DNA of 64,000 nucleotides from Streptococcus infantarius subsp. infantarius ATCC BAA-102 (GTDB taxonomy: Bacteria > Bacillota > Bacilli > Lactobacillales > Streptococcaceae). The stretch covers positions 1 through 64,000 of the forward strand of contig NZ_DS572688.1 in NCBI RefSeq assembly GCF_000154985.1, in the 5' to 3' direction. The position numbers and the translations under genes are program-made. This document shows positions 1-64,000 of the stretch, piece after piece (position 1 is the stretch's first letter; every line of letters begins with the position of its first letter). The notes beneath the pieces are model-generated. The model was not told the origin of the DNA, ran no database searches, and saw only the letters and a list, made by a program, of their open reading frames with translations.

Positions 1-208
1 CTGCAGCCAAACCAACGTATTCGTCAAGGTTAATGCTTGTTATTTCTGAAAAATCAAGATTACTATTTGCAATTTCTTTATAGAAACTAAGTGGTGTACT
101 ACCTGTTGCAAGCCCTAAAGTTTTAGCACCATTTTCCAAAGCTCCTTTTAACAAAGCAAATGCTGTTTTACCACCTTCAATTTGATTATTAACACGAATT
201 ACTTTCAT
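1..208 (-). CDS. nagB: glucosamine-6-phosphate deaminase, N-terminal part (runs off window)
   Basis: The first 69 codons of NagB read leftward from ATG at 208 and leave the window at base 1. The start [14 protein letters not shown], followed by the substrate loop GLATGSTPL and by INLDEY, is characteristic of the hexosamine-phosphate isomerase family. NagB converts glucosamine-6-phosphate to fructose-6-phosphate plus ammonia in the cytoplasm and feeds amino-sugar carbon into glycolysis. Two GGTATATAC-type operator copies lie just upstream, so control by a GntR-type NagR repressor is likely. The catalytic C-terminal half is outside the window. Confidence 0.95.
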
Positions 209-230
209 GACACTTCCCCATTCTTGTTTT

Positions 231-276
231 TTGGTATATACTATTTATCTAAAATTATTATATGGTATATACCAAT
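231..276. promoter_or_regulatory. Two NagR-type (dre) operator copies upstream of nagB
   Basis: TTGGTATATACTATT (231-245) and ATGGTATATACCAAT (262-276) share the GGTATATAC core. The second contains the perfect palindrome GGTATATACC at 264-273. Core to core they are about 31 bp apart, roughly three helical turns, so they lie on one DNA face. GntR/HutC-family NagR repressors bind palindromes of this kind. The assignment to NagR is inference from neighbour and motif. Confidence 0.75.
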
Positions 277-302
277 TATTGTCAAGAAAAATATTTTGAG
301 AA

Positions 303-333
303 ATAAAAAAAGCCTGAGAATTAATCTCAGACC
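303..333 (-). terminator. Rho-independent terminator of the VIT-like gene
   Basis: Read on the minus strand, TCTGAGATTAATTCTCAG folds into a 6-bp stem and is followed by a run of seven T. It sits directly after the stop codon of the membrane protein gene and before the nagB operators. Confidence 0.8.
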
Positions 334-340
334 TTTATGT

Positions 341-847
341 CTATCTTGTTCCTGCAATCTGTCCTAGGAAATTTCCAACATAGTAAGCAAATAGCGCAGC
401 GATTAAACCAATCAAGACGGTTCTAAAAATTTCTTTGAGTTTACTTTTCTTGGTTATCAAAGCTTTGACAAAGCCTAAAAGGCTTAGGGCAAGTGACACC
501 AAAATACAAGCCATCATGAAAGTGTGAACTCTAAAAATACTAAAAACATTAATCAAAAGGTAAGACAAAAGAGGAATCAAGCCAAAAAAGATGAATGAAA
601 GGAAAGTTGCTCCAGCATTCTTAACTGCCTTACCTTTAACTACCGATTTTTCAGTTGTTGAACTCAAATAATCTCCAACCGCCATTGAAAAGCCATCAGC
701 CAGAAGATTTGAAAAGCCAAGAATGACAATCGGCGTAATTCCTAAGTTACCGCCGACTGCTCCTGCAACAACCGCAAATGTCGTCACAATCCCGTCCATG
801 CCACCATAGACGATTGATTTTGCGTAGTCTCCAATTTTTTCTTTCAT
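341..847 (-). CDS. VIT1/CCC1-family membrane protein, short form
   Basis: A 168-residue hydrophobic protein. The N-terminus has YGGMDGIVTTFAVVAG and, soon after, ADGFSMAVGDYLS, both hallmark segments of the VIT1/CCC1 family of vacuolar iron/manganese transporter-like proteins. About five membrane spans are visible. The cytoplasmic metal-binding insert rich in Glu/His found in full-length members (about 230 residues) is absent; the chain goes from the first helices through a short Lys-rich loop to the last three. A role in Fe or Mn movement is family inference. It is monocistronic, with its own terminator, divergent from queA. Confidence 0.8.
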   Translation of the reverse strand: MKEKIGDYAKSIVYGGMDGIVTTFAVVAGAVGGNLGITPIVILGFSNLLADGFSMAVGDYLSSTTEKSVVKGKAVKNAGATFLSFIFFGLIPLLSYLLINVFSIFRVHTFMMACILVSLALSLLGFVKALITKKSKLKEIFRTVLIGLIAALFAYYVGNFLGQIAGTR

Positions 848-941
848 CTTTTTTCATCACTTTCCATTAATTTTTAAGCATTTCCTTTATTGTTTTTATT
901 ATACCATCTCTTTAGAATTGTTACAATTAAAACAAGACCAA

Positions 942-970
942 ATGACGGAAAATGTTTATTGTGTTATAAT
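942..970 (+). promoter_or_regulatory. queA promoter
   Basis: An ATGACG -35-like hexamer (942-947) and a consensus TATAAT (965-970) are separated by 17 bp. The expected start at about 977 leaves a leader of about 34 nt containing AAGGA at 994-998. Confidence 0.65.
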
Positions 971-1010
971 GATTAGTTGAGAATATAATATTAAGGAAAC
1001 ATGTTAGATT

Positions 1011-2039
1011 ATGCATACCGACGATTTTGATTTTAATTTACCAGAGGAGTTAATTGCCCAAACACCTCTTGAAAAACGAGATAGTTCTAAACTTTTAGTC
1101 ATTGACCACAAAACACACGAGATGGTTGATGCACACTTCGACCACATTCTTGATGAGCTAAATTCTGGTGACGCTCTTGTCATGAACAATACACGCGTTC
1201 TCCCAGCTCGTCTTTACGGTGAAAAACCAGACACACACGGTCACGTTGAATTACTTCTTTTGAAAAATACTGAAGGCGACCAATGGGAAGTTTTGGCAAA
1301 ACCAGCTAAACGCTTGCACGTGGGAGTAAAAGTATCATTTGGTGATGGTCGCTTGACTGCCACAGTTGTAGAAGAATTGGACAACGGTGGACGTATTGTT
1401 GAATTCGACTACGATGGTATCTTCCTTGAAGTTTTGGAAAGCCTTGGTGAAATGCCATTGCCACCATACATTCACGAAAAATTGGATGACCCAAACCGTT
1501 ACCAAACAGTCTATGCCAAAGAAAATGGTTCTGCTGCCGCTCCAACTGCTGGACTTCACTTCACCAAAGAATTGCTTGAAAAAATCGAAGCCAAAGGCGT
1601 GAAACTTGTCTACGTGACACTTCACGTTGGACTTGGAACATTCCGTCCAGTTTCTGTTGACAATGTCGAAGAACACGAAATGCACTCTGAATTCTACCGC
1701 TTATCTGAAGAAGCTGCCCAAACCCTTCGCGACGTAAAAGCTACTGGTGGACGTGTTGTTGCAGTTGGAACAACATCAATTCGTACCCTTGAAACCATCG
1801 GTTCAAAATTCAACGGCGAAATCAAAGCTGACAGTGGTTGGACAAACATCTTCATCAAACCAGGTTACGACTTTAAAGTGGTTGATGCCTTTTCAACAAA
1901 CTTCCACTTGCCAAAATCAACGCTTGTGATGTTGGTTTCAGCTTTTGCCGGACGTGAATTCGTCCTAGAAGCTTATCAACACGCCATCGATGAACGTTAC
2001 CGCTTCTTTAGCTTTGGCGATGCCATGTTTGTTAAATAA
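1011..2039 (+). CDS. queA: S-adenosylmethionine:tRNA ribosyltransferase-isomerase
   Basis: 342 residues, the normal family length. QueA transfers and isomerises the ribosyl part of SAM onto preQ1 at tRNA position 34, giving epoxyqueuosine. The start [17 protein letters not shown] matches the usual streptococcal N-terminus, and the conserved segments [20 protein letters not shown] and FHLPKSTL are all present. ATG 1011 is chosen because AAGGA lies 12 nt upstream and no homologous sequence precedes it. It is a single-gene unit between its own promoter and a bidirectional terminator; nagB-queA adjacency is common in streptococci. Confidence 0.97.
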
Positions 2040-2051
2040 CAAAATTACTTA

Positions 2052-2086
2052 AAAAGAACTTCGAAAAAATTCGAAGTTTCTTTTTT
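2052..2086. terminator. Bidirectional terminator between queA and yebC
   Basis: AACTTCGAA (2057-2065) and TTCGAAGTT (2070-2078) form a perfect 9-bp stem with an AAAA loop. An A-run on the left and a T-run on the right let it serve queA and, on the minus strand, the converging yebC. Confidence 0.9.
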
Positions 2087-2091
2087 CATTA

Positions 2092-2817
2092 TTAATCAGC
2101 CATGTTGGTGTAAACATCTTGAACGTCATCGTCGTCTTCGAGTTTATCAACCAATGTTTCCAAAATGTCTGCTTGTTCTGCATCAAGGCTAATGTAGTTT
2201 TGTGGAATCATGCTAAGTTGAGCTTGCGCGAATTCAATATTTTGTGCTTGCAAAGCTTCTTTAACAGCTGGAAATTCTTTTGATTCAGTTAAGATTTCAA
2301 AGGCATCATCTGATGTTTTCAAATCTTCTGCCTCAGCATCCAAAATCAACTCAAGTATGCTGTCTTCGTCCAAGTCCAAATTTTCACGATCAATGACAAT
2401 GTAACCTTTACGTTCAAACATGTAGGCAACAGAACCTGTTGAGCCCATATTACCACCATTACGAGTGAAAATGGTATGCATGTTAGCATCTGTACGCTTT
2501 TTGTTGTCAGTTAGCGTGTGAACTAGGATGGCTACCCCACCAGGTCCATAACCTTCATAAGTAATTTCATCGTAGTTAGTTGTATCACCAACATCTGTCG
2601 CTTTCTTAATGGCGCGATTGATATTATCTTTTGGCATATTAGCCGCACGCGCTTTATCCAAAACCATACGAAGACTGGCGTTCATTGATGGATCACCACC
2701 ACCAGCTTTAGCAGCTACAAAAATTTCACGTGACAATTTATTAAAAATCGCACCGCGTTTAGCGTCTGCTTCACCTTTTTTATTTTTAATTTTGCTCCAT
2801 TTATTATGTCCTGACAT
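2092..2817 (-). CDS. YebC/PmpR (TACO1) family protein
   Basis: 241 residues, typical for the family. The signature start MSGHNKWSKIKNKKG is present, followed by a conserved region with GGDPSMN and ANMPKDNINRAI, and then two mixed alpha/beta domains ending in an acidic tail. ATG 2817 is chosen because GGGAGGAATTTTGC precedes it; an upstream ATG at 2862 would add 15 unrelated residues. Family members act either as DNA-binding regulators (PmpR) or as translation factors that relieve ribosome stalling at proline stretches; the sequence does not decide which applies here. Confidence 0.93.
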   Translation of the reverse strand: MSGHNKWSKIKNKKGEADAKRGAIFNKLSREIFVAAKAGGGDPSMNASLRMVLDKARAANMPKDNINRAIKKATDVGDTTNYDEITYEGYGPGGVAILVHTLTDNKKRTDANMHTIFTRNGGNMGSTGSVAYMFERKGYIVIDRENLDLDEDSILELILDAEAEDLKTSDDAFEILTESKEFPAVKEALQAQNIEFAQAQLSMIPQNYISLDAEQADILETLVDKLEDDDDVQDVYTNMAD

Positions 2818-2861
2818 GCAAAATTCCTCCCTATTCCCTGATATTATATCATATTTAAACA

Positions 2862-2893
2862 TAAAAAGAGGATAGACATCCGCCTATCCTCTT
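2862..2893 (-). terminator. sodA terminator
   Basis: On the minus strand AAGAGGATAG and CTATCCTCTT pair around an 8-nt loop and are followed by TTTTTAT. It lies between the sodA stop and the yebC start. Confidence 0.88.
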
Positions 2894-2921
2894 AGATTAG
2901 AGAGTGCTATGATAATAAAAA

Positions 2922-3533
2922 TTAATCAGCAAGTGCTGCTTGGTATAATTCAGCAACTTTCGCCCAATTGATAATATCAAAGAATGCTTTGATGTAATTT
3001 GGACGAACGTTACGATATTTGAGATAGTAAGCATGTTCCCAAACATCAAGAGCAAGAATTGGTTTCTTACCTTCTGAAAGTGGAGTATCTTGGTTAGCAG
3101 TTGAGGTTACTTCAAGTTTGCCATCTTTGTTAACGACAAGCCAAGCCCAACCTGAACCAAAGCGAGTTGTCGCTGCTTGCGTGAAAGCTGTTTTGAAATC
3201 TTCAAATGAGCCAAATGCTTCTTCAATTGCCGCAAGTACATCTGCTGTTGGTTCTTGTTTTTCAGGAGATAGCAATTCCCAGAAAAGTGAGTGGTTAAGA
3301 GCACCACCACCGTTGTTAATCACCGCTTGACGAATATCTGCTGGAATCTTGTCAAGCTCTGCCAAGATAACTTCTAAATCATCTCCAAGTTCAGGGTGTT
3401 TTTCAAGAGCAGCATTTGCATTTGCTACGTAAGTAGCGTGATGTTTGTCATGATGCAATGTCATTGTTTCTGCATCGATGTATGGTTCAAGTGCATCATA
3501 TGCGTATGGTAGTTCCGGTAAAATAATAGCCAT
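2922..3533 (-). CDS. sodA: Manganese-type superoxide dismutase
   Basis: 203 residues. It dismutates superoxide in the cytoplasm. The four metal ligands are visible: His27, His81 (in [11 protein letters not shown]), Asp163 and His167 (in DVWEHAYY). The segment NQDTPL near residue 147 and the GGG run at 75-77 favour the Mn-type/cambialistic class. It has its own promoter and terminator, although it follows holA as in other streptococci (comEA-comEC-holA-sodA order). ATG 3533 follows a GAAGGTAAC-type ribosome site. Confidence 0.97.
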
Positions 3534-3571
3534 GCTAGTTACCTTCTTCCTTTTCGTTATTTGTTATCATC

Positions 3572-3600
3572 ATTATATAAGAATTTAATCTAGCTAGCAA
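3572..3600 (-). promoter_or_regulatory. sodA promoter
   Basis: Minus strand TTGCTA (3600-3595), 17-bp spacer, TATAAT (3577-3572). The predicted start near 3565 gives a leader of about 32 nt. Confidence 0.75.
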
Positions 3601-3628
3601 ATTATTTGACCGCTTTTTTTAAGTCCGC

Positions 3629-4666
3629 TTAATGATGCTCATGAGCAATTTTTAAAATAGCCACATCAAACAAATAATCCTTATCATAAGTCCCAGTTTT
3701 AATAGCATAATCTGTCTCGATTAAAACAGCTAAGGCTTTCTTCAAGAAAGTCATTGATAATGTACGTGAATCACGCACAGCAAATTTGACTTGATAAGGA
3801 TTAACACGTCGTCCAAGATATTCTGACAATGTTGCTACCATCTGCTGTTCATTTTTACCTTGGCTGGCTAAGATGCTGACTTGCAAAAACATACGGAGCT
3901 GTCCTAACATAATCGCAATCAACTTAATCTCATCTTCACCCTGCAAACGCAAATCACGAATCAGCTCGTGCGCCTCATCGATTTTACCATTCAAAACAAA
4001 CTGCGTCAAATCGAAAATATTGTCCTGAAGCGTTTTAGGAATGGCTTGATTAATATCATCTTCCGTGATATGACCATCTTTTTTATAAGATTTCAAAAAA
4101 GCAATGTTTTTCAAAATCTCACTAAAATCATAATTGGATTTTAAAAGCAAAGCCTCAAAAACACCAGAATCAAAAACTAAGTTCTCTTTGTGAGCTAATT
4201 TTTGGAAATACGTTTTTAGCTCTGCTTCTTTTAATTCACTTGCTTCAAAAATCTGTGCATCACGTTTTAAAATTTTGACCAAACGACGTTTACCATCTAA
4301 TTTACCTGGTGCAAAAATAATCAAGCGCGTCGTATCCAAGGGATTTTCCAAATATGCCTCAAAACGCTTGAGTTCCTTATCATCCAAATAAGATTTTTTA
4401 GCCGTCGTGATGTCAAGCAGATTATCAAAAATAACCACTTTTTGATCTGCAAAAAACGGTAAGCTTTCAAGATCCATCTCAGCATCTTGGTAATTAACCT
4501 CAGTCATATCAAAATAAGAATAAGTCAAATCATCCTTATCATATCCCACGCGCTCCATCATACGCTCTTTTAGCTGAGAAAATTGTCCCAAATCCTCACC
4601 CGTCACCACCATAATCAAGCTAAGATTTTCTTTTCGTAATTTATCAATTTCTTCGATTGCAATCAT
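3629..4666 (-). CDS. holA: DNA polymerase III subunit delta
   Basis: 345 residues. HolA is the clamp-loader wrench that opens the beta clamp. The N-terminal MIAIEEIDKL, an early GEDLGQFSQLKERM segment and the later LDGKRRLVKILK and AIMLGQLRMFLQ match streptococcal HolA; the AAA+ fold is degenerate with no functional Walker A, as expected for delta. ATG 4666 is preferred to the in-frame ATG at 4690, which adds MVFCYNIF inside the upstream terminator. No Shine-Dalgarno precedes 4666; instead a TATAAT box ends 6 nt before it, suggesting a leaderless transcript. Confidence 0.93.
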   Translation of the reverse strand: MIAIEEIDKLRKENLSLIMVVTGEDLGQFSQLKERMMERVGYDKDDLTYSYFDMTEVNYQDAEMDLESLPFFADQKVVIFDNLLDITTAKKSYLDDKELKRFEAYLENPLDTTRLIIFAPGKLDGKRRLVKILKRDAQIFEASELKEAELKTYFQKLAHKENLVFDSGVFEALLLKSNYDFSEILKNIAFLKSYKKDGHITEDDINQAIPKTLQDNIFDLTQFVLNGKIDEAHELIRDLRLQGEDEIKLIAIMLGQLRMFLQVSILASQGKNEQQMVATLSEYLGRRVNPYQVKFAVRDSRTLSMTFLKKALAVLIETDYAIKTGTYDKDYLFDVAILKIAHEHH

Positions 4667-4672
4667 AAAGAT

Positions 4673-4678
4673 ATTATA
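4673..4678 (-). promoter_or_regulatory. holA -10 box immediately before the start codon
   Basis: Minus-strand TATAAT at 4678-4673 is followed by ATCTTT and then ATG. A transcript starting the usual 6-7 nt downstream would begin at the ATG. The -35 region (TGAGTT) overlaps the terminator hairpin of the upstream unit and is weak. Confidence 0.5.
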
Positions 4679-4680
4679 AC

Positions 4681-4706
4681 AAAAAACCATGAGAAAAACT
4701 CATGGT
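4681..4706 (-). terminator. Terminator after the CYTH gene
   Basis: Minus strand ACCATGAG, a 5-nt loop, CTCATGGT, then TTTTTTG. It closes the HD-CYTH unit 12 nt after the second stop codon of the CYTH reading frame, which supports that reading frame as the true extent of the gene. Confidence 0.85.
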
Positions 4707-4717
4707 TCATGCGAAAG

Positions 4718-5443
4718 TTAACGATGGAATTTTTTATAAGCAAACTGCCTTAATGTTTCATCAAAAAGACAAATTCTACTTCTATCGCTATCCAATCCCT
4801 GCTTTTTCAAGCTATCTTGAATAATCTTACCGTAGTTCTTGCTAATGCGACAATGTTCAGGTAAAGCCATTAATTCCTTTAAAGCTATAAGTTTCTCCTC
4901 ACTAAAAGCTTCTAGCTCAATAAAAGCCCCAACATGACTAGGAAAAAGATCAAAACAAACAGCCGTATTTTCTTTTTTGTACTCATGACGTTTCTTCTAA
5001 GAAAACATGCGACAACGTGTGAACCCCAAATCGTACAATTGATTTATCAAATAAATACAATTTTCAGACACATTTTTTCCTTCTAAAATAATCCGAGGAA
5101 GTACTACATCCAATTCCTTTTGTAATAAACATTGAATATCAGAAAAAGCAAGACTATCATCAGAATCACTAGAATACTCTAATTCTACATATTCTTTGCA
5201 ATGATTATTTTGACGTTTGAGTTTAATCGTCAACAAGTATCTCCCAACACTTATTATGCGATAGCGAATGACTATTCCTTTAGATTTCCTTTCAAAATTA
5301 GGTAGATCAACCGTAATATCTGTTTCAAGACATTCACCCACAGAGACAAAGCACGCCTTTTTCTCTTTATAAATACTCAAAACTTCTTCAGATAGCTGAT
5401 ATTTCAATTCCAATTCATTTTTGGCGTTACTCAAACTCTTCAC
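4718..5443 (-). pseudogene. CYTH-domain protein interrupted by an in-frame TAG
   Basis: One reading frame of 241 codons runs from GTG 5443 to TAA 4718 with a single TAG at 4997-4999 (codon 149). The first part has the CYTH signature: NELELKYQLSEE near the N-terminus, then VIRYRI, LLTIKLKRQ and EYVELEY. The part after the TAG begins KKRHEYKKENTAVCFDLFP and continues with HVGAFIELEAFSEEKL, a normal CYTH C-terminal half. CYTH proteins hydrolyse triphosphate compounds or make cAMP; the substrate here is unknown. The GTG start lacks a strong ribosome site; ATG 5453 (AAAGGA upstream) is out of frame, so a second lesion near the start is possible. Confidence 0.85.
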
Positions 5444-5445
5444 CT

Positions 5446-6024
5446 TCAGTCATATAGTCCTTTTTCAACACTTCTTTCAATTAATTCCTTTGCTAATTAC
5501 CACAAAATTTCTGAATCTTCTTTAATGAAAGCTTTCTTAGCCAAAACTCTATCAGCCGTTAATTTATCGGGATTATAACCTTCTTCTGAAACAACCAAAT
5601 GATTAATCAGCGGTACCAAAGCATCAATAATTCTAGCATATCTTGATTCTGGACTATTTCCTTTTTCAAATTCAAGCCACAATTCTGTAAATTTCTCGCC
5701 TTGAATGATTGGTAAGACTGCTAAACTTTTCTGTAACGATAAGTATTCCTTATCATGAGATACGGCTTTGCCTGTGGTATCATACACCCAAGTATCACCT
5801 GCGTAAATTTCTCCCAAATCATGGAGTAAAAGCATTAAAGTCACTTTTCCTATGTCCAATTTTTCGGGAAAATAATCTTGAAAAAAGTTTGCTACTAATG
5901 CAACCTGCCAAGAATGTTCCGCACTATTTTCAAATCGCCCATTCAATGTCCTATTAAAACGCGTCACAGTTTTTAATTTCTCGATTTCTTTAACAAAATC
6001 AACTTCTCGCTCAACTCCTGTCAT
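5446..6024 (-). pseudogene. HD-domain phosphohydrolase (YfbR/HDDC2-like) with premature TAA
   Basis: The intact part is 175 residues and carries the metal-dependent HD motifs: AEHSWQVAL with the first His and LLHDLGE with the His-Asp pair, plus a conserved RYARIIDALVPL segment. Relatives act as 5'-deoxynucleotidases. The frame stops at TAA 5497-5499 just after SEILW, but 16 further codons (LAKELIERSVEKGLYD) follow in the same frame before TGA 5446; this amphipathic helix looks like the native C-terminus. ATG 6024 has AAAGGAG 8 nt upstream. Loss of one C-terminal helix may leave activity, so this could be a truncated functional gene. Confidence 0.75.
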
Positions 6025-6082
6025 CACTAAATCTCCTTTGTATAGAACATAGTATATACTTATACCGATTTAATTGCAAAGC

Positions 6083-6110
6083 AAAACAGTAGTCAATCGA
6101 CTACTGTTTT
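6083..6110. terminator. Bidirectional terminator downstream of comEC
   Basis: AAAACAGTAGTC (6083-6094) pairs with GACTACTGTTTT (6099-6110) around a short loop. It separates the comEA-comEC unit from the HD-CYTH unit. Confidence 0.88.
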
Positions 6111-6195
6111 TAGTATGCTTTCAATTTTAACTCTAATACTTCAATTAAAACTGGTAAGAAATTAATATGTATTTCTTTGGATAATTTTCACTCTT

Positions 6196-8427
6196 TTACC
6201 TCACTGTTTCAATGTGCCAAGTTTTCAGCCCTCTAAAGCGGATAGCACCTTGTTCATCAGTACGGTAAATAGTCATGTTTTGTGCTTGAAAGCGTTCAAG
6301 CGTTTCTTGATGAGGATGCTTGTAGCGGTTATTTTGTCCTGCGGAAATCAGAACAACTTGCGGTGAAATATGCTCTAGAAATTCTGGGCTTGATGAACCT
6401 TTTGAACCATGGTGTCCTGCTTTTAAAACATCAACTGGCAGATTGGGATAAGTTGCTATCATCTGTTGCTCGCCCTCTTCTTCCAAATCTCCTGTAAACA
6501 AAAAATTTTTACCTAAAAGCTTGCCATATAACACCACCGAATCATTATTAGAACCATCACCAACTTCAATTGGATAGAGCACCTGCAAGTGACTTCCCAT
6601 AATTGGCAAGTTATCTCCTGCAAAAACTGCGCGAACTGGCGTCTTCATTTGTCGAAGTTTAACCACAAAATCTGGCTTTGTGAGACTTCCTGGACTCACC
6701 AGGACTTGACCAATTTTCAGCTCTTTTGCAACTTCCAGCATATCACCCATATGGTCAGTATCCGTGTGCGTCAAAACCAACTGGTCAATTTTACCAATTC
6801 CTCGACTTTTCAGATAAGGAATCAGTGTCCGCTCAGCATTGCTATCAGCTAAGCGCTTTTGCCACGATTTTTTCTCACTAAAACTCACTTTTCCTCCGAC
6901 ATCAATTAACAGCGTATGCCCTTTAACATCACGCACAAAAATACTATCTCCCTGCCCAATGTCAACCACCGTCACTTCGTTTTCCAGCGGATGCTTGATT
7001 TGGAAAAATAGCAGAGCTATTAAGCTAAGAAGGAAAATGGCCACTTTTTTACGTTGATAACAGTCATAGAGAAGCCCTATTGTCAAAAGTAATAACAACA
7101 AAATTCCTAGACTTGGTCTGCCAAAAACGAGTGGGGTACCAACCAGCGACTTGCTAAATTTGATGATAGTTTCTAGAAAAACAAAAAATGGATTTAACGC
7201 GGTAATTTTAACCAGAGGTGATAAAAGAAAAACAAAGGTCAAAACAGGTAAGATAAGCGTATCAAAAGCCAGTGAAAAAATAGCTGTTAAAAGCAGCGAC
7301 AAGGGTTGAAATACTGAGAAGAAATATAGCAAAACCGGTAAACTTCCCAGCGAAATCGCCAAACATTCTGTAAGGATTTTTCGATAATGACTAAGCTCAT
7401 CGAAATCAATAAAACTCAGGATAAAAGCGTAAGTAAACGAAAGAATGCCTCCCGTCGTCAGTAGAAAATTTGGCATCAAAATAAAAAGGGTCATTAAAGT
7501 ATAGGCAAGATTATCTAATTTTTTTATGCCAAGATTTGCAAAAGCAGACTGAACAAGGCTCCGAACAACTGATACCGAAAAGCCTGTCAAGCCAGCATAT
7601 ACAAGTGAAAACGGGATTTGCAGTATATCCACATAATCTCGCCGTAACCCAAGACGTAAAATAATAAAACGAAAAAGTGCCACAAAAAAGCCTACCTGCA
7701 TACCAGACAGAGCAAAAAGATGAATAATCCCTAAACTCGTGTATACATCACTCATCTCATCAAAAGACTTATCCAAATATCCAAACAAAAGGCCAGTCAT
7801 GTAATGTTGGATGGGAGCAGGAAAATTCCTTTGAATACTGACAATCGCCTGTCTTCTAAGTTCATGTAGTCGTTCAAAAAAACTTAAAGAGCTCTGCTGT
7901 CTCATTTCAGTAATCGAAGAAAGATTAGCAATCCGATAAATGCCTTCATGTTTAAGGTAAGTGCGGTAATCAAAACCACCAAAATTCCGCTGTGGCGTTG
8001 CCTCTTCTAAATCCACCTGCCCTGATAAAAACATTGTTTGATTAAGATTTTTAAAAAATTCCTGCTTTTTTTCTGACTTCAAGGTATAAAAAACTTGGTA
8101 AATCTGCCCAGCTTCCTTACCTCGAAAGGATAATAAATCACCATTAACCGAAATCGTATCAGGAATCATCTGGATTTTTGTTAAATGAGCTGGCGCCGCT
8201 TGATAAACCTGTTCTGTCTGATTAGCCTTAGTCAGGAAAAATATCGCAAAGAAAGCCAAGCACAGTGAAACCTGACACCAAGCCTTCCAACCATACTGTT
8301 GCCATAAAAACAGCAAGGCTAACAGGAGTAAAATCAGACATAACACCACTTTTTCAAAACAAAAATAATAAAGTAAAGTGAGCAAAAAAGCCAATTGAAT
8401 TGGCTTAATGGGAAGATACTTAATCAA
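6196..8427 (-). CDS. comEC: DNA internalisation competence protein ComEC/Rec2
   Basis: 743 residues, full length. ComEC is the membrane channel that passes single-stranded DNA into the cell during transformation. Order: two or three N-terminal membrane helices, an extracellular OB-like region (to about residue 190), the multi-helix Competence domain with FALSGMQVG, and a C-terminal metallo-beta-lactamase-like domain with THTDTDHMGD near residue 555 and LKAGHHGSKGSS near 670. It starts at a TTG (8427) overlapping the comEA stop by 8 bp (GTTGATTAA), so translation is coupled. All motifs are intact, so uptake capacity appears retained. Confidence 0.95.
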   Translation of the reverse strand: MIKYLPIKPIQLAFLLTLLYYFCFEKVVLCLILLLLALLFLWQQYGWKAWCQVSLCLAFFAIFFLTKANQTEQVYQAAPAHLTKIQMIPDTISVNGDLLSFRGKEAGQIYQVFYTLKSEKKQEFFKNLNQTMFLSGQVDLEEATPQRNFGGFDYRTYLKHEGIYRIANLSSITEMRQQSSLSFFERLHELRRQAIVSIQRNFPAPIQHYMTGLLFGYLDKSFDEMSDVYTSLGIIHLFALSGMQVGFFVALFRFIILRLGLRRDYVDILQIPFSLVYAGLTGFSVSVVRSLVQSAFANLGIKKLDNLAYTLMTLFILMPNFLLTTGGILSFTYAFILSFIDFDELSHYRKILTECLAISLGSLPVLLYFFSVFQPLSLLLTAIFSLAFDTLILPVLTFVFLLSPLVKITALNPFFVFLETIIKFSKSLVGTPLVFGRPSLGILLLLLLTIGLLYDCYQRKKVAIFLLSLIALLFFQIKHPLENEVTVVDIGQGDSIFVRDVKGHTLLIDVGGKVSFSEKKSWQKRLADSNAERTLIPYLKSRGIGKIDQLVLTHTDTDHMGDMLEVAKELKIGQVLVSPGSLTKPDFVVKLRQMKTPVRAVFAGDNLPIMGSHLQVLYPIEVGDGSNNDSVVLYGKLLGKNFLFTGDLEEEGEQQMIATYPNLPVDVLKAGHHGSKGSSSPEFLEHISPQVVLISAGQNNRYKHPHQETLERFQAQNMTIYRTDEQGAIRFRGLKTWHIETVR

Positions 8428-9100
8428 CAGTCACCTCAGATTTTAATTTTTCCAAAGTCTTCTCACCAATGCCAGAAATATTTTTCAAATCATCAACGGA
8501 TGAGAAACCACCATTAGCATCACGATAATCAATGATATCTTGCGCACGTTTAGCCCCAATGCCAGAAATGGTTTGGAGTTCTTCCGTAGTTGCGGTGTTA
8601 AGATTGATTTGCGCTGAATCATCACCTTGTACCCCGCTAGCTGTCGTTGCTTTAGCCTGAGAAGGTGTGCTTGCTGGTGTGACTTCTTCACCAATTTTTG
8701 CCACATAGACAACCGCTTCGTCAGCTAATTTTTCAGCTAAATTGACTGACTTCTTATCAGCATCATCTGTAAATCCGCCAGCTTTTTTGACCAAATCCAT
8801 AACACGGCTGCCTGATGATAATTCATAAACACCTTCATTTTTAACCGCACCCTTGATATCGATAAAAATCTTGCCAGAGTCATCTTGAGAATGAGACGTC
8901 ATAGTCTTTGTCTTTTTTGGTTCAAAATTTGAACTTGCTTGGATACTACTAGAAAGTGCAGGTAAATCACTCTGTAGCTGTGTTTTCGGTCTAGTCATAC
9001 TAGACCAAGCAAAGAATGCCACAAGCATAACAAGCACTGTTCCTAAAACCGCTGCTACCGTCTTATGTTCCAAAAGTCTTTCTTTCATCTCTTCAATCAT
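8420..9100 (-). CDS. comEA: Competence DNA receptor ComEA
   Basis: 226 residues. One N-terminal membrane helix (about 15-33) anchors the protein; a Ser/Thr/Lys-rich linker, an SLBB domain (IFIDIKGAVKNEGVYEL to about 140) and a C-terminal helix-hairpin-helix pair (INLNTATTEELQTISGIG and LKNISGIGEKTLEKL) follow. The HhH region binds incoming double-stranded DNA. ATG 9100 is preceded by GAGGTAATAGG. It is first gene of the comEA-comEC operon. Confidence 0.95.
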   Translation of the reverse strand: MIEEMKERLLEHKTVAAVLGTVLVMLVAFFAWSSMTRPKTQLQSDLPALSSSIQASSNFEPKKTKTMTSHSQDDSGKIFIDIKGAVKNEGVYELSSGSRVMDLVKKAGGFTDDADKKSVNLAEKLADEAVVYVAKIGEEVTPASTPSQAKATTASGVQGDDSAQINLNTATTEELQTISGIGAKRAQDIIDYRDANGGFSSVDDLKNISGIGEKTLEKLKSEVTVD

Positions 9101-9130
9101 CCTATTACCTCACCTTTTAAGCATTAAAAA

Positions 9131-9166
9131 AAAGGCTCCTGGGGAGCCCTTACTTAATTATTCGAA
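9131..9166 (-). promoter_or_regulatory. SigX (cin-box)-like element followed by a leader terminator, comEA
   Basis: Minus strand TTCGAATA (9166-9159) differs at one base from the streptococcal competence box TACGAATA and lies 59 nt before the comEA start. Between it and comEA is GGGCTCC-CC-AGGAGCC followed by nine T, a strong intrinsic terminator shape. If the cin box is real, the terminator is inside the comEA leader. Confidence 0.5.
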
Positions 9167-9190
9167 AAAAAACTCGGAAGATCCGAGCTT
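9163..9190 (-). terminator. plsC terminator
   Basis: Minus strand CTCGGATCTTCCGAG (6-bp stem, 3-nt loop) is followed by eight T. It is the first of two terminator-like hairpins between plsC and comEA. Confidence 0.88.
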
Positions 9191-9197
9191 TTTTTAT

Positions 9198-9944
9198 TTA
9201 TTTCATTTTACGGTGCTTATCTGGGTCCCAAACAAAGCTTGCAATGTAGCTAAAGAGCAATGTCAACAGAACAACGATAATCGCCACAAGTCCAAGAGGA
9301 ATACGGTAAATGTAAGTTAATGGATTTGGTTTCTTGTTGGTATGATAAGTCGCATTTTCAGCATCCAAACGGTCAAATTCTGTTTGAATACGATTTGCCA
9401 CTTCTTCAATCCCCTCGTCATTCATGCGTTTGATGTCAGAAATGTCAATTGGATTACCAAAGTTCATATCCACACGTTCTCCAGTCAAAAGCCCTTTTAA
9501 TTCCATTGGTCCTGCATAAACGACTGGCATAATCTTAACCTTCGCCATTTTAGCAATAACAGCAACCCCACCTTTAACATCGGTTGAATGACGGCTACCA
9601 CTTGGGAACATCACAAGTGAACGATTGCTTTTCTTCAACATGTTAATAGGGTATTTAAGAGTTTTTTGCCCTGGATTTTCACGGTCAATTGGAAAGGCAC
9701 CACACATACGAATCCACCAACCAAAGATACGATTCGTAAACAATTCTTTCTTCGCCATGAAAATAAATTCTTTCGGACGAGCAGCAAATGCCATATAAAC
9801 TGGATCCCACCAAGTACGGTGCGGAGCAACCAAGATATAGTTCTCATCCTTACTTAAAATTTTGTCCTCATTATGATAGTGAGCATTTCCATTGATAATC
9901 CAAAGTAGGAAAACCACTAATCCTCGTAAATAAGTATAAAACAC
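9198..9944 (-). CDS. plsC: 1-acyl-sn-glycerol-3-phosphate acyltransferase
   Basis: 248 residues. It acylates lysophosphatidate to phosphatidate at the membrane. The HX4D catalytic box is APHRTWWDP (about residues 40-48), the second block FPIDRENPG and the glycerol-phosphate site FPSGSRH follow. The N-terminus is hydrophobic and a strong membrane helix lies at about 215-240, an extra C-terminal anchor. The start is GTG 9944 with AAGGAG 7 nt upstream. comEA-comEC follow on the same strand but behind two terminators. Confidence 0.93.
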   Translation of the reverse strand: MFYTYLRGLVVFLLWIINGNAHYHNEDKILSKDENYILVAPHRTWWDPVYMAFAARPKEFIFMAKKELFTNRIFGWWIRMCGAFPIDRENPGQKTLKYPINMLKKSNRSLVMFPSGSRHSTDVKGGVAVIAKMAKVKIMPVVYAGPMELKGLLTGERVDMNFGNPIDISDIKRMNDEGIEEVANRIQTEFDRLDAENATYHTNKKPNPLTYIYRIPLGLVAIIVVLLTLLFSYIASFVWDPDKHRKMK

Positions 9945-10038
9945 AGATTTACTCCTTTTTCTTCAATCATTCTTTAACATTGTACCATGCTTGAGCCGAA
10001 AAATCATTACCTAACTAGTGAGAAAAGCTAAAATTTGC

Positions 10039-10044
10039 TATAAT
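10039..10044 (+). promoter_or_regulatory. Extended -10 box directly before the methyltransferase start codon
   Basis: TGCTATAAT (TATAAT at 10039-10044) is an extended -10. Only AGGTGTC (7 nt) separates it from ATG 10052, so transcription would start at or within 1-2 nt of the start codon. Confidence 0.6.
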
Positions 10045-10051
10045 AGGTGTC

Positions 10052-10813
10052 ATGGTTAAATCAATTTTAAAAGCTGGCGAACGTATTGACCAGCTCTTTT
10101 CGACAGATGTCAAAATTATTCAAAATAAAGATGTGTTCAGCTATTCTATCGATAGTGTCTTACTGTCACGTTTTCCAAAAATCCCTTCACGTGGCTTGAT
10201 TGTTGACCTTTGTTCTGGAAATGGCGCCATAGGACTTTTTGCTAGCACGCGCACCAAAGCACCAATTATCGAGGTAGAATTGCAAGAGCGTTTGGCAAAT
10301 ATGGCAGAGCGTTCAATCCAGCTAAATCAATTAGAAAACCAAGTTCAGATGATTAATGACGATTTGAAAAATCTGCTCAATCACGTGCCACGTTCTGGTG
10401 TTGATTTGATTCTGTGTAACCCACCCTATTTCAAGGTTTCAGAAACGTCAAAGAAAAATCTTTCTGAACACTACCTTCTTGCTAGACATGAAATTGCTAC
10501 CAATTTAGAAGAAATTTGTGAAGTAGCCAGACACGCTCTAAAATCAAATGGAAGACTTGCTATGGTGCACAGGCCTGATCGTTTTCTAGACATCATCGAT
10601 ACCATGAGACACTACAATCTAGCACCAAAACGCATCCAATTCGTTTACCCAAAAATGGGCAAAGATACTAATATGCTTTTGATTGAAGCGATTAAAGACG
10701 GCTCTACTGACGGTCTAAAAATTCTCCCACCACTCTTTGTTCACAAAGAAAATGGCGAGTATACCGACGATATTTTTGAAATCTATTATGGAAAAAACGG
10801 AAAGAAAGACTAA
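10052..10813 (+). CDS. tRNA1(Val) (adenine-N6)-methyltransferase-like protein
   Basis: 253 residues. Class I SAM-dependent methyltransferase: SAM-binding motif [14 protein letters not shown] (about 50-62), acidic motif IEVELQ, and the N6-adenine catalytic motif NPPYF (about 130). This matches the TrmN6/YfiC group that methylates A37 of tRNA(Val). It is followed by an overlapping GIY-YIG gene, a conserved neighbour in streptococci. ATG 10052 lies 7 nt after a TATAAT box, so the mRNA may be leaderless. Confidence 0.88.
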
Positions 10814-11063
10814 AAGAGCTTATATGTACGTAGTTGAGTGCGCAGACGGTACGCTCTACACTGGCTACACTACTGATGTAGAACGCCGCATCAAAACGCA
10901 TAATGCAGGTAAAGGCGCTAAATACACAAAAAGCCGCTTACCTGTCAAACTCATTTACCAAGAAAGCTTTGACAGCAAAGAAGCCGCCATGTCCGCAGAA
11001 AGCTATTTTAAACAAAAAACACGACAACAAAAACTCGATTATATTAACGAACACAAAGCTTAA
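10788..11063 (+). CDS. GIY-YIG domain protein (UPF0213/YazA family)
   Basis: 91 residues. The GIY-YIG fold is recognised by [16 protein letters not shown], the later [13 protein letters not shown] and the conserved Glu in [13 protein letters not shown]0213 proteins are single-domain members with no demonstrated nuclease role. ATG 10788 lies inside the methyltransferase gene (26-nt overlap), suggesting coupled translation; ATG 10824 (MYVVE) is an alternative start. Confidence 0.88.
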
Positions 11064-11065
11064 CC

Positions 11066-11099
11066 AAAAACGCACCCTGCTCAAGCAGAGTGCGTTTTA
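11066..11099. terminator. Bidirectional terminator
   Basis: AAAACGCAC-C-CTGCT pairs with AGCAG-A-GTGCGTTTT. It serves the plus-strand pair and the converging cshA gene. Confidence 0.88.
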
Positions 11100-11102
11100 C
11101 TA

Positions 11103-12704
11103 TTATCTTTCCCCTTTGTTACGGATAACAAAGCCGTTTTTCTTTTCACTTGATGTGCGGTGTGGACGTTTATTATCTTTATTTTCGAAGTCTTTACGTT
11201 TTTTGTTAGACTTACGTTTAAAGTCACGACGTCCGCCATCACGATCGTCACGATCACGGTTGCGATCTCCACGATAGCCACCACGACGACGGTCATTATC
11301 ACGTCCGCCACGGTTACGATCGTTACGACCACGTCCGCCTTTACCACCAAAGCCTGAACCTGATGGTTTAAATGGTAATGGTTTTTCACGCGCAATTTCA
11401 ACTTTTGGAAGAGTATCTGGATCTTGAACAGTCAAAGTCAAGATGTAAAGTGCTAATTCTTCTGGTGTGAATTCTTGAGCTAATTTAACAGCATCGCCTT
11501 TGAACTTTTCAATGTTTGCACGAATTGTTTCATCAGCAAAATCACGTTCAATTTTCTTGAGGGCAACTTTTTTCTTAGCTTGGAAGGCTTCTTCTGCTGT
11601 TGCAGGTTTAAGACCTTTCATGCGCTTCTTAGTCAAGTTTTCAATGATTGCAAGGTATCCCATTTCGTTTGGAGAAACGAAAGTGATAGACTGACCTGAT
11701 TTTCCAGCACGACCAGTACGACCGATACGGTGAACATAGCTCTCTGGATCTTGTGGAATATCGTAGTTATAGACATGTGTAACACCTGAAATATCAAGTC
11801 CACGTGCCGCAACGTCAGTTGCAACAAGGATATCAAGGTTATCATTTTTAAAATCACGAAGAACACGAAGACGTTTTCCTTGGTCAAGGTCACCATGGAT
11901 ACCTTCTGCACGGAAACCACGCAATTTCAAACCACGTGTCAACTCATCAACACGACGTTTAGTACGACCGAAAACAATTGACAATTCGGGTTGATCAACG
12001 TCCATAAGACGAGTCATTGTGTCAAATTTTTCATTTTCTTTGACACGAAGATAGTATTGGTCAATCAATTCAGTTGTCAATTCCTTAGCAGCAATCTTAA
12101 CATGCTCAGGATTTTTCATAAAGTTTACACCAATACGTTTGATTGGCTCTGGCATTGTTGCTGAGAAGAGAAGAGTTTGACGGCTTTCTGGCACACGGCT
12201 GATGATTGCTTCAATATCTTCCAAGAATCCCATGTTAAGCATTTCATCTGCTTCATCAAGAATCAAGGTTTCTACGTGTTCAAGTTTTAAAGCTTTACGT
12301 TTAATCAAATCAAGCAAACGACCTGGTGTCCCAACAACAATATGAGCACCTGAACGAAGAGCTTTGATTTGTTTTTCAATGCTTGAACCGCCGTAAACTG
12401 AACGGACTTTAACACCTTTTTCACGACCAAAACGGAACAATTCTTCTTGACCTTGAACTGCTAATTCACGTGTTGGAGCAATAACCAAGGCTTGGACAAG
12501 ATTACGACTTGTATCAATTTTATCCAAGGTTGGTAAACCAAAGGCAGCTGTTTTCCCTGTACCAGTTTGCGCTTGTCCGATAACATCCTTACCTTCCAAT
12601 GCCAAAGGAATTGTCAATTCTTGGATTGGAGAAGGCTCAACAAAGCCTGCTTTTTCAACAGCAGCAAGGATTGCTTCCGATAAGTTAAGTTCTGTAAATT
12701 TCAA
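11103..12704 (-). CDS. cshA: DEAD-box RNA helicase
   Basis: 533 residues. All helicase motifs are present in order: Q motif, AQTGTGKTAAF, PTRELA, DEADEM, SAT, VATDVAARGLD and HRIGRTGR. The last ~90 residues are an Arg/Gly/Asp-rich tail, a general RNA-binding extension typical of CshA. It unwinds mRNA in the degradosome and at low temperature. The start is TTG 12704; MKFTELNLSEAIL is the usual streptococcal N-terminus and no ATG is nearby. A long leader with a stable hairpin suggests post-transcriptional control. Confidence 0.93.
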   Translation of the reverse strand: MKFTELNLSEAILAAVEKAGFVEPSPIQELTIPLALEGKDVIGQAQTGTGKTAAFGLPTLDKIDTSRNLVQALVIAPTRELAVQGQEELFRFGREKGVKVRSVYGGSSIEKQIKALRSGAHIVVGTPGRLLDLIKRKALKLEHVETLILDEADEMLNMGFLEDIEAIISRVPESRQTLLFSATMPEPIKRIGVNFMKNPEHVKIAAKELTTELIDQYYLRVKENEKFDTMTRLMDVDQPELSIVFGRTKRRVDELTRGLKLRGFRAEGIHGDLDQGKRLRVLRDFKNDNLDILVATDVAARGLDISGVTHVYNYDIPQDPESYVHRIGRTGRAGKSGQSITFVSPNEMGYLAIIENLTKKRMKGLKPATAEEAFQAKKKVALKKIERDFADETIRANIEKFKGDAVKLAQEFTPEELALYILTLTVQDPDTLPKVEIAREKPLPFKPSGSGFGGKGGRGRNDRNRGGRDNDRRRGGYRGDRNRDRDDRDGGRRDFKRKSNKKRKDFENKDNKRPHRTSSEKKNGFVIRNKGER

Positions 12705-13016
12705 ATTTTTCTCTTTTCTAAAAGGCAGTGCGAAGCTGCCTTATTAAACTTTAGTTTCGTTGTTTAACAACTTAACTAGTGTAACACATTCTAGGTCAAA
12801 AAGATAGGAAACAGTTTCATTTATTATGATTAACACGTTTTCATAGTGTCAATTATTTAAATATTCTATAAAAAAGTAATTGATGCTTTTTTGGATGATT
12901 TTTAAGTTTTCTTTAATGTAAAGAAACTAAAATATAAACATCCTAAAACTTTTCTTTTCATAATCTCAAAAAAAAACAGCTCTGATTCGTCAGGGCTGTT
13001 TTTTTATGCTAATAAG
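12705..13016 (-). promoter_or_regulatory. cshA upstream region with two candidate promoters and a leader hairpin
   Basis: On the minus strand, TTGACA (12852-12847), an 18-bp spacer and CATAAT (12828-12823) form one promoter; TGTTACACT near 12781 is an extended -10 for a second. The resulting 70-115 nt leader contains GTTGTTAAACAAC and the hairpin GGCAG-CTTCGCA-CTGCC followed by TTTT (12720-12742), 15-20 nt before the TTG start. The rest (12853-12966) is AT-rich with no gene seen. Confidence 0.55.
12967..13005. terminator. Terminator-like hairpin downstream of prfC
   Basis: AACAGCTCTG (12975-12984) pairs with CAGGGCTGTT (12991-13000), with A- and T-runs on both flanks. It is the second of two hairpins after prfC. 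Confidence 0.85.
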
Positions 13017-13041
13017 CAAAAAAAACCTGAGCAGTGCTCAG
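13017..13041 (-). terminator. prfC terminator
   Basis: Minus strand CTGAGCACTGCTCAG (7-bp stem, single-base loop centre) is followed by eight T, starting 12 nt after the prfC stop. Confidence 0.85.
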
Positions 13042-13052
13042 ACCTTTTACCA

Positions 13053-14597
13053 TTACATTTTTTCTTCTAAGTCAACATCTGGGTATTTATCCGCAAACCA
13101 ACGAAGTGCAAAGTCGTTTTCGAAAAGGAAAACAGGTTGATCGAAACGGTCTTTAGCTAAGATATTTCGGCTTGAAGACATGCGTTCGTCAAGATCTTCT
13201 GGCTTAATCCAACGAACAGTCTTTTTACCCATTGGCGTCATAACAACTTCAGCGTTGTATTCATTTTCCATACGGTGTTTGAAGACTTCAAACTGCAATT
13301 GACCAACAGCACCAAGCATGTATTCGCCTGTTTGGTAGTTCTTGTACAATTGGATAGCCCCTTCTTGTACCAATTGTTCAATCCCCTTGTGGAATGATTT
13401 TTGTTTCATGACGTTTTTAGCAGCAACTTTCATGAACAATTCTGGCGTGAAGGTTGGTAGTGGTTCAAATTCGAATTTATTTTTACCGACAGTCAAAGTA
13501 TCACCAACTTGGTAAGTTCCTGTATCGTAAACCCCGATAATATCACCAGCAACGGCATTTTCAACATTTTCACGTGATTCAGCCATAAATTGAGTCACGT
13601 TTGATAATTTCACTGATTTTTTCGTACGTGCTAAGTTAACGCTCATGCCACGTTCAAATTCACCTGATACGATACGAACAAAGGCAATACGGTCACGGTG
13701 ACGTGGGTCCATATTGGCTTGGATTTTGAAGACAAATCCTGAGAAATCTTTATCGTAAGGGTCGATTTCATTACCTTCAGTTGTTTTGTGACCATGTGGT
13801 TCTGGTGCAAATTTCAAGAAAGTATCTAGGAAAGTTTGCACACCAAAGTTTGTAAGGGCAGAACCGAAGAATACTGGTGTCAAATCACCAGATAAGATAG
13901 CTTCCTCTGAGAATTCATTTCCTGCTTCTTCAAGCAATTCAACATCTTCCAAAACTTGTTGGTAAAATGGGTTGTTAGCAAAGAGTTTATCCCCTTCTTC
14001 CAAGTCCGCAAAACGTTCATCACCTTTGTAAAGTTCCAAACGTTTGTTGTACAAGTCGTAAAGCCCTTCAAATGATTTACCCATACCGATTGGCCAGTTC
14101 ATTGGATAACTTGCAATACCAAGCACTTCTTCCAATTCTTCCAAAAGATCAAGTGGTTCACGACCATCACGGTCAAGTTTGTTAATAAAAGTGAAAACTG
14201 GAATGTTACGGTGTTTTACAACTTCAAATAGTTTTTTAGTTTGTGCTTCGATACCTTTGGCTGAATCGACAACCATGACTGCAGCGTCAACGGCCATAAG
14301 GGTACGGTAAGTATCTTCAGAGAAGTCCTCGTGCCCTGGCGTATCAAGGATATTCACACGTTTACCAGCGTAGTCAAATTGCATCACTGAAGATGTGACA
14401 GAGATACCACGTTGTTTTTCGATATCCATCCAGTCAGATTTAGCAAAGTTACCTGTTTTTTTACCTTTTACGGTACCTGCTTCACGGATTTCTCCACCAA
14501 AATAAAGTAATTGCTCTGTAATTGTCGTTTTACCAGCATCCGGGTGACTGATGATGGCAAATGTACGACGTTTTTTAATGTCATCTTGAATTGTCAT
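13053..14597 (-). CDS. prfC: Peptide chain release factor 3
   Basis: 514 residues. RF3 is a GTPase that recycles RF1/RF2 from the ribosome. G motifs: SHPDAGKTT (about 18-26), [14 protein letters not shown] (about 86-99) and NKLDRDGR (about 139-146), followed by the domain II/III region. ATG 14597 has AAGGAAAT upstream. Monocistronic. Confidence 0.96.
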
Positions 14598-14693
14598 TTT
14601 ATTTCCTTATTAATCTTAATTATCTCTTTAAAAACGTATCACTCATTAACGATTATAGTGGCTACATTGGTCCACTCCTTTTTCACTGCAATA

Positions 14694-14730
14694 CAAAAAT
14701 AGAGCCATGGACTCCCATAACTCTATTATT
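14694..14730 (-). terminator. Terminator of the broken polymerase-like gene
   Basis: Minus strand ATAGAGTTATGGGAGTCC pairs with the following CCATGGCTCTAT arm and ends in TTTTTG. Confidence 0.75.
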
Positions 14731-14752
14731 ATAACGAAAATTAAACGCTATT

Positions 14753-15833
14753 TCAATATTTCTCATCTAGCTTATCACCAGAAACCGCAAAATAATTCAG
14801 CAATAAGATAGTGCAGATTTCAACACTTGCTCCATAATGTTCCATAGTACCAATAAAGAATGTCAACAAGAAAAGCAAGGTATGGAAAAGCGTGAACTTT
14901 TTACCTTTTAATTGAACCAATAAAAAGATTGGGTACATACAGAAAAGAATAATCCCCTGACGCAAAAGCGCATCAACATAGAAACTATCATCATACATTG
15001 GAACACCGTTAATCTCTGTAAATGTTGGAATATTTCTTGGCATCCAATTGAGACCAAATTGCTCCAGATACGCATGACCGATGCCAGTTCTTCCAGTAAA
15101 TAGATGATTCAATGTTACAAAGATAGGATTATCTGGTGTAAAATATCTCGGTAAAGCAAGGCCAAGCGCAAACATTCCTATAACAAATGGTATGATAACA
15201 TATCCTGAAACTTTAATTTTCAATAAAATTGGTTTCAAGAAATAACACAAGATAATACCAAGTGCAATGAAAAATGATGTTCTTGAATCCGTCACTGAAA
15301 AGACAAGCAAAGCTGTTAACAACATGATTATTCCACCATCAAAGCGATAAGGCTTTCTAAGCAGTGAAAAATCATAAATTAAAGTAATGAAAAACAGTCC
15401 AAGTGAGTTTGGATGCATAAAGCCATACCATAAGAGTGCCTTACAATTTCTGTATGCGGTCTTATTCCAGAGACATCATAAATAAGATGTCCATTGTAAG
15501 CTAATAAAACCATAATAGCCACGACTAGCTTGAAATAAAAGAGTGCAGTGATTAAATTATCATCATCTTTATCAACACTTACCGACAATAAAAAGAAGAC
15601 AATCATGCTTAAATCATCTATTGCTGTATCAAGATAGCCTGATGGGGGCAAAAGAATCATAAATGCGAGAGCAAAAATTCCAGCTAAAATTTTGCAATTG
15701 AAAAGCCTGTTCGACGGAAGTTCCATAAATAAATAGCAAATCCACCAATAATTGACAGGCTAGACATAAACAGGAAGACCTGTTGTGGAAACGGGTAACG
15801 TTTTAAAACCACGCTAAAAATAAAATACAACAT
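14753..15833 (-). pseudogene. O-antigen ligase/Wzy-like polysaccharide polymerase, two frameshifts
   Basis: Three pieces of one multi-pass membrane protein. Piece 1 starts at ATG 15833 (MLYFIFSVVLKRYPFPQQ) and goes off frame at a T-run (minus strand TTTT, 15689-15686); one extra T would give GFSIAKFLAGIFALAF. Piece 2 ends at the direct duplication TATGGTATGG (15432-15423); removing one TATGG restores RHSYGFMHPNSLGLFF, the conserved HPN segment of this family. Piece 3 has DSRTSFF and YDDSFYVDALLRQG, also typical. The repaired protein would be 358 residues with about nine spans, somewhat short, and the N-terminus begins right after the murF terminator without a visible promoter or ribosome site, so a 5' part may be missing. 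Confidence 0.82.
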
Positions 15834-15839
15834 TCAAGG

Positions 15840-15877
15840 AAATAAAGACTCGGTAGATAACAACCGAGTCTTTATTT
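15840..15877. terminator. murF terminator (15-bp arms)
   Basis: AAATAAAGACTCGGT and ACCGAGTCTTTATTT are a perfect 15-bp inverted repeat around an 8-nt loop, 37 nt after the murF stop. Confidence 0.88.
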
Positions 15878-15913
15878 CCCTCCTTAACACTTTTCTCTAC
15901 CATCTCCACCTCA

Positions 15914-17278
15914 CTAGTTTTCCAATGCTTCTACAACTTTAGCGAGATGCATTGAATTACTTCCCTTCAGTAAGATTTGGTCAGCTGGTTGTAAAACAGT
16001 TTGAACTGTTTTTAGCATGTCATCAAATTGATCTTCATCAGCTGTTTTCTTAAAGTAATAAACTTTACCTAGTGGGAACATTTGACTAGCAAGTTGCGCC
16101 AGTTCAGCAATGTCCTCACCGTAGAAAATAAGAGTGTCTAATGTTTCAGGTGACAAACTCATAATCATGCGCTTGTGAAGTTCGACAGATTGCTCACCTA
16201 ATTCTTTCATATCAGCAAGCACAGCGATTTTTTTACCACCTTCATTAGCAGGAATTTTAGAGAATGTTTCTAAAATCAAACGCATTGCTGTTGGGTTAGC
16301 ATTGTAGACATCTGACAGGATATCTGCACCATTAGCCGCTTTTTTCCATTCTGTGCGGTTACGTGTTAATTCGATGTTTTCTAAGGCTTCAACAATATCA
16401 TCATCTGAAATCGCTAATAACTTACCAACATAAGCTGCTACCATGGCATTTGTAGCATTGTATTTTCCTGGAACAGGAAGTGTAATTGGACGGTCAATCA
16501 CATTGGTTGTAAAAGTAAGCGAATCTTTGCTTTCTTGCAAATCTTTGACAAAAATCTCAGCACCGTCTCCGAAACGAATCACCATTTGACTTTCTGGTAA
16601 GTAAGGATCAACAATTGAGTCAACTGGTGCAATCAAAATACCATCTGAGTCCATACCATCAACGATTTGAAGTTTACCTTTGGCAATTTTCTCACGGCTG
16701 CCAAAGAATTCCAAGTGAGCCTCACCAATCAAAGTCACAACACCGATATGTGGCTTAGCCAGTTCTGACAAGAGATGAATATCACCCATGTGATCTTGTC
16801 CCATTTCAAGGACAATTTTTTCTGTATCATCTGGCATGTGAAGTGCTGTATAAGGTAAACCAATTTCATTATTGTAATTACCTTGTGTTTTGTATGTTTT
16901 ATATTCTGTTGAAAGTACAGCAGCAATCATGTCTTTGGTTGTTGTTTTACCATTTGACCCTGTTACTGCAATCACATCAACGCGTTGTTTTTCAAGATAA
17001 TAACTTGCTAGAGCTTGGAAAGCTTCTAAACAATCGTCAACTAAAATATAAGGATGCCCTTCTACTTCGCGCTCTGAAAAAGTTGCAACTGCTCCATTTT
17101 CAAAAGCTGTTTCAATAAAGTCATGTCCATCACGCGCACCCTTTAGAGGTAAGAACAAATCGCCTTTTTCAATCTTGCGACTATCAAATTCAATTTGTCT
17201 CAGAGGAACGTCATCAAAATCCGAAATAGTGTTCTTTGCGCCAACCACCTTGGCGATTTCATGTAAATTAAGTTTCAT
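15914..17278 (-). CDS. murF: UDP-N-acetylmuramoyl-tripeptide--D-alanyl-D-alanine ligase
   Basis: 454 residues. MurF adds D-Ala-D-Ala to the muramyl tripeptide in the cytoplasm. The Mur-ligase ATP loop VTGSNGKTTTKD (about 105-116), QGNYNNEIGLP, and the C-terminal DVYNANPTAM are present. Start ATG 17278 has GGAGAT upstream. It is normally next to ddl, as here, but a BASS transporter and folT are inserted between them. Confidence 0.96.
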   Translation of the reverse strand: MKLNLHEIAKVVGAKNTISDFDDVPLRQIEFDSRKIEKGDLFLPLKGARDGHDFIETAFENGAVATFSEREVEGHPYILVDDCLEAFQALASYYLEKQRVDVIAVTGSNGKTTTKDMIAAVLSTEYKTYKTQGNYNNEIGLPYTALHMPDDTEKIVLEMGQDHMGDIHLLSELAKPHIGVVTLIGEAHLEFFGSREKIAKGKLQIVDGMDSDGILIAPVDSIVDPYLPESQMVIRFGDGAEIFVKDLQESKDSLTFTTNVIDRPITLPVPGKYNATNAMVAAYVGKLLAISDDDIVEALENIELTRNRTEWKKAANGADILSDVYNANPTAMRLILETFSKIPANEGGKKIAVLADMKELGEQSVELHKRMIMSLSPETLDTLIFYGEDIAELAQLASQMFPLGKVYYFKKTADEDQFDDMLKTVQTVLQPADQILLKGSNSMHLAKVVEALEN

Positions 17279-17295
17279 TTTTTATTATCTCCATT

Positions 17296-17317
17296 ATAAA
17301 AAGAGCCTTTTGGCTCC
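17296..17317 (-). terminator. Terminator of the BASS-family transporter gene
   Basis: Minus strand GGAGCCAAAAGGCTC (5-6 bp stem, AAAA loop) is followed by TTTTTAT. Confidence 0.8.
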
Positions 17318-17345
17318 TCTTATTATATCACAAAATAAAGTGCTC

Positions 17346-18293
17346 TCAAGCATTTTCCTTATGGACCTTAGAATGATTCTTCCACCATGAAGATAAAATC
17401 GATCCAGAAATATTATGCCAAATTGAAAAAATTGTTGAAGGAATAGCTGCTTGCGGAACAAAATACTTCATTGCTAAAGTTGCACCTAAACTTGAGTCTT
17501 GCATTCCCACCTCAAATGTAATAGCCTTTTGTTGAGTCTCTTTCAAATGAAGAAGTTTTGAAAAGACAAAACCAAGCCCATAACCACAAAGATTGTGTAA
17601 CATAACAACAGGAATAACTAAAGCTGTTGCTGTTGTAAAAATATTAGCATGGTTAGCAGAAACAACAGCTCCAATAATCAAAAGAATCGCTACTTGTGAG
17701 ATTAGAGGCATCAACTGAATAATGGCATTGATTTTTTTACCTAAAAGTGTATGAACTAACACCCCTAAAATGATTGGTACAACAACAATTCTTAAAGTTG
17801 AAAGAAAAAGACTAACTGCTGGTACAGCAATAAATTGCCCTGCTAAAATCGATAACAATAAAGGAAGCATAATTGGCGCAAGAAGTGTTGAAAGAATTTC
17901 AATAGAAACATCCAAAGCAACATCTCCTCCTGACAAAAAAGCCATTACACTAGAAGAGGTTCCACTAGGACAAGAACCAACTAAAATGACACCAGCTGCT
18001 GTTGCTCCTGTTAAATGAAAAAGTTGACATAAAAGCCAAGCTAAACTTGGCATAATAATATAATGTGCCACTGTACCTAGAATGACAGGAATTGGACGTT
18101 TAGAAATACGAACAAAATCTTCAGTCTGAAGTGTCAGCCCCATCCCAAAAAGAATAATTCCCAACAAATACGATGTATTAGGGATAACCCAGGTACTAGT
18201 CTGAGGGAAGAGATAATTAAAGAAAGCCCAAATAATAACAACCAAGGTAAACCATTTACTAAGTTGTTTTGAAAAATCAGTTAGTTTTTTCAT
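17346..18293 (-). CDS. Bile acid:sodium symporter (BASS) family transporter
   Basis: 315 residues with about ten membrane spans. Family motifs include GMGLTL near residue 50, VGSCPSGTSSSVMAFLSGGDVALDVS (core-crossing region) and EVGMQDSSLGATLA. Members move organic anions with sodium; bacterial relatives include PanS, a pantoate/ketopantoate carrier, so a bile-acid substrate should not be assumed. Two adjacent ATG codons follow AAGGAG; the second (18293, 6-nt spacing) is chosen over 18296 (3-nt spacing). Confidence 0.88.
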   Translation of the reverse strand: MKKLTDFSKQLSKWFTLVVIIWAFFNYLFPQTSTWVIPNTSYLLGIILFGMGLTLQTEDFVRISKRPIPVILGTVAHYIIMPSLAWLLCQLFHLTGATAAGVILVGSCPSGTSSSVMAFLSGGDVALDVSIEILSTLLAPIMLPLLLSILAGQFIAVPAVSLFLSTLRIVVVPIILGVLVHTLLGKKINAIIQLMPLISQVAILLIIGAVVSANHANIFTTATALVIPVVMLHNLCGYGLGFVFSKLLHLKETQQKAITFEVGMQDSSLGATLAMKYFVPQAAIPSTIFSIWHNISGSILSSWWKNHSKVHKENA

Positions 18294-18452
18294 CATTTTC
18301 TCCTTAACTAAAAAGCTTTTTATCAGCAAAGCCTTTGATTTTTACAGCTTCATTATACACTTAATTTCAGAATTTTAAATCTTTTTACGTAATTATTTTC
18401 ATTTATTTTCCAAGTCATATTCAAAAGAATCTTTTTTGTGATACAATAAACC

Positions 18453-18607
18453 TGTAAGGAGATAAAACCTTACACAGAGTAGATGATTCGCGTCAAGTGT
18501 GTGTGAATGGGATGTCGTCACACAACGAAGCAATTTGCGCGGTGAATCGTTGCATCCGCTGTTATTTTTTAACAGCTCCAGTTTCCAAATGTAAAAAGGA
18601 GCAAAAA
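18453..18607 (+). promoter_or_regulatory. Tetrahydrofolate riboswitch with RBS-sequestering expression platform
   Basis: The aptamer (18474-18562) contains the strongly conserved blocks of the THF class: GAGTAGATGATTCGCGT, GTGTGTGTGAATGGGATG, GTCGTCACACAACGAAG, then GCGCGGTGAATCGTTGCATC. P1 is ACAG (18474-18477) with CTGT (18559-18562). Downstream, GCTGTT (18558-18563) can also pair with AACAGC (18571-18576), and GCTCC (18575-18579) with GGAGC (18598-18602), the ribosome site. These pairings are mutually exclusive, so ligand binding should free GCTCC to hide the ribosome site. A TACAAT -10 lies at 18442-18447 and a 7-bp leader stem at 18453-18474. Confidence 0.93.
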
Positions 18608-19165
18608 ATGAAAAACATTTTTCAAACACCAAAACTCACATCAAAGCGACTCGTGACCCTAGCTATGCTAATTGCACTGGCATTCATTGTTGGAAAGTTT
18701 TCTATTCCAGTCATTCCAGAACAGTTGGTCGTAAGCTTTACTTTTATTGTTAATGCCATTATCGGAATGGTTGCTGGTCCTATTTGGGGATTTATTAGTT
18801 TTGCCATTCTTGATGTCGTTGATAATCTCTTAAGCGGTCAAGGAAACTTTATTATCTGGTGGACTTTGATGGAAGCTGTTCAAGGATTTCTTTATGGACT
18901 TTTCTTCTATGGAAAAGAGCTCAAATGGTTAAATAAAAAAGATTGGCTTCACGTCACTCTGGCAGTACTTGTTACCATGCTGATTAGTACTTTTATCTTC
19001 ACACCACTGCTTGTTCAGATTTATTTTCACGTTCCATTTTGGGCACAATATCTAGCAGGTCGCTGGTTAAAAATCTTTGAAATTCCAATTCGTATTATCG
19101 TCATCATGTTTGTTGTTCCAAGGTTGCAGCGCATCCCTGAACTACGCAAGCTTGCTAATTTATAA
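18608..19165 (+). CDS. folT: Folate ECF transporter substrate-binding (S) component
   Basis: 185 residues, six membrane spans, basic N-terminus. ECF S components bind the vitamin and dock on the shared EcfAA'T energising module, which is not in this window. The AMLIALAFIVGKFSIP start, the GMVAGPIWGF turn and the DVVDNLL segment fit FolT, and the THF riboswitch upstream identifies folate as ligand. ATG 18608 follows AAAAAGGAGC; in-frame upstream codons lie inside the riboswitch and are not coding. Confidence 0.95.
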   Translation: MKNIFQTPKLTSKRLVTLAMLIALAFIVGKFSIPVIPEQLVVSFTFIVNAIIGMVAGPIWGFISFAILDVVDNLLSGQGNFIIWWTLMEAVQGFLYGLFFYGKELKWLNKKDWLHVTLAVLVTMLISTFIFTPLLVQIYFHVPFWAQYLAGRWLKIFEIPIRIIVIMFVVPRLQRIPELRKLANL

Positions 19166-19171
19166 ATCAAA

Positions 19172-19210
19172 AACCTCAGAGAGTTATCCCATCTCTGAGG
19201 TATTTTTTTT
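19172..19210 (+). terminator. folT terminator
   Basis: ACCTCAGAGA (19173-19182) pairs with TCTCTGAGGT (19192-19201), followed by a run of eight T. Confidence 0.9.
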
Positions 19211-19213
19211 GCA

Positions 19214-19239
19214 GCAAAAAAGCACCTAACGGTGCTTTT
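19214..19239 (-). terminator. ddl terminator
   Basis: AAAAGCACC-TAAC-GGTGCTTTT; on the minus strand it ends in six T, 6 nt after the ddl stop. Confidence 0.88.
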
Positions 19240-19244
19240 CATTT

Positions 19245-20291
19245 TTAAATCAAATGGCTTTCGCGTTTTTCAAACATCTCTTTAGCCAGCTCAACCAATT
19301 TTTCAATCAAATCTGAGTAAGCAAGTCCCATGTTTTCCCAAAGAAGTGGATACATTGACCATTGTGTGAAACCAGGCATTGTGTTCAATTCATTAAGGTA
19401 AACATGACCATCTTCTGTCAAGAAGAAATCACAACGTGACAAACCACAGCCACCGATAGCACGAAAAGCTGTTGTTGCATAGCCACGCATTTCTTCCATA
19501 ATGTCGCTATCAATATGAGCTGGAATATCCATGGTAATTTTGTTATCGATGTATTTAGCATCGTAATCGTAGAAAGCAACGTCTTTAACAACTTCACCAG
19601 GAAGTGTTGTTTTCACATCAGCATTTCCCAAAATTCCAACTTCGATTTCTCGAGCGTTAACACCAGTTTCGATAAGAATACGGCTATCATATTTAAGAGC
19701 AAAATCAATAGCTGAGCGAAGTGCTGCTTCATCCTCAGCTTTTGAGATACCTACTGAAGAACCCATGTTAGCTGGTTTAACAAAGACAGGGTATGTCAAT
19801 TTGTCATTTACTTCTGCTACGGCTGCATCAAGATCAGAACCTTCAACATAAGTCACGTAAGGAACAAGTGGAACTCCTGCAGATTCAAGGACATGTTTTG
19901 TTGAAATTTTGTCCATTGCAACACTTGATGACAAAATGTTAGTTCCAACATAAGGCATTTTAAGAACTTCAAGGAAACCTTGGACAGAACCGTCTTCACC
20001 CATTGGTCCGTGAAGAACTGGGAATACTACTGCGCCAGGTTCATAAATATCACTTGGTTTAATTTTTTGACTTTCAACAACTGTGTCGTTAGTCATCAAT
20101 TTTTCATCATCAGCAGGTTTGCTAAAGAATTCTTGTGTTTTAATAAAATCACCAGATTTTGTGATGAAGTAAGTTTTCACAAAGAATTTATCATAATTAA
20201 TCGCACGCATGACGCTTTCAGCTGATAAAACAGATACTTCACGTTCCGCAGAACGTCCACCATAAAGTAAAACAAGCGTTTCTTTTGCCAT
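19245..20291 (-). CDS. ddl: D-alanine--D-alanine ligase
   Basis: 348 residues. ATP-grasp enzyme making the D-Ala-D-Ala dipeptide that MurF uses. [13 protein letters not shown] at the N-terminus, the [15 protein letters not shown] block, [11 protein letters not shown], and [11 protein letters not shown] at the C-terminus are all present. It has a good promoter (20459-20431) and its own terminator. The ribosome site is weak (AGGTAATTAAAGTTT). Confidence 0.97.
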
Positions 20292-20594
20292 AAACTTTAA
20301 TTACCTGAACAGAAAAAAGGTACCAAGTTTTAATACACTTAATAACATTTTTCATCGAACCAAGAAGCCTCACAAAATAAGCCAAATCTCAGTTCAAGTT
20401 CAATTCCTTTTCTATTACAATTTCCTAATTATCATACCACAAAAGAAGCCGCCTTTCAAACTCCTACAGCCATAAGATGGAAGATAATATAACAAGGAAA
20501 GTTTAAAGATTATAAGGATGATAATGAGGTGGTTTTTATTACTTAACACCACTATATAACGAAAAGCCGATAAATTCAATGAAAAGCAAAAAGA
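20292..20594 (-). promoter_or_regulatory. ddl promoter and surrounding intergenic region
   Basis: Minus strand TTGAAA (20459-20454), 17-bp spacer, TATGAT (20436-20431) gives a start near 20424 and a leader of about 130 nt. The rest of the 303-bp gap between ddl and the membrane gene holds AT-rich DNA; no gene or clear terminator was seen in 20460-20594. Confidence 0.65.
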
Positions 20595-21941
20595 TTAATA
20601 ACCAGTAATACTTTTCTTATCAAAATAAACCGACATCCATTGGTTAAACCAATCGTTCGAATCAATTTTCACATTAGATGTTAGGAGATAAGCATTATAG
20701 TCTGTTTTGGGAGTACTTAATAGTGGTATTCTAACATCACTATTTTTAGGAGAATTGTAGAGTCTACTATATTGATTTGAAACCTCTTTAAATGAATTTG
20801 TTAAATCTTCATTTATTATCCAATAGCTATGGAGAAATAGAAAACTCAAAAGAGCTACAAAAACAGCCAATCCTTTTTGATTAAATTCCCGATACAATAC
20901 ATTAATTAAACTGAACAAAATTATTCCTAAAAATAATACCGAACCAAACAATGTTCGTTTAGGAGTTTCAGGAGAGGCTATAAGAGCAAATGCTGATGAA
21001 AAGTGTCCTACAAAAAGAATAGTCCATAAAGCAATCGTATTTTTGGAAAGTTTTACCTTTTTAACAACTAAAAGGATAATGAATAAAATAATTAAAGTGT
21101 AGATAAACCAATAATTATGAATTAAATTATCAAAAATCATTTTAAAATTATCTTTAACAATATCAATTGTTAATGTCATTGCACCTCGTTTTTGTGATCC
21201 CGGAGATTTTAACATTAACAAGAAGCCTAGACCACCGGTAAATAAACTTGCTATACCATACTTTGTTCCTTTACTCCTATAAGGGTAATGAATTGCTAGA
21301 TATATAAATGCCATTAATAAAGTCGCTGGCGATGAATTTTCATTACTTGCTCCAGCTAAAAAACCTAATAGAACTATTTCAAAGCCTTTAAAGAGTGGAA
21401 CCTCTTTATTTGTTATTGATATAATACATAAAAAATAAGTAAGATAAATAACACTTGTCCACAAATAATTACATGAACCTGAAATCCATAAAACAGATTT
21501 TCCAATTTCTGGAAGATAAAACCAAAAATATATAAATGATAATATGTAAACTGCTGGCCTAATTTTACCTACTTCTTTGGTCTTCCCTATGAGAATAATG
21601 AGCCATATTAAAATTAAATAAATCAGTGTATTAATAATATCAAAATAGATTTTTTTGAATTGTAAAATAAATTGGACCATTGTATGAGCAACAAATCTTC
21701 CATTCCACATTTTCCAATGATTAATTTGAGATTCTATAATTGATAATATACCATGAATACGTTTAGGATGACTAGTTGGCAAATACCCTTGATAAACATA
21801 ATGATATGTAAAGTCATCCGAAGTAAATAATGTTAAACGATTTAAGTGAAATATTAATATTGCAAATATTAAACTAAATAAACAGAACAAAAAATATCGT
21901 ATTTTTTGTTCTGTTTATTTAGCACTTCTTTTCAAAACCAT
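20595..21941 (-). pseudogene. Multi-pass membrane protein (DUF6056/GtrS-like) with in-frame TAA near the start
   Basis: The main frame encodes about 440 residues with roughly ten membrane spans and an early SDDFTYHYVYQG loop, the acidic motif seen in GT-C-type glycosyltransferase-like membrane proteins; NYLW and SNENSSPATLL follow. Continuous reading back from the first helix gives TEQKIRYFLFCLFSLIFAIL, then TAA (21917-21915), then MVLKRSAK starting at ATG 21941 behind AAAAGGACT. So the gene has an ochre stop at codon 9. The first downstream start-type codon is TTG 21890, inside the hydrophobic helix. It may be silent or rescued by reinitiation. It lies alone between recR and ddl. Confidence 0.75.
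21874..21922. repeat. Perfect 23-bp inverted repeat over the 5' end of the membrane gene
   Basis: Arms 21874-21896 and 21900-21922 are perfect reverse complements with a 3-nt centre (TCG). The left arm codes for the first helix (YFLFCLFS on the minus strand); the right arm contains the TAA stop. It is AT-rich and not a usual terminator. Confidence 0.85.
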
Positions 21942-21966
21942 AGTCCTTTTATTCTAATCAATAATC

Positions 21967-21992
21967 TAAAAGCAGCCTTCCGCTGCTTTTCT
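21967..21992 (-). terminator. recR terminator
   Basis: AAAGCAGC-CTTCC-GCTGCTTTT, 8-bp stem, directly after the recR stop on the minus strand. Confidence 0.8.
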
Positions 21993-21998
21993 CGTATT

Positions 21999-22595
21999 CT
22001 ACAATTCTGTTCGGTTTTCAATAGCACGAAGTAGGGTAACTTCATCGGCATATTCGATATCTGAACCTACCGCTAATCCACGCGCCAAGCGTGTTACTTT
22101 GATTCCTGCAGGTTTTAGGACACGTGAGATATACATAGATGTTGCTTCACCATCTGCGGTGGCGTTGGTTGCAATAATAACCTCACTAACCTCACTATCC
22201 ATTAAACGTGTAATCAATGACTTCAAATTAATATCATCAGGACCGACACCATTCATCGGTGAAATAAGTCCGTGTAAGACATGATAAAGTCCGTGATATT
22301 CTTGGATTTTTTCCATAGCTGAGACATCTTTTGAATCCTCAACCACCAAAAGCACTGAACGATCACGTGTCTGATCATTACAAATTTGGCAAGGATCTTC
22401 ATCAGTCAAATTCCCGCACACTGAACAATAAGTTAATTCTCGTTTTGCAGCCAACAAGTTTTTAGCAAATTCATTCACGTCTTCATCAGACATACCAATC
22501 GTGTAAAAGGCCAAACGTGTCGCCGTTTTAATCCCTATTCCTGGTAACTTTGTAAAACTATCAATTAGCTTTGCAATCGGTGTTGGATAAAGCAT
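21999..22595 (-). CDS. recR: Recombination protein RecR
   Basis: 198 residues. RecR loads RecA with RecO/RecF in gap repair. The helix-hairpin-helix ([15 protein letters not shown]), the four-Cys zinc site ([17 protein letters not shown]) and the Toprim domain (VVEDSKDV to GEATSMYI) are in order. GAAAGGAG lies before ATG 22595; it follows pbp2B with only a 59-bp gap. Confidence 0.97.
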
Positions 22596-22622
22596 TTTTT
22601 CTCCTTTCTTCTGATAAAGTCA

Positions 22623-22644
22623 CGAGCCGACCTTCGCCGACTCG
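22623..22644 (-). other. GC-rich hairpin between pbp2B and recR
   Basis: Minus strand CGAGTCGGC-GAAG-GTCGGCTCG makes a 9-bp stem (two wobble pairs) with a GAAG loop. There is no T-run after it, so a processing or stability element is more likely than a terminator. Confidence 0.5.
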
Positions 22645-22654
22645 AACTTCTTTT

Positions 22655-24736
22655 TTATTTATTAGCGTATGTTGACATGTACAAGTTAATAATGTCACGC
22701 GCAATTAGTTGGTTAGGGTGATTCTCATCACTTGTTAAGTGAGGGATGATAACCGCAACCGCAATTTTAGAATCATCATTTTTTGAGTAATCGTAAGCAA
22801 GAACACTCAAGTTAACTGTTGTCACTGCATTACCATTGGCGTCAATAGCATAAGTTTCGGCAGTACCTGTTTTACCAGCGATAGTAACATTTCCACGCAT
22901 GTGAGTACCAGTAGCATAACCACTTGTACTATTTACCACTTGATAGAAACCTTGTTGAAGAAGAGCCATTTCATCGCTTGAAATATTAACTTTGTTTAAA
23001 ACATTAGTATCAATCGTTTTAGACAAGTTGCCAAGTCCTGTTGTGCCATCATTATCATAAACACTATCGACAATGTGTGGCGCAACACGGTTACCACCAT
23101 TTGCGACTGTTGCAGCGTACTGAGCAAGTTGCATTGGTGTGTAAGAATCGTACTGACCGAAGGCTTCTGTTAAGACATTACCAGGGCTGTAATCTTCTGA
23201 GAGGTAACCAGTCGTTATTTCTGGCAAATCCATTCCAGTGCTTGTTCCTAAACCATATTCGGCATAGGTAGCACGAAGTTCTTCCATAGCTTTTTTTGTT
23301 CCAGTTGTGGCAAGTGTCATTCCAGAATAATATTCTTGCCCCATCATTTTAAGAGCTACTTGAACCATGTAAGTATTTGAAGAGTACTCAAGGGCTTGAA
23401 CAGCTGTGATATTCGTTGCCCCACTACCTGTGAACCATGATTTAATGGATGGAGAGCCAGCAAGATTGATTGACTGGTCGGCAATAACTTGGTTACCAGA
23501 AATCGCATTATTTTCCCAACCTGAACTGATAGTTGCAGCTTTGACAACTGACCCTGGAACAAAGAGGTCATTAATTGTTCCAAGAGCGTCTAGAGTTGTT
23601 GTTGACGAACCAGTTTCATGTGACAAACCTGCCATAGCTAAAATAGCACCTGTCTTTGGATTCAAAGCCACCGCATAAGCCCCTTCAGAATAAGTGGCAA
23701 AACCAGCAGCGATTGAGGCTCCGTAATATTGATTCAAAATATTTTCAACACCTAATTGGAAATCAGAGTTGACAGTCAATTTCAAGTTTTTACCTGATTT
23801 ACCTTCTCTAGTAACATCATCTGAGACAACGTTACCATTTTTATCGGTAGTGATTTCACGAACTGTGTGTGTTCCTTGCAAATCATCTTCATAAGCTTTT
23901 TCAAGATAAGATGTTCCGACACGGTCATTCATCGAATAACCTTTAGCTAGATATTCTTCTGCTTCTTCAGCTGGCAAACCTGATTGTTTTGAAGAAACTG
24001 TACCAATAAGGGTTGATAGAGAACCTGTTGATGTTTGACGATCCCAGTCAGTCGCAATAGAAATTCCTGATAATTTTGAACGATTAGCTGTGATATAAGC
24101 AATTTGATCGTCTGTCAAATCACCAGTCGTCAAATTAACGGTGCTAAATATTGAAGCAGCATTCATCTGACTGAAAATGTACACCAACTTCAATTCGTCT
24201 TCTGTATAATTAATCTCATCATCCGTTACAGCCTTAACAGCATTGGCATAGACCTTAGATTCTGTTAAGTTATTACCGTAATTATCATATTTTTGATTAT
24301 TCGGAAGACTCTTGACGACCTTAGCATAAGTGTCTGAATCAGCTAAATAATAATCTTTTTTCTGACGTGTTGTAACATTTGTTTCTGTAAAATCAACCAA
24401 GGTCGATAGCGTTTTTGCCAAGTTTTTTATTTCCTCAGCAGTGATGGTATTACTACGTGTGAAAGCAACGACTTGTTTAACATTATTTGATACTAATAGA
24501 TTGCCTGCGGCATCAAAAATTTGACCACGAGGACTTGAGGACGTTACCTTGTAGGTAGTTGATGAATTTAACTTATCATCGTAAAAAGATTTATTTAAAA
24601 TTTGCATCTGTGCCAATCTTAAAATAATAATTGAAAATAAGACGACGATAACTGCAAAAATCAAATAAATACGTTTTGTAATACTGGTTGTTTTTTTGGC
24701 AATTTTGATTTTGCTCAATCTCTTCTTAACTGACAT
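22655..24736 (-). CDS. pbp2B: Class B penicillin-binding protein 2B (transpeptidase)
   Basis: 693 residues. One N-terminal membrane helix after a Lys-rich cytoplasmic tail, the PBP dimerisation region, then the transpeptidase domain with active-site SVVK (Ser396), SSN (EYSSNTYM) and KTGTAE near residue 620. It crosslinks peptidoglycan during cell elongation, the target altered in penicillin-resistant streptococci. Co-oriented with recR, ddl and murF. Confidence 0.95.
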   Translation of the reverse strand: MSVKKRLSKIKIAKKTTSITKRIYLIFAVIVVLFSIIILRLAQMQILNKSFYDDKLNSSTTYKVTSSSPRGQIFDAAGNLLVSNNVKQVVAFTRSNTITAEEIKNLAKTLSTLVDFTETNVTTRQKKDYYLADSDTYAKVVKSLPNNQKYDNYGNNLTESKVYANAVKAVTDDEINYTEDELKLVYIFSQMNAASIFSTVNLTTGDLTDDQIAYITANRSKLSGISIATDWDRQTSTGSLSTLIGTVSSKQSGLPAEEAEEYLAKGYSMNDRVGTSYLEKAYEDDLQGTHTVREITTDKNGNVVSDDVTREGKSGKNLKLTVNSDFQLGVENILNQYYGASIAAGFATYSEGAYAVALNPKTGAILAMAGLSHETGSSTTTLDALGTINDLFVPGSVVKAATISSGWENNAISGNQVIADQSINLAGSPSIKSWFTGSGATNITAVQALEYSSNTYMVQVALKMMGQEYYSGMTLATTGTKKAMEELRATYAEYGLGTSTGMDLPEITTGYLSEDYSPGNVLTEAFGQYDSYTPMQLAQYAATVANGGNRVAPHIVDSVYDNDGTTGLGNLSKTIDTNVLNKVNISSDEMALLQQGFYQVVNSTSGYATGTHMRGNVTIAGKTGTAETYAIDANGNAVTTVNLSVLAYDYSKNDDSKIAVAVIIPHLTSDENHPNQLIARDIINLYMSTYANK

Positions 24737-24856
24737 TCTTTCCTCACAATTAAAAGCTTCGTTTTATATTTTATCACAATTTACTTAAAAGAGTGTGACA
24801 CAAAATGTAAAACTTTTCACTTTTTTACATCCCCACTTTTCAAGAAAAAAAGCACA

Positions 24857-24886
24857 CCAAAAAAGGAGTGTTAAATCACTCCTTTC
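24857..24886 (-). terminator. niaX terminator
   Basis: Minus strand AAAGGAGTG-ATTTAA-CACTCCTTT followed by TTT, just after the niaX stop. Confidence 0.85.
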
Positions 24887-24889
24887 ACT

Positions 24890-25438
24890 CTATTTAGCAT
24901 CAACTGAAAAATCAACGCCAACTTTATCACGTAAGAATTTCCAAAGGAAATACGCAATGTAAAAATCAATTGTTCCATGAACGAGAGAACCTAACCCAAT
25001 CAAGCCTACCAAAGACCAAATATAAGCTGCTCCTGTATGTGCACCAGCTGTTAAAGCAAGAACAACGATGAATTCTGCTAAACCATGTAAAATATTTAAG
25101 AAAATAGCAAATCCAAATGTCAAAACTGGCTTTTCAAGCAAGGTTGGGCGTTTTTTAATCATGACAGCACCAACTACTGCAAACAACAAATGCGATACAG
25201 CTCGCAAAACGATGACAATTGGAAAACCTGCTAACAAGAATCCAAGACTTGTTCCCAAAGCGACTAAAACAGCCACTTGTGGTGAAATGAACATAGCCAT
25301 AAAGACTGGCACATGACTAGCTAGTGTAAATGAAGCTGGACCGATGACAACCTTAACCGGCATAACCAAAGGAATTAAAATCCCAAAGGCAACTAAAATA
25401 GCTGTAAAAGCAAGAGACTTAGTTTGATGACGTCTCAT
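24890..25438 (-). CDS. niaX: Niacin ECF transporter S component
   Basis: 182 residues with five to six membrane spans; positively charged start MRRHQTKSLAF. It would bind nicotinate/nicotinamide and use the shared ECF module. The identification rests on ECF-S-like features (VIGPASFTLASHVPVFMAMF), on the adjacent niacin repressor gene niaR and on the shared operator-like palindrome. ATG 25438 has AAGGAG 7 nt upstream; the in-frame codons above it lie in the leader. Confidence 0.88.
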   Translation of the reverse strand: MRRHQTKSLAFTAILVAFGILIPLVMPVKVVIGPASFTLASHVPVFMAMFISPQVAVLVALGTSLGFLLAGFPIVIVLRAVSHLLFAVVGAVMIKKRPTLLEKPVLTFGFAIFLNILHGLAEFIVVLALTAGAHTGAAYIWSLVGLIGLGSLVHGTIDFYIAYFLWKFLRDKVGVDFSVDAK

Positions 25439-25463
25439 ATGACAACTCCTTTTATATATGATA

Positions 25464-25497
25464 ATACCTGAATGATCCCCAATTATCACTCAGGTAT
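25464..25497 (-). promoter_or_regulatory. 13-bp leader hairpin of niaX
   Basis: Minus strand ATACCTGAGTGAT, loop AATTGGGG, ATCATTCAGGTAT: 13 pairs including one G-U. It lies about 26 nt before the niaX start within a leader of about 125 nt. No T-run follows. Confidence 0.65.
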
Positions 25498-25569
25498 GAC
25501 GATAGCTTTAATCAATTAACTAACAAGCAATACACTACGTTTTTTGAAAGTAGCTAACTGACCTAGCCT

Positions 25570-25607
25570 ATTATAAAGAAAAAAATAACAGGTGTCAAGA
25601 CACCTGT
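25570..25607 (-). promoter_or_regulatory. niaX promoter with overlapping NiaR-type operator
   Basis: Minus strand ACAGGTGTCTTGACACCTGT is a perfect 20-bp palindrome (25607-25588) containing the -35 hexamer TTGACA (25598-25593). A 17-bp spacer leads to TATAAT (25575-25570). A repressor on the palindrome would block polymerase. The T-rich spacer after the palindrome lets it act also as the niaR terminator. Confidence 0.85.
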
Positions 25608-25614
25608 AGCTGTT

Positions 25615-26136
25615 TTAGTTTGATTTCAAAAGCAAGCCCTTATCAGACAAGTCAGATTTGATTTCTTCAAATTCATCTTTTGAATGACATGACAAGGTAT
25701 GTGTATGAATACCATCCGTTAAAGATGAAAGGAGTGTAGCATTTGAATGTTCAACCTTCTCCATAAAGTTATCAATATCTTCCTGACTTTTGATATTAAG
25801 AGGTGCTGTCAGCATCCCATAAATTGGATGTTCAACTTCCACATCAACCATAATGCCACCTTTTGAGATGACACTCTCCAATTCTTCTTTAGTATACTCT
25901 GGACCATGTTGACACGCAATTTTCCCGATAAACTGGTGTGAGTAAAGTGCCTGAGATAAGACATAACCTCGTGGCGTAGAAATGACATCATGATTAGCTG
26001 CTCTCAACAAAGCCACATCTCCTACAATAATTTGGCGACTCACACCAAGTTGACCTGCTAAAACACTTGCTGAAATGGGAACTTGCGTCTGACTCAAAAT
26101 ATCAATAATTTTTTGACGGCGTTCTGCTGCCTTCAT
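25615..26136 (-). CDS. niaR: Niacin-responsive transcriptional repressor
   Basis: 173 residues. N-terminal winged HTH (RRQKIIDILSQTQVPISASVLAGQLGVSRQIIVGDV) and a C-terminal 3H ligand/metal domain with its three conserved His: near SHQFIGKIACQH, in VEVEHPIYG and in GIHTHTLSC. NiaR represses NAD precursor genes when nicotinate is abundant. RBS AAAGGGGA precedes ATG 26136; niaX lies directly downstream with its own promoter. Confidence 0.93.
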   Translation of the reverse strand: MKAAERRQKIIDILSQTQVPISASVLAGQLGVSRQIIVGDVALLRAANHDVISTPRGYVLSQALYSHQFIGKIACQHGPEYTKEELESVISKGGIMVDVEVEHPIYGMLTAPLNIKSQEDIDNFMEKVEHSNATLLSSLTDGIHTHTLSCHSKDEFEEIKSDLSDKGLLLKSN

Positions 26137-26236
26137 AAAAGTCCCCTTTACAAAATATAATACTTACTACTAATCATACCACAAATTGAACGAAAACAGA
26201 ATTTCTCCGAACTGATAACAAAAAGGGTAACAAATT

Positions 26237-26273
26237 CAAAAAAAGCACCCTAGGGACTAGCCTAGAATGCTTT
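26237..26273 (-). terminator. gpmA terminator
   Basis: GCACCCTAGG and CCTAGAATGC pair (two wobbles) around GACTAG; the minus strand continues with seven T. Confidence 0.8.
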
Positions 26274-26311
26274 CATATCAAGGACTTTACGCCTTATAAT
26301 CTCTTATCAGA

Positions 26312-27004
26312 TTATTTACCCAAGAAGTATTCGTCAGTAACGTTCAATTTTTCGTCAAATTCGAATACAAGTGGTGGGAAGTTAGGGATTTCAACATCCA
26401 TAATTTCGTCATCTGACAATTGTTTGATGTGTTTTACAAGAGCGCGGATTGAGTTACCGTGAGCACCTACAAAGACGTTCTTACCATCTTTAAGAGCTGG
26501 AGCGATTTTATCTTCCCAGAATGGAAGGGCACGTTCCAAAGTAACTTTCAAGTTTTCTGCATCTGGAACAACTTTGTCATCAAGGTTAGCGTAACGACGA
26601 TCAGTGTGTGCTGAGTATTGATCGTCTTTAGCCATAGCTGGTGGCAATACATCGTATGAACGACGCCAGATGTGAACTTGTTCGTCACCCCATTTTTCAG
26701 CAGCTTCAGCTTTGTTTTGACCAGTCAAACCACCGTAGTGACGTTCGTTCAAGCGCCATGATTTTTCAACTGGAACCCAAAGTTGGTCAGAAGCTTCAAG
26801 AGCAAGGTTAGTTGTTTTGATAGCACGTTTAAGAACTGAAGTGAAAGCAACATCGAATTCGATTCCTGCTTCTTTGATCAATTTACCTGCTTCAGTAGCT
26901 TGTTTAGTACCTTCTTCTGTAAGGTCAACATCAGCCCAACCAGTGAAAAGGTTAGCTTTGTTCCATTCAGATTCCCCGTGACGTGCAAACACTAATTTTA
27001 CCAT
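26312..27004 (-). CDS. gpmA: 2,3-bisphosphoglycerate-dependent phosphoglycerate mutase
   Basis: 230 residues. Glycolytic 3-PG/2-PG interconversion. The phosphohistidine motif [12 protein letters not shown] (His9-10 region), the substrate segment [12 protein letters not shown] and the second catalytic His in [10 protein letters not shown] are intact. Strongly codon-biased, in keeping with high expression. RBS AAAGGAGACT precedes ATG 27004. Confidence 0.97.
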
Positions 27005-27250
27005 TAGATAAAGTCTCCTTTAAAATAGTCCAAAGGCTATAAATACACAGCGAAAAATAGATCTTAACCCTTACCAGAATAGCAAATCATTAAACTATTT
27101 TTAGCTCAGCATTTTAACCAATTATTATTACGACAAAAGTCGTTTACTCTTACTATTCTACCCAAAAAGCTCTAAAAAAGCTAGTATAATTGCTAATTTT
27201 CTATAAAAGAGTCTGCCTTTACCAACCGTTTACTCTCATTTTTTCAAAAT
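27005..27250 (-). other. gpmA upstream region
   Basis: No gene seen. On the minus strand TTAGCAATTATACTAGC near 27180-27196 contains a TATACT -10-like box, and GGTAGAATAG near 27155 another, both candidate gpmA promoters with a leader of 140-180 nt. Repeats GAGTAAACG occur twice (about 27138 and 27230). Confidence 0.4.
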
Positions 27251-27350
27251 AAAAAAATGGAATGACCAGCAATTGATTCTTAAAAAGAGTGATTCAATTG
27301 CGGTCACACCACCCCCACTTTCTAACGAAAATGGTAGCTTTCTATATGAT
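27251..27350 (-). ncRNA. Candidate small RNA (~100 nt) between the metal ATPase and gpmA
   Basis: A consensus promoter on the minus strand, TTGACA (27386-27381), 17 bp, TATAAT (27363-27358), fires into a 100-bp stretch that has no reading frame and ends in a strong terminator: TGACC-GCAATTGA arm, TTTTT-type loop, matching TCAATTGC-T-GGTCA arm, then TTCCATTTTTTT. A first hairpin CCATTTTC-GTTA-GAAAGTGG precedes a G-rich single-stranded stretch. It could instead be an attenuated leader of gpmA, whose start is about 250 nt further on. Confidence 0.6.
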
Positions 27351-27377
27351 TAAGGCTATTATAGTTCAAAAAATTTT

Positions 27378-29261
27378 CTATGTCAATTTCATTGTTCGCA
27401 TGGCATTTAAGGTCGCAAGTACTGTCACACCAACGTCGGCAAAGATAGCTAGCCACATATTAGCTAAGCCTAGACTAGCGAGTATCAAGACTAAAACTTT
27501 GATACCGATTGAGAAAATAATGTTTTCTCTAGCGATAGTGATTGTCTGGCGTGCAATCTTGATAGCCTGCGCAATTTTTGACAAATGGTCATTCATAACC
27601 ACGATATCTGCTGCTTCAATGGCTACGTCACTACCAAGTCCGCCCATGGCGATACCGACATCAGCTCTAGCTAGTACAGGAGCATCATTAATGCCATCAC
27701 CAACAAATCCGACTATGGCACGAGGAGATTTTTTCGCCAAATAGCCTTCCAGTTCACTGACCTTATCGGCTGGCAATAGCTCCGCTTTGTAATCTGTCAT
27801 AGACAAGTCACCAGCAATTTTTTCAGCAACTTCGTGGCGGTCTCCCGTTAACATGACAAGATTTTTCACACCAGCTTTTCTAAGTTGCTCTAGAGCTTCT
27901 TTAGTGTCAGATTTAACACAATCTGAAATAACGATATGTCCAGCATAAGTACCATCAATAGCCACATGAACAATCGTTCCGGCTTCATAGCAAGGTTTCC
28001 ATTTAGCTCCTAAGCTATCCATAAATTTAGTATTTCCGACAGCCACATCATGACCGTTTACCTTAGCACTAATACCGTAACCAGATTTTTCAGTCACATC
28101 TGTAATCGAACAATCATCTGCTTCTTTTTCATAAGCTTCACGAAGTGATTGAGCAAGCGGGTGACTTGAAAAACGTTCCGCGTGACTAGCCAAGTGTAGT
28201 AAATGCTCTTTCTTAATATCATCTGAATGAAGAGCTGTTACCTCAAAAACACCTTCTGTCAAAGTCCCTGTTTTATCAAAAAGCAACGTTTCAAGTGAAG
28301 CTAAACTTTCAAGATAGTTTGAGCCTTTAATGAGAACTCCAGCTTTTGAGCTTGCTCCCAAACCGCCAAAAAAGCTAAGCGGAATAGAAATGACCAAAGC
28401 ACATGGACAAGAAATAACAAGGAAAGTAAGCGCACGGCTCAGCCACTCTGGAAAATTCCCTACAAAATCACCTGAAAATACTGGCGGTAAGAAAGCTAAA
28501 ATCAAAGCAGAAATAACTACCGTTGGCGTGTAAACTTCTGCAAACTTAGTCATAAAACGTTCGCTCTTTGATTTTTTAGCTGTTGAATTTTCAAGCAAAT
28601 CTAAAATCTTACTCAAAGTAGAATCTTCAACACGATGCAAAACTTTAACACGAATCACACCAGTCATGTTAATCATCCCTGAGAGAACTTGGTCACCAAC
28701 CTGAACACTTTGCGGTAAACTTTCTCCTGTCAAAGCTGCTGTATCAACCGAAGACTCGCCAGAAACCAAGATACCATCAATCGCAACCTTCTCCCCAGGT
28801 TGAATCACAATCACCTGACCCTCTTGTAAGGTTTTTGGATCAACATCAACTGTTTGACCACCTTCTTCCAAATGAACAAGATTTGGTCGCAAATCTAGTA
28901 GTTCTGAAATTGATTTTTCACTGCTACCTTCAGCAATATGCTCAAAGAATTCACCAACTTGGTAGAAAATCATTACAAATACTGCTTCGGCAAATTCAGC
29001 CTCACCAGTCATAAAACTAAGAGCAAATGCTCCAAGTGTCGCTAGTGACATCAAAAAATGTTCACTAAAGACTTTCCCTTGACTTATTTTTACCAAAGCT
29101 TTTTTCAAAACATCATAACCAGCCATTAAAAATGGAATGGCATATAAAAAAGCTTGAGCTACTAAGCCCAGATGGTTCAAGCGAACCACAAGGAAAACGA
29201 CAAGAAAAACTAGCGCTGCTAGCAAGATGCGAGCGAGCTTCTTTTTATGTTTATGTGACAT
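27378..29261 (-). CDS. Heavy-metal (Zn/Cd/Co-type) P-type ATPase
   Basis: 627 residues. P1B ATPase: transmembrane metal site SCPCALVIS, phosphorylation motif DKTGTLTEG, actuator TGES, hinge GDGINDAPVLARADVGIAMGG. There is no N-terminal Cys-rich metal domain; instead a short His/Lys-rich start (MSHKHKKK). The SPC-type CPC motif with an ArsR/SmtB regulator upstream points to Zn/Cd/Co export rather than copper. AGGAGG inside the regulator gene precedes ATG 29261; the genes are 2 bp apart. The last codons contain the -35 of a downstream promoter. Confidence 0.93.
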   Translation of the reverse strand: MSHKHKKKLARILLAALVFLVVFLVVRLNHLGLVAQAFLYAIPFLMAGYDVLKKALVKISQGKVFSEHFLMSLATLGAFALSFMTGEAEFAEAVFVMIFYQVGEFFEHIAEGSSEKSISELLDLRPNLVHLEEGGQTVDVDPKTLQEGQVIVIQPGEKVAIDGILVSGESSVDTAALTGESLPQSVQVGDQVLSGMINMTGVIRVKVLHRVEDSTLSKILDLLENSTAKKSKSERFMTKFAEVYTPTVVISALILAFLPPVFSGDFVGNFPEWLSRALTFLVISCPCALVISIPLSFFGGLGASSKAGVLIKGSNYLESLASLETLLFDKTGTLTEGVFEVTALHSDDIKKEHLLHLASHAERFSSHPLAQSLREAYEKEADDCSITDVTEKSGYGISAKVNGHDVAVGNTKFMDSLGAKWKPCYEAGTIVHVAIDGTYAGHIVISDCVKSDTKEALEQLRKAGVKNLVMLTGDRHEVAEKIAGDLSMTDYKAELLPADKVSELEGYLAKKSPRAIVGFVGDGINDAPVLARADVGIAMGGLGSDVAIEAADIVVMNDHLSKIAQAIKIARQTITIARENIIFSIGIKVLVLILASLGLANMWLAIFADVGVTVLATLNAMRTMKLT

Positions 29262-29263
29262 GA

Positions 29264-29578
29264 TTAATCCTCCTGATAATGCTCTACAACAGACTCCAAA
29301 ACTTGGCTAATATGCTTATCAGCAAGGGCATAAATCTGATTTTTCCCTTCGCGTCGAACAGAAACAATCTTGAGATTTTTTAGCATAGTCAACTGATGTG
29401 AAATCGCTGATGGCGTCATCTCTAAAATTTCTGCTAATTCACTAGATTTTAACTCTCCCTTGCTTAAACAAGAAATAATTTGCAAACGAGTCGTGTTTCC
29501 TAACGCCTTAAAAAAGCTGGAAACATCCGTTAGCAAATCACCTTTTAGCAATTTTTGTGATTCATTAGTCTCAATCAT
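29264..29578 (-). CDS. ArsR/SmtB-family metal-responsive repressor
   Basis: 104 residues. Winged-helix repressor: FKALGNTTRLQIISCL, SSELAEILEMTPSAISHQLTMLKNLKIV (recognition helix), and C-terminal ALADKHISQVLESVVEHYQED with Asp/His residues placed like the alpha-5 metal site (DxHx..HxxE type) of CzrA/SmtB. This suggests Zn-type sensing; N-terminal Cys ligands of CadC are absent. ATG 29578 (GGAG 9 nt upstream) is preferred to TTG 29593. Confidence 0.9.
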   Translation of the reverse strand: MIETNESQKLLKGDLLTDVSSFFKALGNTTRLQIISCLSKGELKSSELAEILEMTPSAISHQLTMLKNLKIVSVRREGKNQIYALADKHISQVLESVVEHYQED

Positions 29579-29605
29579 CTTAATTATCTCCAATATCTTT
29601 TATAA

Positions 29606-29631
29606 AACACTTGAACAATTACTCAAATGTT
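29606..29631. promoter_or_regulatory. ArsR-type operator of the metal-efflux operon
   Basis: A 26-bp imperfect palindrome with 20 symmetric positions: AACACTTGAACAATT then ACTCAAATGTT. It has the 12-2-12 architecture of SmtB/CzrA sites and lies between a TTGAGT -35 and a TATAAA -10 of the minus-strand promoter. Confidence 0.7.
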
Positions 29632-29899
29632 CTACTGTAATCAATTTATCATTTTCACAAAAACTATGCAAGCATGAACTAACTTTGTTTAATTCGAAAG
29701 GTATTTTTCATTTTTTCAGTCTATTAACAAGAGAAAAAAACATAAAAAGTATCCAAATTAAGCAAAATCTTTCTGTTTTTTATAATATTTTTAAGATTGT
29801 TCGGAAAAACACTTGCTTTCAGGTTACTGAAATAGTAAAATGTTTCTTGTAATATCAGAAAATTAACTATTGTGTGATAATAGATTTTTGGAGGACTTT
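29632..29899 (+). promoter_or_regulatory. pyrD promoter and AT-rich intergenic region
   Basis: TTGCTT (29813-29818), 17-bp spacer, TAAAAT (29836-29841), followed by GGAGGACTTT before ATG 29900. The part 29632-29800 is very AT-rich; no gene or structure was recognised in it. Confidence 0.6.
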
Positions 29900-30835
29900 A
29901 TGGTTTCAACTGCAACAAAAATTGGAGCTTTCGATTTTGACAACTGCTTGATGAACGCTGCTGGCGTTTATTGTATGACTCGAGAAGAATTAGCTGAAAT
30001 TGAGGCTTCTACTGCAGGCTCTTTCGTCACAAAAACTGGAACATTGGCTGCACGTCCAGGAAATCCCGAACCGCGTTACGCTGATACAGCTCTTGGTTCA
30101 ATCAATTCTATGGGACTACCAAACAATGGTTTCCAATATTATCTTGACTACGTTACTGAACTCCAAAACACACCAAATAGTAAAAATCACTTCTTGTCAC
30201 TTGTTGGTATGTCTGAAGAAGAAACACACACTATCTTAAAAACAGTTCAAGAATCTGACTACCAAGGACTTGTAGAACTAAACCTTTCTTGTCCAAATGT
30301 CCCAGGTAAGCCACAAATCGCTTATGATTTTGAAACAACTGAACGAATTTTAAAAGATATCTTCACATACTTTACAAAACCTCTTGGAGTTAAACTGCCT
30401 CCATATTTTGACATCGCACACTTTGACCGTGCGGCAGCTATCTTCAATCAATTTCCACTAACTTTCGTTAACTGCATCAACTCAGTCGGAAATGGCTTGG
30501 TGGTTGACGATGAAACTGTTGTTATCAAACCTAAAAATGGTTTTGGTGGCATCGGTGGTGATTATGTAAAACCAACTGCCCTTGCTAATGTCCATGCCTT
30601 TTACAACCGCCTAAATCCTTCTATCCAAATCATTGGAACTGGTGGTGTCAAATCAGGTCGTGACGCGTTTGAACACATCTTGTGTGGTGCAAGTATGGTT
30701 CAACTAGGAACAATTCTTCACCAAGAAGGTCCTGCTGCCTTTGCCCGCATCACAGAAGAACTTAAAGCTATCATGGAAGAAAAAGGTTATGAAACCCTAG
30801 AAGACTTCCGTGGCAAATTGAAATATATCGGCTAA
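29900..30835 (+). CDS. pyrD: Dihydroorotate dehydrogenase A (fumarate-type, class 1A)
   Basis: 311 residues. Cytoplasmic FMN enzyme of pyrimidine synthesis. [27 protein letters not shown], the active-site Cys loop [15 protein letters not shown] and [23 protein letters not shown] (phosphate/FMN binding) are present. ATG 29900 with GGAGGA upstream is chosen; an earlier in-frame ATG at 29870 has no ribosome site. The class 1A form uses fumarate and is usual in streptococci. Confidence 0.96.
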
Positions 30836-30843
30836 TAAAAAAA

Positions 30844-30880
30844 CAAAAAGAGCAAGGACATATTGTCCTCACTCTTTTTA
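30844..30880 (+). terminator. pyrD terminator
   Basis: AAAAAGAG-C-AAGGACA pairs with TGTCCT-CA-CTCTTTTT; likely bidirectional. Confidence 0.85.
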
Positions 30881-30944
30881 GGATTTGCCACCTCCTACAG
30901 TTGACATAGAAGCTCTTCTCATAAGAGAAAGAGTTCCTAAAAGA

Positions 30945-32430
30945 TTAATTATTACGCATTAAGTTCAAAATTGGTTTTTTGATAAGTAGCAACAAAGCAC
31001 CAATACCAAGACATACAAGTCCTAAGATACCGAAGAATGCTACTTCTGTGTCTTTAGTAAAGTATGGTGTAATCAAAGCATTCACTGCTTGTGATGTTGA
31101 GTCTGCCAAGAACCAAAGTGCAACCATTTGTGATTGGAATGCAAGTGGTGCAAGTCTAGTTGAAACAGATAGACCAACTGGAGAAACTAACAACTCACCT
31201 GCCATTTGAACGGCAAACATTACTACCAACCAGATAAAGCTTACACGGTTGTTTGTTCCATACAACATACCTGGCAAAGCCATGATCATGTATGACACAC
31301 CAGTTAACAACAATCCTAATCCAAATTTTGTAACCGCTGATGGTTGACGTTCACCCATTTTGTTCCAAATCCAAACAAATAATGGTGTCAAAATAACGAT
31401 GAACAATGGATTAAGCAATTGATACCATGAAGGGTCAATGTAAAAGTTAATACCAAAGATTGTTGGATGCAAGTTTGTACGAGTTTCACCCCAGACAGCA
31501 ATAACTGTCGCACTTTGTTCTTCAACTAACCAGAAAACGATAGAAGACAAGAACAATGGAAGGTAAGCCAACAATTGCTTACGTTCTGTACTTGAAACTT
31601 TTTTAGATGCGAACATCAAGATAAAGTAGATAAATGGGATGAAGATACCAGCCATTGATAGAATATTGATGACGTTATCAACGAATTTAGCTGGGCTTGT
31701 CTGGTAAAGTAATGTTCCAGCAACAGCTAAGATAACAAAACCAATAACTGATTTGATTGCTAACCCTTTTTTCTCTGCTGTCGTTAATGGATTGGAAGGT
31801 TTGTTTCCAATTTCTGGGAATTGCTTCATTCGTCCATACCAATAAACAAATAGAGCAAATACCATACCAATAGCGGCAAGAGAGAAACCTAAGTGATAGT
31901 TGATACTTTGTCCAACTGTTCCTACTACGATAGGAGCAAGCAATGAACCGATATTGATACCGATGACAAAGATATTGAAACCTGTGTCACGACGAGGATC
32001 GTCTGGTTCATATAAGTGACCAACCATATTTGAAATGTTTGGTTTCAACATCCCTGTTCCCAAGATAATCAAGAATAGTGAGATGAAAAGAGACGTTAAG
32101 CCAAACGGAAGAGCTAAAACAACGTGCCCTAGGGTAATAAGGATACCACCGATAAAGATTGTTTGAGATGCGCCGAGGACGCGGTCTGCAAACCATCCAC
32201 CAATAATACCAGAAAGGTATACAAGAGCTCCATAGATACTTACAATAGCCATTGCTTGTGGCTTAGGAAGTCCTAACCCTGCGTTAGCTGAAGTAACAGA
32301 TGCGTACAAATAGTAAATTAAGATTGCACGCATTCCATAATACGAGAATCGCTCCCAAAGTTCTGTTTGGAATAAAGTAAACAAAGCCTTAGGCTGTCCA
32401 AAAAATGTTTTTTCTTTTATTTTTTTCCAT
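30945..32430 (-). pseudogene. dtpT: Peptide:H+ symporter (POT/DtpT family) with a frameshift in codons 7-9
   Basis: The bulk is an intact 12-14-span POT transporter: [18 protein letters not shown] (ExxERFxYY proton motif), [15 protein letters not shown], and [14 protein letters not shown]. The natural start lies in another frame: ATG 32430 gives MEKNKRK and then runs off frame, while removing one A from the minus-strand A6 run (32413-32408) yields [20 protein letters not shown], the usual DtpT N-terminus (494 residues). Without correction the protein could begin only at TTG 32384, which has no ribosome site. An A7 run precedes the A6 run, so transcriptional slippage could restore the frame. 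Confidence 0.8.
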
Positions 32431-32437
32431 ACAATTC

Positions 32438-32466
32438 ATTATATAGATTTTTTTAAATTTGGGCAA
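32438..32466 (-). promoter_or_regulatory. dtpT promoter, leaderless configuration
   Basis: Minus strand TTGCCC (32466-32461), 17 bp, TATAAT (32443-32438), then GAATTGT and ATG 32430. The start codon is 7 nt from the -10 and no ribosome site exists. Confidence 0.65.
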
Positions 32467-32849
32467 TAGAAATTTTATTTAAAATATTAAGTAAATTCTT
32501 GAAAATGGATATAATCACAGCAAATTCCTCTCAAAATCAATATCTTTTTCAAATGACTTACTCAAAAAAGTAGCGCCATAAAGGCGCTATTTTTTGGCTT
32601 TTAAAGAGATTTAGTCAAAATGACACAGCCTCGCTATTTATAAAATTATAATAAATATACGCATTTCAATAATCTGGAAATAAATTTTTGAAAATGACTG
32701 CCAAAAATATGCCAACTTTAAGTGACTTAGTTTCCTTTGCAAGTTAGATTTCCTACTTTAGACATTTTTTAATTATTAATGCAGGTACTCACTGCTGACT
32801 TAGCCATAATCGGCTAAGAAATCAACTCTCACCCCAACTTTCTTATTCT
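32467..32849. other. Intergenic region with one bidirectional terminator
   Basis: No gene seen. AAAAAAGTAGCGCC-ATAAA-GGCGCTATTTTTT (32564-32595) is a strong bidirectional hairpin that can end the minus-strand unit coming from the small membrane gene. CTTAGCC-ATAAT-CGGCTAAG (32798-32817) is a further hairpin without T-run just after that gene. Confidence 0.7.
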
Positions 32850-33047
32850 TTACCAATTATCCCAAAAATCACTGTCGTCTTCGTCTGGGCTTGTTTTATC
32901 GTCTTTTTCTGCTTGATCTTGAGTGATGATATTTCCGTTTTCATCAACTTTTGGTTTCATGGCAAGTCCCACCATAATCAACATCACTGCCTTAAAAAGT
33001 GAAAAAGCACCTAAAAAAATAACAACTAACAAAAGTGTTTTATCCAT
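32850..33047 (-). CDS. Small single-span membrane protein of unknown function
   Basis: 65 residues. One N-terminal membrane helix (about 5-30, LLLVVIFLGAFSLFKAVML) followed by a charged tail rich in Asp/Glu/Lys ending DSDFWDNW. Family not recognised. AAAGAG lies 7 nt before ATG 33047. It sits alone downstream of hup, past the hup terminator. Confidence 0.7.
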   Translation of the reverse strand: MDKTLLLVVIFLGAFSLFKAVMLIMVGLAMKPKVDENGNIITQDQAEKDDKTSPDEDDSDFWDNW

Positions 33048-33165
33048 GATTCAACTCTTTCTTTACATTTATCACACGTAAATTTACGATACTTCTATGT
33101 TCGATTATAACATAAAAGCACGGATTACTTTGATTTATTACTGTAAAACTTTTCCTCTTTATAAG

Positions 33166-33189
33166 AAAAAAAGAGCCTTACCAGGCTCA
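33166..33189 (-). terminator. hup terminator
   Basis: Minus strand GAGCCT-GGTA-AGGCTC followed by seven T. Confidence 0.88.
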
Positions 33190-33225
33190 ACAACAGTTGA
33201 TATGACAAGGTTCTTTTCTATGTAA

Positions 33226-33501
33226 TTATTTTACAGCGTCTTTAAGTGCTTTACCAGCTTTAAATGCAGGTACTTTTGAAGCTGCAATTTCAATTTCTTC
33301 ACCAGTTTGTGGGTTACGACCTTTACGAGCTGCGCGTTCGCGAACTTCAAAGTTACCAAAACCGATTAATTGAACTTTTTCGCCTTCAGAAAGGAAGCTT
33401 TCGATTGCTGAGAATACTGCATCTACAGCTACCGCTGAATCTTTTTTAGTAAGCTCAGTTGCTTCTGCAACTTTAGCGATTAAATCTTGTTTGTTAGCCA
33501 T
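33226..33501 (-). CDS. hup: DNA-binding protein HU
   Basis: 91 residues. Histone-like dimer that compacts and bends [25 protein letters not shown] and the saddle/arm region with [22 protein letters not shown] are the standard HU sequence. RBS TGGAGGA and a strong promoter (33580-33552) agree with abundant expression. Confidence 0.98.
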
Positions 33502-33551
33502 TTAACAAATCCTCCAATTAATTTCTAAGCGTTAACACTTTAACAAAGTCT

Positions 33552-33580
33552 ATGATACCCAAAAAAAGGCTTAAGGTCAA
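33552..33580 (-). promoter_or_regulatory. hup promoter
   Basis: Minus strand TTGACC (33580-33575), 17 bp, TATCAT (33557-33552); the leader is about 45 nt. It starts 16 nt after the ypmS stop. Confidence 0.7.
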
Positions 33581-33595
33581 GTATTAAACGTTTAA

Positions 33596-34198
33596 TTAGC
33601 CGTTTTTCTTGTAAATATCAAAGTTAAATCGATCGCCTACAAGATCGATTGTTGTCGCTTTCAAAAAGATGCCAGCATCGTTTTTTATGTTCTGAATATT
33701 GATATTAATAACAGACTCTTTTGGCAAAACTTCCACAAAATTTGGAAGGTCAACACTTGATTTTAAGTACTTCAAAACTTCTGATTCTGGCAATGTTAGT
33801 GTTCCAACTGAAAATGAGGTGATTTTTAGCTGAATAGCTCCCGATTCTAAGCGACTTGGTTGGAAATAAATGTAAAGTGGTACTTCATAACCTAAAAAAG
33901 TATAAGTTCCTTCAAACAAAATTGCTGATGAAGTTGCGTAAACATTATAAGACGAATTTTTTGTTTGATAATCTTTCAAATAAGCAGCAACCGTATCATT
34001 CAATTGCTCACGTGTCGTTGAAACTGTTCCAACTTTGATACTTTTAACCTTTTTTGAAGTAATCGTTTGTGCTGCTGGTTCTCTAACTTGAATTAAGCGG
34101 CTAGCAATCACTCCCACAAAAGCCACATTAATAGCTAAAATGAGGAGACACGCCCACTTCCACCAGTTAGTCTTTGTTCCATTCGTTTTTAGTTTCAT
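33596..34198 (-). CDS. YpmS family protein (DUF2140)
   Basis: 200 residues. One N-terminal membrane helix (about 14-35) and an extracytoplasmic domain with LPESEVLKYLKSSVDLPNFVEVLP. Function unknown. It overlaps the SGNH hydrolase gene by 32 bp, as in other Bacilli where the lipase-like gene (ypmR) and ypmS are adjacent; GGAGAAAATCA precedes ATG 34198. Confidence 0.88.
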   Translation of the reverse strand: MKLKTNGTKTNWWKWACLLILAINVAFVGVIASRLIQVREPAAQTITSKKVKSIKVGTVSTTREQLNDTVAAYLKDYQTKNSSYNVYATSSAILFEGTYTFLGYEVPLYIYFQPSRLESGAIQLKITSFSVGTLTLPESEVLKYLKSSVDLPNFVEVLPKESVININIQNIKNDAGIFLKATTIDLVGDRFNFDIYKKNG

Positions 34199-35015
34199 TG
34201 ATTTTCTCCATTGTTACGTCTGACATAATTTGATAGCCAATATTATTCGGGTGGAAATGGTCACCACTAAACAAAGCATCGTTGATAACCGTTGTTTGGT
34301 CACCAGATGTTGACACGATTCCTTCTTGACCATCAATTCCTTTATAAAGTTGATCATTGATTGGAACGAAGTAAACATGACGGTACTCTTTTGTCACACT
34401 CTCAGTAGCGTCATTCCAATCATTGATGATTTCTTGCATCTCCGTCATTTCAGGGAAATTCAAGTAAAACGGATTATAAATTCCCAAAATATAAATTGGC
34501 AAATCTTCATTTTCTGAGCGAGCTAGCTCAATAATCTGACGTAAACGTTCTTGATATGATTTGGCAGGCTTTTTAAAGGTCCCCACAGATAATTTCGTCA
34601 AATGCTTGCGAATGACGGCCATAACATCATTTCCCCCAACGGTTAGGGTCATCATATCCGCTTTGGCTAAGGAATTTTGGATGTCTTGCTTATCTTTCAT
34701 TCGTGTCAAAATCTGGTTACTGGTGTTTCCTGAAACCCCGTAATTATCATGTGTGACTTGATAATGATAAGTATCTGTTAAACTTTGGGATAGAATTGGG
34801 ACAAAACCACCTTGATTAGTTGTATCGCCAACCCCTTCGGTCAAGGAATCACCGATAGCCACATAACGAAATGACTTTGTTTTCTGAGCTAAGAAATCCT
34901 TTTTGGTTAATTCTTGATCTGATTTTGGAATCAAAATATTAAAAACGGCGATAAACAGAAGAAGGCTTGCTAAAAAGAAAGCAAACCCAGTTAAAATATT
35001 CTTTTTCTTATTCAT
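34167..35015 (-). CDS. SGNH/GDSL-family hydrolase (YpmR-like)
   Basis: 282 residues. Signal anchor near residues 8-25, then the SGNH blocks: [10 protein letters not shown] (Ser), NYGVSGNT (Gly), GGNDVM (Asn), and a C-terminal [10 protein letters not shown] (catalytic Asp/His). An exported lipase/esterase of unknown substrate. ATG 35015 overlaps the degV stop by 8 bp (TATGAATAA), so it is translationally coupled; codons above it lie in degV. Confidence 0.9.
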
Positions 35016-35850
35016 AGCGTACCATAACCGCAAAAGCGTCTTCACCAGTGTGCGTTTGGATGATTGAACCAGTTTCTAAAACAGCAATTGGAGCACCCAA
35101 AACTTGCAGCTTTTCTTTAAAGCCATTTGCCATATCAGCCGTTCCACAGTATGAAATACCGATTTCAGCGACTTTTTTGCCAGATGTTTGTGCATGCTCA
35201 ATAAAGCTATCAAGCCATTTGTTAAATGTTTTAACACCACGACCTTTGATAACTGTGTTCAATTCGCAATCAATCATTTCCATAACCACTCGAATGTTAA
35301 GTAGTGAGCTGAGAAGACCTGTAACACGTCCAATACGTCCACCCTTAACCAAATTTTCAAGGGTTGAAACACCAATGTAAAGTTCTGATTTTTGACGAAC
35401 TTCTTCAACTTTTGCAAGAACTTCTTCTAAGCTTGCACCTTCTTGGGCTAATTTGGCAGCTTGCACCACTTGGAATTTTTGACATTGGTCTGTAAATGTT
35501 GAATCGATAACCGTTACGTCCGCTCCAGCAAGGTTAGCCCCTTGACGAGCTGCTTCAACAGTTCCTGAAAGTGTATGCGTGATGTGAATTGAAACAATGT
35601 GCTCAGCACCATTTTTCATCAAGTTTTCGTAAACTTCTGCAAAAACACCAACAGGGGGTTGACTTGTCTTAGGTAATTCTTTGCTATTGCGCATCAAGTT
35701 GAGGAATTTTCCTTCCTCTTTCATGTCGTTATCAGAATAAACAACACCATCAATTATAACTGACAATGGCACAACTGTAATATCATATTTTTCTACTAAT
35801 TCTGGTTCAATCGTTAAAGATGAATCTGTAACAATTTTAATTTTACTCAT
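35008..35850 (-). CDS. DegV family fatty-acid-binding protein
   Basis: 280 residues. DegV fold: [51 protein letters not shown] and [17 protein letters not shown]. FakB members hand fatty acids to FakA kinase; this is one of several paralogs usual in streptococci. First gene of the degV-SGNH-ypmS unit. Confidence 0.93.
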
Positions 35851-35956
35851 TTTTTATCCTATCATACTTTCAAAACTTTATATCAAAATTTATCCTAACA
35901 ACCATTATACCAAATTTTTAGCAGTTGGGGGACATTTTATCAACCAGTTTTAGAAG

Positions 35957-35982
35957 ACAAAAAAAGAAGCCCTGGGGCTCCT
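35957..35982 (-). terminator. recN terminator
   Basis: Minus strand AGCCCCAGGGCTTC (5-bp stem) followed by seven T. Confidence 0.75.
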
Positions 35983-35985
35983 ATT

Positions 35986-37644
35986 TTATTTCTTTAGCAA
36001 TTCACGCGCTTGTTCACGCGCCATTTCCGTAATATCACTACCAGCAAGCATTTTTGCAATTTCTTCCACACGCTCTTCTTCACTTAACAAACGCACTGTT
36101 GAAACCGTTGTATTTTCATCACTACGTTTTTCAATAAAGAATTGATAATCCGCAATCGCAATCACTTGTGGCAAGTGTGAAATCGCCAAAACTTGCCCGT
36201 GACTACCGATTTTATAGATTTTTTGGGCAATAGCTTGCGCTACACGTCCAGAAACTCCTGTATCAACCTCATCAAAGACAATACTTGTCTTGTCTTCTTT
36301 ACGTGAAAAGGCAGATTTTATAGCTAACATTAAACGTGAAATTTCACCACCAGATACCACCTTAACCAAAGGTTTGAACCCTTCTCCAGGATTGGTTGAA
36401 ATGTAAAATTCAATAGCTTCATTCCCATCACGATTGAATTTTCCCTTGCTAAATTGCACTTGAAAATCAGCCTTTTCCATGTACAAATCAGCCAGTTCTT
36501 GCTTGATTTCAGCTTCCAAATTTTTAGCTAATTGATGACGTTCTTGACTGAGACTCTCAGCAGCAACAATCAATTCTTTTTCCAAGCGTTTGAGATCTTT
36601 TTCCATATCATCAGATGACTCATCATTGCCAGTCAAAAGATTGTATTCTTTGGTTATATTTTCGTAATAATCTAAAACATCATCAACACTGCCACCGTAT
36701 TTACGGGTAATGCTGTAAATCACTTCTAAACGAGCTTCAATTTGTTGAAGACTACCAGCATCAAAATCAAGCTCATCAATAACATCACCTAATTGCTTAG
36801 TCACTTCTTCTAGAATGTAATAAGCTTCAGAAACATTTGATGACATGTCTTTATATTCTGCATCAAATTCTTCCAAAGTCATCAAGTCGTTCATAGCTGA
36901 GCGGATATTTGACAAACTTGAAAACTCTTCATCATCGAGCATGACATAAGCATTAGTTAATGTGTCTGCGATATGTTTGTGATTTAACAACTTATCACGT
37001 TTTTGGTTTAGAGCTTGGTCTTCACCTGATTTTAGGGCAGCTGCTTCAATCTCTGCAATTTGAAATTCCAGCATTTCGATACGTGCTTTGTGTTCTTGCT
37101 CATTTTTTTGTTTGGTTAAAACACGTTTACGCAAGCGGCGATAATGTTCAAAAAGGTCTTGGTAGTGTTTCTTGACCGAAGCAAATTGGCTATCCCCAAA
37201 TTCATCCAGCATACGAATGTGCATGTTTGGTTTCATCAATTCTTCTTGGTCATGTTGCCCATGGATATCAACCAAATATTGACCAACAGCACGAAGCGTT
37301 GTCAGGTTAACCATTTGTCCATTAATCCTACCAATCGAACGACCATTTTGCAAAATTTCACGACGGATAATTAATTCTTCCGTAACCTCAATGCCATTTT
37401 CCTCCAAAATTTGCGTGAGCGCAGCATTTTCACCAACTGAAAAGAGGCCTTCAATTTCAGCTTTATTTGCCCCGTGACGGATAACATCAAGACTCGCACG
37501 CGCACCAAGCATGAGATTCATGGCATCGATAATAATAGACTTCCCTGCACCGGTTTCACCCGTCAAAACGGTCATGCCATTTTCAAAAGTCAATGAGATT
37601 TCCTCAATGATGGCAAAATTTTTAATGGAAATTTCTAAAAGCAT
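35986..37644 (-). CDS. recN: DNA repair protein RecN
   Basis: 552 residues. SMC-like ATPase for double-strand break repair: Walker A TGETGAGKSIIIDAMNLMLG, a long coiled coil (about 150-370), signature VSGGEISRLMLA and Walker B SIVFDEVDTGVSG. Last gene of the xseA...argR-recN operon. Confidence 0.96.
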   Translation of the reverse strand: MLLEISIKNFAIIEEISLTFENGMTVLTGETGAGKSIIIDAMNLMLGARASLDVIRHGANKAEIEGLFSVGENAALTQILEENGIEVTEELIIRREILQNGRSIGRINGQMVNLTTLRAVGQYLVDIHGQHDQEELMKPNMHIRMLDEFGDSQFASVKKHYQDLFEHYRRLRKRVLTKQKNEQEHKARIEMLEFQIAEIEAAALKSGEDQALNQKRDKLLNHKHIADTLTNAYVMLDDEEFSSLSNIRSAMNDLMTLEEFDAEYKDMSSNVSEAYYILEEVTKQLGDVIDELDFDAGSLQQIEARLEVIYSITRKYGGSVDDVLDYYENITKEYNLLTGNDESSDDMEKDLKRLEKELIVAAESLSQERHQLAKNLEAEIKQELADLYMEKADFQVQFSKGKFNRDGNEAIEFYISTNPGEGFKPLVKVVSGGEISRLMLAIKSAFSRKEDKTSIVFDEVDTGVSGRVAQAIAQKIYKIGSHGQVLAISHLPQVIAIADYQFFIEKRSDENTTVSTVRLLSEEERVEEIAKMLAGSDITEMAREQARELLKK

Positions 37645-37657
37645 AGAACGACCTTTC

Positions 37658-38128
37658 TTATTTGTGGTCAGTCATCCATTTACGAACTTCTTGGCGAATG
37701 GCTGCAGCATCTTCTGCTGTTTTTGCGACCACTAACAAACTATCATCATCAGCAATAACACTAAAAAGACTATCCTTGAAATCTTCCAACAAGAAACGTT
37801 TGATTAAGCGGCTGTTTCCTGGAATGACATCAAGATTAATCATGTTTTCAAGACCTTCAGTTTCTTCTGAAACAGCAAGGATAGTGCTTTTAATTGGAAC
37901 AGATACTTGTCCAACTTTTTTAGTTTTATCTTTTGAAAGACCGTAAATGTATGGCCCATCAACTGACGGCACTTTGATGATACCAATCTCATTCATGTCG
38001 CGAGAAATGGTAGCCTGTGTTAAAGTAAGTCCTTCAGCCTCAAGTAATTTAAGTAAATCATGCTGCGTTTCAACAGCATTTTCAGCAACAATCTTTTTAA
38101 TTAATTCTAAACGTTCACTCTTTTTCAT
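37658..38128 (-). CDS. argR: Arginine repressor
   Basis: 156 residues. N-terminal winged HTH (KKSERLELIKKIV to TQATISRDMNEIGI) and C-terminal arginine-binding/hexamer domain with VIPGNSRLIKRFLLE and IADDDSLLVVA. Start ATG 38128 follows AAGGAATTTAAAG; it overlaps tlyA by 14 bp. An ARG-box-like repeat lies upstream of argF in this window. Confidence 0.94.
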   Translation of the reverse strand: MKKSERLELIKKIVAENAVETQHDLLKLLEAEGLTLTQATISRDMNEIGIIKVPSVDGPYIYGLSKDKTKKVGQVSVPIKSTILAVSEETEGLENMINLDVIPGNSRLIKRFLLEDFKDSLFSVIADDDSLLVVAKTAEDAAAIRQEVRKWMTDHK

Positions 38129-38939
38129 CTTTAAATTCCTTATGCGCTTTTTCAACAACTTCTGGAATCATAGCAACTACTAAATTTTTCGCGTCATCTG
38201 ATTTTTGCAAATGTGCCAAAAATTCAATATTACCATGTCCACCTTGGATAGGTGAGAAATCAATCCCTTTAACTGTAAATCCGAAATTGACAGCAAAACT
38301 TGTCACAGTTTCCAAAACTTTTTGGTGCACAGCGTTATCACGAATGATTCCATTTTTTCCAATTTGGTCACGTCCAGCTTCAAATTGCGGTTTAATAAGA
38401 GCTACCACTTGACCATCATCAGCCAAAATATTATGAAGTGCTGGCAAAATCAAATTCAGCGAAATAAAGCTGACATCGATACTAGCAAAAGTTGGTTGCC
38501 CTTTGGTAAAATCAGCTAATTCAGCATAGCGGAAATTATATTGTTCCATACTACGCACACGTTCGTCTTGACGTAGTTTCCAAACCAATTGATTGGTTCC
38601 CACATCAACAGCATAAACCAATTTTGCACCATTTTGTAGCATCACGTCTGTGAAACCACCTGTTGAAGCACCAATATCAATCGTTGTTTGACCATTAACA
38701 GAAATCTCAAAAACTTGCAAAGCTTTTTCAAGTTTTAGTCCACCTCGGCTGACGTATTTTAATTTTTCACCCTTTAGTTTTAATTCTGTTGCATCATCAA
38801 TTTTTTCACCTGGTTTGTCGTAGCGCTCGCCGTTAATAACATTGACCACTAGACCAGCCATTACTCCACGTTTTGCCTGCTCACGTGTCTCAAAAAGCCC
38901 TTGTTTATAGGCTAGTACATCAACTCTTTCCTTAGGCAT
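38115..38939 (-). CDS. tlyA: TlyA-family rRNA (cytidine-2'-O)-methyltransferase
   Basis: 274 residues. N-terminal S4 RNA-binding domain (ERVDVLAYKQGLFETREQAKRGVMAG), then an FtsJ-like SAM domain with DIGASTGGFTDVML, KPQFEAGRDQIGKNGI and PIQGGHGNIEFL. Annotated as hemolysin in older literature. Overlaps ispA by 8 bp. Confidence 0.94.
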   Translation of the reverse strand: MPKERVDVLAYKQGLFETREQAKRGVMAGLVVNVINGERYDKPGEKIDDATELKLKGEKLKYVSRGGLKLEKALQVFEISVNGQTTIDIGASTGGFTDVMLQNGAKLVYAVDVGTNQLVWKLRQDERVRSMEQYNFRYAELADFTKGQPTFASIDVSFISLNLILPALHNILADDGQVVALIKPQFEAGRDQIGKNGIIRDNAVHQKVLETVTSFAVNFGFTVKGIDFSPIQGGHGNIEFLAHLQKSDDAKNLVVAMIPEVVEKAHKEFKDEKE

Positions 38940-39801
38940 TTAGTCGTAACCTTTCTATCATTTCTGTGATTTTTTCTGCATGTAAGCCATGAGTGACTGA
39001 GAGGTTTTTGAAAATCGCTAGCGCTTGGTCAAGCGACTGATTTAAAATCTCATAAGACTTATCTAAACCAAGTAAGCTTGGGTAAGTCGCTTTGTCAGCT
39101 AGTAAATCTTTTTTCGGTGTTTTTCCAATTTCTTCAAAACTTGCTGTCACATCTAAAATATCATCGCGAACTTGGAAAGCAAGCCCAATCAAGCTACCAG
39201 TTTTACGCAAATTAGCAAGTTCTTCATCTTCAACACCAGCAACAATTCCTGCTGCCACAACAGGGAAAGTCAACAATTTTCCTGTTTTATTAGAATGAAT
39301 CAATTGTAATTCTGAAAGGCTGAGCTTACGCTCTTCACCTTTCATATCAAGCATTTGACCACCGACCATACCATAAGTTCCTGAAGCATGTGATAATTCT
39401 GCAATCAAACGAATTTTGATGTCAGCTGTTAGCGCAGCATTTGCCAACAAATCAAATGGGTCTAAAAAGAGACTATCTCCAGCCAAAATCGCTGTTGCTT
39501 CATCAAATTTTTTGTGGTTTGTTAAGCGTCCGCGACGGTAATCATCATCATCCATGGCAGGTAAATCATCGTGAATCAAACTACCTGTGTGAATCATTTC
39601 AAGAGCGGCAGCCACATCATAATGAGCATCTGTCAAAGAAATTCCAAAACCTTCTAGCAATTCTAGAAAAATCAATGGACGGATACGTTTGCCCCCAGCA
39701 TCAACAGAATACAAGATTGACTCAATCAAATCTGGTGATACTAAATCTTTTTGTTCGTAATATTGATGAATGGCTTGACCAATTTTACTTACTTTATCCA
39801 T
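38932..39801 (-). CDS. ispA: Polyprenyl (farnesyl) diphosphate synthase
   Basis: 289 residues. First Asp-rich motif LIHDDLPAMDDDDYRRG and second FQVRDDILDVT, GGKRIRP near the N-terminus. It makes C15 diphosphate for undecaprenyl carriers and quinones. Stop/start overlap with xseB by one base (TAATG type). Confidence 0.95.
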   Translation of the reverse strand: MDKVSKIGQAIHQYYEQKDLVSPDLIESILYSVDAGGKRIRPLIFLELLEGFGISLTDAHYDVAAALEMIHTGSLIHDDLPAMDDDDYRRGRLTNHKKFDEATAILAGDSLFLDPFDLLANAALTADIKIRLIAELSHASGTYGMVGGQMLDMKGEERKLSLSELQLIHSNKTGKLLTFPVVAAGIVAGVEDEELANLRKTGSLIGLAFQVRDDILDVTASFEEIGKTPKKDLLADKATYPSLLGLDKSYEILNQSLDQALAIFKNLSVTHGLHAEKITEMIERLRLNA

Positions 39802-40016
39802 TAGGCATCCATTTCTGTTTCAGTTCCGTCAGCTTGCATCACTTTAACAAGTGTTTTTTCAGCTGAATCTAGTGTTTTTTGCAATTCTTTTGAGAGAAGC
39901 ATTCCTTTTTGGAATTCAGCAATGGCATCTTCAAGAGCCACATCGCCGTTTTCAAGTTTTGTTACAATCGCTTCTAAATCTTGTAAATTTTCTTCAAATG
40001 TTTTTTTACTTGGCAT
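39801..40016 (-). CDS. xseB: Exodeoxyribonuclease VII small subunit
   Basis: 71 residues, all-helical: [36 protein letters not shown] is the family signature. Overlaps xseA by 11 bp. Confidence 0.96.
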
Positions 40017-41334
40017 CTTTTACCTCCACTTCGAGTTGACCGTCTTTTAATTGAACCGTCAATTTGTCTCCTAGATTGACATCGGTCACACTTGAGATGA
40101 CTTTATCATCTTTTTGCACCATCGCATAGCCCCTAGCAATAATACGGCTAGTATCAAGGGACAATAAGGCATCTTGTGCCTTTTCAAATCGAGCTAACTT
40201 ACTATCGTATTGACTAGTCATATTTGATAACAATAAACGTCTTAAACTTTGCAAATTGTCTTTGTAATGCTTAATCTGACTATCAAAATCCAAAGCAAGT
40301 AAACGCTGGTGTAATAACTCTTGACGTTGTTTAGCTTGGCTAAATTGATTTTGCATGGTATTTATCAAGGACATGACCAAGCGATCCAGTTTTTGAACAT
40401 AACCATCATATAAACGCTCTGGCTGTCTAAAAATCACTGAATTAGCTAATTTATCAAGACGTTCTTGACTTTGCTTAATGCGACGTAGAGCAGCTTGATA
40501 GATACGATTATCACGTTCAGCAATCCAAGAAATAATATCAGCCTTAGTCACAGGTGTCGCAAGTTCAGCAGCCGCTGTCGGAGTCGCTGCACGACGGTCG
40601 GCAACATAATCTGCCAATGTCGTGTCCGTCTCGTGTCCCACACTCGAAATGACTGGCAAACGAGATTCAAAAATCGCTTGAACAACAATTTCTTCGTTAA
40701 AAGCCCATAAGTCCTCGATAGAACCTCCACCACGACCAATAATCAAAAGATCTAAGTCATCACGTTCGTTTGCTTTGGCGATATTAGCAGCCACTTCCTG
40801 ACTAGCACCTTCTCCTTGAACCTTTGTCGGGAAAAGTAAAATCTCAACCCCAGGAAAACGACGAGAGACAGTCGTGATAATATCTCGAATAACCGCTCCA
40901 CTTGGACTGGTTACCACACCGATTTTCTTCACAAATCGAGGCAGTTGACGCTTATGACGCTCATCAAAGTAGCCAGCTTCTGCTAATTTCTTCTTCAACT
41001 GTTCAAATTGCAGCGCTAAAGCACCAATACCGTCTGGTTCTGCCTTTTCAATAATAATAGAATATGACCCACTCGGTTCATAAAGTTGGACACGTCCCAC
41101 AACATTGATTTTCATACCTTCTTCAAGCTCAAAACCAAGTTTTTTAAAAGTCCCTGCCCACATCGTCGCTTGAATCACTGCATTTTCATCTTTCAAAGAA
41201 AAGTATTGATGCGTTGGACGACGTCGAAAATTGGAAACCTGACCTGTCAAATAAACCCGCTCCAAATAAGGATCACGATCAAACTTTAATTTAAGATATT
41301 TAGTTAAGGTCGAAACACTTAAATAATCTGACAT
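40006..41334 (-). CDS. xseA: Exodeoxyribonuclease VII large subunit
   Basis: 442 residues. N-terminal OB fold ([21 protein letters not shown]), catalytic core with [56 protein letters not shown], then the coiled-coil arm. Bidirectional ssDNA exonuclease with XseB. GGAGCCTGTC precedes ATG 41334. First gene of the operon xseA-xseB-ispA-tlyA-argR-recN. Confidence 0.96.
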
Positions 41335-41409
41335 GACAGGCTCCTTTCCATAGTATTTTTGACTTCATACAAATTTTGCATATCATTTACTATTATAACA
41401 GAAAAAAAC

Positions 41410-41502
41410 TGTCCAGTGGACAGTTTTTTCTCGAGCCTAGAAATTCAAAAGCGAGTTATGTCCAGTGGACAGTTTTTTCTCGAGCCTAGAAATTCAAAAG
41501 CG
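41410..41502. repeat. Tandem 44-bp direct repeat carrying terminator palindromes
   Basis: Two identical 44-bp copies (41410-41453 and 41459-41502; period 49 bp) start TGTCCAGTGGACAGTTTTTT and end ATTCAAAAGCG, separated by AGTTA. Each contains the palindrome GTCCAGTGGAC flanked by A/T runs. The first copy extends to AAAAAACTGTCC-AGT-GGACAGTTTTTT, a bidirectional terminator; the second has a shorter left arm. Located upstream of xseA and downstream of the L,D-transpeptidase-like gene. Confidence 0.92.
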
Positions 41503-41547
41503 GCTCTATTGAAAATCGAAAATTTTTTCTAATTCTAGGACCTCTAA

Positions 41548-42117
41548 CTAATGCACACTAACGATAACTCCTTCTGGCATATTCTCAAAAAGCCACTTGG
41601 CATCTTCTTTTGATAACCTTACATTCCCATCAGTACATGCCTTTCCGAGTTTTTTCGTCTCTCCTTTCAAGACCTTTCCTTTCCAATCAGTCGGAAGACT
41701 TTGAAACTGACACGCTCCATGGTCTTTAAAGGATACCCAGTAACAAACACCTCGGTTCAAACTATCATCATAAGAAAAGTCACCACGTTCTGCCTCAATA
41801 GCAAATTTCCCCGTTGGTGTTGGCGTATCTTTAGCGCCAGTCGATACTTTGGTTTTAAAAATGACATCATTTTTAGAATAAACAATCATTTTCTGCTGTG
41901 AAATTGACACTAAAATACTTAAATGATCATACTTTGACAAGTCAGGATAAATTTTCTTCTGAGTTTTCTTCATGCTTTTTTCAAAAGCATACTCATCAAG
42001 TTTAACCTCAGATTCTTGATGAGTAACCATCAGTTGTCGACACAGACCATAACCAACCACTAGGTTAGTAAAAGTCAAAAGTAAGATAAGAACCTTTTTT
42101 GAAAACTTCTTTCCCAT
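41548..42117 (-). CDS. YkuD-like (L,D-transpeptidase fold) secreted protein with altered active site
   Basis: 189 residues. N-terminal signal/anchor helix (about 8-26), then a YkuD-type domain: HLSILVSISQQKMIVYSKND, STGAKDTPTPTGKFAI, YWVSF. In usual L,D-transpeptidases the C-terminal box is SHGCxRL; here it is ACTDGNVRLSKEDAKW, so His is Asp and the catalytic Cys position is Asn, with a Cys four residues earlier. It may use a different nucleophile or have lost activity. AAAGGGAAA precedes ATG 42117. Confidence 0.8.
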   Translation of the reverse strand: MGKKFSKKVLILLLTFTNLVVGYGLCRQLMVTHQESEVKLDEYAFEKSMKKTQKKIYPDLSKYDHLSILVSISQQKMIVYSKNDVIFKTKVSTGAKDTPTPTGKFAIEAERGDFSYDDSLNRGVCYWVSFKDHGACQFQSLPTDWKGKVLKGETKKLGKACTDGNVRLSKEDAKWLFENMPEGVIVSVH

Positions 42118-42140
42118 TTTCCCTTTTCCTAAACTCTACC

Positions 42141-42164
42141 TCTACCAGTTTAAGCACTGGTAGA
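42141..42164 (-). other. Hairpin after the surface protein gene
   Basis: TCTACCAGT and ACTGGTAGA pair (9 bp) around TTAAGC. There is no T-run, so terminator function is doubtful. Confidence 0.45.
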
Positions 42165-42178
42165 AGCCCCTTCTCCTT

Positions 42179-44242
42179 TTAATCTATTAAAACGTAACGT
42201 CTTAAACTACCATAGCTAAGATAAGAAATCCATTGATGACCATCCGCATACAAAGCCTTGTCATAGCGGACTTGGTAACCTGCATCAAGCGTGAATTCTG
42301 TTGGTGCTGATAAACGCGGTTGACTCTTGACCTCTTTTAAACTTGTAAAAGTATAAGTCCCACTTTGTGGCATTGCTGGTGTCTTAGGTGCTTCAAGGGT
42401 TGTTTTAACACCACCGACCCCCTTCAGAGAACCATCTGCTTGCTCATAATAAAGGTGGATATTGTACTCACCATAATTATTTTTATGGTCACTAACATTA
42501 ACCCTTGTCTTATAACTACCATCAGCTTGTTTAGTTGCAGTGTACCAAATAATGTCATCTTGTCCTCCCTGCGTTGACCAGACAGGTACCTTAACTGCTT
42601 TCAGTGAACCAGGATGAGACACATTAGTTACCAAAATATCAAAACCTGCTGCAGACTGATTGCTAATGTGTAAATCGTCCGACAATCTTGCTTCAGGAAT
42701 CGTCACTTGAGTTCCCGCAATACCTTGCAGCTGACCATTTGATTCTACATAATAAAGGTGAATATTATAGGCTCCTCGTTCATTACGATGGTCTGAAAGT
42801 TTGACAGTTACCTTATAAGTCCCATCATTTTGTTTGGCACCATCGTACCAAATGATATCGTCTTGGTTATTCTTAACGGCCCAGATAGGAACCTTGACGG
42901 CTGATACATCGTTGGCATCTGAAATATTCGAAATAACCACATCAAAATCACCGTTAGCATGATTATTAACCGAAATATCTCCTGTTGGTTTTTGATTTGT
43001 CAAAGTTGCAATTGGAATATAGCGACGAACACCACCATAGCTGACGTAAGAAATCCATTGATGATTATCAGCCTCTAAAACTTGGTCGTAATAATCTAAT
43101 TTATAACCCTTTTCAAAGGTAAATTCTGTCGGTGCTAACATACGGGCTTCATTTTTTACTTCTATTGTATTTTGAAATACGTAAGAACCTTGAGCTGGAA
43201 TCGTCTTGGCACCAGCTGTTTTTTCTGGTAAAGTTACTTGCTTAGCCGCTACCCCTTGAAGATGTCCATCGCTTTCTTGATAATACAAGTGAACATTGTA
43301 GGTTCCTGTTTCACCTTTATGATCCACTATATTCACACGGACTTTGTAATCACCATTACCTTGTCTAGTGGCGTCGTACCAAATAATATCATCTTGATCG
43401 TCCTTAACAGTCCAAACAGGAACTTTAACACTTGTAATCTCCTTAGGATCTGAGATATTTGTTACTAGGACGTCAAAGCCTTGGCTTGTCACATTTTGAA
43501 AATTAAGTGAGCCAGATAATTTTTGAACCACTTCAGCTGTTAATTTAGAAATAGCAGCATAACGGCGTTGACCTAAATAAGAATTATAAGAAATCCATTG
43601 ATAACCGTCTCGTGTTAAGACTTGGTCATAAAAGACACGGTCACCAGCGTCAGCATAAAAAGCAACTGGAGCTGAGGCACTCGGTTCATTTTTTACTTCT
43701 GTCTTTTGAGAATAAGTGTAATAACCTTGGCTTGCCAAATTACTTTGAGCAGTAACAGACACTTTTGATTCTCTAACAAATGACTCTTGATTGGCTTTTG
43801 CTTCACCTACTAAATCAGCCGCATCAACAGTGACAGTTTCAGGAAAGTCCGCTGACTGATTAATTTCTTCGCTAACAACTGTCTCTTGTTCTGGCTGATT
43901 TTCTTCTGTAGATACTTGATCATCCTTTAAAGCTAGGTCTTGTTCAGCATTCACATTTTCTTCTTTGTCACCGATATCAGGCACTTCACTAGGCTGATTG
44001 ATTTTAGAAACAAGTTCTCCCTCACTTGTTTCCTACTTAGTGTTTCCGTTAGTTACTACCTGATTATCACCTGATTGAGTGACTTGTTCTTGTAACATGG
44101 CATCTGCTGACACCATATCCTCAGCTACTACAACCTCTCCTCCCATAAACAGCACACTTGCAATCAAAACGGATGCAACTCCAATGCTATATTTACGAAT
44201 TGAAAAGCGTTATGCTCTTTGATTAAAGTTACCTTTTTTCAT
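42179..44242 (-). pseudogene. YSIRK surface/secreted protein with SH3 and GBS-Bsp-like repeats, two in-frame stops
   Basis: One frame of 688 codons from ATG 44242 (AAAGGGGAAAG upstream). It begins MKKGNFNQRA, TAA (44212-44210), then RFSIRKYSIGVASVLIASVL, a textbook YSIRK signal peptide. After about 45 more codons comes TAG (44035-44033), then ETSEGELVSKINQPSE and an intact rest. The mature part has an acidic linker, then alternating units: three SH3-like units (KTEVKNEPSASAPVAFY ... WISYNSYLGQRRYAAI) and three Bsp-like units (PVWTVKDDQDDIIWYDA ... YNVHLYYQESDG). It ends at an SH3 unit with no LPXTG, so retention would be by SH3 binding to wall. A WalR box lies upstream. Confidence 0.88.
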
Positions 44243-44522
44243 AATATCTTTCCCCTTTGATAAAATAAACATTTCCCAAAAACTTGCTTATAACCAGTTT
44301 TTTGTTACAAAAAGATTACACTGTTTTTTCTAAAAAAATCTTTTGGATAATTTTAGAAAAAAGCTAATACAGCGTGATAAATAACCTTTTTAATAACTAT
44401 TGTCATCTTAGAATCGGCCAATTCTGCCAATATTATAGAGTAGTTTTTTACATAAGTCAATACAAAGTTGTAATATTTGTAACATTTTTGAAATATTTTG
44501 TTTTGTAAGTATTTTCGAGAGC
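44243..44522 (-). promoter_or_regulatory. Upstream region of the surface protein gene with WalR (VicR) box
   Basis: Minus strand TGTAATCTTTTTGTAAC (44320-44304) matches the WalR direct repeat TGTWAH-N5-TGTWAH exactly, 62 bp before the start codon. The rest of the 320-bp gap is AT-rich with no gene recognised; TGTAATATTTGTAAC at about 44470 resembles the box but has a 3-bp gap. Confidence 0.75.
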
Positions 44523-44558
44523 AAAAAAGTACACTTTTTATTATAAAAAATGTACTTT
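44523..44558 (-). terminator. nnrD terminator
   Basis: Minus strand AAAGTACATTTTTTA pairs with TAAAAAGTGTACTTT; a T6 run follows. Confidence 0.8.
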
Positions 44559-44564
44559 GCTATT

Positions 44565-45398
44565 TTATTCTGATAATTTTTTCATTGCTTTTGGAAGAGC
44601 TGCGCTGATTGTCGTTGGCAAAACAACATAAGCTTCCTGACCAAGTTGATCAGCGATTGCTGAGTGCAAATACGTTGCTACTGCAACACTCTCAAAGAGA
44701 TTATCCTTAAACTGAGCCACAAAACCAGCAATCATTCCACAAAGGGTATCACCCATGCCACCAGTTGCCTGATAAGGACCACCAACGGTTAATTCTCCAA
44801 CTTGCCTACCTTGTAAGATTTTGGTGTGATGACTTTTAGCCACTAAAATCGTCTCTTTTGGAAAATTAGCTAGAGCTTTTTGGGTCATTTCAAGACTTTG
44901 GTCAGCAATCACCAATCCAGACAAACGTTCCCATTCTTTTTGGTGCGGTGTTAAAATAATGTGACCTGCCTGACAAAAAACTGGCATGGCTTTGGCAAGA
45001 AGATTTAAAGCAGAGCCATCAACAAGCAAAATCTGATTTTCAGAAACTTTAGAAAGCACTTCTTCAAACACACGTTTAGCTTTGCTATTTTCTCCTAAAC
45101 CAGGACCAATCAAAACCACATCTGCCTTAGTAAGATTTTCTGCTAAAAATTCTTCGTCCTCACAATCAAAAGCCATAGCTTCTGGTAACTGAGTGTGAAG
45201 TGCTACAATGTTCTCACGTTCAGTTGCTACTGTCACTAGCCCAGCACCGCTTTTAACAGCAGCTAAAGCACTCATGATAATAGCCCCGCCATAAGGATAA
45301 AAGCCACCAATCAAGAGTACGCGCCCATAAGTCCCTTTATGGGAATCCGCTTGACGTTTGACAATAACCTTGCGTGCTAAGCGTTCGTCAATGATCAT
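44565..45398 (-). CDS. nnrD: ADP-dependent NAD(P)H-hydrate dehydratase
   Basis: 277 residues. Ribokinase-like repair enzyme for hydrated NAD(P)[38 protein letters not shown] and [21 protein letters not shown] (catalytic Asp region). It overlaps folD by 4 bp (ATGA), so co-translated. Confidence 0.93.
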
Positions 45399-46249
45399 GC
45401 TTTCACACTTCTAAGAGCTGATTGATAAGTTTGCTCCATCAGCATGGTAATTGTCATTGGACCAACGCCTCCAGGAACTGGTGTGATGAGACTAGCTACT
45501 GGTTCAACTTCATCAAACTTAACATCCCCGATTAATTTGCCATTTTCATCACGGTTCATACCAACATCAATGACTACAGCGCCTTCTTTGACGAATTCCT
45601 TAGTCACAAAATGTCCTTGACCGATTGCCACAATCAAGACATCAGCTTGTTTTGTTACACGCGCCAAGTCACGAGTACGTGAGTGCGCTAGTGTCACTGT
45701 TGCATTTTTATCAAGCAAGAGCTGTGCCATTGGTTTTCCGACAATATTTGAACGACCGATAATAACTGCCGTTTTTCCTTCTAAATCAACTTCGTAAGCA
45801 CGCAATAATTCCATGATTCCAGCTGGCGTACATGGCACCATGACAGGACGTCCATTCCAAAGGTGTCCTGTATTGATAGGGTGAAAACCATCTACATCTT
45901 TTTTAGGATCAATTGCCAAAATCACACGTTTGTCGGTAATGTGGGCAGGAAGTGGTAACTGTACCAAAATCCCGTGGAAGCGATCATCGTTATTATATTG
46001 CTCAATGACTTGAATCAATTCTTCCTCACTAGTTGATTCTGATAAACGAACCGTTTCACTCAAGAATCCAGCTTTCTTAGCAGAGCGTTCTTTATTACGC
46101 ACATAAACCTGACTAGCGGGATCATCACCAACCAAAATCACCACCAAACCAGGTACAATACCAGCTTCAGCTTTTAATTTTTCAACCTTCTCAACTAATT
46201 CATTTTGCATTTTAGCAGCTAAAGCTTTACCATCTATAAGTTTCGCCAT
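45395..46249 (-). CDS. folD: Methylenetetrahydrofolate dehydrogenase/cyclohydrolase
   Basis: 284 residues. Bifunctional C1-folate enzyme: [20 protein letters not shown] (with catalytic Lys and Tyr), [17 protein letters not shown], and [17 protein letters not shown] (NADP binding), [18 protein letters not shown] 46249 has CAGGAGAATTTC upstream; an in-frame ATG at 46300 has none. Confidence 0.96.
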
Positions 46250-46352
46250 GAAATTCTCCTGAAAATATATTTCTTTTATTATACCAGAAAGCGACTTCAT
46301 AATAAAATATTTTTTGATAAATTATCAGAATATTCTATAAAAATACAACAAA

Positions 46353-46376
46353 AAAATACCTGCCCAAATGAGCAAG
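46353..46376 (-). terminator. feo operon terminator
   Basis: Minus strand ATACTTGCTC-ATTT-GGGCAGGTAT (one or two wobbles) followed by seven T. Confidence 0.8.
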
Positions 46377-46387
46377 TATCTCTTTTC

Positions 46388-46540
46388 TTATTTTACTTTT
46401 ACATTTTTATGCTGGCTATCTTTTATGGGACACGAACAATTGCAATCACCACAAGAGCCTTTACCCTTGATGAAACTTCGTAAGCCCATAAAAACAGCAA
46501 ATGCAATTAGCAATGCAATAATAATAGTCGCCATAAACAT
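46388..46540 (-). CDS. FeoB-associated Cys-rich membrane protein
   Basis: 50 residues. One N-terminal membrane helix (MATIIIALLIAFAVFMGL), a short basic stretch, then the Cys cluster GSCGDCNCSC. This layout matches the small Cys-rich proteins encoded after feoB in Firmicutes. ATG 46540 overlaps the feoB stop by one base (TAATG) and uses GGAG in the feoB end; ATG 46534 is an alternative. Likely partner of FeoB; function inferred from context. Confidence 0.85.
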   Translation of the reverse strand: MFMATIIIALLIAFAVFMGLRSFIKGKGSCGDCNCSCPIKDSQHKNVKVK

Positions 46541-48678
46541 TATTCTCCAACTTTTTCTAGATTATCTAATGTAATCACTTCTTCTTTTTCTTGAGCTGGT
46601 TTTCTCACGATAAAGTAGATAATCACAATTAATAGAACAACAGCTACAATTGTCCAGAAGTTAATACCTTTACCGTAGAAAGCAACAAGTCCAAGTTGAT
46701 AAATAATCAGACTAACAACGTAAGCGAGACCTGTTTGGAAACCAATAGCTCCAAGTGTCCACTTAGCATCACCCATTTCACGTTTGATAGCTCCCATTGC
46801 GGCAAAACATGGTGCACAAAGAAGGTTGAAAATCAAGAACGAGTAAGCTGCAAGAGCTGAGTAATCCAATTGCAATGCATGGTACAAACTATGAGTTGTA
46901 CTATCGTTATACAAAATACCAAAAGTACCGACAACAGCTTCTTTAGCAGCAAGACCTGTTGCTGCAGCAACTGTAGCCTTCCAGTTACCAAATCCAAGTG
47001 GTTCAAAGAGCCAAGAAATCAATTTACCAAGTGAAGCCAAGATAGAATGATCAGTATCAACCGCTTGGAAAGTGAAATTATATGTAGACATGAACCAAAT
47101 AATAACTGTCAAACTAAAGATAACTGTACCTGCGCGTTTAACAAAGCTGAGAGCTTTTCCAAAAGCATAACGAAGAACACTCATCATTTTTGGCATGTGA
47201 TAAGCTGGTAATTCCATGATAAATGGACTCACATAACTACCAAGTAATTTCGTTTTCTTAAGCGCAATCCCTGAAAGGATAATTGTAATAACACCAATAA
47301 AGTAAGCAGATGGTGCAACGATTGGATTATCAGGGAAGAAAGCACCTGCAATCAAAGCGATAATCGCTAATTTAGCAGAACATGGCATGAATGTTGCTGT
47401 CATAATAGTGATGCGGCGGTCACGTTCATTTTCAATGGTACGACTTGCCATAACAGCTGGTACACCACAACCTGTTGCAATCAACATTGGAATAAATGAT
47501 TTACCTGACAAACCAAAACGTCTGATGACACGGTCCATAACAAATGCAATACGACTCATGTATCCAATATCTTCCAAAATGCCTAGACAGATAAAGAGAA
47601 CAAAGATTTGAGGCAAGAAACCAAGAACTGTTCCGACACCAGCTACAATACCATCGATGATAAGTGATTCAAGCCATCCTGAAACATAAAGAGCATCAAG
47701 ACCAGATTGAACCCACCCAGGAACTAACTCTCCAAAGAGAGCGTCGTTAACCCAGTCAGTTCCCATTGTACCAACAGTTTGAATTGATAGGTAGTAAACC
47801 AAGAACATTACAACAGCAAAAATTGGTAAGGCCAAGATACGATTGGTAACAATTCGGTCAATTTTATCTGAGACTGTCATTTTGAAATTGCTATCTTGGT
47901 TTTGAGCCATTTTAGCCACACGTTCGATAAATTCGTAACGTTCATTGATAACGATTGATTCAGAATCCTCTGTAAAGATTTCTTCTGTAATCTTAATCAC
48001 TTGGTTAATTTCACCTTTTTGGAAATCAGACAAAGTAATTTCTTCTTGTACCAAAGTGTCACGTTCAAATAATTTAATGGCATAAAAACGTGCTGAGCGT
48101 TCTGGAACGACATCTCCAAGAATATCAATAATTTGTTTGATAGCAGCTTCAAACTGATCGCTGTACGTTGGGTATTGAATAAGATCAGTACTAGCTTTTG
48201 TCGTATTAGCTGCTTTTTTGATAGCTTTATCAACACCAGTATTTTTAATCGCACTTGTTGAAATAACTGGCACACCCAATTGATAAGAAAGTTTATCAAT
48301 GTTAATTGTTTTTCCTTGAGCTTTCAAAGCATCACTCATATTAAGAGCAACAGTTACTGGAATTCCTGTTTCAATCAATTGAGTAGTCAAGTAAAGATTA
48401 CGTTCCAAGTTTGTCGCATCAACAACGTTAAGAATGCTGTCAGCATCATTACTCAATAAATAATCACGCGCAACTTTTTCTTCAGGCGTGTAAGGTGACA
48501 TTGAATAAATCCCTGGTAAATCTTGGACTTTCCAGTCAGCGTGTTTTTTGACTGTTCCGCTTTTACGCTCAACAGTAACACCAGGCCAGTTACCAACACG
48601 TTGACTTGTTCCTGTCAATAAGTTAAATAGACTTGTTTTACCACTATTCGGATTACCGATTAAGGCTATCTCTGTCAT
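46540..48678 (-). CDS. feoB: Ferrous iron transport protein B
   Basis: 712 residues. N-terminal G domain (GNPNSGKTSLFN, VEDLPGIY-type G3 as DLPGIYSMSPY, NMSD G4), GDI-like helical part to about 270, then the membrane domain with two Gate segments (CGVPAVMASRTI, CAPCFAAMGAIK). Fe2+ import at the plasma membrane. Overlaps feoA by 4 bp. Confidence 0.97.
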   Translation of the reverse strand: MTEIALIGNPNSGKTSLFNLLTGTSQRVGNWPGVTVERKSGTVKKHADWKVQDLPGIYSMSPYTPEEKVARDYLLSNDADSILNVVDATNLERNLYLTTQLIETGIPVTVALNMSDALKAQGKTINIDKLSYQLGVPVISTSAIKNTGVDKAIKKAANTTKASTDLIQYPTYSDQFEAAIKQIIDILGDVVPERSARFYAIKLFERDTLVQEEITLSDFQKGEINQVIKITEEIFTEDSESIVINERYEFIERVAKMAQNQDSNFKMTVSDKIDRIVTNRILALPIFAVVMFLVYYLSIQTVGTMGTDWVNDALFGELVPGWVQSGLDALYVSGWLESLIIDGIVAGVGTVLGFLPQIFVLFICLGILEDIGYMSRIAFVMDRVIRRFGLSGKSFIPMLIATGCGVPAVMASRTIENERDRRITIMTATFMPCSAKLAIIALIAGAFFPDNPIVAPSAYFIGVITIILSGIALKKTKLLGSYVSPFIMELPAYHMPKMMSVLRYAFGKALSFVKRAGTVIFSLTVIIWFMSTYNFTFQAVDTDHSILASLGKLISWLFEPLGFGNWKATVAAATGLAAKEAVVGTFGILYNDSTTHSLYHALQLDYSALAAYSFLIFNLLCAPCFAAMGAIKREMGDAKWTLGAIGFQTGLAYVVSLIIYQLGLVAFYGKGINFWTIVAVVLLIVIIYFIVRKPAQEKEEVITLDNLEKVGE

Positions 48679-49151
48679 TTTTCCTCCTCGCTATCTACTT
48701 TAACGACACTAATCATTTGTGCTTCAGACTTACGAAGTGTCAATTCGTAACCGCGTAAACTAATTTCAATAGGGTCTCCTAAAGGAGCAACTTTACGTAA
48801 GTAAACTTTTGTGTGGCGAGTCAATCCCATATCCATAAGACGACGTTTTGCTTCATTCATTGCATAAATACCGTCAACGTAAGCATACTCACCTACTTTT
48901 AATTCTGAAAGAGGAAGAGATAAAAGAGCACCTTCTTCTTCTGTGACATCAATTTGACTTAAAATCGATTGATCAAAAGCCAAACGGCTTGATTTAAGCA
49001 TAACAATCGCACTAGTTGGCGTTTTAGAAATCACTTTAAGTGAGGCACCAACCTTTAGCCCTAAATCTGACAAGTGTCTAACACTCTCATCAGGTAAATT
49101 AATACTGACAATAGTGTAAGGAATACCAACTTTAGCATTCTGCAAAATCAA
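48675..49151 (-). CDS. feoA: FeoA protein, two FeoA domains in tandem
   Basis: 158 residues made of two FeoA/SH3-like domains: about 4-72 (PYTIVSINLPDESVRHLSDLG) and about 82-155 (LKVGEYAYVDGIY, then RRLMDMGLTRHTKVYL). FeoA proteins are usually single-domain (about 75 residues). They assist FeoB gating. Start TTG 49151 is chosen because GGGGAGG lies 9 nt upstream; the in-frame TTG at 49169 overlaps that site. Confidence 0.92.
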   Translation of the reverse strand: MILQNAKVGIPYTIVSINLPDESVRHLSDLGLKVGASLKVISKTPTSAIVMLKSSRLAFDQSILSQIDVTEEEGALLSLPLSELKVGEYAYVDGIYAMNEAKRRLMDMGLTRHTKVYLRKVAPLGDPIEISLRGYELTLRKSEAQMISVVKVDSEEEK

Positions 49152-49467
49152 ATTTCTTGACCTCCCCAAATTTTTTTGATAAAATATTTAACCTTCCGTC
49201 CGAATCATTATATCATAAAGATGAAAGAAAAAAACCATAAAAATTAATTTTTTCTTTATTTATGCACTAATTAGAATAATTCCAAATAAAACTAACCTTT
49301 ATTTAGAATCGTTATAATATAGCTGTTTTCACGACTCTTTCATAGACTAAAGCACTCTTAAAATAACTAAAATATAAAAATTAAGTGTACTTAATGCATA
49401 AAAATCACTCATTTACAGTTAATGTTTTGCTCATTTTTAAGTACCTTTAACTTTCTTTTTTTATAAC
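49152..49467 (-). promoter_or_regulatory. feo promoter region with two 7-1-7 Fur/PerR-like boxes
   Basis: Minus strand TGATATAAT (extended -10, TATAAT at 49212-49207) gives a leader of about 50 nt. Further upstream TTAGAATAATTCCAA (49271-49285) and TTAGAATCGTTATAA (49303-49317) each resemble the 7-1-7 Fur-family box TTATAATNATTATAA. They are 60-110 bp above the -10. Nothing else was recognised in 49318-49467. Confidence 0.5.
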
Positions 49468-49506
49468 AAAAAACCTCAGCCGAGTTTGTAACTCAACTGG
49501 GGCTAT
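49468..49506 (-). terminator. Terminator of the amino-acid ABC operon
   Basis: CCTCAGCCGAGTTTG pairs imperfectly with the following ACTCAACTGGGG; on the minus strand it ends in TTTTTTG. Confidence 0.75.
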
Positions 49507-49514
49507 TTTTTATC

Positions 49515-50249
49515 TTACAAAACTTTACTCAAGAAATCTTTTGTACGTGCTTCTTTAGTATTTTCAAAAACATCTTCTGGTGAACCTTGTTCAACAATCA
49601 CGCCACCGTCCATGAAAATGACACGGTCAGCAACTTCACGCGCAAATCCCATTTCATGCGTTACAATTGCCATTGTCATACCAGATTTCGCCAAATCTTG
49701 CATAACACCAAGAACTTCACCAACCATTTCTGGGTCAAGCGCTGATGTTGGTTCATCAAAAAGAAGAACATCTGGGTCCATGGCAAGACCACGCGCAATA
49801 GCAATACGTTGTTGTTGACCACCTGATAGACTTGTTGGATAGGCATCAGCTTTATCACGAAGCCCAACTTTATCTAGCAAATCATAAGCTTTAGCTTGCG
49901 CTTCTTCTTTAGAAACACCTTTTGTCTTAATTGGTGACAAAGTGATATTATCAAGCACTGTCATATTTGGGAAGAGATTAAATTGTTGGAAAACCATTCC
50001 CATTTTTTCACGCATTTTGAAAATGTCATTTTTCTTATCAGTAATATCGACACCTTCAAAGGTAATCACACCCTTAGTAGGTGTTTCAAGCAAGTTCATT
50101 GTACGAAGGAAAGTTGATTTCCCAGATCCTGAAGGGCCAATGATAACAACAACTTCGCCTGCTTTAATATCAAGATCAATGCCTTTAAGCACTTCATTTT
50201 TTCCGAAGTATTTGTGAAGGCCTTTAATTGAAATAAGAGTCTCTGACAT
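49515..50249 (-). CDS. Polar amino-acid ABC transporter, ATP-binding protein
   Basis: 244 residues. GlnQ-type ATPase: Walker [11 protein letters not shown]-loop [12 protein letters not shown], signature [15 protein letters not shown], Walker [21 protein letters not shown], switch VTHEM. One-base overlap with the permease gene. The substrate (Gln/Glu/cystine or other) cannot be read from the sequence. Confidence 0.93.
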
Positions 50250-50935
50250 TAGTTGCTACCTCCATTTTCCATACGATTTTCAAGTTTTTTAAGTAAGAAT
50301 GACAAGACTGTAGTCACCATGAGGTAATAGAATGCAGCAAACAACAATGGCGTAATTGGTAGATATGTAGCTGTTACGACTGATTGTGCACCGTTCCACA
50401 ATTCCATAACACCGATTGTTTGAAGAAGTGAACTATCTTTGATAATCGTAATAAATTCATTACCAAGAGCTGGTAAAATATTTTTAAGGGCTTGTGGCAA
50501 AATAACATAACGCATTGCATTCACAGGGCGAATTCCTAATGAATAAGCCGCTTCAAGTTGCCCTTTTGGCACTGCTTCGATACCAGCACGAACAATTTCA
50601 GAAATATAAGCTCCGCTATTTAGCGAAATAATAATAATACCTGGAAGCAAACGTGAAAAGTCAAGGTCCAAAACGCCAAAACCTATGGTAGGTGCATTAC
50701 TAAAATGCATCCAAGCAAAGGCAATCATGATTTGCACGACCATCGGAGTTCCACGAAAGACCCAAACATAAAAACTAGCAATCCAATTTAAAATTTTAAT
50801 ATTTGTACGTTTAACTAAAGCAACCAAGATACCAATGATTGTCCCAAAAAAGACAACACAAGCTGAAATCATGATGGTTACAAGGACACCGTAGTTAAAA
50901 TAAGCCCAATACTTTGGTAAAAATGAAAAATCCAT
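50249..50935 (-). CDS. Polar amino-acid ABC transporter, permease
   Basis: 228 residues, five spans. HisM/GlnP-type permease: [14 protein letters not shown] and [35 protein letters not shown] (EAA loop). There is no fused or adjacent substrate-binding domain here, so the binding protein must be encoded elsewhere. An extended -10 (TGTTATAAT, 50970-50965) with TTGGTA 18 bp upstream lies 30 bp before ATG 50935. Confidence 0.93.
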
Positions 50936-51108
50936 TTGTGTCTCCTATAAGCAATAATCAATTAATTATAACATATATTGAATAAAAATACCAATCAACA
51001 CTAAAGGATGGTTTGGCTTAAAAAGCTTGATATATAGGGATTTTAGACACTTCTAGTCAAAACGATTAAAAAGAATTTTTACCTAAGTATCAAGCATTTA
51101 TAAAAAAC

Positions 51109-51135
51109 AAAAAAGTCTAGAAACTCCTAGACTTT
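51109..51135. terminator. Bidirectional terminator
   Basis: AAAAGTCTAGAAACTCCTAG with matching ACTTTT: 10-bp stem, ending the DUF1797 unit 3 nt after the TGA at 51138. Confidence 0.85.
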
Positions 51136-51137
51136 TA

Positions 51138-51245
51138 TCAATTCAAAATAGCAATATAAGAAAGTACAGAAACCACACTTAAAAATAGGATGGAAAGGAC
51201 TAAAAATCCTTTGCCCTTATACTGTGTCTGAATTTTTTCTTTATC
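51138..51245 (-). other. In-frame 35-codon extension after the DUF1797 stop
   Basis: Directly after the TAA of the DUF1797 gene the same frame stays open for 35 codons: DKEKIQTQYKGKG followed by a membrane helix (FLVLSILFLSVVSVLSYIAIL) and TGA, then the terminator. The composition is that of a real small membrane protein, but no ATG/GTG/TTG starts it at the right place. It is either a small gene that lost its start or a readthrough extension. Confidence 0.45.
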
Positions 51246-51476
51246 TTAGTAAAGAAGATCGTAAATTTCCATTGCGATCAAATCAATGCTGTCAAATGAG
51301 TAAGACTCACGTGCTTCAACATCACGCAAAGTGAAAACTGGACCATTTTCAGGGTCATTGCTAAAAGACACTTCTGCCACAATGACACCATCACGTTCAA
51401 AATTACGTTTAAGATTGCTACCATCAGTCGTCATTAATTCAAGACGATTGATAATTCTCACCAAATGTGATTCCAT
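51246..51476 (-). CDS. DUF1797 (YkuJ-like) protein
   Basis: 76 residues. MESHLVRIINRLELM, then FERDGVIVAEVSF, FTLRDVEARESYSFDSIDLIAMEIYDLLY: the compact DUF1797 family of Firmicutes, function unknown. The ribosome site GAGGAGAATAGTC lies before ATG 51476. Confidence 0.9.
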   Translation of the reverse strand: MESHLVRIINRLELMTTDGSNLKRNFERDGVIVAEVSFSNDPENGPVFTLRDVEARESYSFDSIDLIAMEIYDLLY

Positions 51477-51592
51477 GACTATTCTCCTCTTCGTTTATTG
51501 TCCATACTATTTTAACATAATTTCTCCTAAACAAACAACAAGAGAGTGCATTTTCTCACATTTATCACAATTTCTCGTCAAAAAAGAACGTT

Positions 51593-52573
51593 TTAAATCT
51601 CTTTTAGGGAATTATACATAATCGCTTTGATGGAATGCATGCGGTTCTCAGCTTCTTGGAAAATGACTGAGCTGTATTTTTGGAAGACTTCATCTGTAAT
51701 TTCAAGTTCTGCTAAACCATATTTATCATAGATAGTTTGACCAATTTCTGTGTTTAAATCATGGAAAGCAGGCAAGCAATGCATGACAATCACATCTGGA
51801 TTTCCTGTCTTTTCAACCAAATCAGCATTAATTTGATAAGGCAACAAAAGGTCGATACGTTCTTTAAAATCAACTTTTTCGCCCATTGACACCCAAACGT
51901 CTGTGTAAAGCATATCAACGCCACAAACGGCATCAAGCTCATCAGTAATAGTTAACTCAGCTCCGTTATTGTGTGCTTGTGCAATCTCGATGATTTCTTT
52001 TTCTGGCTGTAAGCTAGCTGGTGCAATGATTTTTACATTCACGCCAAGAATAGCTGAAGTAACTAACAAAGAATTTGCCATATTGTTGCGTCCATCGCCA
52101 ACATAAGCGATTGTCAAACCTTCTAGTTTTCCAAAAACTTCTTTTAATGTCATAAAATCAGCAATCATTTGCGTTGGATGCCAAGTATCTGTCAAACCAT
52201 TCCAGACAGGCACACCAGAGAATTCCGCTAAAGCTTCAACATCAGATTGCTTGAAGCCACGATATTCAATCCCGTCAAACATTGAACCTAGAACTTTTGC
52301 CGTATCAATTACGGATTCTTTTTTGCCAAGTTGAATTTCACTGCTTCCAAGATAAGTCACATTCATCCCTAAATCTTGTCCAGCTACTGTAAAAGCAGAA
52401 CGTGTTCTGGTACTTGTCTTCTCGAAAATAAGAGTAATATTTAAGCCTTCTAAATATTTATGAGCAATTTTCTTCTTTTTCAACTCTTTAAATTTCAATC
52501 CCAAATCAATGAGATTAGTTAGCTCTTCCTTAGTAAAATCAATCTCTTTCAAAAACGAATTATTAAAAACCAT
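51593..52573 (-). CDS. argF: Ornithine carbamoyltransferase
   Basis: 326 residues. Carbamoyl-phosphate site [26 protein letters not shown], ornithine loop DVWVSMGEK (SMG motif), and the active-site HCLPAFHDL. It makes citrulline. No arc genes are adjacent, so a biosynthetic role (argF) is favoured over arcB. Start placed at ATG 52573 ([13 protein letters not shown]); ATG 52585 directly abuts AAAGG and is an alternative. Confidence 0.92.
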
Positions 52574-52611
52574 AGGCCAACCCATCCTTTTCTTCTTGAA
52601 TAATATACCTA

Positions 52612-52671
52612 ATTTTAGCATAATTATACACCTTGTCAAGCCTATTTTGAATAAAAATAAATTTTAATTCA
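52612..52671 (-). promoter_or_regulatory. argF promoter with ARG-box-like repeat
   Basis: Minus strand TTGACA (52639-52634), 16-bp spacer, TGC-TAAAAT (extended -10, 52617-52612). Immediately upstream TGAAT...ATTCA (52671-52648, AT-rich centre) resembles an ARG box recognised by ArgR. Confidence 0.65.
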
Positions 52672-52676
52672 GAAAA

Positions 52677-52720
52677 ACATGTCATTTATAATTGACATGT
52701 CACATATATTCTACTATACT
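52677..52720 (+). promoter_or_regulatory. Promoter and operator of the HTH gene
   Basis: TTGACA (52692-52697), 17 bp, TATACT (52715-52720). ACATGTCA (52677-52684) and TGACATGT (52693-52700) form a perfect 8-8-8 palindrome over the -35, a likely autoregulatory operator. Confidence 0.8.
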
Positions 52721-52747
52721 TGGTACAAGAAAGATTAGGATGGAATA

Positions 52748-52945
52748 ATGAACCGAGTTAAAGAATTTCGAACTAATTTAGGTATCTCTCAGCTGACCCT
52801 TGCTAAGCAAATAGGAATCGCAAGGCAAACTGTTAATTTAATTGAAAATAACAAGTACAATCCTTCACTTGACCTTTGCATCAAGTTAGCCGAGGCATTA
52901 GGAACTGATCTAAATACACTATTTTGGGAGACTCGCCATCTTTAA
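52748..52945 (+). CDS. XRE-family HTH regulator (YgzD-like)
   Basis: 65 residues, an HTH domain only: EFRTNLGISQLTLAKQIGIARQTVNLIENNKYNPSLDLCIKLAEALG. These mini-regulators are typically encoded with a membrane protein gene (here DUF3278) and repress their own promoter. AGGATGGAATA precedes ATG 52748. Confidence 0.93.
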   Translation: MNRVKEFRTNLGISQLTLAKQIGIARQTVNLIENNKYNPSLDLCIKLAEALGTDLNTLFWETRHL

Positions 52946-52974
52946 AAAGGAATTTGGAATTAGGAGATTTAGTC

Positions 52975-53507
52975 ATGAAAAAAAGTAAAGGGCCGCTATG
53001 GCTACGATTCATCAAACGATTTTATGGTATTAATGGAGCATTGAACGAATACCGTGAACAAGAAGTAACCGTATTGGAAATAAATTATTTATCTTGCTCT
53101 TACTTTTTGAATTTATTTCAACAGCTCTTACCTTTCTCTTGAGCACTGTCTGGAAAGTATCTGCTGAAATTTTTCTCTACTGCAACGCTTTTGTCATTAT
53201 TTTTGTCATGCCAATGGTTATGATGACAATGCTGACCAATAGAGACTTACAGGGACCTCTTGAAGTCCCTAGAGATAAGCTTGAGAAAGAGCGTCAAAAA
53301 GCTAAGAAAAAAGGCTGGCTTAATGGAGTTGTTTTTGCCATTTTTATGCTTGTTTTTAACATGTTTTTCAAATGGCAAGAAGGTGAAAATCCTTTTGAAA
53401 TCTTGTTCAATCCTCTCTTCTTAAGTATCTTCATTTTTTCTGGTTTTATCTTTGGAGCTATTATGGGGTCTATGGCTGCTAGTCAAATTGATCCTGAAAA
53501 AAATTAG
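52975..53507 (+). pseudogene. DUF3278 family membrane protein, frameshifted
   Basis: ATG 52975 (AGGAGATTTAGTC upstream) starts MKKSKGPLWLRFIKRFYGINGALNEYREQEV; after GAAGTAACC (53062-53069) the frame is wrong. One extra A (GTAAACC) gives REQEVNRIGNKLFILLLLFE and joins the rest: helices around FLLSTVWKVSAEIFLYCNAFVI, a basic loop KLEKERQKAKKKGW, and two more helices. The repaired length is 177 residues. It belongs with the HTH regulator 30 bp upstream. Confidence 0.85.
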
Positions 53508-53531
53508 CACTCTTTTTATTAAGAGTGCTAA
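53504..53531. promoter_or_regulatory. CIRCE-like inverted repeat upstream of clpE
   Basis: TTAGCACTC (53504-53512), 10 bp, GAGTGCTAA (53523-53531): both arms identical to the HrcA/CIRCE consensus, spacer one base longer than the usual nine. It contains the DUF3278 stop codon and, with TTTTT after it, can also act as a terminator (11-bp stem). Confidence 0.65.
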
Positions 53532-53548
53532 TTTTTAATGCTTTTTAC

Positions 53549-53605
53549 TTGATTTCCTAGTGGCTAGTGCTATAATGTAAGTATGAAATCTGACTATCTT
53601 TGACC
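53549..53605 (+). promoter_or_regulatory. clpE promoter with CtsR box
   Basis: TTGATT (53549-53554), 16 bp, TGC-TATAAT (extended -10, 53571-53576). TCTGACTATCTTTGACC (53589-53605) is, on the other strand, GGTCAAAGATAGTCAGA, matching the CtsR heptad repeat (RGTCAAA-NAN-RGTCAAA) with one change. It lies over the start site. Confidence 0.85.
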
Positions 53606-53647
53606 TTTATTGTTTTAGTCAGACATTACGAAAGGAGGGTATTTTAT

Positions 53648-55933
53648 ATGCTCTGTCAAAATTGTTATTTAAATGAATCTACTATTCACCTGTATACAAA
53701 TGTCAATGGTCAGCAAAAGCAAATTGATTTGTGTCAAAATTGCTATCAAATTATGAAAACTGACCCAAATAACGCTATTTTAGGAGGATTAGGAGGTAAT
53801 CCTCAATCATCTTCTAACCAAACAAACCAATCATCGAATCCTTTCGACGATTTCTTTAGTCATCTCAGCGACTTCCCAGCATTTGAAAGCCAAGGATTCC
53901 AAAATACTCCTCTAACTCAATCTGGTGGAGGCAATAATAACGGACGCGGTGGCAATGGCAACAACAATTTCCGCCCAAACGGACCAGCACAGCAAGAACC
54001 TAAGGGCTTGCTAGAAGAATTTGGTATCAATGTTACTGATATCGCACGTCGTGGTGATATCGACCCTGTCATCGGACGTGATGCTGAAATTGTTCGTGTT
54101 ATCGAAATTCTTAACCGCCGTACAAAAAACAATCCTGTTCTTATCGGAGAACCTGGTGTTGGTAAAACTGCCGTTGTTGAAGGATTAGCCCAAAAAATTG
54201 TAGACGGTAACGTTCCACAAAAACTCCAAAATAAACAAGTTATCCGCCTAGACGTGGTAAGCCTTGTTCAAGGAACTGGTATTCGTGGTCAATTTGAAGA
54301 ACGTATGCAAAAACTCATGGAAGAAATCCGTGAACGTAAAGATGTTATCCTCTTCATCGATGAAATCCACGAAATTGTCGGCGCTGGTAATGCTGGTGAC
54401 GGTAACATGGATGCTGGTAACATCTTGAAACCCGCTCTTGCTCGTGGCGAGCTACAATTAGTTGGTGCAACTACTTTGAACGAATATCGTATCATCGAAA
54501 AAGATGCTGCGCTTGAACGTCGTATGCAACCTGTAAAAGTTGACGAACCAAGCGTCGAAGAAACTATCACTATTCTTCGTGGTATTCAAAAGAAATACGA
54601 AGATTATCACCATGTCAAATACAGTGATGATGCTATCGAAGCTGCTGCTACCCTCTCAAATCGCTACATTCAAGACCGTTTCCTTCCAGATAAAGCTATC
54701 GACCTTCTCGACGAAGCTGGTTCTAAGATGAACTTGACACTCAACTTTGTTGATCCAAAAGAAATTGAAAAACGTTTGGTTCAAGCCGAAAACCTAAAAA
54801 CTCAAGCTACTCGTGAAGAAGATTATGAACGCGCAGCATATTTCCGTGATCAAATCGCTAAATACAAGGAAATGCAAAAACAAACCATCAACGAAGATGA
54901 TATTCCAGTGATTACTGAGAAAACTATCGAAGCAATCGTTGAAGAAAAAACAAACATCCCTGTTGGTGACTTAAAAGAAAAAGAACAATCACAATTAATT
55001 CACCTTGCTGATGACTTGAAAGAACACGTTATTGGGCAAGATGAAGCCGTTGATAAGATTGCCAAAGCTATCCGTCGTAACCGTGTTGGTCTTGGTACAC
55101 CAAACCGTCCAATTGGTTCATTCCTCTTTGTCGGTCCTACTGGTGTTGGTAAAACTGAACTTTCAAAACAACTCGCTATTGAACTCTTCGGTTCAGCTGA
55201 TAGCATGATTCGCTTTGACATGTCTGAATACATGGAAAAACACGCCGTCGCTAAACTCGTCGGAGCCCCTCCAGGATATGTTGGTTACGAAGAAGCTGGT
55301 CAGTTGACTGAAAAAGTTCGTCGAAATCCATACTCACTCATCTTGCTTGATGAAGTTGAAAAAGCACACCCTGATGTCATGCACATGTTCTTGCAAGTTC
55401 TTGACGATGGGCGTTTAACTGACGGTCAAGGACGCACTGTAAGCTTTAAAGATACAATTATCATCATGACATCTAACGCTGGTACTGGCAAATCTGAAGC
55501 TTCTGTTGGTTTCGGTGCTGCTCGTGAAGGACGTACAAATTCTGTTCTTGGTCAACTTGGAGACTTCTTCAGCCCTGAATTCATGAACCGTTTTGACGGC
55601 ATTATCGAATTCAAAGCTCTAAGTAAAGATAATCTCCTTCATATCGTTAACCTCATGCTTGACGATGTTAACAACCGTTTGGCAACTAACGATATTCACC
55701 TTGAAGTAACAGATAGAGTTAAAGAAAAACTAGTTGACCTTGGATATGATCCTAAGATGGGGGCTCGTCCACTTCGTCGAACTATCCAAGATCACATTGA
55801 AGATGCTATTACAGACTTCTACCTTGAACACCCAACTGAAAAAGATTTGAAAGCTGTGATGACAAGCAATGGTAAAATCATCATCAAATCAGCTAAAAAA
55901 GTTGAAAAAGAAGAAACTGTTTCAGTAGAATAA
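53648..55933 (+). CDS. clpE: ATP-dependent Clp protease ATP-binding subunit ClpE
   Basis: 761 residues. N-terminal zinc finger with CQNCYL and, about 24 residues on, CQNCYQ, diagnostic of ClpE; Gly/Asn/Pro-rich linker (about 55-115); first AAA+ domain ([20 protein letters not shown]), UVR-like middle region ([21 protein letters not shown]), second AAA+ domain ([24 protein letters not shown]). Unfoldase for ClpP. ATG 53648 follows AAAGGAGGGTATTTTAT. Confidence 0.97.
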
Positions 55934-55937
55934 TAAA

Positions 55938-55977
55938 AGCAAAGTCTAGGAAGTTTTTAGCTTTCTAGGCTTTTTTA
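55938..55977 (+). terminator. clpE terminator
   Basis: AAGTCTAGGAAG pairs with CTTTCTAGGCTT (wobble pairs) followed by TTTTTT. Confidence 0.82.
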
Positions 55978-56130
55978 ACAATCCAGAAATCAAAATATTC
56001 CGACAATTTTCTAGCAAAAAACAGCTTTTTTTAGTATAATAACAGCAATAGCCTCTCTTGCAAATCTATCTTAGAGATTGATAATTTTATCTCCACTCTT
56101 TCTGGCACAACATGTTTATAGGAGAATTTT

Positions 56131-56577
56131 ATGTCTAACCCAACTTTTGGTGAAAAACTTGATAACGTTGATTACAAAACTCGCTACGGAGTGTATGCCA
56201 TTATTCCAAATGCGACTAAAGACCAAATCATTTTAGTTCAAGCCCCTAACGGCTCTTGGTTCCTTCCAGGCGGAGAAATCGAAGCGGGCGAAGATCATTT
56301 TTCAGCTTTAAAACGCGAACTTATTGAAGAACTCGGATTTTCAGCTGAACTTGGTTATTATTACGGACAAGCTGACGAGTACTTCTACTCACGTCATCGT
56401 GATACTTATTTTTATAACCCTGCTTACCTCTATGAAGTCACACATTATGAAAAAATTGGGGCACCGCTTGAAGATTTTAATCACCTTGCTTGGTTCCCAG
56501 TCGATGAAGCTATTGTAAAATTAAAACGTGCCAGCCATAAATGGGGTGTTGATGCTTGGAAAACAAATCATCATTAA
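56131..56577 (+). CDS. NUDIX hydrolase
   Basis: 148 residues. Nudix box GGEIEAGEDHFSALKRELIEELGF (GX5EX7REUXEEXGU satisfied). The substrate is unknown; 8-oxo-dGTP or other NDP-X compounds are possible. AGGAGAATTTT precedes ATG 56131. Confidence 0.92.
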   Translation: MSNPTFGEKLDNVDYKTRYGVYAIIPNATKDQIILVQAPNGSWFLPGGEIEAGEDHFSALKRELIEELGFSAELGYYYGQADEYFYSRHRDTYFYNPAYLYEVTHYEKIGAPLEDFNHLAWFPVDEAIVKLKRASHKWGVDAWKTNHH

Positions 56578-56648
56578 AATCTCATAATCTAAGTTTTTCA
56601 CCTAAAATAGTGTTATAATAATTGTAGAAAGTTCATAGGAGGAAATTT

Positions 56649-56951
56649 ATGAGGTTAATCAACACAACAAGTAGTCATTCCGAGCTAGTTCGTAACCAGC
56701 TTCGAAACACGGACGCTAAGCTCGTTGAGACTTACTCTGCAGGAAATACCGATGTTATTTTCACTAAAGCACCAAGTCATTACGAACTGTTGATTTCAAA
56801 CAAGTATCGTGCTATCAAAGAAAGTGAAATCGAAGCCATCCGGGAATTCTTCCTCAAACGCAAAATTGACAAATCTACCGTTCAATTAGATCAGTTGAAA
56901 ACCTTACATACAGCGAATCTAATTGAAATTTCCTTCCCAATAGTTCACTAA
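56649..56951 (+). CDS. DUF1827 family protein
   Basis: 100 residues: MRLINTTSSHSELVRNQL, VETYSAGNTDVIFTKAP, KYRAIKESEIEAIREFFLKRKID. Small soluble protein of unknown function found next to clpE and a NUDIX gene in lactobacillales. TAGGAGGAAATTT precedes ATG 56649. Confidence 0.88.
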   Translation: MRLINTTSSHSELVRNQLRNTDAKLVETYSAGNTDVIFTKAPSHYELLISNKYRAIKESEIEAIREFFLKRKIDKSTVQLDQLKTLHTANLIEISFPIVH

Positions 56952-57018
56952 TCAGGTTTTTAAAACCTGATTTTTTTAGTTTACATACAAAAAAACGAAC
57001 TCAAGTGAGTTCGTTTTT
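56951..57018. terminator. Two terminators between DUF1827 and ileS
   Basis: AATCAGGTTTT-AAAACCTGATT plus T-run (56951-56979) ends the plus-strand unit; AACGAACTC-AAGT-GAGTTCGTTTTT (56992-57018) with an A7 flank ends ileS on the minus strand. Confidence 0.88.
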
Positions 57019-57038
57019 AGTTATTATAGGTTATCGCA

Positions 57039-59837
57039 TTATTTTGCTTTAACTTCAAAGCCTTCTGCTACTGCTTCTGGGAAGTTAGCTTCAACGATTT
57101 CAGCACAGTGGTCACAAATTGTGACACCGTAGGAACGTTCTTTAGCTGTTGGATCTACGCGACGGCAACGATCACAAACTTCACCTTCAGCATGCGCTAC
57201 TGTAAAGGCAACACCATCAAAGGCAACTGCATCTGCTGGAGCAGCTTCGTCAGTAACAGTCAATTGTGATACGATCAACAATTGAGCAATGTCGCTATCA
57301 AGGGCAGCAAGAAGAGTTTTCACTTCTTCACCAGCATAAATTGTCAAGTGTGCTTCCAATGATTTACCAATAACTTTAGCGTTACGAGCTTCTTCCAAAG
57401 CTTTTTGAGCTTGGTTACGAAGTGTCATGAAGGCATCCCATTCTTCAAGAATATTTTCTTGACCTTCGAAGACTTCAGCATCTGGTAATTCAGACAATTG
57501 AACGAATTCTTCTGGTTCGAATTCAAGGTATGACCAGATTTCTTCAGCTGTGTGTGGAAGAATTGGAGTCAACAATTTAGTGATTTTAACCAAGATATCG
57601 TAGAAGACTGTTTGCATTTGACGGCGAGCAATATTGTCTGCTGCTTCGATGTAAACAACGTCTTTAGCGAAATCAAGGTAGAAGGCTGACAAATCAACTG
57701 TGATGAAGTTAACAACAGCTTTGTAGATAGCCATGAAGTCATAGTCTTCATAAGCTTTACGGATTGTTGCTACCAATTGGTTGAATTTAACAGTTATGTA
57801 TTTATCAACTGAACGCAAGTCTTCGCAAGCGACGGCATCTTCGTTTGGATTGAAGTCTGTTGTGTTAGCAATCAAGAAACGAAGTGTGTTACGGATTTTA
57901 CGGTAAGTTTCTGAAACTTGACCAAGGATTTCCATAGAAACACGTACGTCAGCGTCAGTATCTACTGAAGCAACCCACAAACGAAGGATTTCAGCACCGT
58001 ATTGTTTTGCAACGTCGTTTGGTGAAATGATGTTACCTTTTGATTTAGACATTTTTTCACCTTTACCATCAAGAACGAAACCTTGTGAAAGCACAGCTTT
58101 GTAAGGTGCATGTCCGTTAACAGCAACTGAAGTGATCAATGATGAGTTGAACCAACCACGGTATTGGTCAGAACCTTCAAGATAAAGATCAGCTGGATAT
58201 TCCAAACCTTCACGAGCATTCATAACACCATTCCATGAAGAACCTGAATCGAACCATACATCCATGATATCATTTTCTTTAGTAAATTCACCATTTGGTG
58301 AACCTGGGTGAGTGAATCCTTCAGGAAGAAGGTCTTTAGCATCACGTTCCCACCATACGATTGAACCGAATTCTTCGAACAAGTCAGCTACGTGATCAGT
58401 CACTTCTTTAGTCATGATAGCTGTACCATCCTCAGCATAGAAGATTGGAAGTGGAACACCCCATGCACGTTGACGTGAAATTACCCAGTCACCACGGTCA
58501 CGAATCATGTTGTAAAGACGAGTGCGACCCCATTCTGGATAGAATGTTGTGCGGTCAATTTCATCAAGAATATCTTGTCGGAATTTAGAAACTGATGCAA
58601 ACCATTGTGGTACTGCACGCCAGATGATAGGTTTTTTAGTACGCCAGTCAAATGGGTATGAGTGAGTGATAACTTCGCTAGCAAGCAAAAGATCACCAAG
58701 TTTTTCTTTAACAGTTGGAACAACTTTATCGTAGAATTGACCTTGGAATTCAGGGCCAGCATTTTCCATCATGATACCACGTTCGTCAACTGTAACAGCA
58801 ACTTCAAGGTTGTATTTAACACCAACATTGTAGTCATCTTCACCAAAACCTGGGGCAGTGTGGACAACACCAGTACCAGAATCAAGTGTAACATGATCAC
58901 CCAAGATAACAAGTTCGTCTACTTCTGTATCCCATGGGTGTTCAGTAACGATGTATTCAAGTTCAGTACCTTTGTGTTTTGCAAGAACTTCAAATGATTC
59001 CCAACCGAATTTTTCAACAAGGCTATCAAGAAGTGCTTCCGCAACAACAAATTTACGATCATCGTTAGCAGGTTTAACAACAACATAATCCATATCAGGA
59101 CCAACAGTCAAACCACGTGAAGCAGTTACTGTAAATGGAGTCGTTGTCCAAACAACAATGTATGTATCTGTATCAAGAACACCTTTACCATCTTTAACTT
59201 TGTTAGCATAGTAAAGTGAAGTTGAATCAATATCATGATATTCAATTTCAGCTTCGGCAAGAGCTGATTCTGATGACCATGACCAGTAAACTGGTTTAGC
59301 ACCACGGTAGATATAACCTTTATCAGCCATTGCACCAAAGACACGGATTTGTGCAGCTTCATATGCAGGGATAAGTGTTACATAAGGATTTTCCCAATCT
59401 GCAGACACACCAAGACGTTTGAAGTCTTCACGTTGTTTGTCTACTTGGCTAAGAGCGTATTCACGACACATTTCAAGGTATTCAGTCAAAGGAATTTCTT
59501 TGCGTTTTACACCTTTTTTAGCCAATACTTGTTCAATTGGAAGTCCATGTGTATCCCAACCAGGAACATAAGGAGCACAGAAACCAGACATTGACTTTGA
59601 ACGCACAATAATGTCTTTAGAAATTTTGTTCATGGCGTGACCAACGTGGATATTACCATTGGCATATGGAGGTCCATCGTGGAGGTTGAATGAAGGTTTG
59701 CCTTCGTTTAATTGTTGACGTTTAGCATAGATGTCTGCTTCTTCCCATTCTTTTTGCCATTTAGGCTCTTTGTTTGGGAGTCCAGCACGCATTGGAAAAG
59801 CAGTTTTTCCAAGATTAAGCGTTTCTTTTAATTTCAT
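57039..59837 (-). CDS. ileS: Isoleucyl-tRNA synthetase
   Basis: 932 residues. Class I synthetase: HIGH-type motif in [11 protein letters not shown] (about 62), KMSKSKGN near 595, editing CP1 domain in between, C-terminal zinc finger with CDRCRRVDP and CDHC. The bacterial (type 1, mupirocin-sensitive) architecture. ATG 59837 has AAGGAGT upstream. Expression is controlled by an Ile T-box. Confidence 0.97.
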
Positions 59838-59913
59838 GACTACTCCTTATAATAAATAATATTCAACTGTCCATGATTAACTCATTGACAGAAAAATGAC
59901 ATTTTTTAGTGGT

Positions 59914-60140
59914 AAAACAAAACGAGCCTTCGTCTCAGTAAGGACGAAAGCTCGTGGTACCACCTTAGTTTAGAAATTTAGCTACACTAAAAATAGGGTA
60001 GAAAACTAAATTTCCCTCTTTAACCCGTAAGGTGAGTTTCTCCCTTTTATCTTACTTCATTCAGATAAAATCTTAGAAAAGGATAACTGATATCCCAGTG
60101 ATTGCAGACCTCGCACCATCGTCCACTCGCTGTTAATATA
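59914..60140 (-). promoter_or_regulatory. T-box riboswitch and promoter of ileS
   Basis: On the minus strand: TGC-TATATT extended -10 (60140-60135), Stem I with GCGAGTGGACGATGGTGCGAG, a specifier-region GATATC containing the Ile codon ATC (60091-60089), the T-box core AAGGTGGTACCACG (59967-59954), then the terminator CGAGCTTTCGTC ... GACGAAGGCTCG followed by TTTTGTTTT (59954-59914). Uncharged tRNA(Ile) would favour the antiterminator. This fills the 323-bp gap between divIVA and ileS. Confidence 0.94.
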
Positions 60141-60160
60141 GCATATCAATCGCATTTTTC

Positions 60161-60919
60161 TTATTCTTCAATATTTAATTTAAATGTTTGTGTTTCGTTA
60201 AGATTGATGTCATCAGCATCATCAATAACAGGAAGTTTTTGTGTTTCTTCAAGGTGTTTGTTTCCTTCTTCTACACGACGTTGCAATTCTTCCATTTCTT
60301 CTGGAGTAAACTGACGTGTAGCATCCATTGACAATTCATCATCAGCTTCAGGCATTTCTTCTTCCAAAACTTTCTCAACAACTTCGCGGAAAGCTGCATC
60401 AGAATTTTGAAGGTAAACAGCAGTTGGTTGCAACAATTCTGTCCATTCTGGTGAATTTGTCAAACCAAGTTGACCTTCGATAGCGGCAACCAAACGTTGG
60501 TGGAAGACACGAGTTTGACGTTTCAAATCTTCTGTTTCAACCGCAACACGTTTAGCTTCATCAGTTGCATCGCGCAAGATTTGGTTTGCTTTTGATTTTG
60601 CTTCATCAATCAAATGTTGTGCATCGTAGTTAGCTTTGCTAACAAGGTTAGCAGCTTCATCATTAGCTGATGTTTTAACTTTTTCAGCAGTTTCTTGAGC
60701 AAGAATAACAGATTGGCTCAAAGATTCTTTCATCTCATCGAAGTAAGCAAGTTTGTCTTCCAAATCTTTGATTCTGTTTTCTTGTTCATGATTGCGACGA
60801 ACCAAGTCTTCGTAGTCATCTACAACGATATCAAGAAATTCATTAACTTCTTCTTCGTCGTATCCACGAAATTTTACTTTAAATGTTTTATCTTTAATAT
60901 CAAGTGCTGTAAGTGCCAT
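60161..60919 (-). CDS. divIVA: Cell division protein DivIVA
   Basis: 252 residues. Membrane-binding N-terminal DivIVA domain (MALTALDIKDKTFKVKFRGYDEEEVNEFLD), then a long coiled coil (about 30-140) and an acidic C-terminal tail. It marks septum and poles. Last gene of the ftsZ-yggS-sepF-yggT-ylmH-divIVA cluster. Confidence 0.96.
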   Translation of the reverse strand: MALTALDIKDKTFKVKFRGYDEEEVNEFLDIVVDDYEDLVRRNHEQENRIKDLEDKLAYFDEMKESLSQSVILAQETAEKVKTSANDEAANLVSKANYDAQHLIDEAKSKANQILRDATDEAKRVAVETEDLKRQTRVFHQRLVAAIEGQLGLTNSPEWTELLQPTAVYLQNSDAAFREVVEKVLEEEMPEADDELSMDATRQFTPEEMEELQRRVEEGNKHLEETQKLPVIDDADDINLNETQTFKLNIEE

Positions 60920-60929
60920 CGATTTCTCC

Positions 60930-61715
60930 TTATTTATGTATCATCTTATCTACGGTCAATTTGTATTTTCCATTCTTCGTAAGCCCATTTTCACTTAAGA
61001 TAGAAAACCGACCAAATCCTCTAACACTAATCAAATCTCCAAATTGAAGCATTTCTGAAGGTCTATCAAGCGTCTGATAATTAACCTTTACCTTTTCAGC
61101 ACTGATCAACTGAATAGCTTGACTTCTAGAAAGCTTCAAAACTGTTGCCAGAACTTTATCCAAACGCATACTTGAAACCATGATATCTAGTTGATGAGAT
61201 TCTTTTTCTCCCTTAATTAACTGGTCAAGCGAAATCTCTTTTAGGCTTACACTTGCTTTTGCAATCTTAGTAACATTAACTCGAAAATAATCAACCATAC
61301 TTTTCGTAACTAATAACTGTGCGTAGCCTTGCTCAACTAAAATATCTCCAATAATCGTTCGCTTAACTCCAAGCTTGTGAAGCAAAGTTCCCATTATTTG
61401 AGCGTGAGTTAATTGATTAAACTTCGAATTATAATTCACTTCTAGCAGTGCTAACTCGAAATCTTCCAAATTTAGCTCATAGTAATCAGGTGCAACTAGT
61501 ATACGTGCGTACTCTGCAGGATAATAATCACTCGAAATAAAGTAGCGCAAGCCTCGATTCCCAAGAATACTTTTAGCAATATCAACTTGGCGAGGATTTA
61601 GAAAATCTGTTAATGAATAAGCGTATGTCTCTTCTACCCTCTGAGCGATGTCATCCATTTTTTCAATGAAATCATACTCTTCAGGTCGAAAATGTTGGTA
61701 AATTTCTTTTTTCAT
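60930..61715 (-). CDS. ylmH: YlmH RNA-binding (S4 domain) protein
   Basis: 261 residues. N-terminal ~180 residues typical of YlmH (FRPEEYDFIEKMDDIAQRVEE, GALLHKLGVKRTIIGDIL-like segment), C-terminal S4 domain (MRLDKVLATVLKLSRSQAIQLI). Related proteins rescue split ribosomes. Overlaps yggT by 4 bp. Confidence 0.93.
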   Translation of the reverse strand: MKKEIYQHFRPEEYDFIEKMDDIAQRVEETYAYSLTDFLNPRQVDIAKSILGNRGLRYFISSDYYPAEYARILVAPDYYELNLEDFELALLEVNYNSKFNQLTHAQIMGTLLHKLGVKRTIIGDILVEQGYAQLLVTKSMVDYFRVNVTKIAKASVSLKEISLDQLIKGEKESHQLDIMVSSMRLDKVLATVLKLSRSQAIQLISAEKVKVNYQTLDRPSEMLQFGDLISVRGFGRFSILSENGLTKNGKYKLTVDKMIHK

Positions 61716-61969
61716 CGAACTAATAACATAATAAGAAAGCGACTCAAGAGATTTAAGGCAATAACCGCGGCCCAGATCGTAAAGTCCAATCCCATAAATT
61801 GAAGATTTAAGCGTTGAAAAGGTTTAATTACTGGCTCAACAATTTGAACCAGTAAACGACCAAATCCAGTGTTATACGCACCTGGAAACCAAGATAGGAG
61901 CGCATACGCAATTAGCAGATAAGAGTAAAATTGAATGGTTTTTAATAGTACAATTAATACAAAAATCAT
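61712..61969 (-). CDS. YggT family membrane protein
   Basis: 85 residues, two membrane helices with LSWFPGAYNTGFGRLLVQIVEPVIKPFQRLN between them, the YggT signature. Function unknown; conserved position between sepF and ylmH. Confidence 0.93.
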   Translation of the reverse strand: MIFVLIVLLKTIQFYSYLLIAYALLSWFPGAYNTGFGRLLVQIVEPVIKPFQRLNLQFMGLDFTIWAAVIALNLLSRFLIMLLVR

Positions 61970-61972
61970 ATA

Positions 61973-62584
61973 TTAACGTCTCTTCATGTCAAAGTCGAAG
62001 CCAACATCTTGTCCCGCATTTGGAATTGGAAGTTCTTCGAGATTGACGATAACATTTGATGGTGTCAACAAATACATTGAACTGCCAACTTTTTGAAGAC
62101 TACCATAAAGAACTTTACTTGCACCATCAATAAAATCAAGACAACGACGTGCTTGAGCATCAAGCATATATTGAAAATCAATCAAAACACATTCGTTAAC
62201 AATCAACAAATCAACAATTTCTTGAGCATCCTCATATTTACGAGGGTATTTCAAGGCAATTGTTGTAGTCGTTTGATTGTTTCGAACTTGCAATTGTTCT
62301 TCACGACGTTGATTCAATGAATGAACGTGCGGATTTTCATCAACTGCACGTTTTTGTTGAAGTTGCACACGTTGACGAACAGCCCCTCCAACAGCTTGAG
62401 CTTGTTGAGCACGTGCTGATGAGAATTGCTGTTCTGCGCGTCGAGGTGCTTGCTGTGGCTTAGCCTCAACTTGTTGTTGAACACGAGGTTGTCTAACCTC
62501 ATCTTCAACAGTTTCTTCAACATCACTTACCTCATCAGTATCGAAATAAGAGATTAGTTTGTCAAATTTATCTTTAAAAGCCAT
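61973..62584 (-). CDS. sepF: Cell division protein SepF
   Basis: 203 residues. Membrane-targeting N-terminus ([15 protein letters not shown]), Gln/Arg-rich linker (about 25-110), and globular SepF domain ([55 protein letters not shown]). It anchors FtsZ. RBS GGGAGAAAAAC. Confidence 0.95.
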
Positions 62585-62596
62585 GTTTTTCTCCCG

Positions 62597-63270
62597 TTAT
62601 TTAAAGAATGATGAACCAATTCTGACAAAAGTTGCCCCATTGCGAATAGCAATTGGGAAATCACCACTCATCCCCATACTTAATTCGGTAAACGGCATAT
62701 GAGCTAATTGTCGTGCCTGCAACTCTTGTCTAAGTTTGTCGGCTTTTCCAAAAATGTCGTCAATTTCACTTTCAGAAGCATTCTTAGGCGCCATCGTCAT
62801 CAATCCTACAATTTCCACTTTATCAAAGTCAGAGATTTCAGCTAAAGCTTCATCAATTTCTGAAACTTTAAAGCCGTGTTTACTCTCTTCCTCGGAAATA
62901 TTAACCTGTAGGAAGCATTTAATGGGATGCTCTGCTCTTTTCTGGATTTCAGCAGCTAATTTAACAGAATCTAAAGCGTGAAAATAATCAACGTAATTAA
63001 TGACATTTTTTACTTTACGACGCTGTAGAGTACCGATTAGGTGCCATGTTAAATTTTTATCTTTTAACGCTTCATACTTATCCAGAAACATATCGACCCT
63101 ATTTTCACCAATATGTTCAATACCTGTGTCAATAAGACGAGCAGCAACACCACTATCAACATACTTCGTCACAGCAATAATCTTGACACTTTCTTGTGAA
63201 CGATTGGCTGCTTTTGTTGCTTGCGCAACCTGTTCAAAAACAAGGTCTTTATTTTTTTGAAAATCGGTCA

Positions 63271-63271
<1 letters not shown>
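62597..63271 (-). CDS. YggS-family PLP-binding protein (PLPBP)
   Basis: 224 residues. Single-domain alanine-racemase-like barrel: IIAVTKYVD with the PLP Lys, HIGENRVD, WHLIGTLQRRKVK, MGMSGDFPIAI. Maintains PLP homeostasis. Shares one base with the ftsZ stop (TAATG type). Confidence 0.94.

Positions 63272-64000
<729 letters not shown>

What the first reader, a model, noticed from the sequence alone, without database searches (positions are those of the whole stretch)
4718..44242. Five in-frame TAA/TAG stops, all one C-to-T step from Gln codons, in accessory genes only
The HD gene (TAA 5497-5499), CYTH gene (TAG 4997-4999), multi-pass membrane gene (TAA 21915-21917) and surface protein gene (TAA 44210-44212, TAG 44033-44035) each keep a sensible protein sequence in the same frame after the stop. 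CAA/CAG to TAA/TAG explains every case. Housekeeping genes here have none. Recent G:C-to-A:T mutation, a passaged or mutagenised isolate, or niche adaptation with relaxed selection would all fit; suppressor-tRNA readthrough is the exotic alternative.
Basis: partly seen in the sequence, partly recalled or inferred. Interest (0 to 1): 0.72.

Follow-up and report, generated by a model that had tools for sequence, protein, structure and literature searches.

The report
Ordinary gene decay in a streptococcus
A stretch of a bovis/equinus-group streptococcus chromosome carries several genes broken by stop codons and small insertions or deletions, which is ordinary gene decay, although at least one break looks copied from a neighbouring DNA hairpin rather than being a simple point mutation.

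Summary
Close relatives carry open copies of three of the four genes (HD, CYTH, surface protein). The fifth stop (DUF6056) has no close open relative and lies in one arm of a perfect 23-bp hairpin, so a C-to-T origin is unproven there. Six frame-breaking indels, in three further genes, were missed. One belongs to a cluster that turns an imperfect inverted repeat of the relatives into a perfect one, the mark of quasipalindrome template switching. Mutagenesis is not supported: the window's G:C-to-A:T excess (2.80) is like that of relative G113 (2.67). Weakened selection is supported: dN/dS in ORFs taken as intact is 0.121, against 0.058, 0.035 and 0.093 in relatives, and G113 broke three of the same genes independently. 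Suppressor readthrough has no positive support but could not be tested directly. Such decay is published for the S. bovis/S. equinus complex (PMC4051162, PMC3640971). Low interest; the hairpin-templated lesion is the best detail.

The parts
5446..6027 (-). HD_3 (YfbR-like) phosphohydrolase gene, stop TAA 5497-5499; the HD_3 domain is complete before the stop, only the last 17 of 192 residues (relative's numbering) are cut off
4718..5443 (-). CYTH-domain gene, stop TAG 4997-4999 at codon 151 of 243, inside the CYTH domain
20595..21945 (-). DUF6056 multi-pass membrane gene; stop TAA 21915-21917 a few codons after the likely start (start judged by eye); the rest open
21874..21922 (.). perfect inverted repeat, arms 23 nt, loop 3 nt, holding the DUF6056 stop in one arm
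   Evidence: (z -9.74)
42179..44242 (-). surface protein gene (export signal judged by eye; SH3_5 and GBS Bsp-like repeats) with two stops (TAA 44210-44212, TAG 44033-44035) in its first 70 codons; open copies exist in relatives
14753..15909 (-). membrane protein gene (384 aa in four relatives, 387 in G113; multi-pass judged by eye; no Pfam family at E 0.1) broken by four frame-breaking indels
15838..15879 (.). perfect inverted repeat, arms 17 nt, loop 8 nt; imperfect in the relatives; private change cluster in one arm
30945..32430 (-). POT-family peptide transporter gene; one-base insertion in an A-run near the start (about 32415); rest open
52924..53507 (+). DUF3278 membrane protein gene with a one-base deletion near 53065
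13053..14597 (-). intact RF3 release factor gene, bearing on the readthrough idea

Best explanation
The window comes from an S. equinus-group lineage in which purifying selection has weakened, and dispensable genes are being lost by whatever mutation comes: transitions (the HD, CYTH and surface-gene stops), short length changes (POT and DUF3278 genes, and most lesions of the 384-aa gene), and template switching within imperfect hairpins (one lesion of the 384-aa gene, and probably the DUF6056 stop). Shown: the lesions, their absence from the relatives compared, the open copies in relatives for six of the seven genes, an inverted repeat that is imperfect in relatives and perfect here, the raised dN/dS. 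Inferred: loss of function (the HD, POT and DUF6056 lesions lie near gene ends and may be mild), template switching as the process, hairpin templating at DUF6056, and the ecological cause.
For: Eleven lesions (5 stops, 6 frame-breaking indels) in 7 genes. Private N:S in ORFs taken as intact 183:412, dN/dS 0.121, against 0.058 (G001), 0.035 (G075), 0.093 (G113). The spectrum is AT-biased but like G113's. G113 has its own stop in the surface gene (codon 76), a TGA in comEC, an early TGA in DUF6056, and a stop plus frameshift in the DUF3278 gene. The two longest exact inverted repeats with loops up to 40 in the 64 kb (arms 23 and 17; 80 of 64000 bases) both hold a lesion; for 11 lesions a rough product gives 8.6e-5, computed after the fact. 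At the 17-nt repeat, G001, G075, G113 and G076 have an imperfect version, and the window's private changes lie in one arm and match the other. In the five relatives only 1 of 36 exact repeats with arms of 13 or more lies wholly inside an ORF, 5 more overlap one. Published pseudogene shares: S. macedonicus 8.7%, S. pasteurianus 7.7%, S. infantarius 4.9% (PMC4051162, passages).
Against: Four testable stops of four from Gln is mildly unusual (0.008 to 0.038). The surface gene's two stops and G113's stop all fall in the first 76 codons, which hold 7 of 56 Gln/Trp codons of the G001 copy (0.002, after the fact), so neutral decay alone may not be all. Long exact repeats (arms up to 20) also occur in relatives, and change clusters in repeat arms are more frequent in G075 (7 of 13 repeats, arms of 12 or more) than in the window (1 of 7), with 2 of 10 in G113 and 0 of 9 in G001, so hairpin change is not peculiar to broken genes. 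Relatives are one genome per species, with mosaic identity, so private changes include imported ones. The POT ORF was still among the 52 ORFs taken as intact.
Confidence: 0.8

Rival explanations
1. Recent mutagenesis, a mutator or laboratory passage with a G:C-to-A:T bias made the stops.
For: The window has the highest G:C-to-A:T over A:T-to-G:C rate ratio of four genomes (2.80), and among isolated nonsynonymous private changes 15 of 26 are G:C-to-A:T.
Against: G113 is at 2.67; isolated private changes in ORFs taken as intact are N 26 to S 30, well below what I would expect without selection (expectation not computed); isolated synonymous changes are 12 G:C-to-A:T, 11 A:T-to-G:C and 7 transversions; 6 of 11 lesions are indels.
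Confidence: 0.05
2. Selective loss: some genes, above all the surface protein, were switched off because losing them helped in a new niche.
For: Independent breaks of the surface, DUF6056 and DUF3278 genes in the window and G113; early position of the surface stops.
Against: Two lineages only; gene-wide tests were not possible; post-hoc statistics; an early stop is also what a recent neutral loss could look like.
Confidence: 0.25
3. Stops are read through by a suppressor tRNA or by programmed readthrough.
For: The frames after the stops stay open and align with relatives; dN/dS after the surface stops is 0.316, not 1.
Against: dN/dS on the G001 and G075 branches of the same gene is 0.296 and 0.187, so 0.316 fits a young break as well; the testable stops are private; TAA ends 46 and TAG 8 of 59 ORFs, a few of these at the lesions themselves; frameshifted genes would not be helped; RF3 is intact.
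Confidence: 0.02
4. Sequencing or assembly errors.
For: Five of the six indels are single-base, at least one in an A-run, which is typical of some platforms (recalled); reads are not available.
Against: Lesions are concentrated in a few non-housekeeping genes; five are substitutions to stops; the hairpin cluster is a multi-base change matching the other arm.
Confidence: 0.08

Closest known systems
Genome decay in the S. bovis/S. equinus complex (S. macedonicus ACA-DC 198, S. infantarius CJ18, S. pasteurianus)
   Same: Pseudogenes by deletion, insertion or premature stop, at several percent of genes (PMC4051162 and PMC3640971, passages seen).
   Different: Source and species of the window are unknown, so no link to milk or any other niche can be made. 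Only 64 kb were compared.
Quasipalindrome-associated template-switch mutation (E. coli thyA and lacZ reporters)
   Same: An imperfect inverted repeat becomes a perfect one, as described in PMC7202029 (abstract and passages).
   Different: Seen here only as an outcome in a natural genome; the mechanism was not tested and the DUF6056 case lacks an ancestral sequence.

Membership tests
Pseudogenes of reductive evolution in the S. bovis/S. equinus complex | Frame broken relative to open orthologs in close relatives | tested here: met
   HD, CYTH, surface, 384-aa, POT and DUF3278 genes
Pseudogenes of reductive evolution in the S. bovis/S. equinus complex | DUF6056 gene broken relative to an open ortholog | tested here: inconclusive
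   The only syntenic relative (G113) is itself stopped early; other homologues, some open, are distant or partial
Pseudogenes of reductive evolution in the S. bovis/S. equinus complex | Weakened purifying selection in the lineage | tested here: met
   dN/dS 0.121 against 0.035 to 0.093; N/S tests against G001 and G075 significant, against G113 not
Pseudogenes of reductive evolution in the S. bovis/S. equinus complex | No functional product | not testable with these tools
   Needs expression data
Quasipalindrome template-switch mutation, 384-aa gene | Imperfect inverted repeat in relatives, perfect in the derived sequence, changes confined to one arm and matching the other | tested here: met
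   (G001, G075, G113, G076 imperfect; G295 more diverged)
Quasipalindrome template-switch mutation, DUF6056 stop | Ancestral imperfect repeat known | tested here: inconclusive
   Perfect 23-bp repeat present; no close relative; the arm with up to 3 mismatches matches 7 of 284 genus genomes, always with 3 mismatches, none of them a syntenic relative, and the backwards control pattern matches others at a like or higher rate, so these are noise
Stop-codon suppression or recoding | Suppressor tRNA with CUA or UUA anticodon | not testable with these tools
   Own assembly not held; no tRNA gene lies in the window
Mutagen or mutator signature | G:C-to-A:T excess clearly beyond relatives | tested here: not met
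   2.80 against 2.67, 1.98, 1.43;

The most novel reading that the evidence does not exclude
Imperfect hairpins act as preferred break points of dispensable genes in this group, so that template switching inside hairpins, as much as point mutation, sets which genes fall first; the 5'-end stops of the DUF6056 and surface genes, found independently in two lineages, would be repeated, selected switch-offs.
Probability: 0.07. Interest if true: 0.45.

Novelty: new member of a known kind. Interest (0 to 1): 0.2.

Why it matters
It shows that a tidy set of stops read by eye as one mutational signature is a mixture of causes once indels and relatives are counted. The natural hairpin-matched lesion gives a cheap test: whether quasipalindromes are over-represented at pseudogene lesions across decaying streptococcal genomes.

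Tried and rejected
Own-genome search: the assembly is not held, so a tRNA search and a genome-wide count were impossible. Hairpin as a known repeat element: no other copy in the window beyond its own two arms (18-base core, up to 3 mismatches), and no match with fewer than 3 mismatches in 284 genomes of the genus, so rejected. CYTH gene by solved structures: no match at E 0.1. Mutator idea: rejected. The scan of private changes in repeat arms found clusters or single changes in 7 of 13 repeats of G075, 2 of 10 of G113, 0 of 9 of G001 and 1 of 7 of the window, so hairpin change is not special to the window. Inverted repeats at the other nine lesions have arms of 4 to 7 (eight, the POT site): nothing notable. 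The G076 and G295 lists (10 and 11 clusters) are, by eye, mostly compensated gaps at lower identity and were not counted; two uncompensated ones in each (near the start of a 331-aa ORF and inside a 231-aa ORF) were left out too. The one cluster of G001, one of two of G075 and one of two of G113 were likewise not counted. The remaining G075 event is near the start of a 301-aa ORF matching the window's folate dehydrogenase/cyclohydrolase gene, a reminder that a near-start indel need not inactivate. In one search six broken genes were left out for the window (the POT ORF stayed in) but none for the relatives. Paper searches for the hairpin part; they do not show that a link between quasipalindromes and pseudogenes is unpublished.
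Full report
What it is. The window is chromosome of a streptococcus of the S. bovis/S. equinus complex, judged from its nearest named relatives. Its own assembly is not held. Five relatives cover it in synteny, with gaps: G001, G075 (identical over 20,594 bases to the S. equinus Sb05 locus L031), G113, G076, and G295 (identical over 20,594 bases to the S. vicugnae SL1232 locus L032). Identity to the window runs from about 85 to 99% by 2-kb bin for G001 and lower in places for others.

Observation. The five stops are present at the stated places. The HD and CYTH genes form a pair that is present and open in G075, G076 and G295 and has no match in G001 and G113. The HD_3 domain of the window is complete before its stop, so this may be a mild truncation of 17 residues. 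The CYTH domain is cut. The surface gene has stops at codons 11 and 70 of 687, and open copies are in G001, G075 and G076.

The DUF6056 stop differs. The open frame after it matches nearly the whole Pfam profile (2-439 of 442). Among 284 genomes of the genus 13 have a match, the best being G113 at 69% identity, at the same chromosomal place, with its own early TGA. The stop lies in a perfect inverted repeat, arms of 23 nt, loop of 3 nt; a 96-nt stretch around it folds at -23.8 kcal/mol as DNA, z -9.74. By eye, one arm codes for the first membrane segment, which homologues share in outline; the other has no counterpart in them. I infer that the second arm was copied from the first, and the stop came with it.

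What was missed. Four frame-breaking indels lie in a 384-aa membrane-protein gene between the RF3 and Mur ligase genes, one in a DUF3278 gene, and one at the very start of a POT-family transporter gene. Thus 11 lesions in 7 genes, of which 6 are indels. One indel of the 384-aa gene belongs to a small cluster of changes that makes a perfect 17-nt inverted repeat where G001, G075, G113 and G076 have an imperfect one. This is what quasipalindrome template switching does (PMC7202029, abstract and passages). The two repeats with lesions are the two longest exact short-loop repeats in the window. Against making too much of it: relatives also have exact repeats with arms up to 20, and changes in repeat arms are more frequent in G075 (7 of 13) than here (1 of 7; the DUF6056 repeat is not covered there because G001 and G075 lack the gene).

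Tests of cause. Private substitutions polarised on G001, G075 and G113: 437 in the window, 202 G:C-to-A:T, 121 A:T-to-G:C, 114 transversions; rate ratio 2.80, against 2.67 in G113, 1.98 in G001, 1.43 in G075. With the window's rates, 36% of nonsense changes would come from Gln; with the relatives' rates, 30 to 33%. ORFs taken as intact: dN/dS 0.121 in the window, 0.093 in G113, 0.058 in G001, 0.035 in G075 (the six genes first known as broken were left out for the window only, and the POT ORF stayed in). Isolated private changes: N/S 0.87, 0.71, 0.28 and 0.08 for the window, G113, G001 and G075. So the window and G113 share weaker purifying selection, and both have broken genes. Frame-breaking indels seen against three or more relatives: six clear in the window; one cluster in G001, two in G075 and two in G113, of which I count 0, 1 and 1 as clear after leaving out alignment-gap clusters and one near a gene end; 10 and 11 clusters in the more distant G076 and G295 were not counted.

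Parallel decay. G113 has its own stop in the surface gene (codon 76), an early TGA in DUF6056, a stop and a frameshift in the DUF3278 gene, and a stop in comEC (codon 263 of 743). The surface-gene stops of both lineages fall in the first 76 codons, which hold 7 of the 56 Gln and Trp codons of the G001 copy. This could be selection for loss, but rests on three stops and was noticed afterwards.

Readthrough. dN/dS after the surface stops (0.316) is near that of the open G001 copy (0.296), and on G113's stopped copy it is 0.243; this fits a young break as well as a kept function. TAA and TAG end 54 of 59 ORFs, and frameshifted genes cannot be rescued by a nonsense suppressor. No positive evidence was found, but the tRNA set could not be searched.

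Verdict. Ordinary gene decay in a lineage with weakened selection, of a kind published for this species complex (PMC4051162 and PMC3640971, passages).

Noticed in passing
L191, about position 7763 (G113 comEC homologue): The competence gene comEC of G113 has an internal TGA at codon 263 of 743, while the window and the four other relatives are open.
   Followed up: partly
window 4718-6027: HD_3 plus CYTH gene pair lying between comEC and holA, present in 3 of 5 relatives and unmatched in the other 2; a possible two-gene nucleotide- or phosphate-handling unit (function inferred).
   Followed up: partly
L167, about 2362-2402 (G075): Exact 16-nt inverted repeat with a cluster of private changes in one arm, inside an ORF that stays open: possibly another template switch.
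   Followed up: no
window 17346-18329: Bile-acid-symporter-family gene without a match in 2 of 5 relatives (G075, G113).
   Followed up: no
window 41403-41478: Inverted repeat of 20 nt at 95% with a 36-nt spacer, next to the exonuclease VII gene.
   Followed up: no
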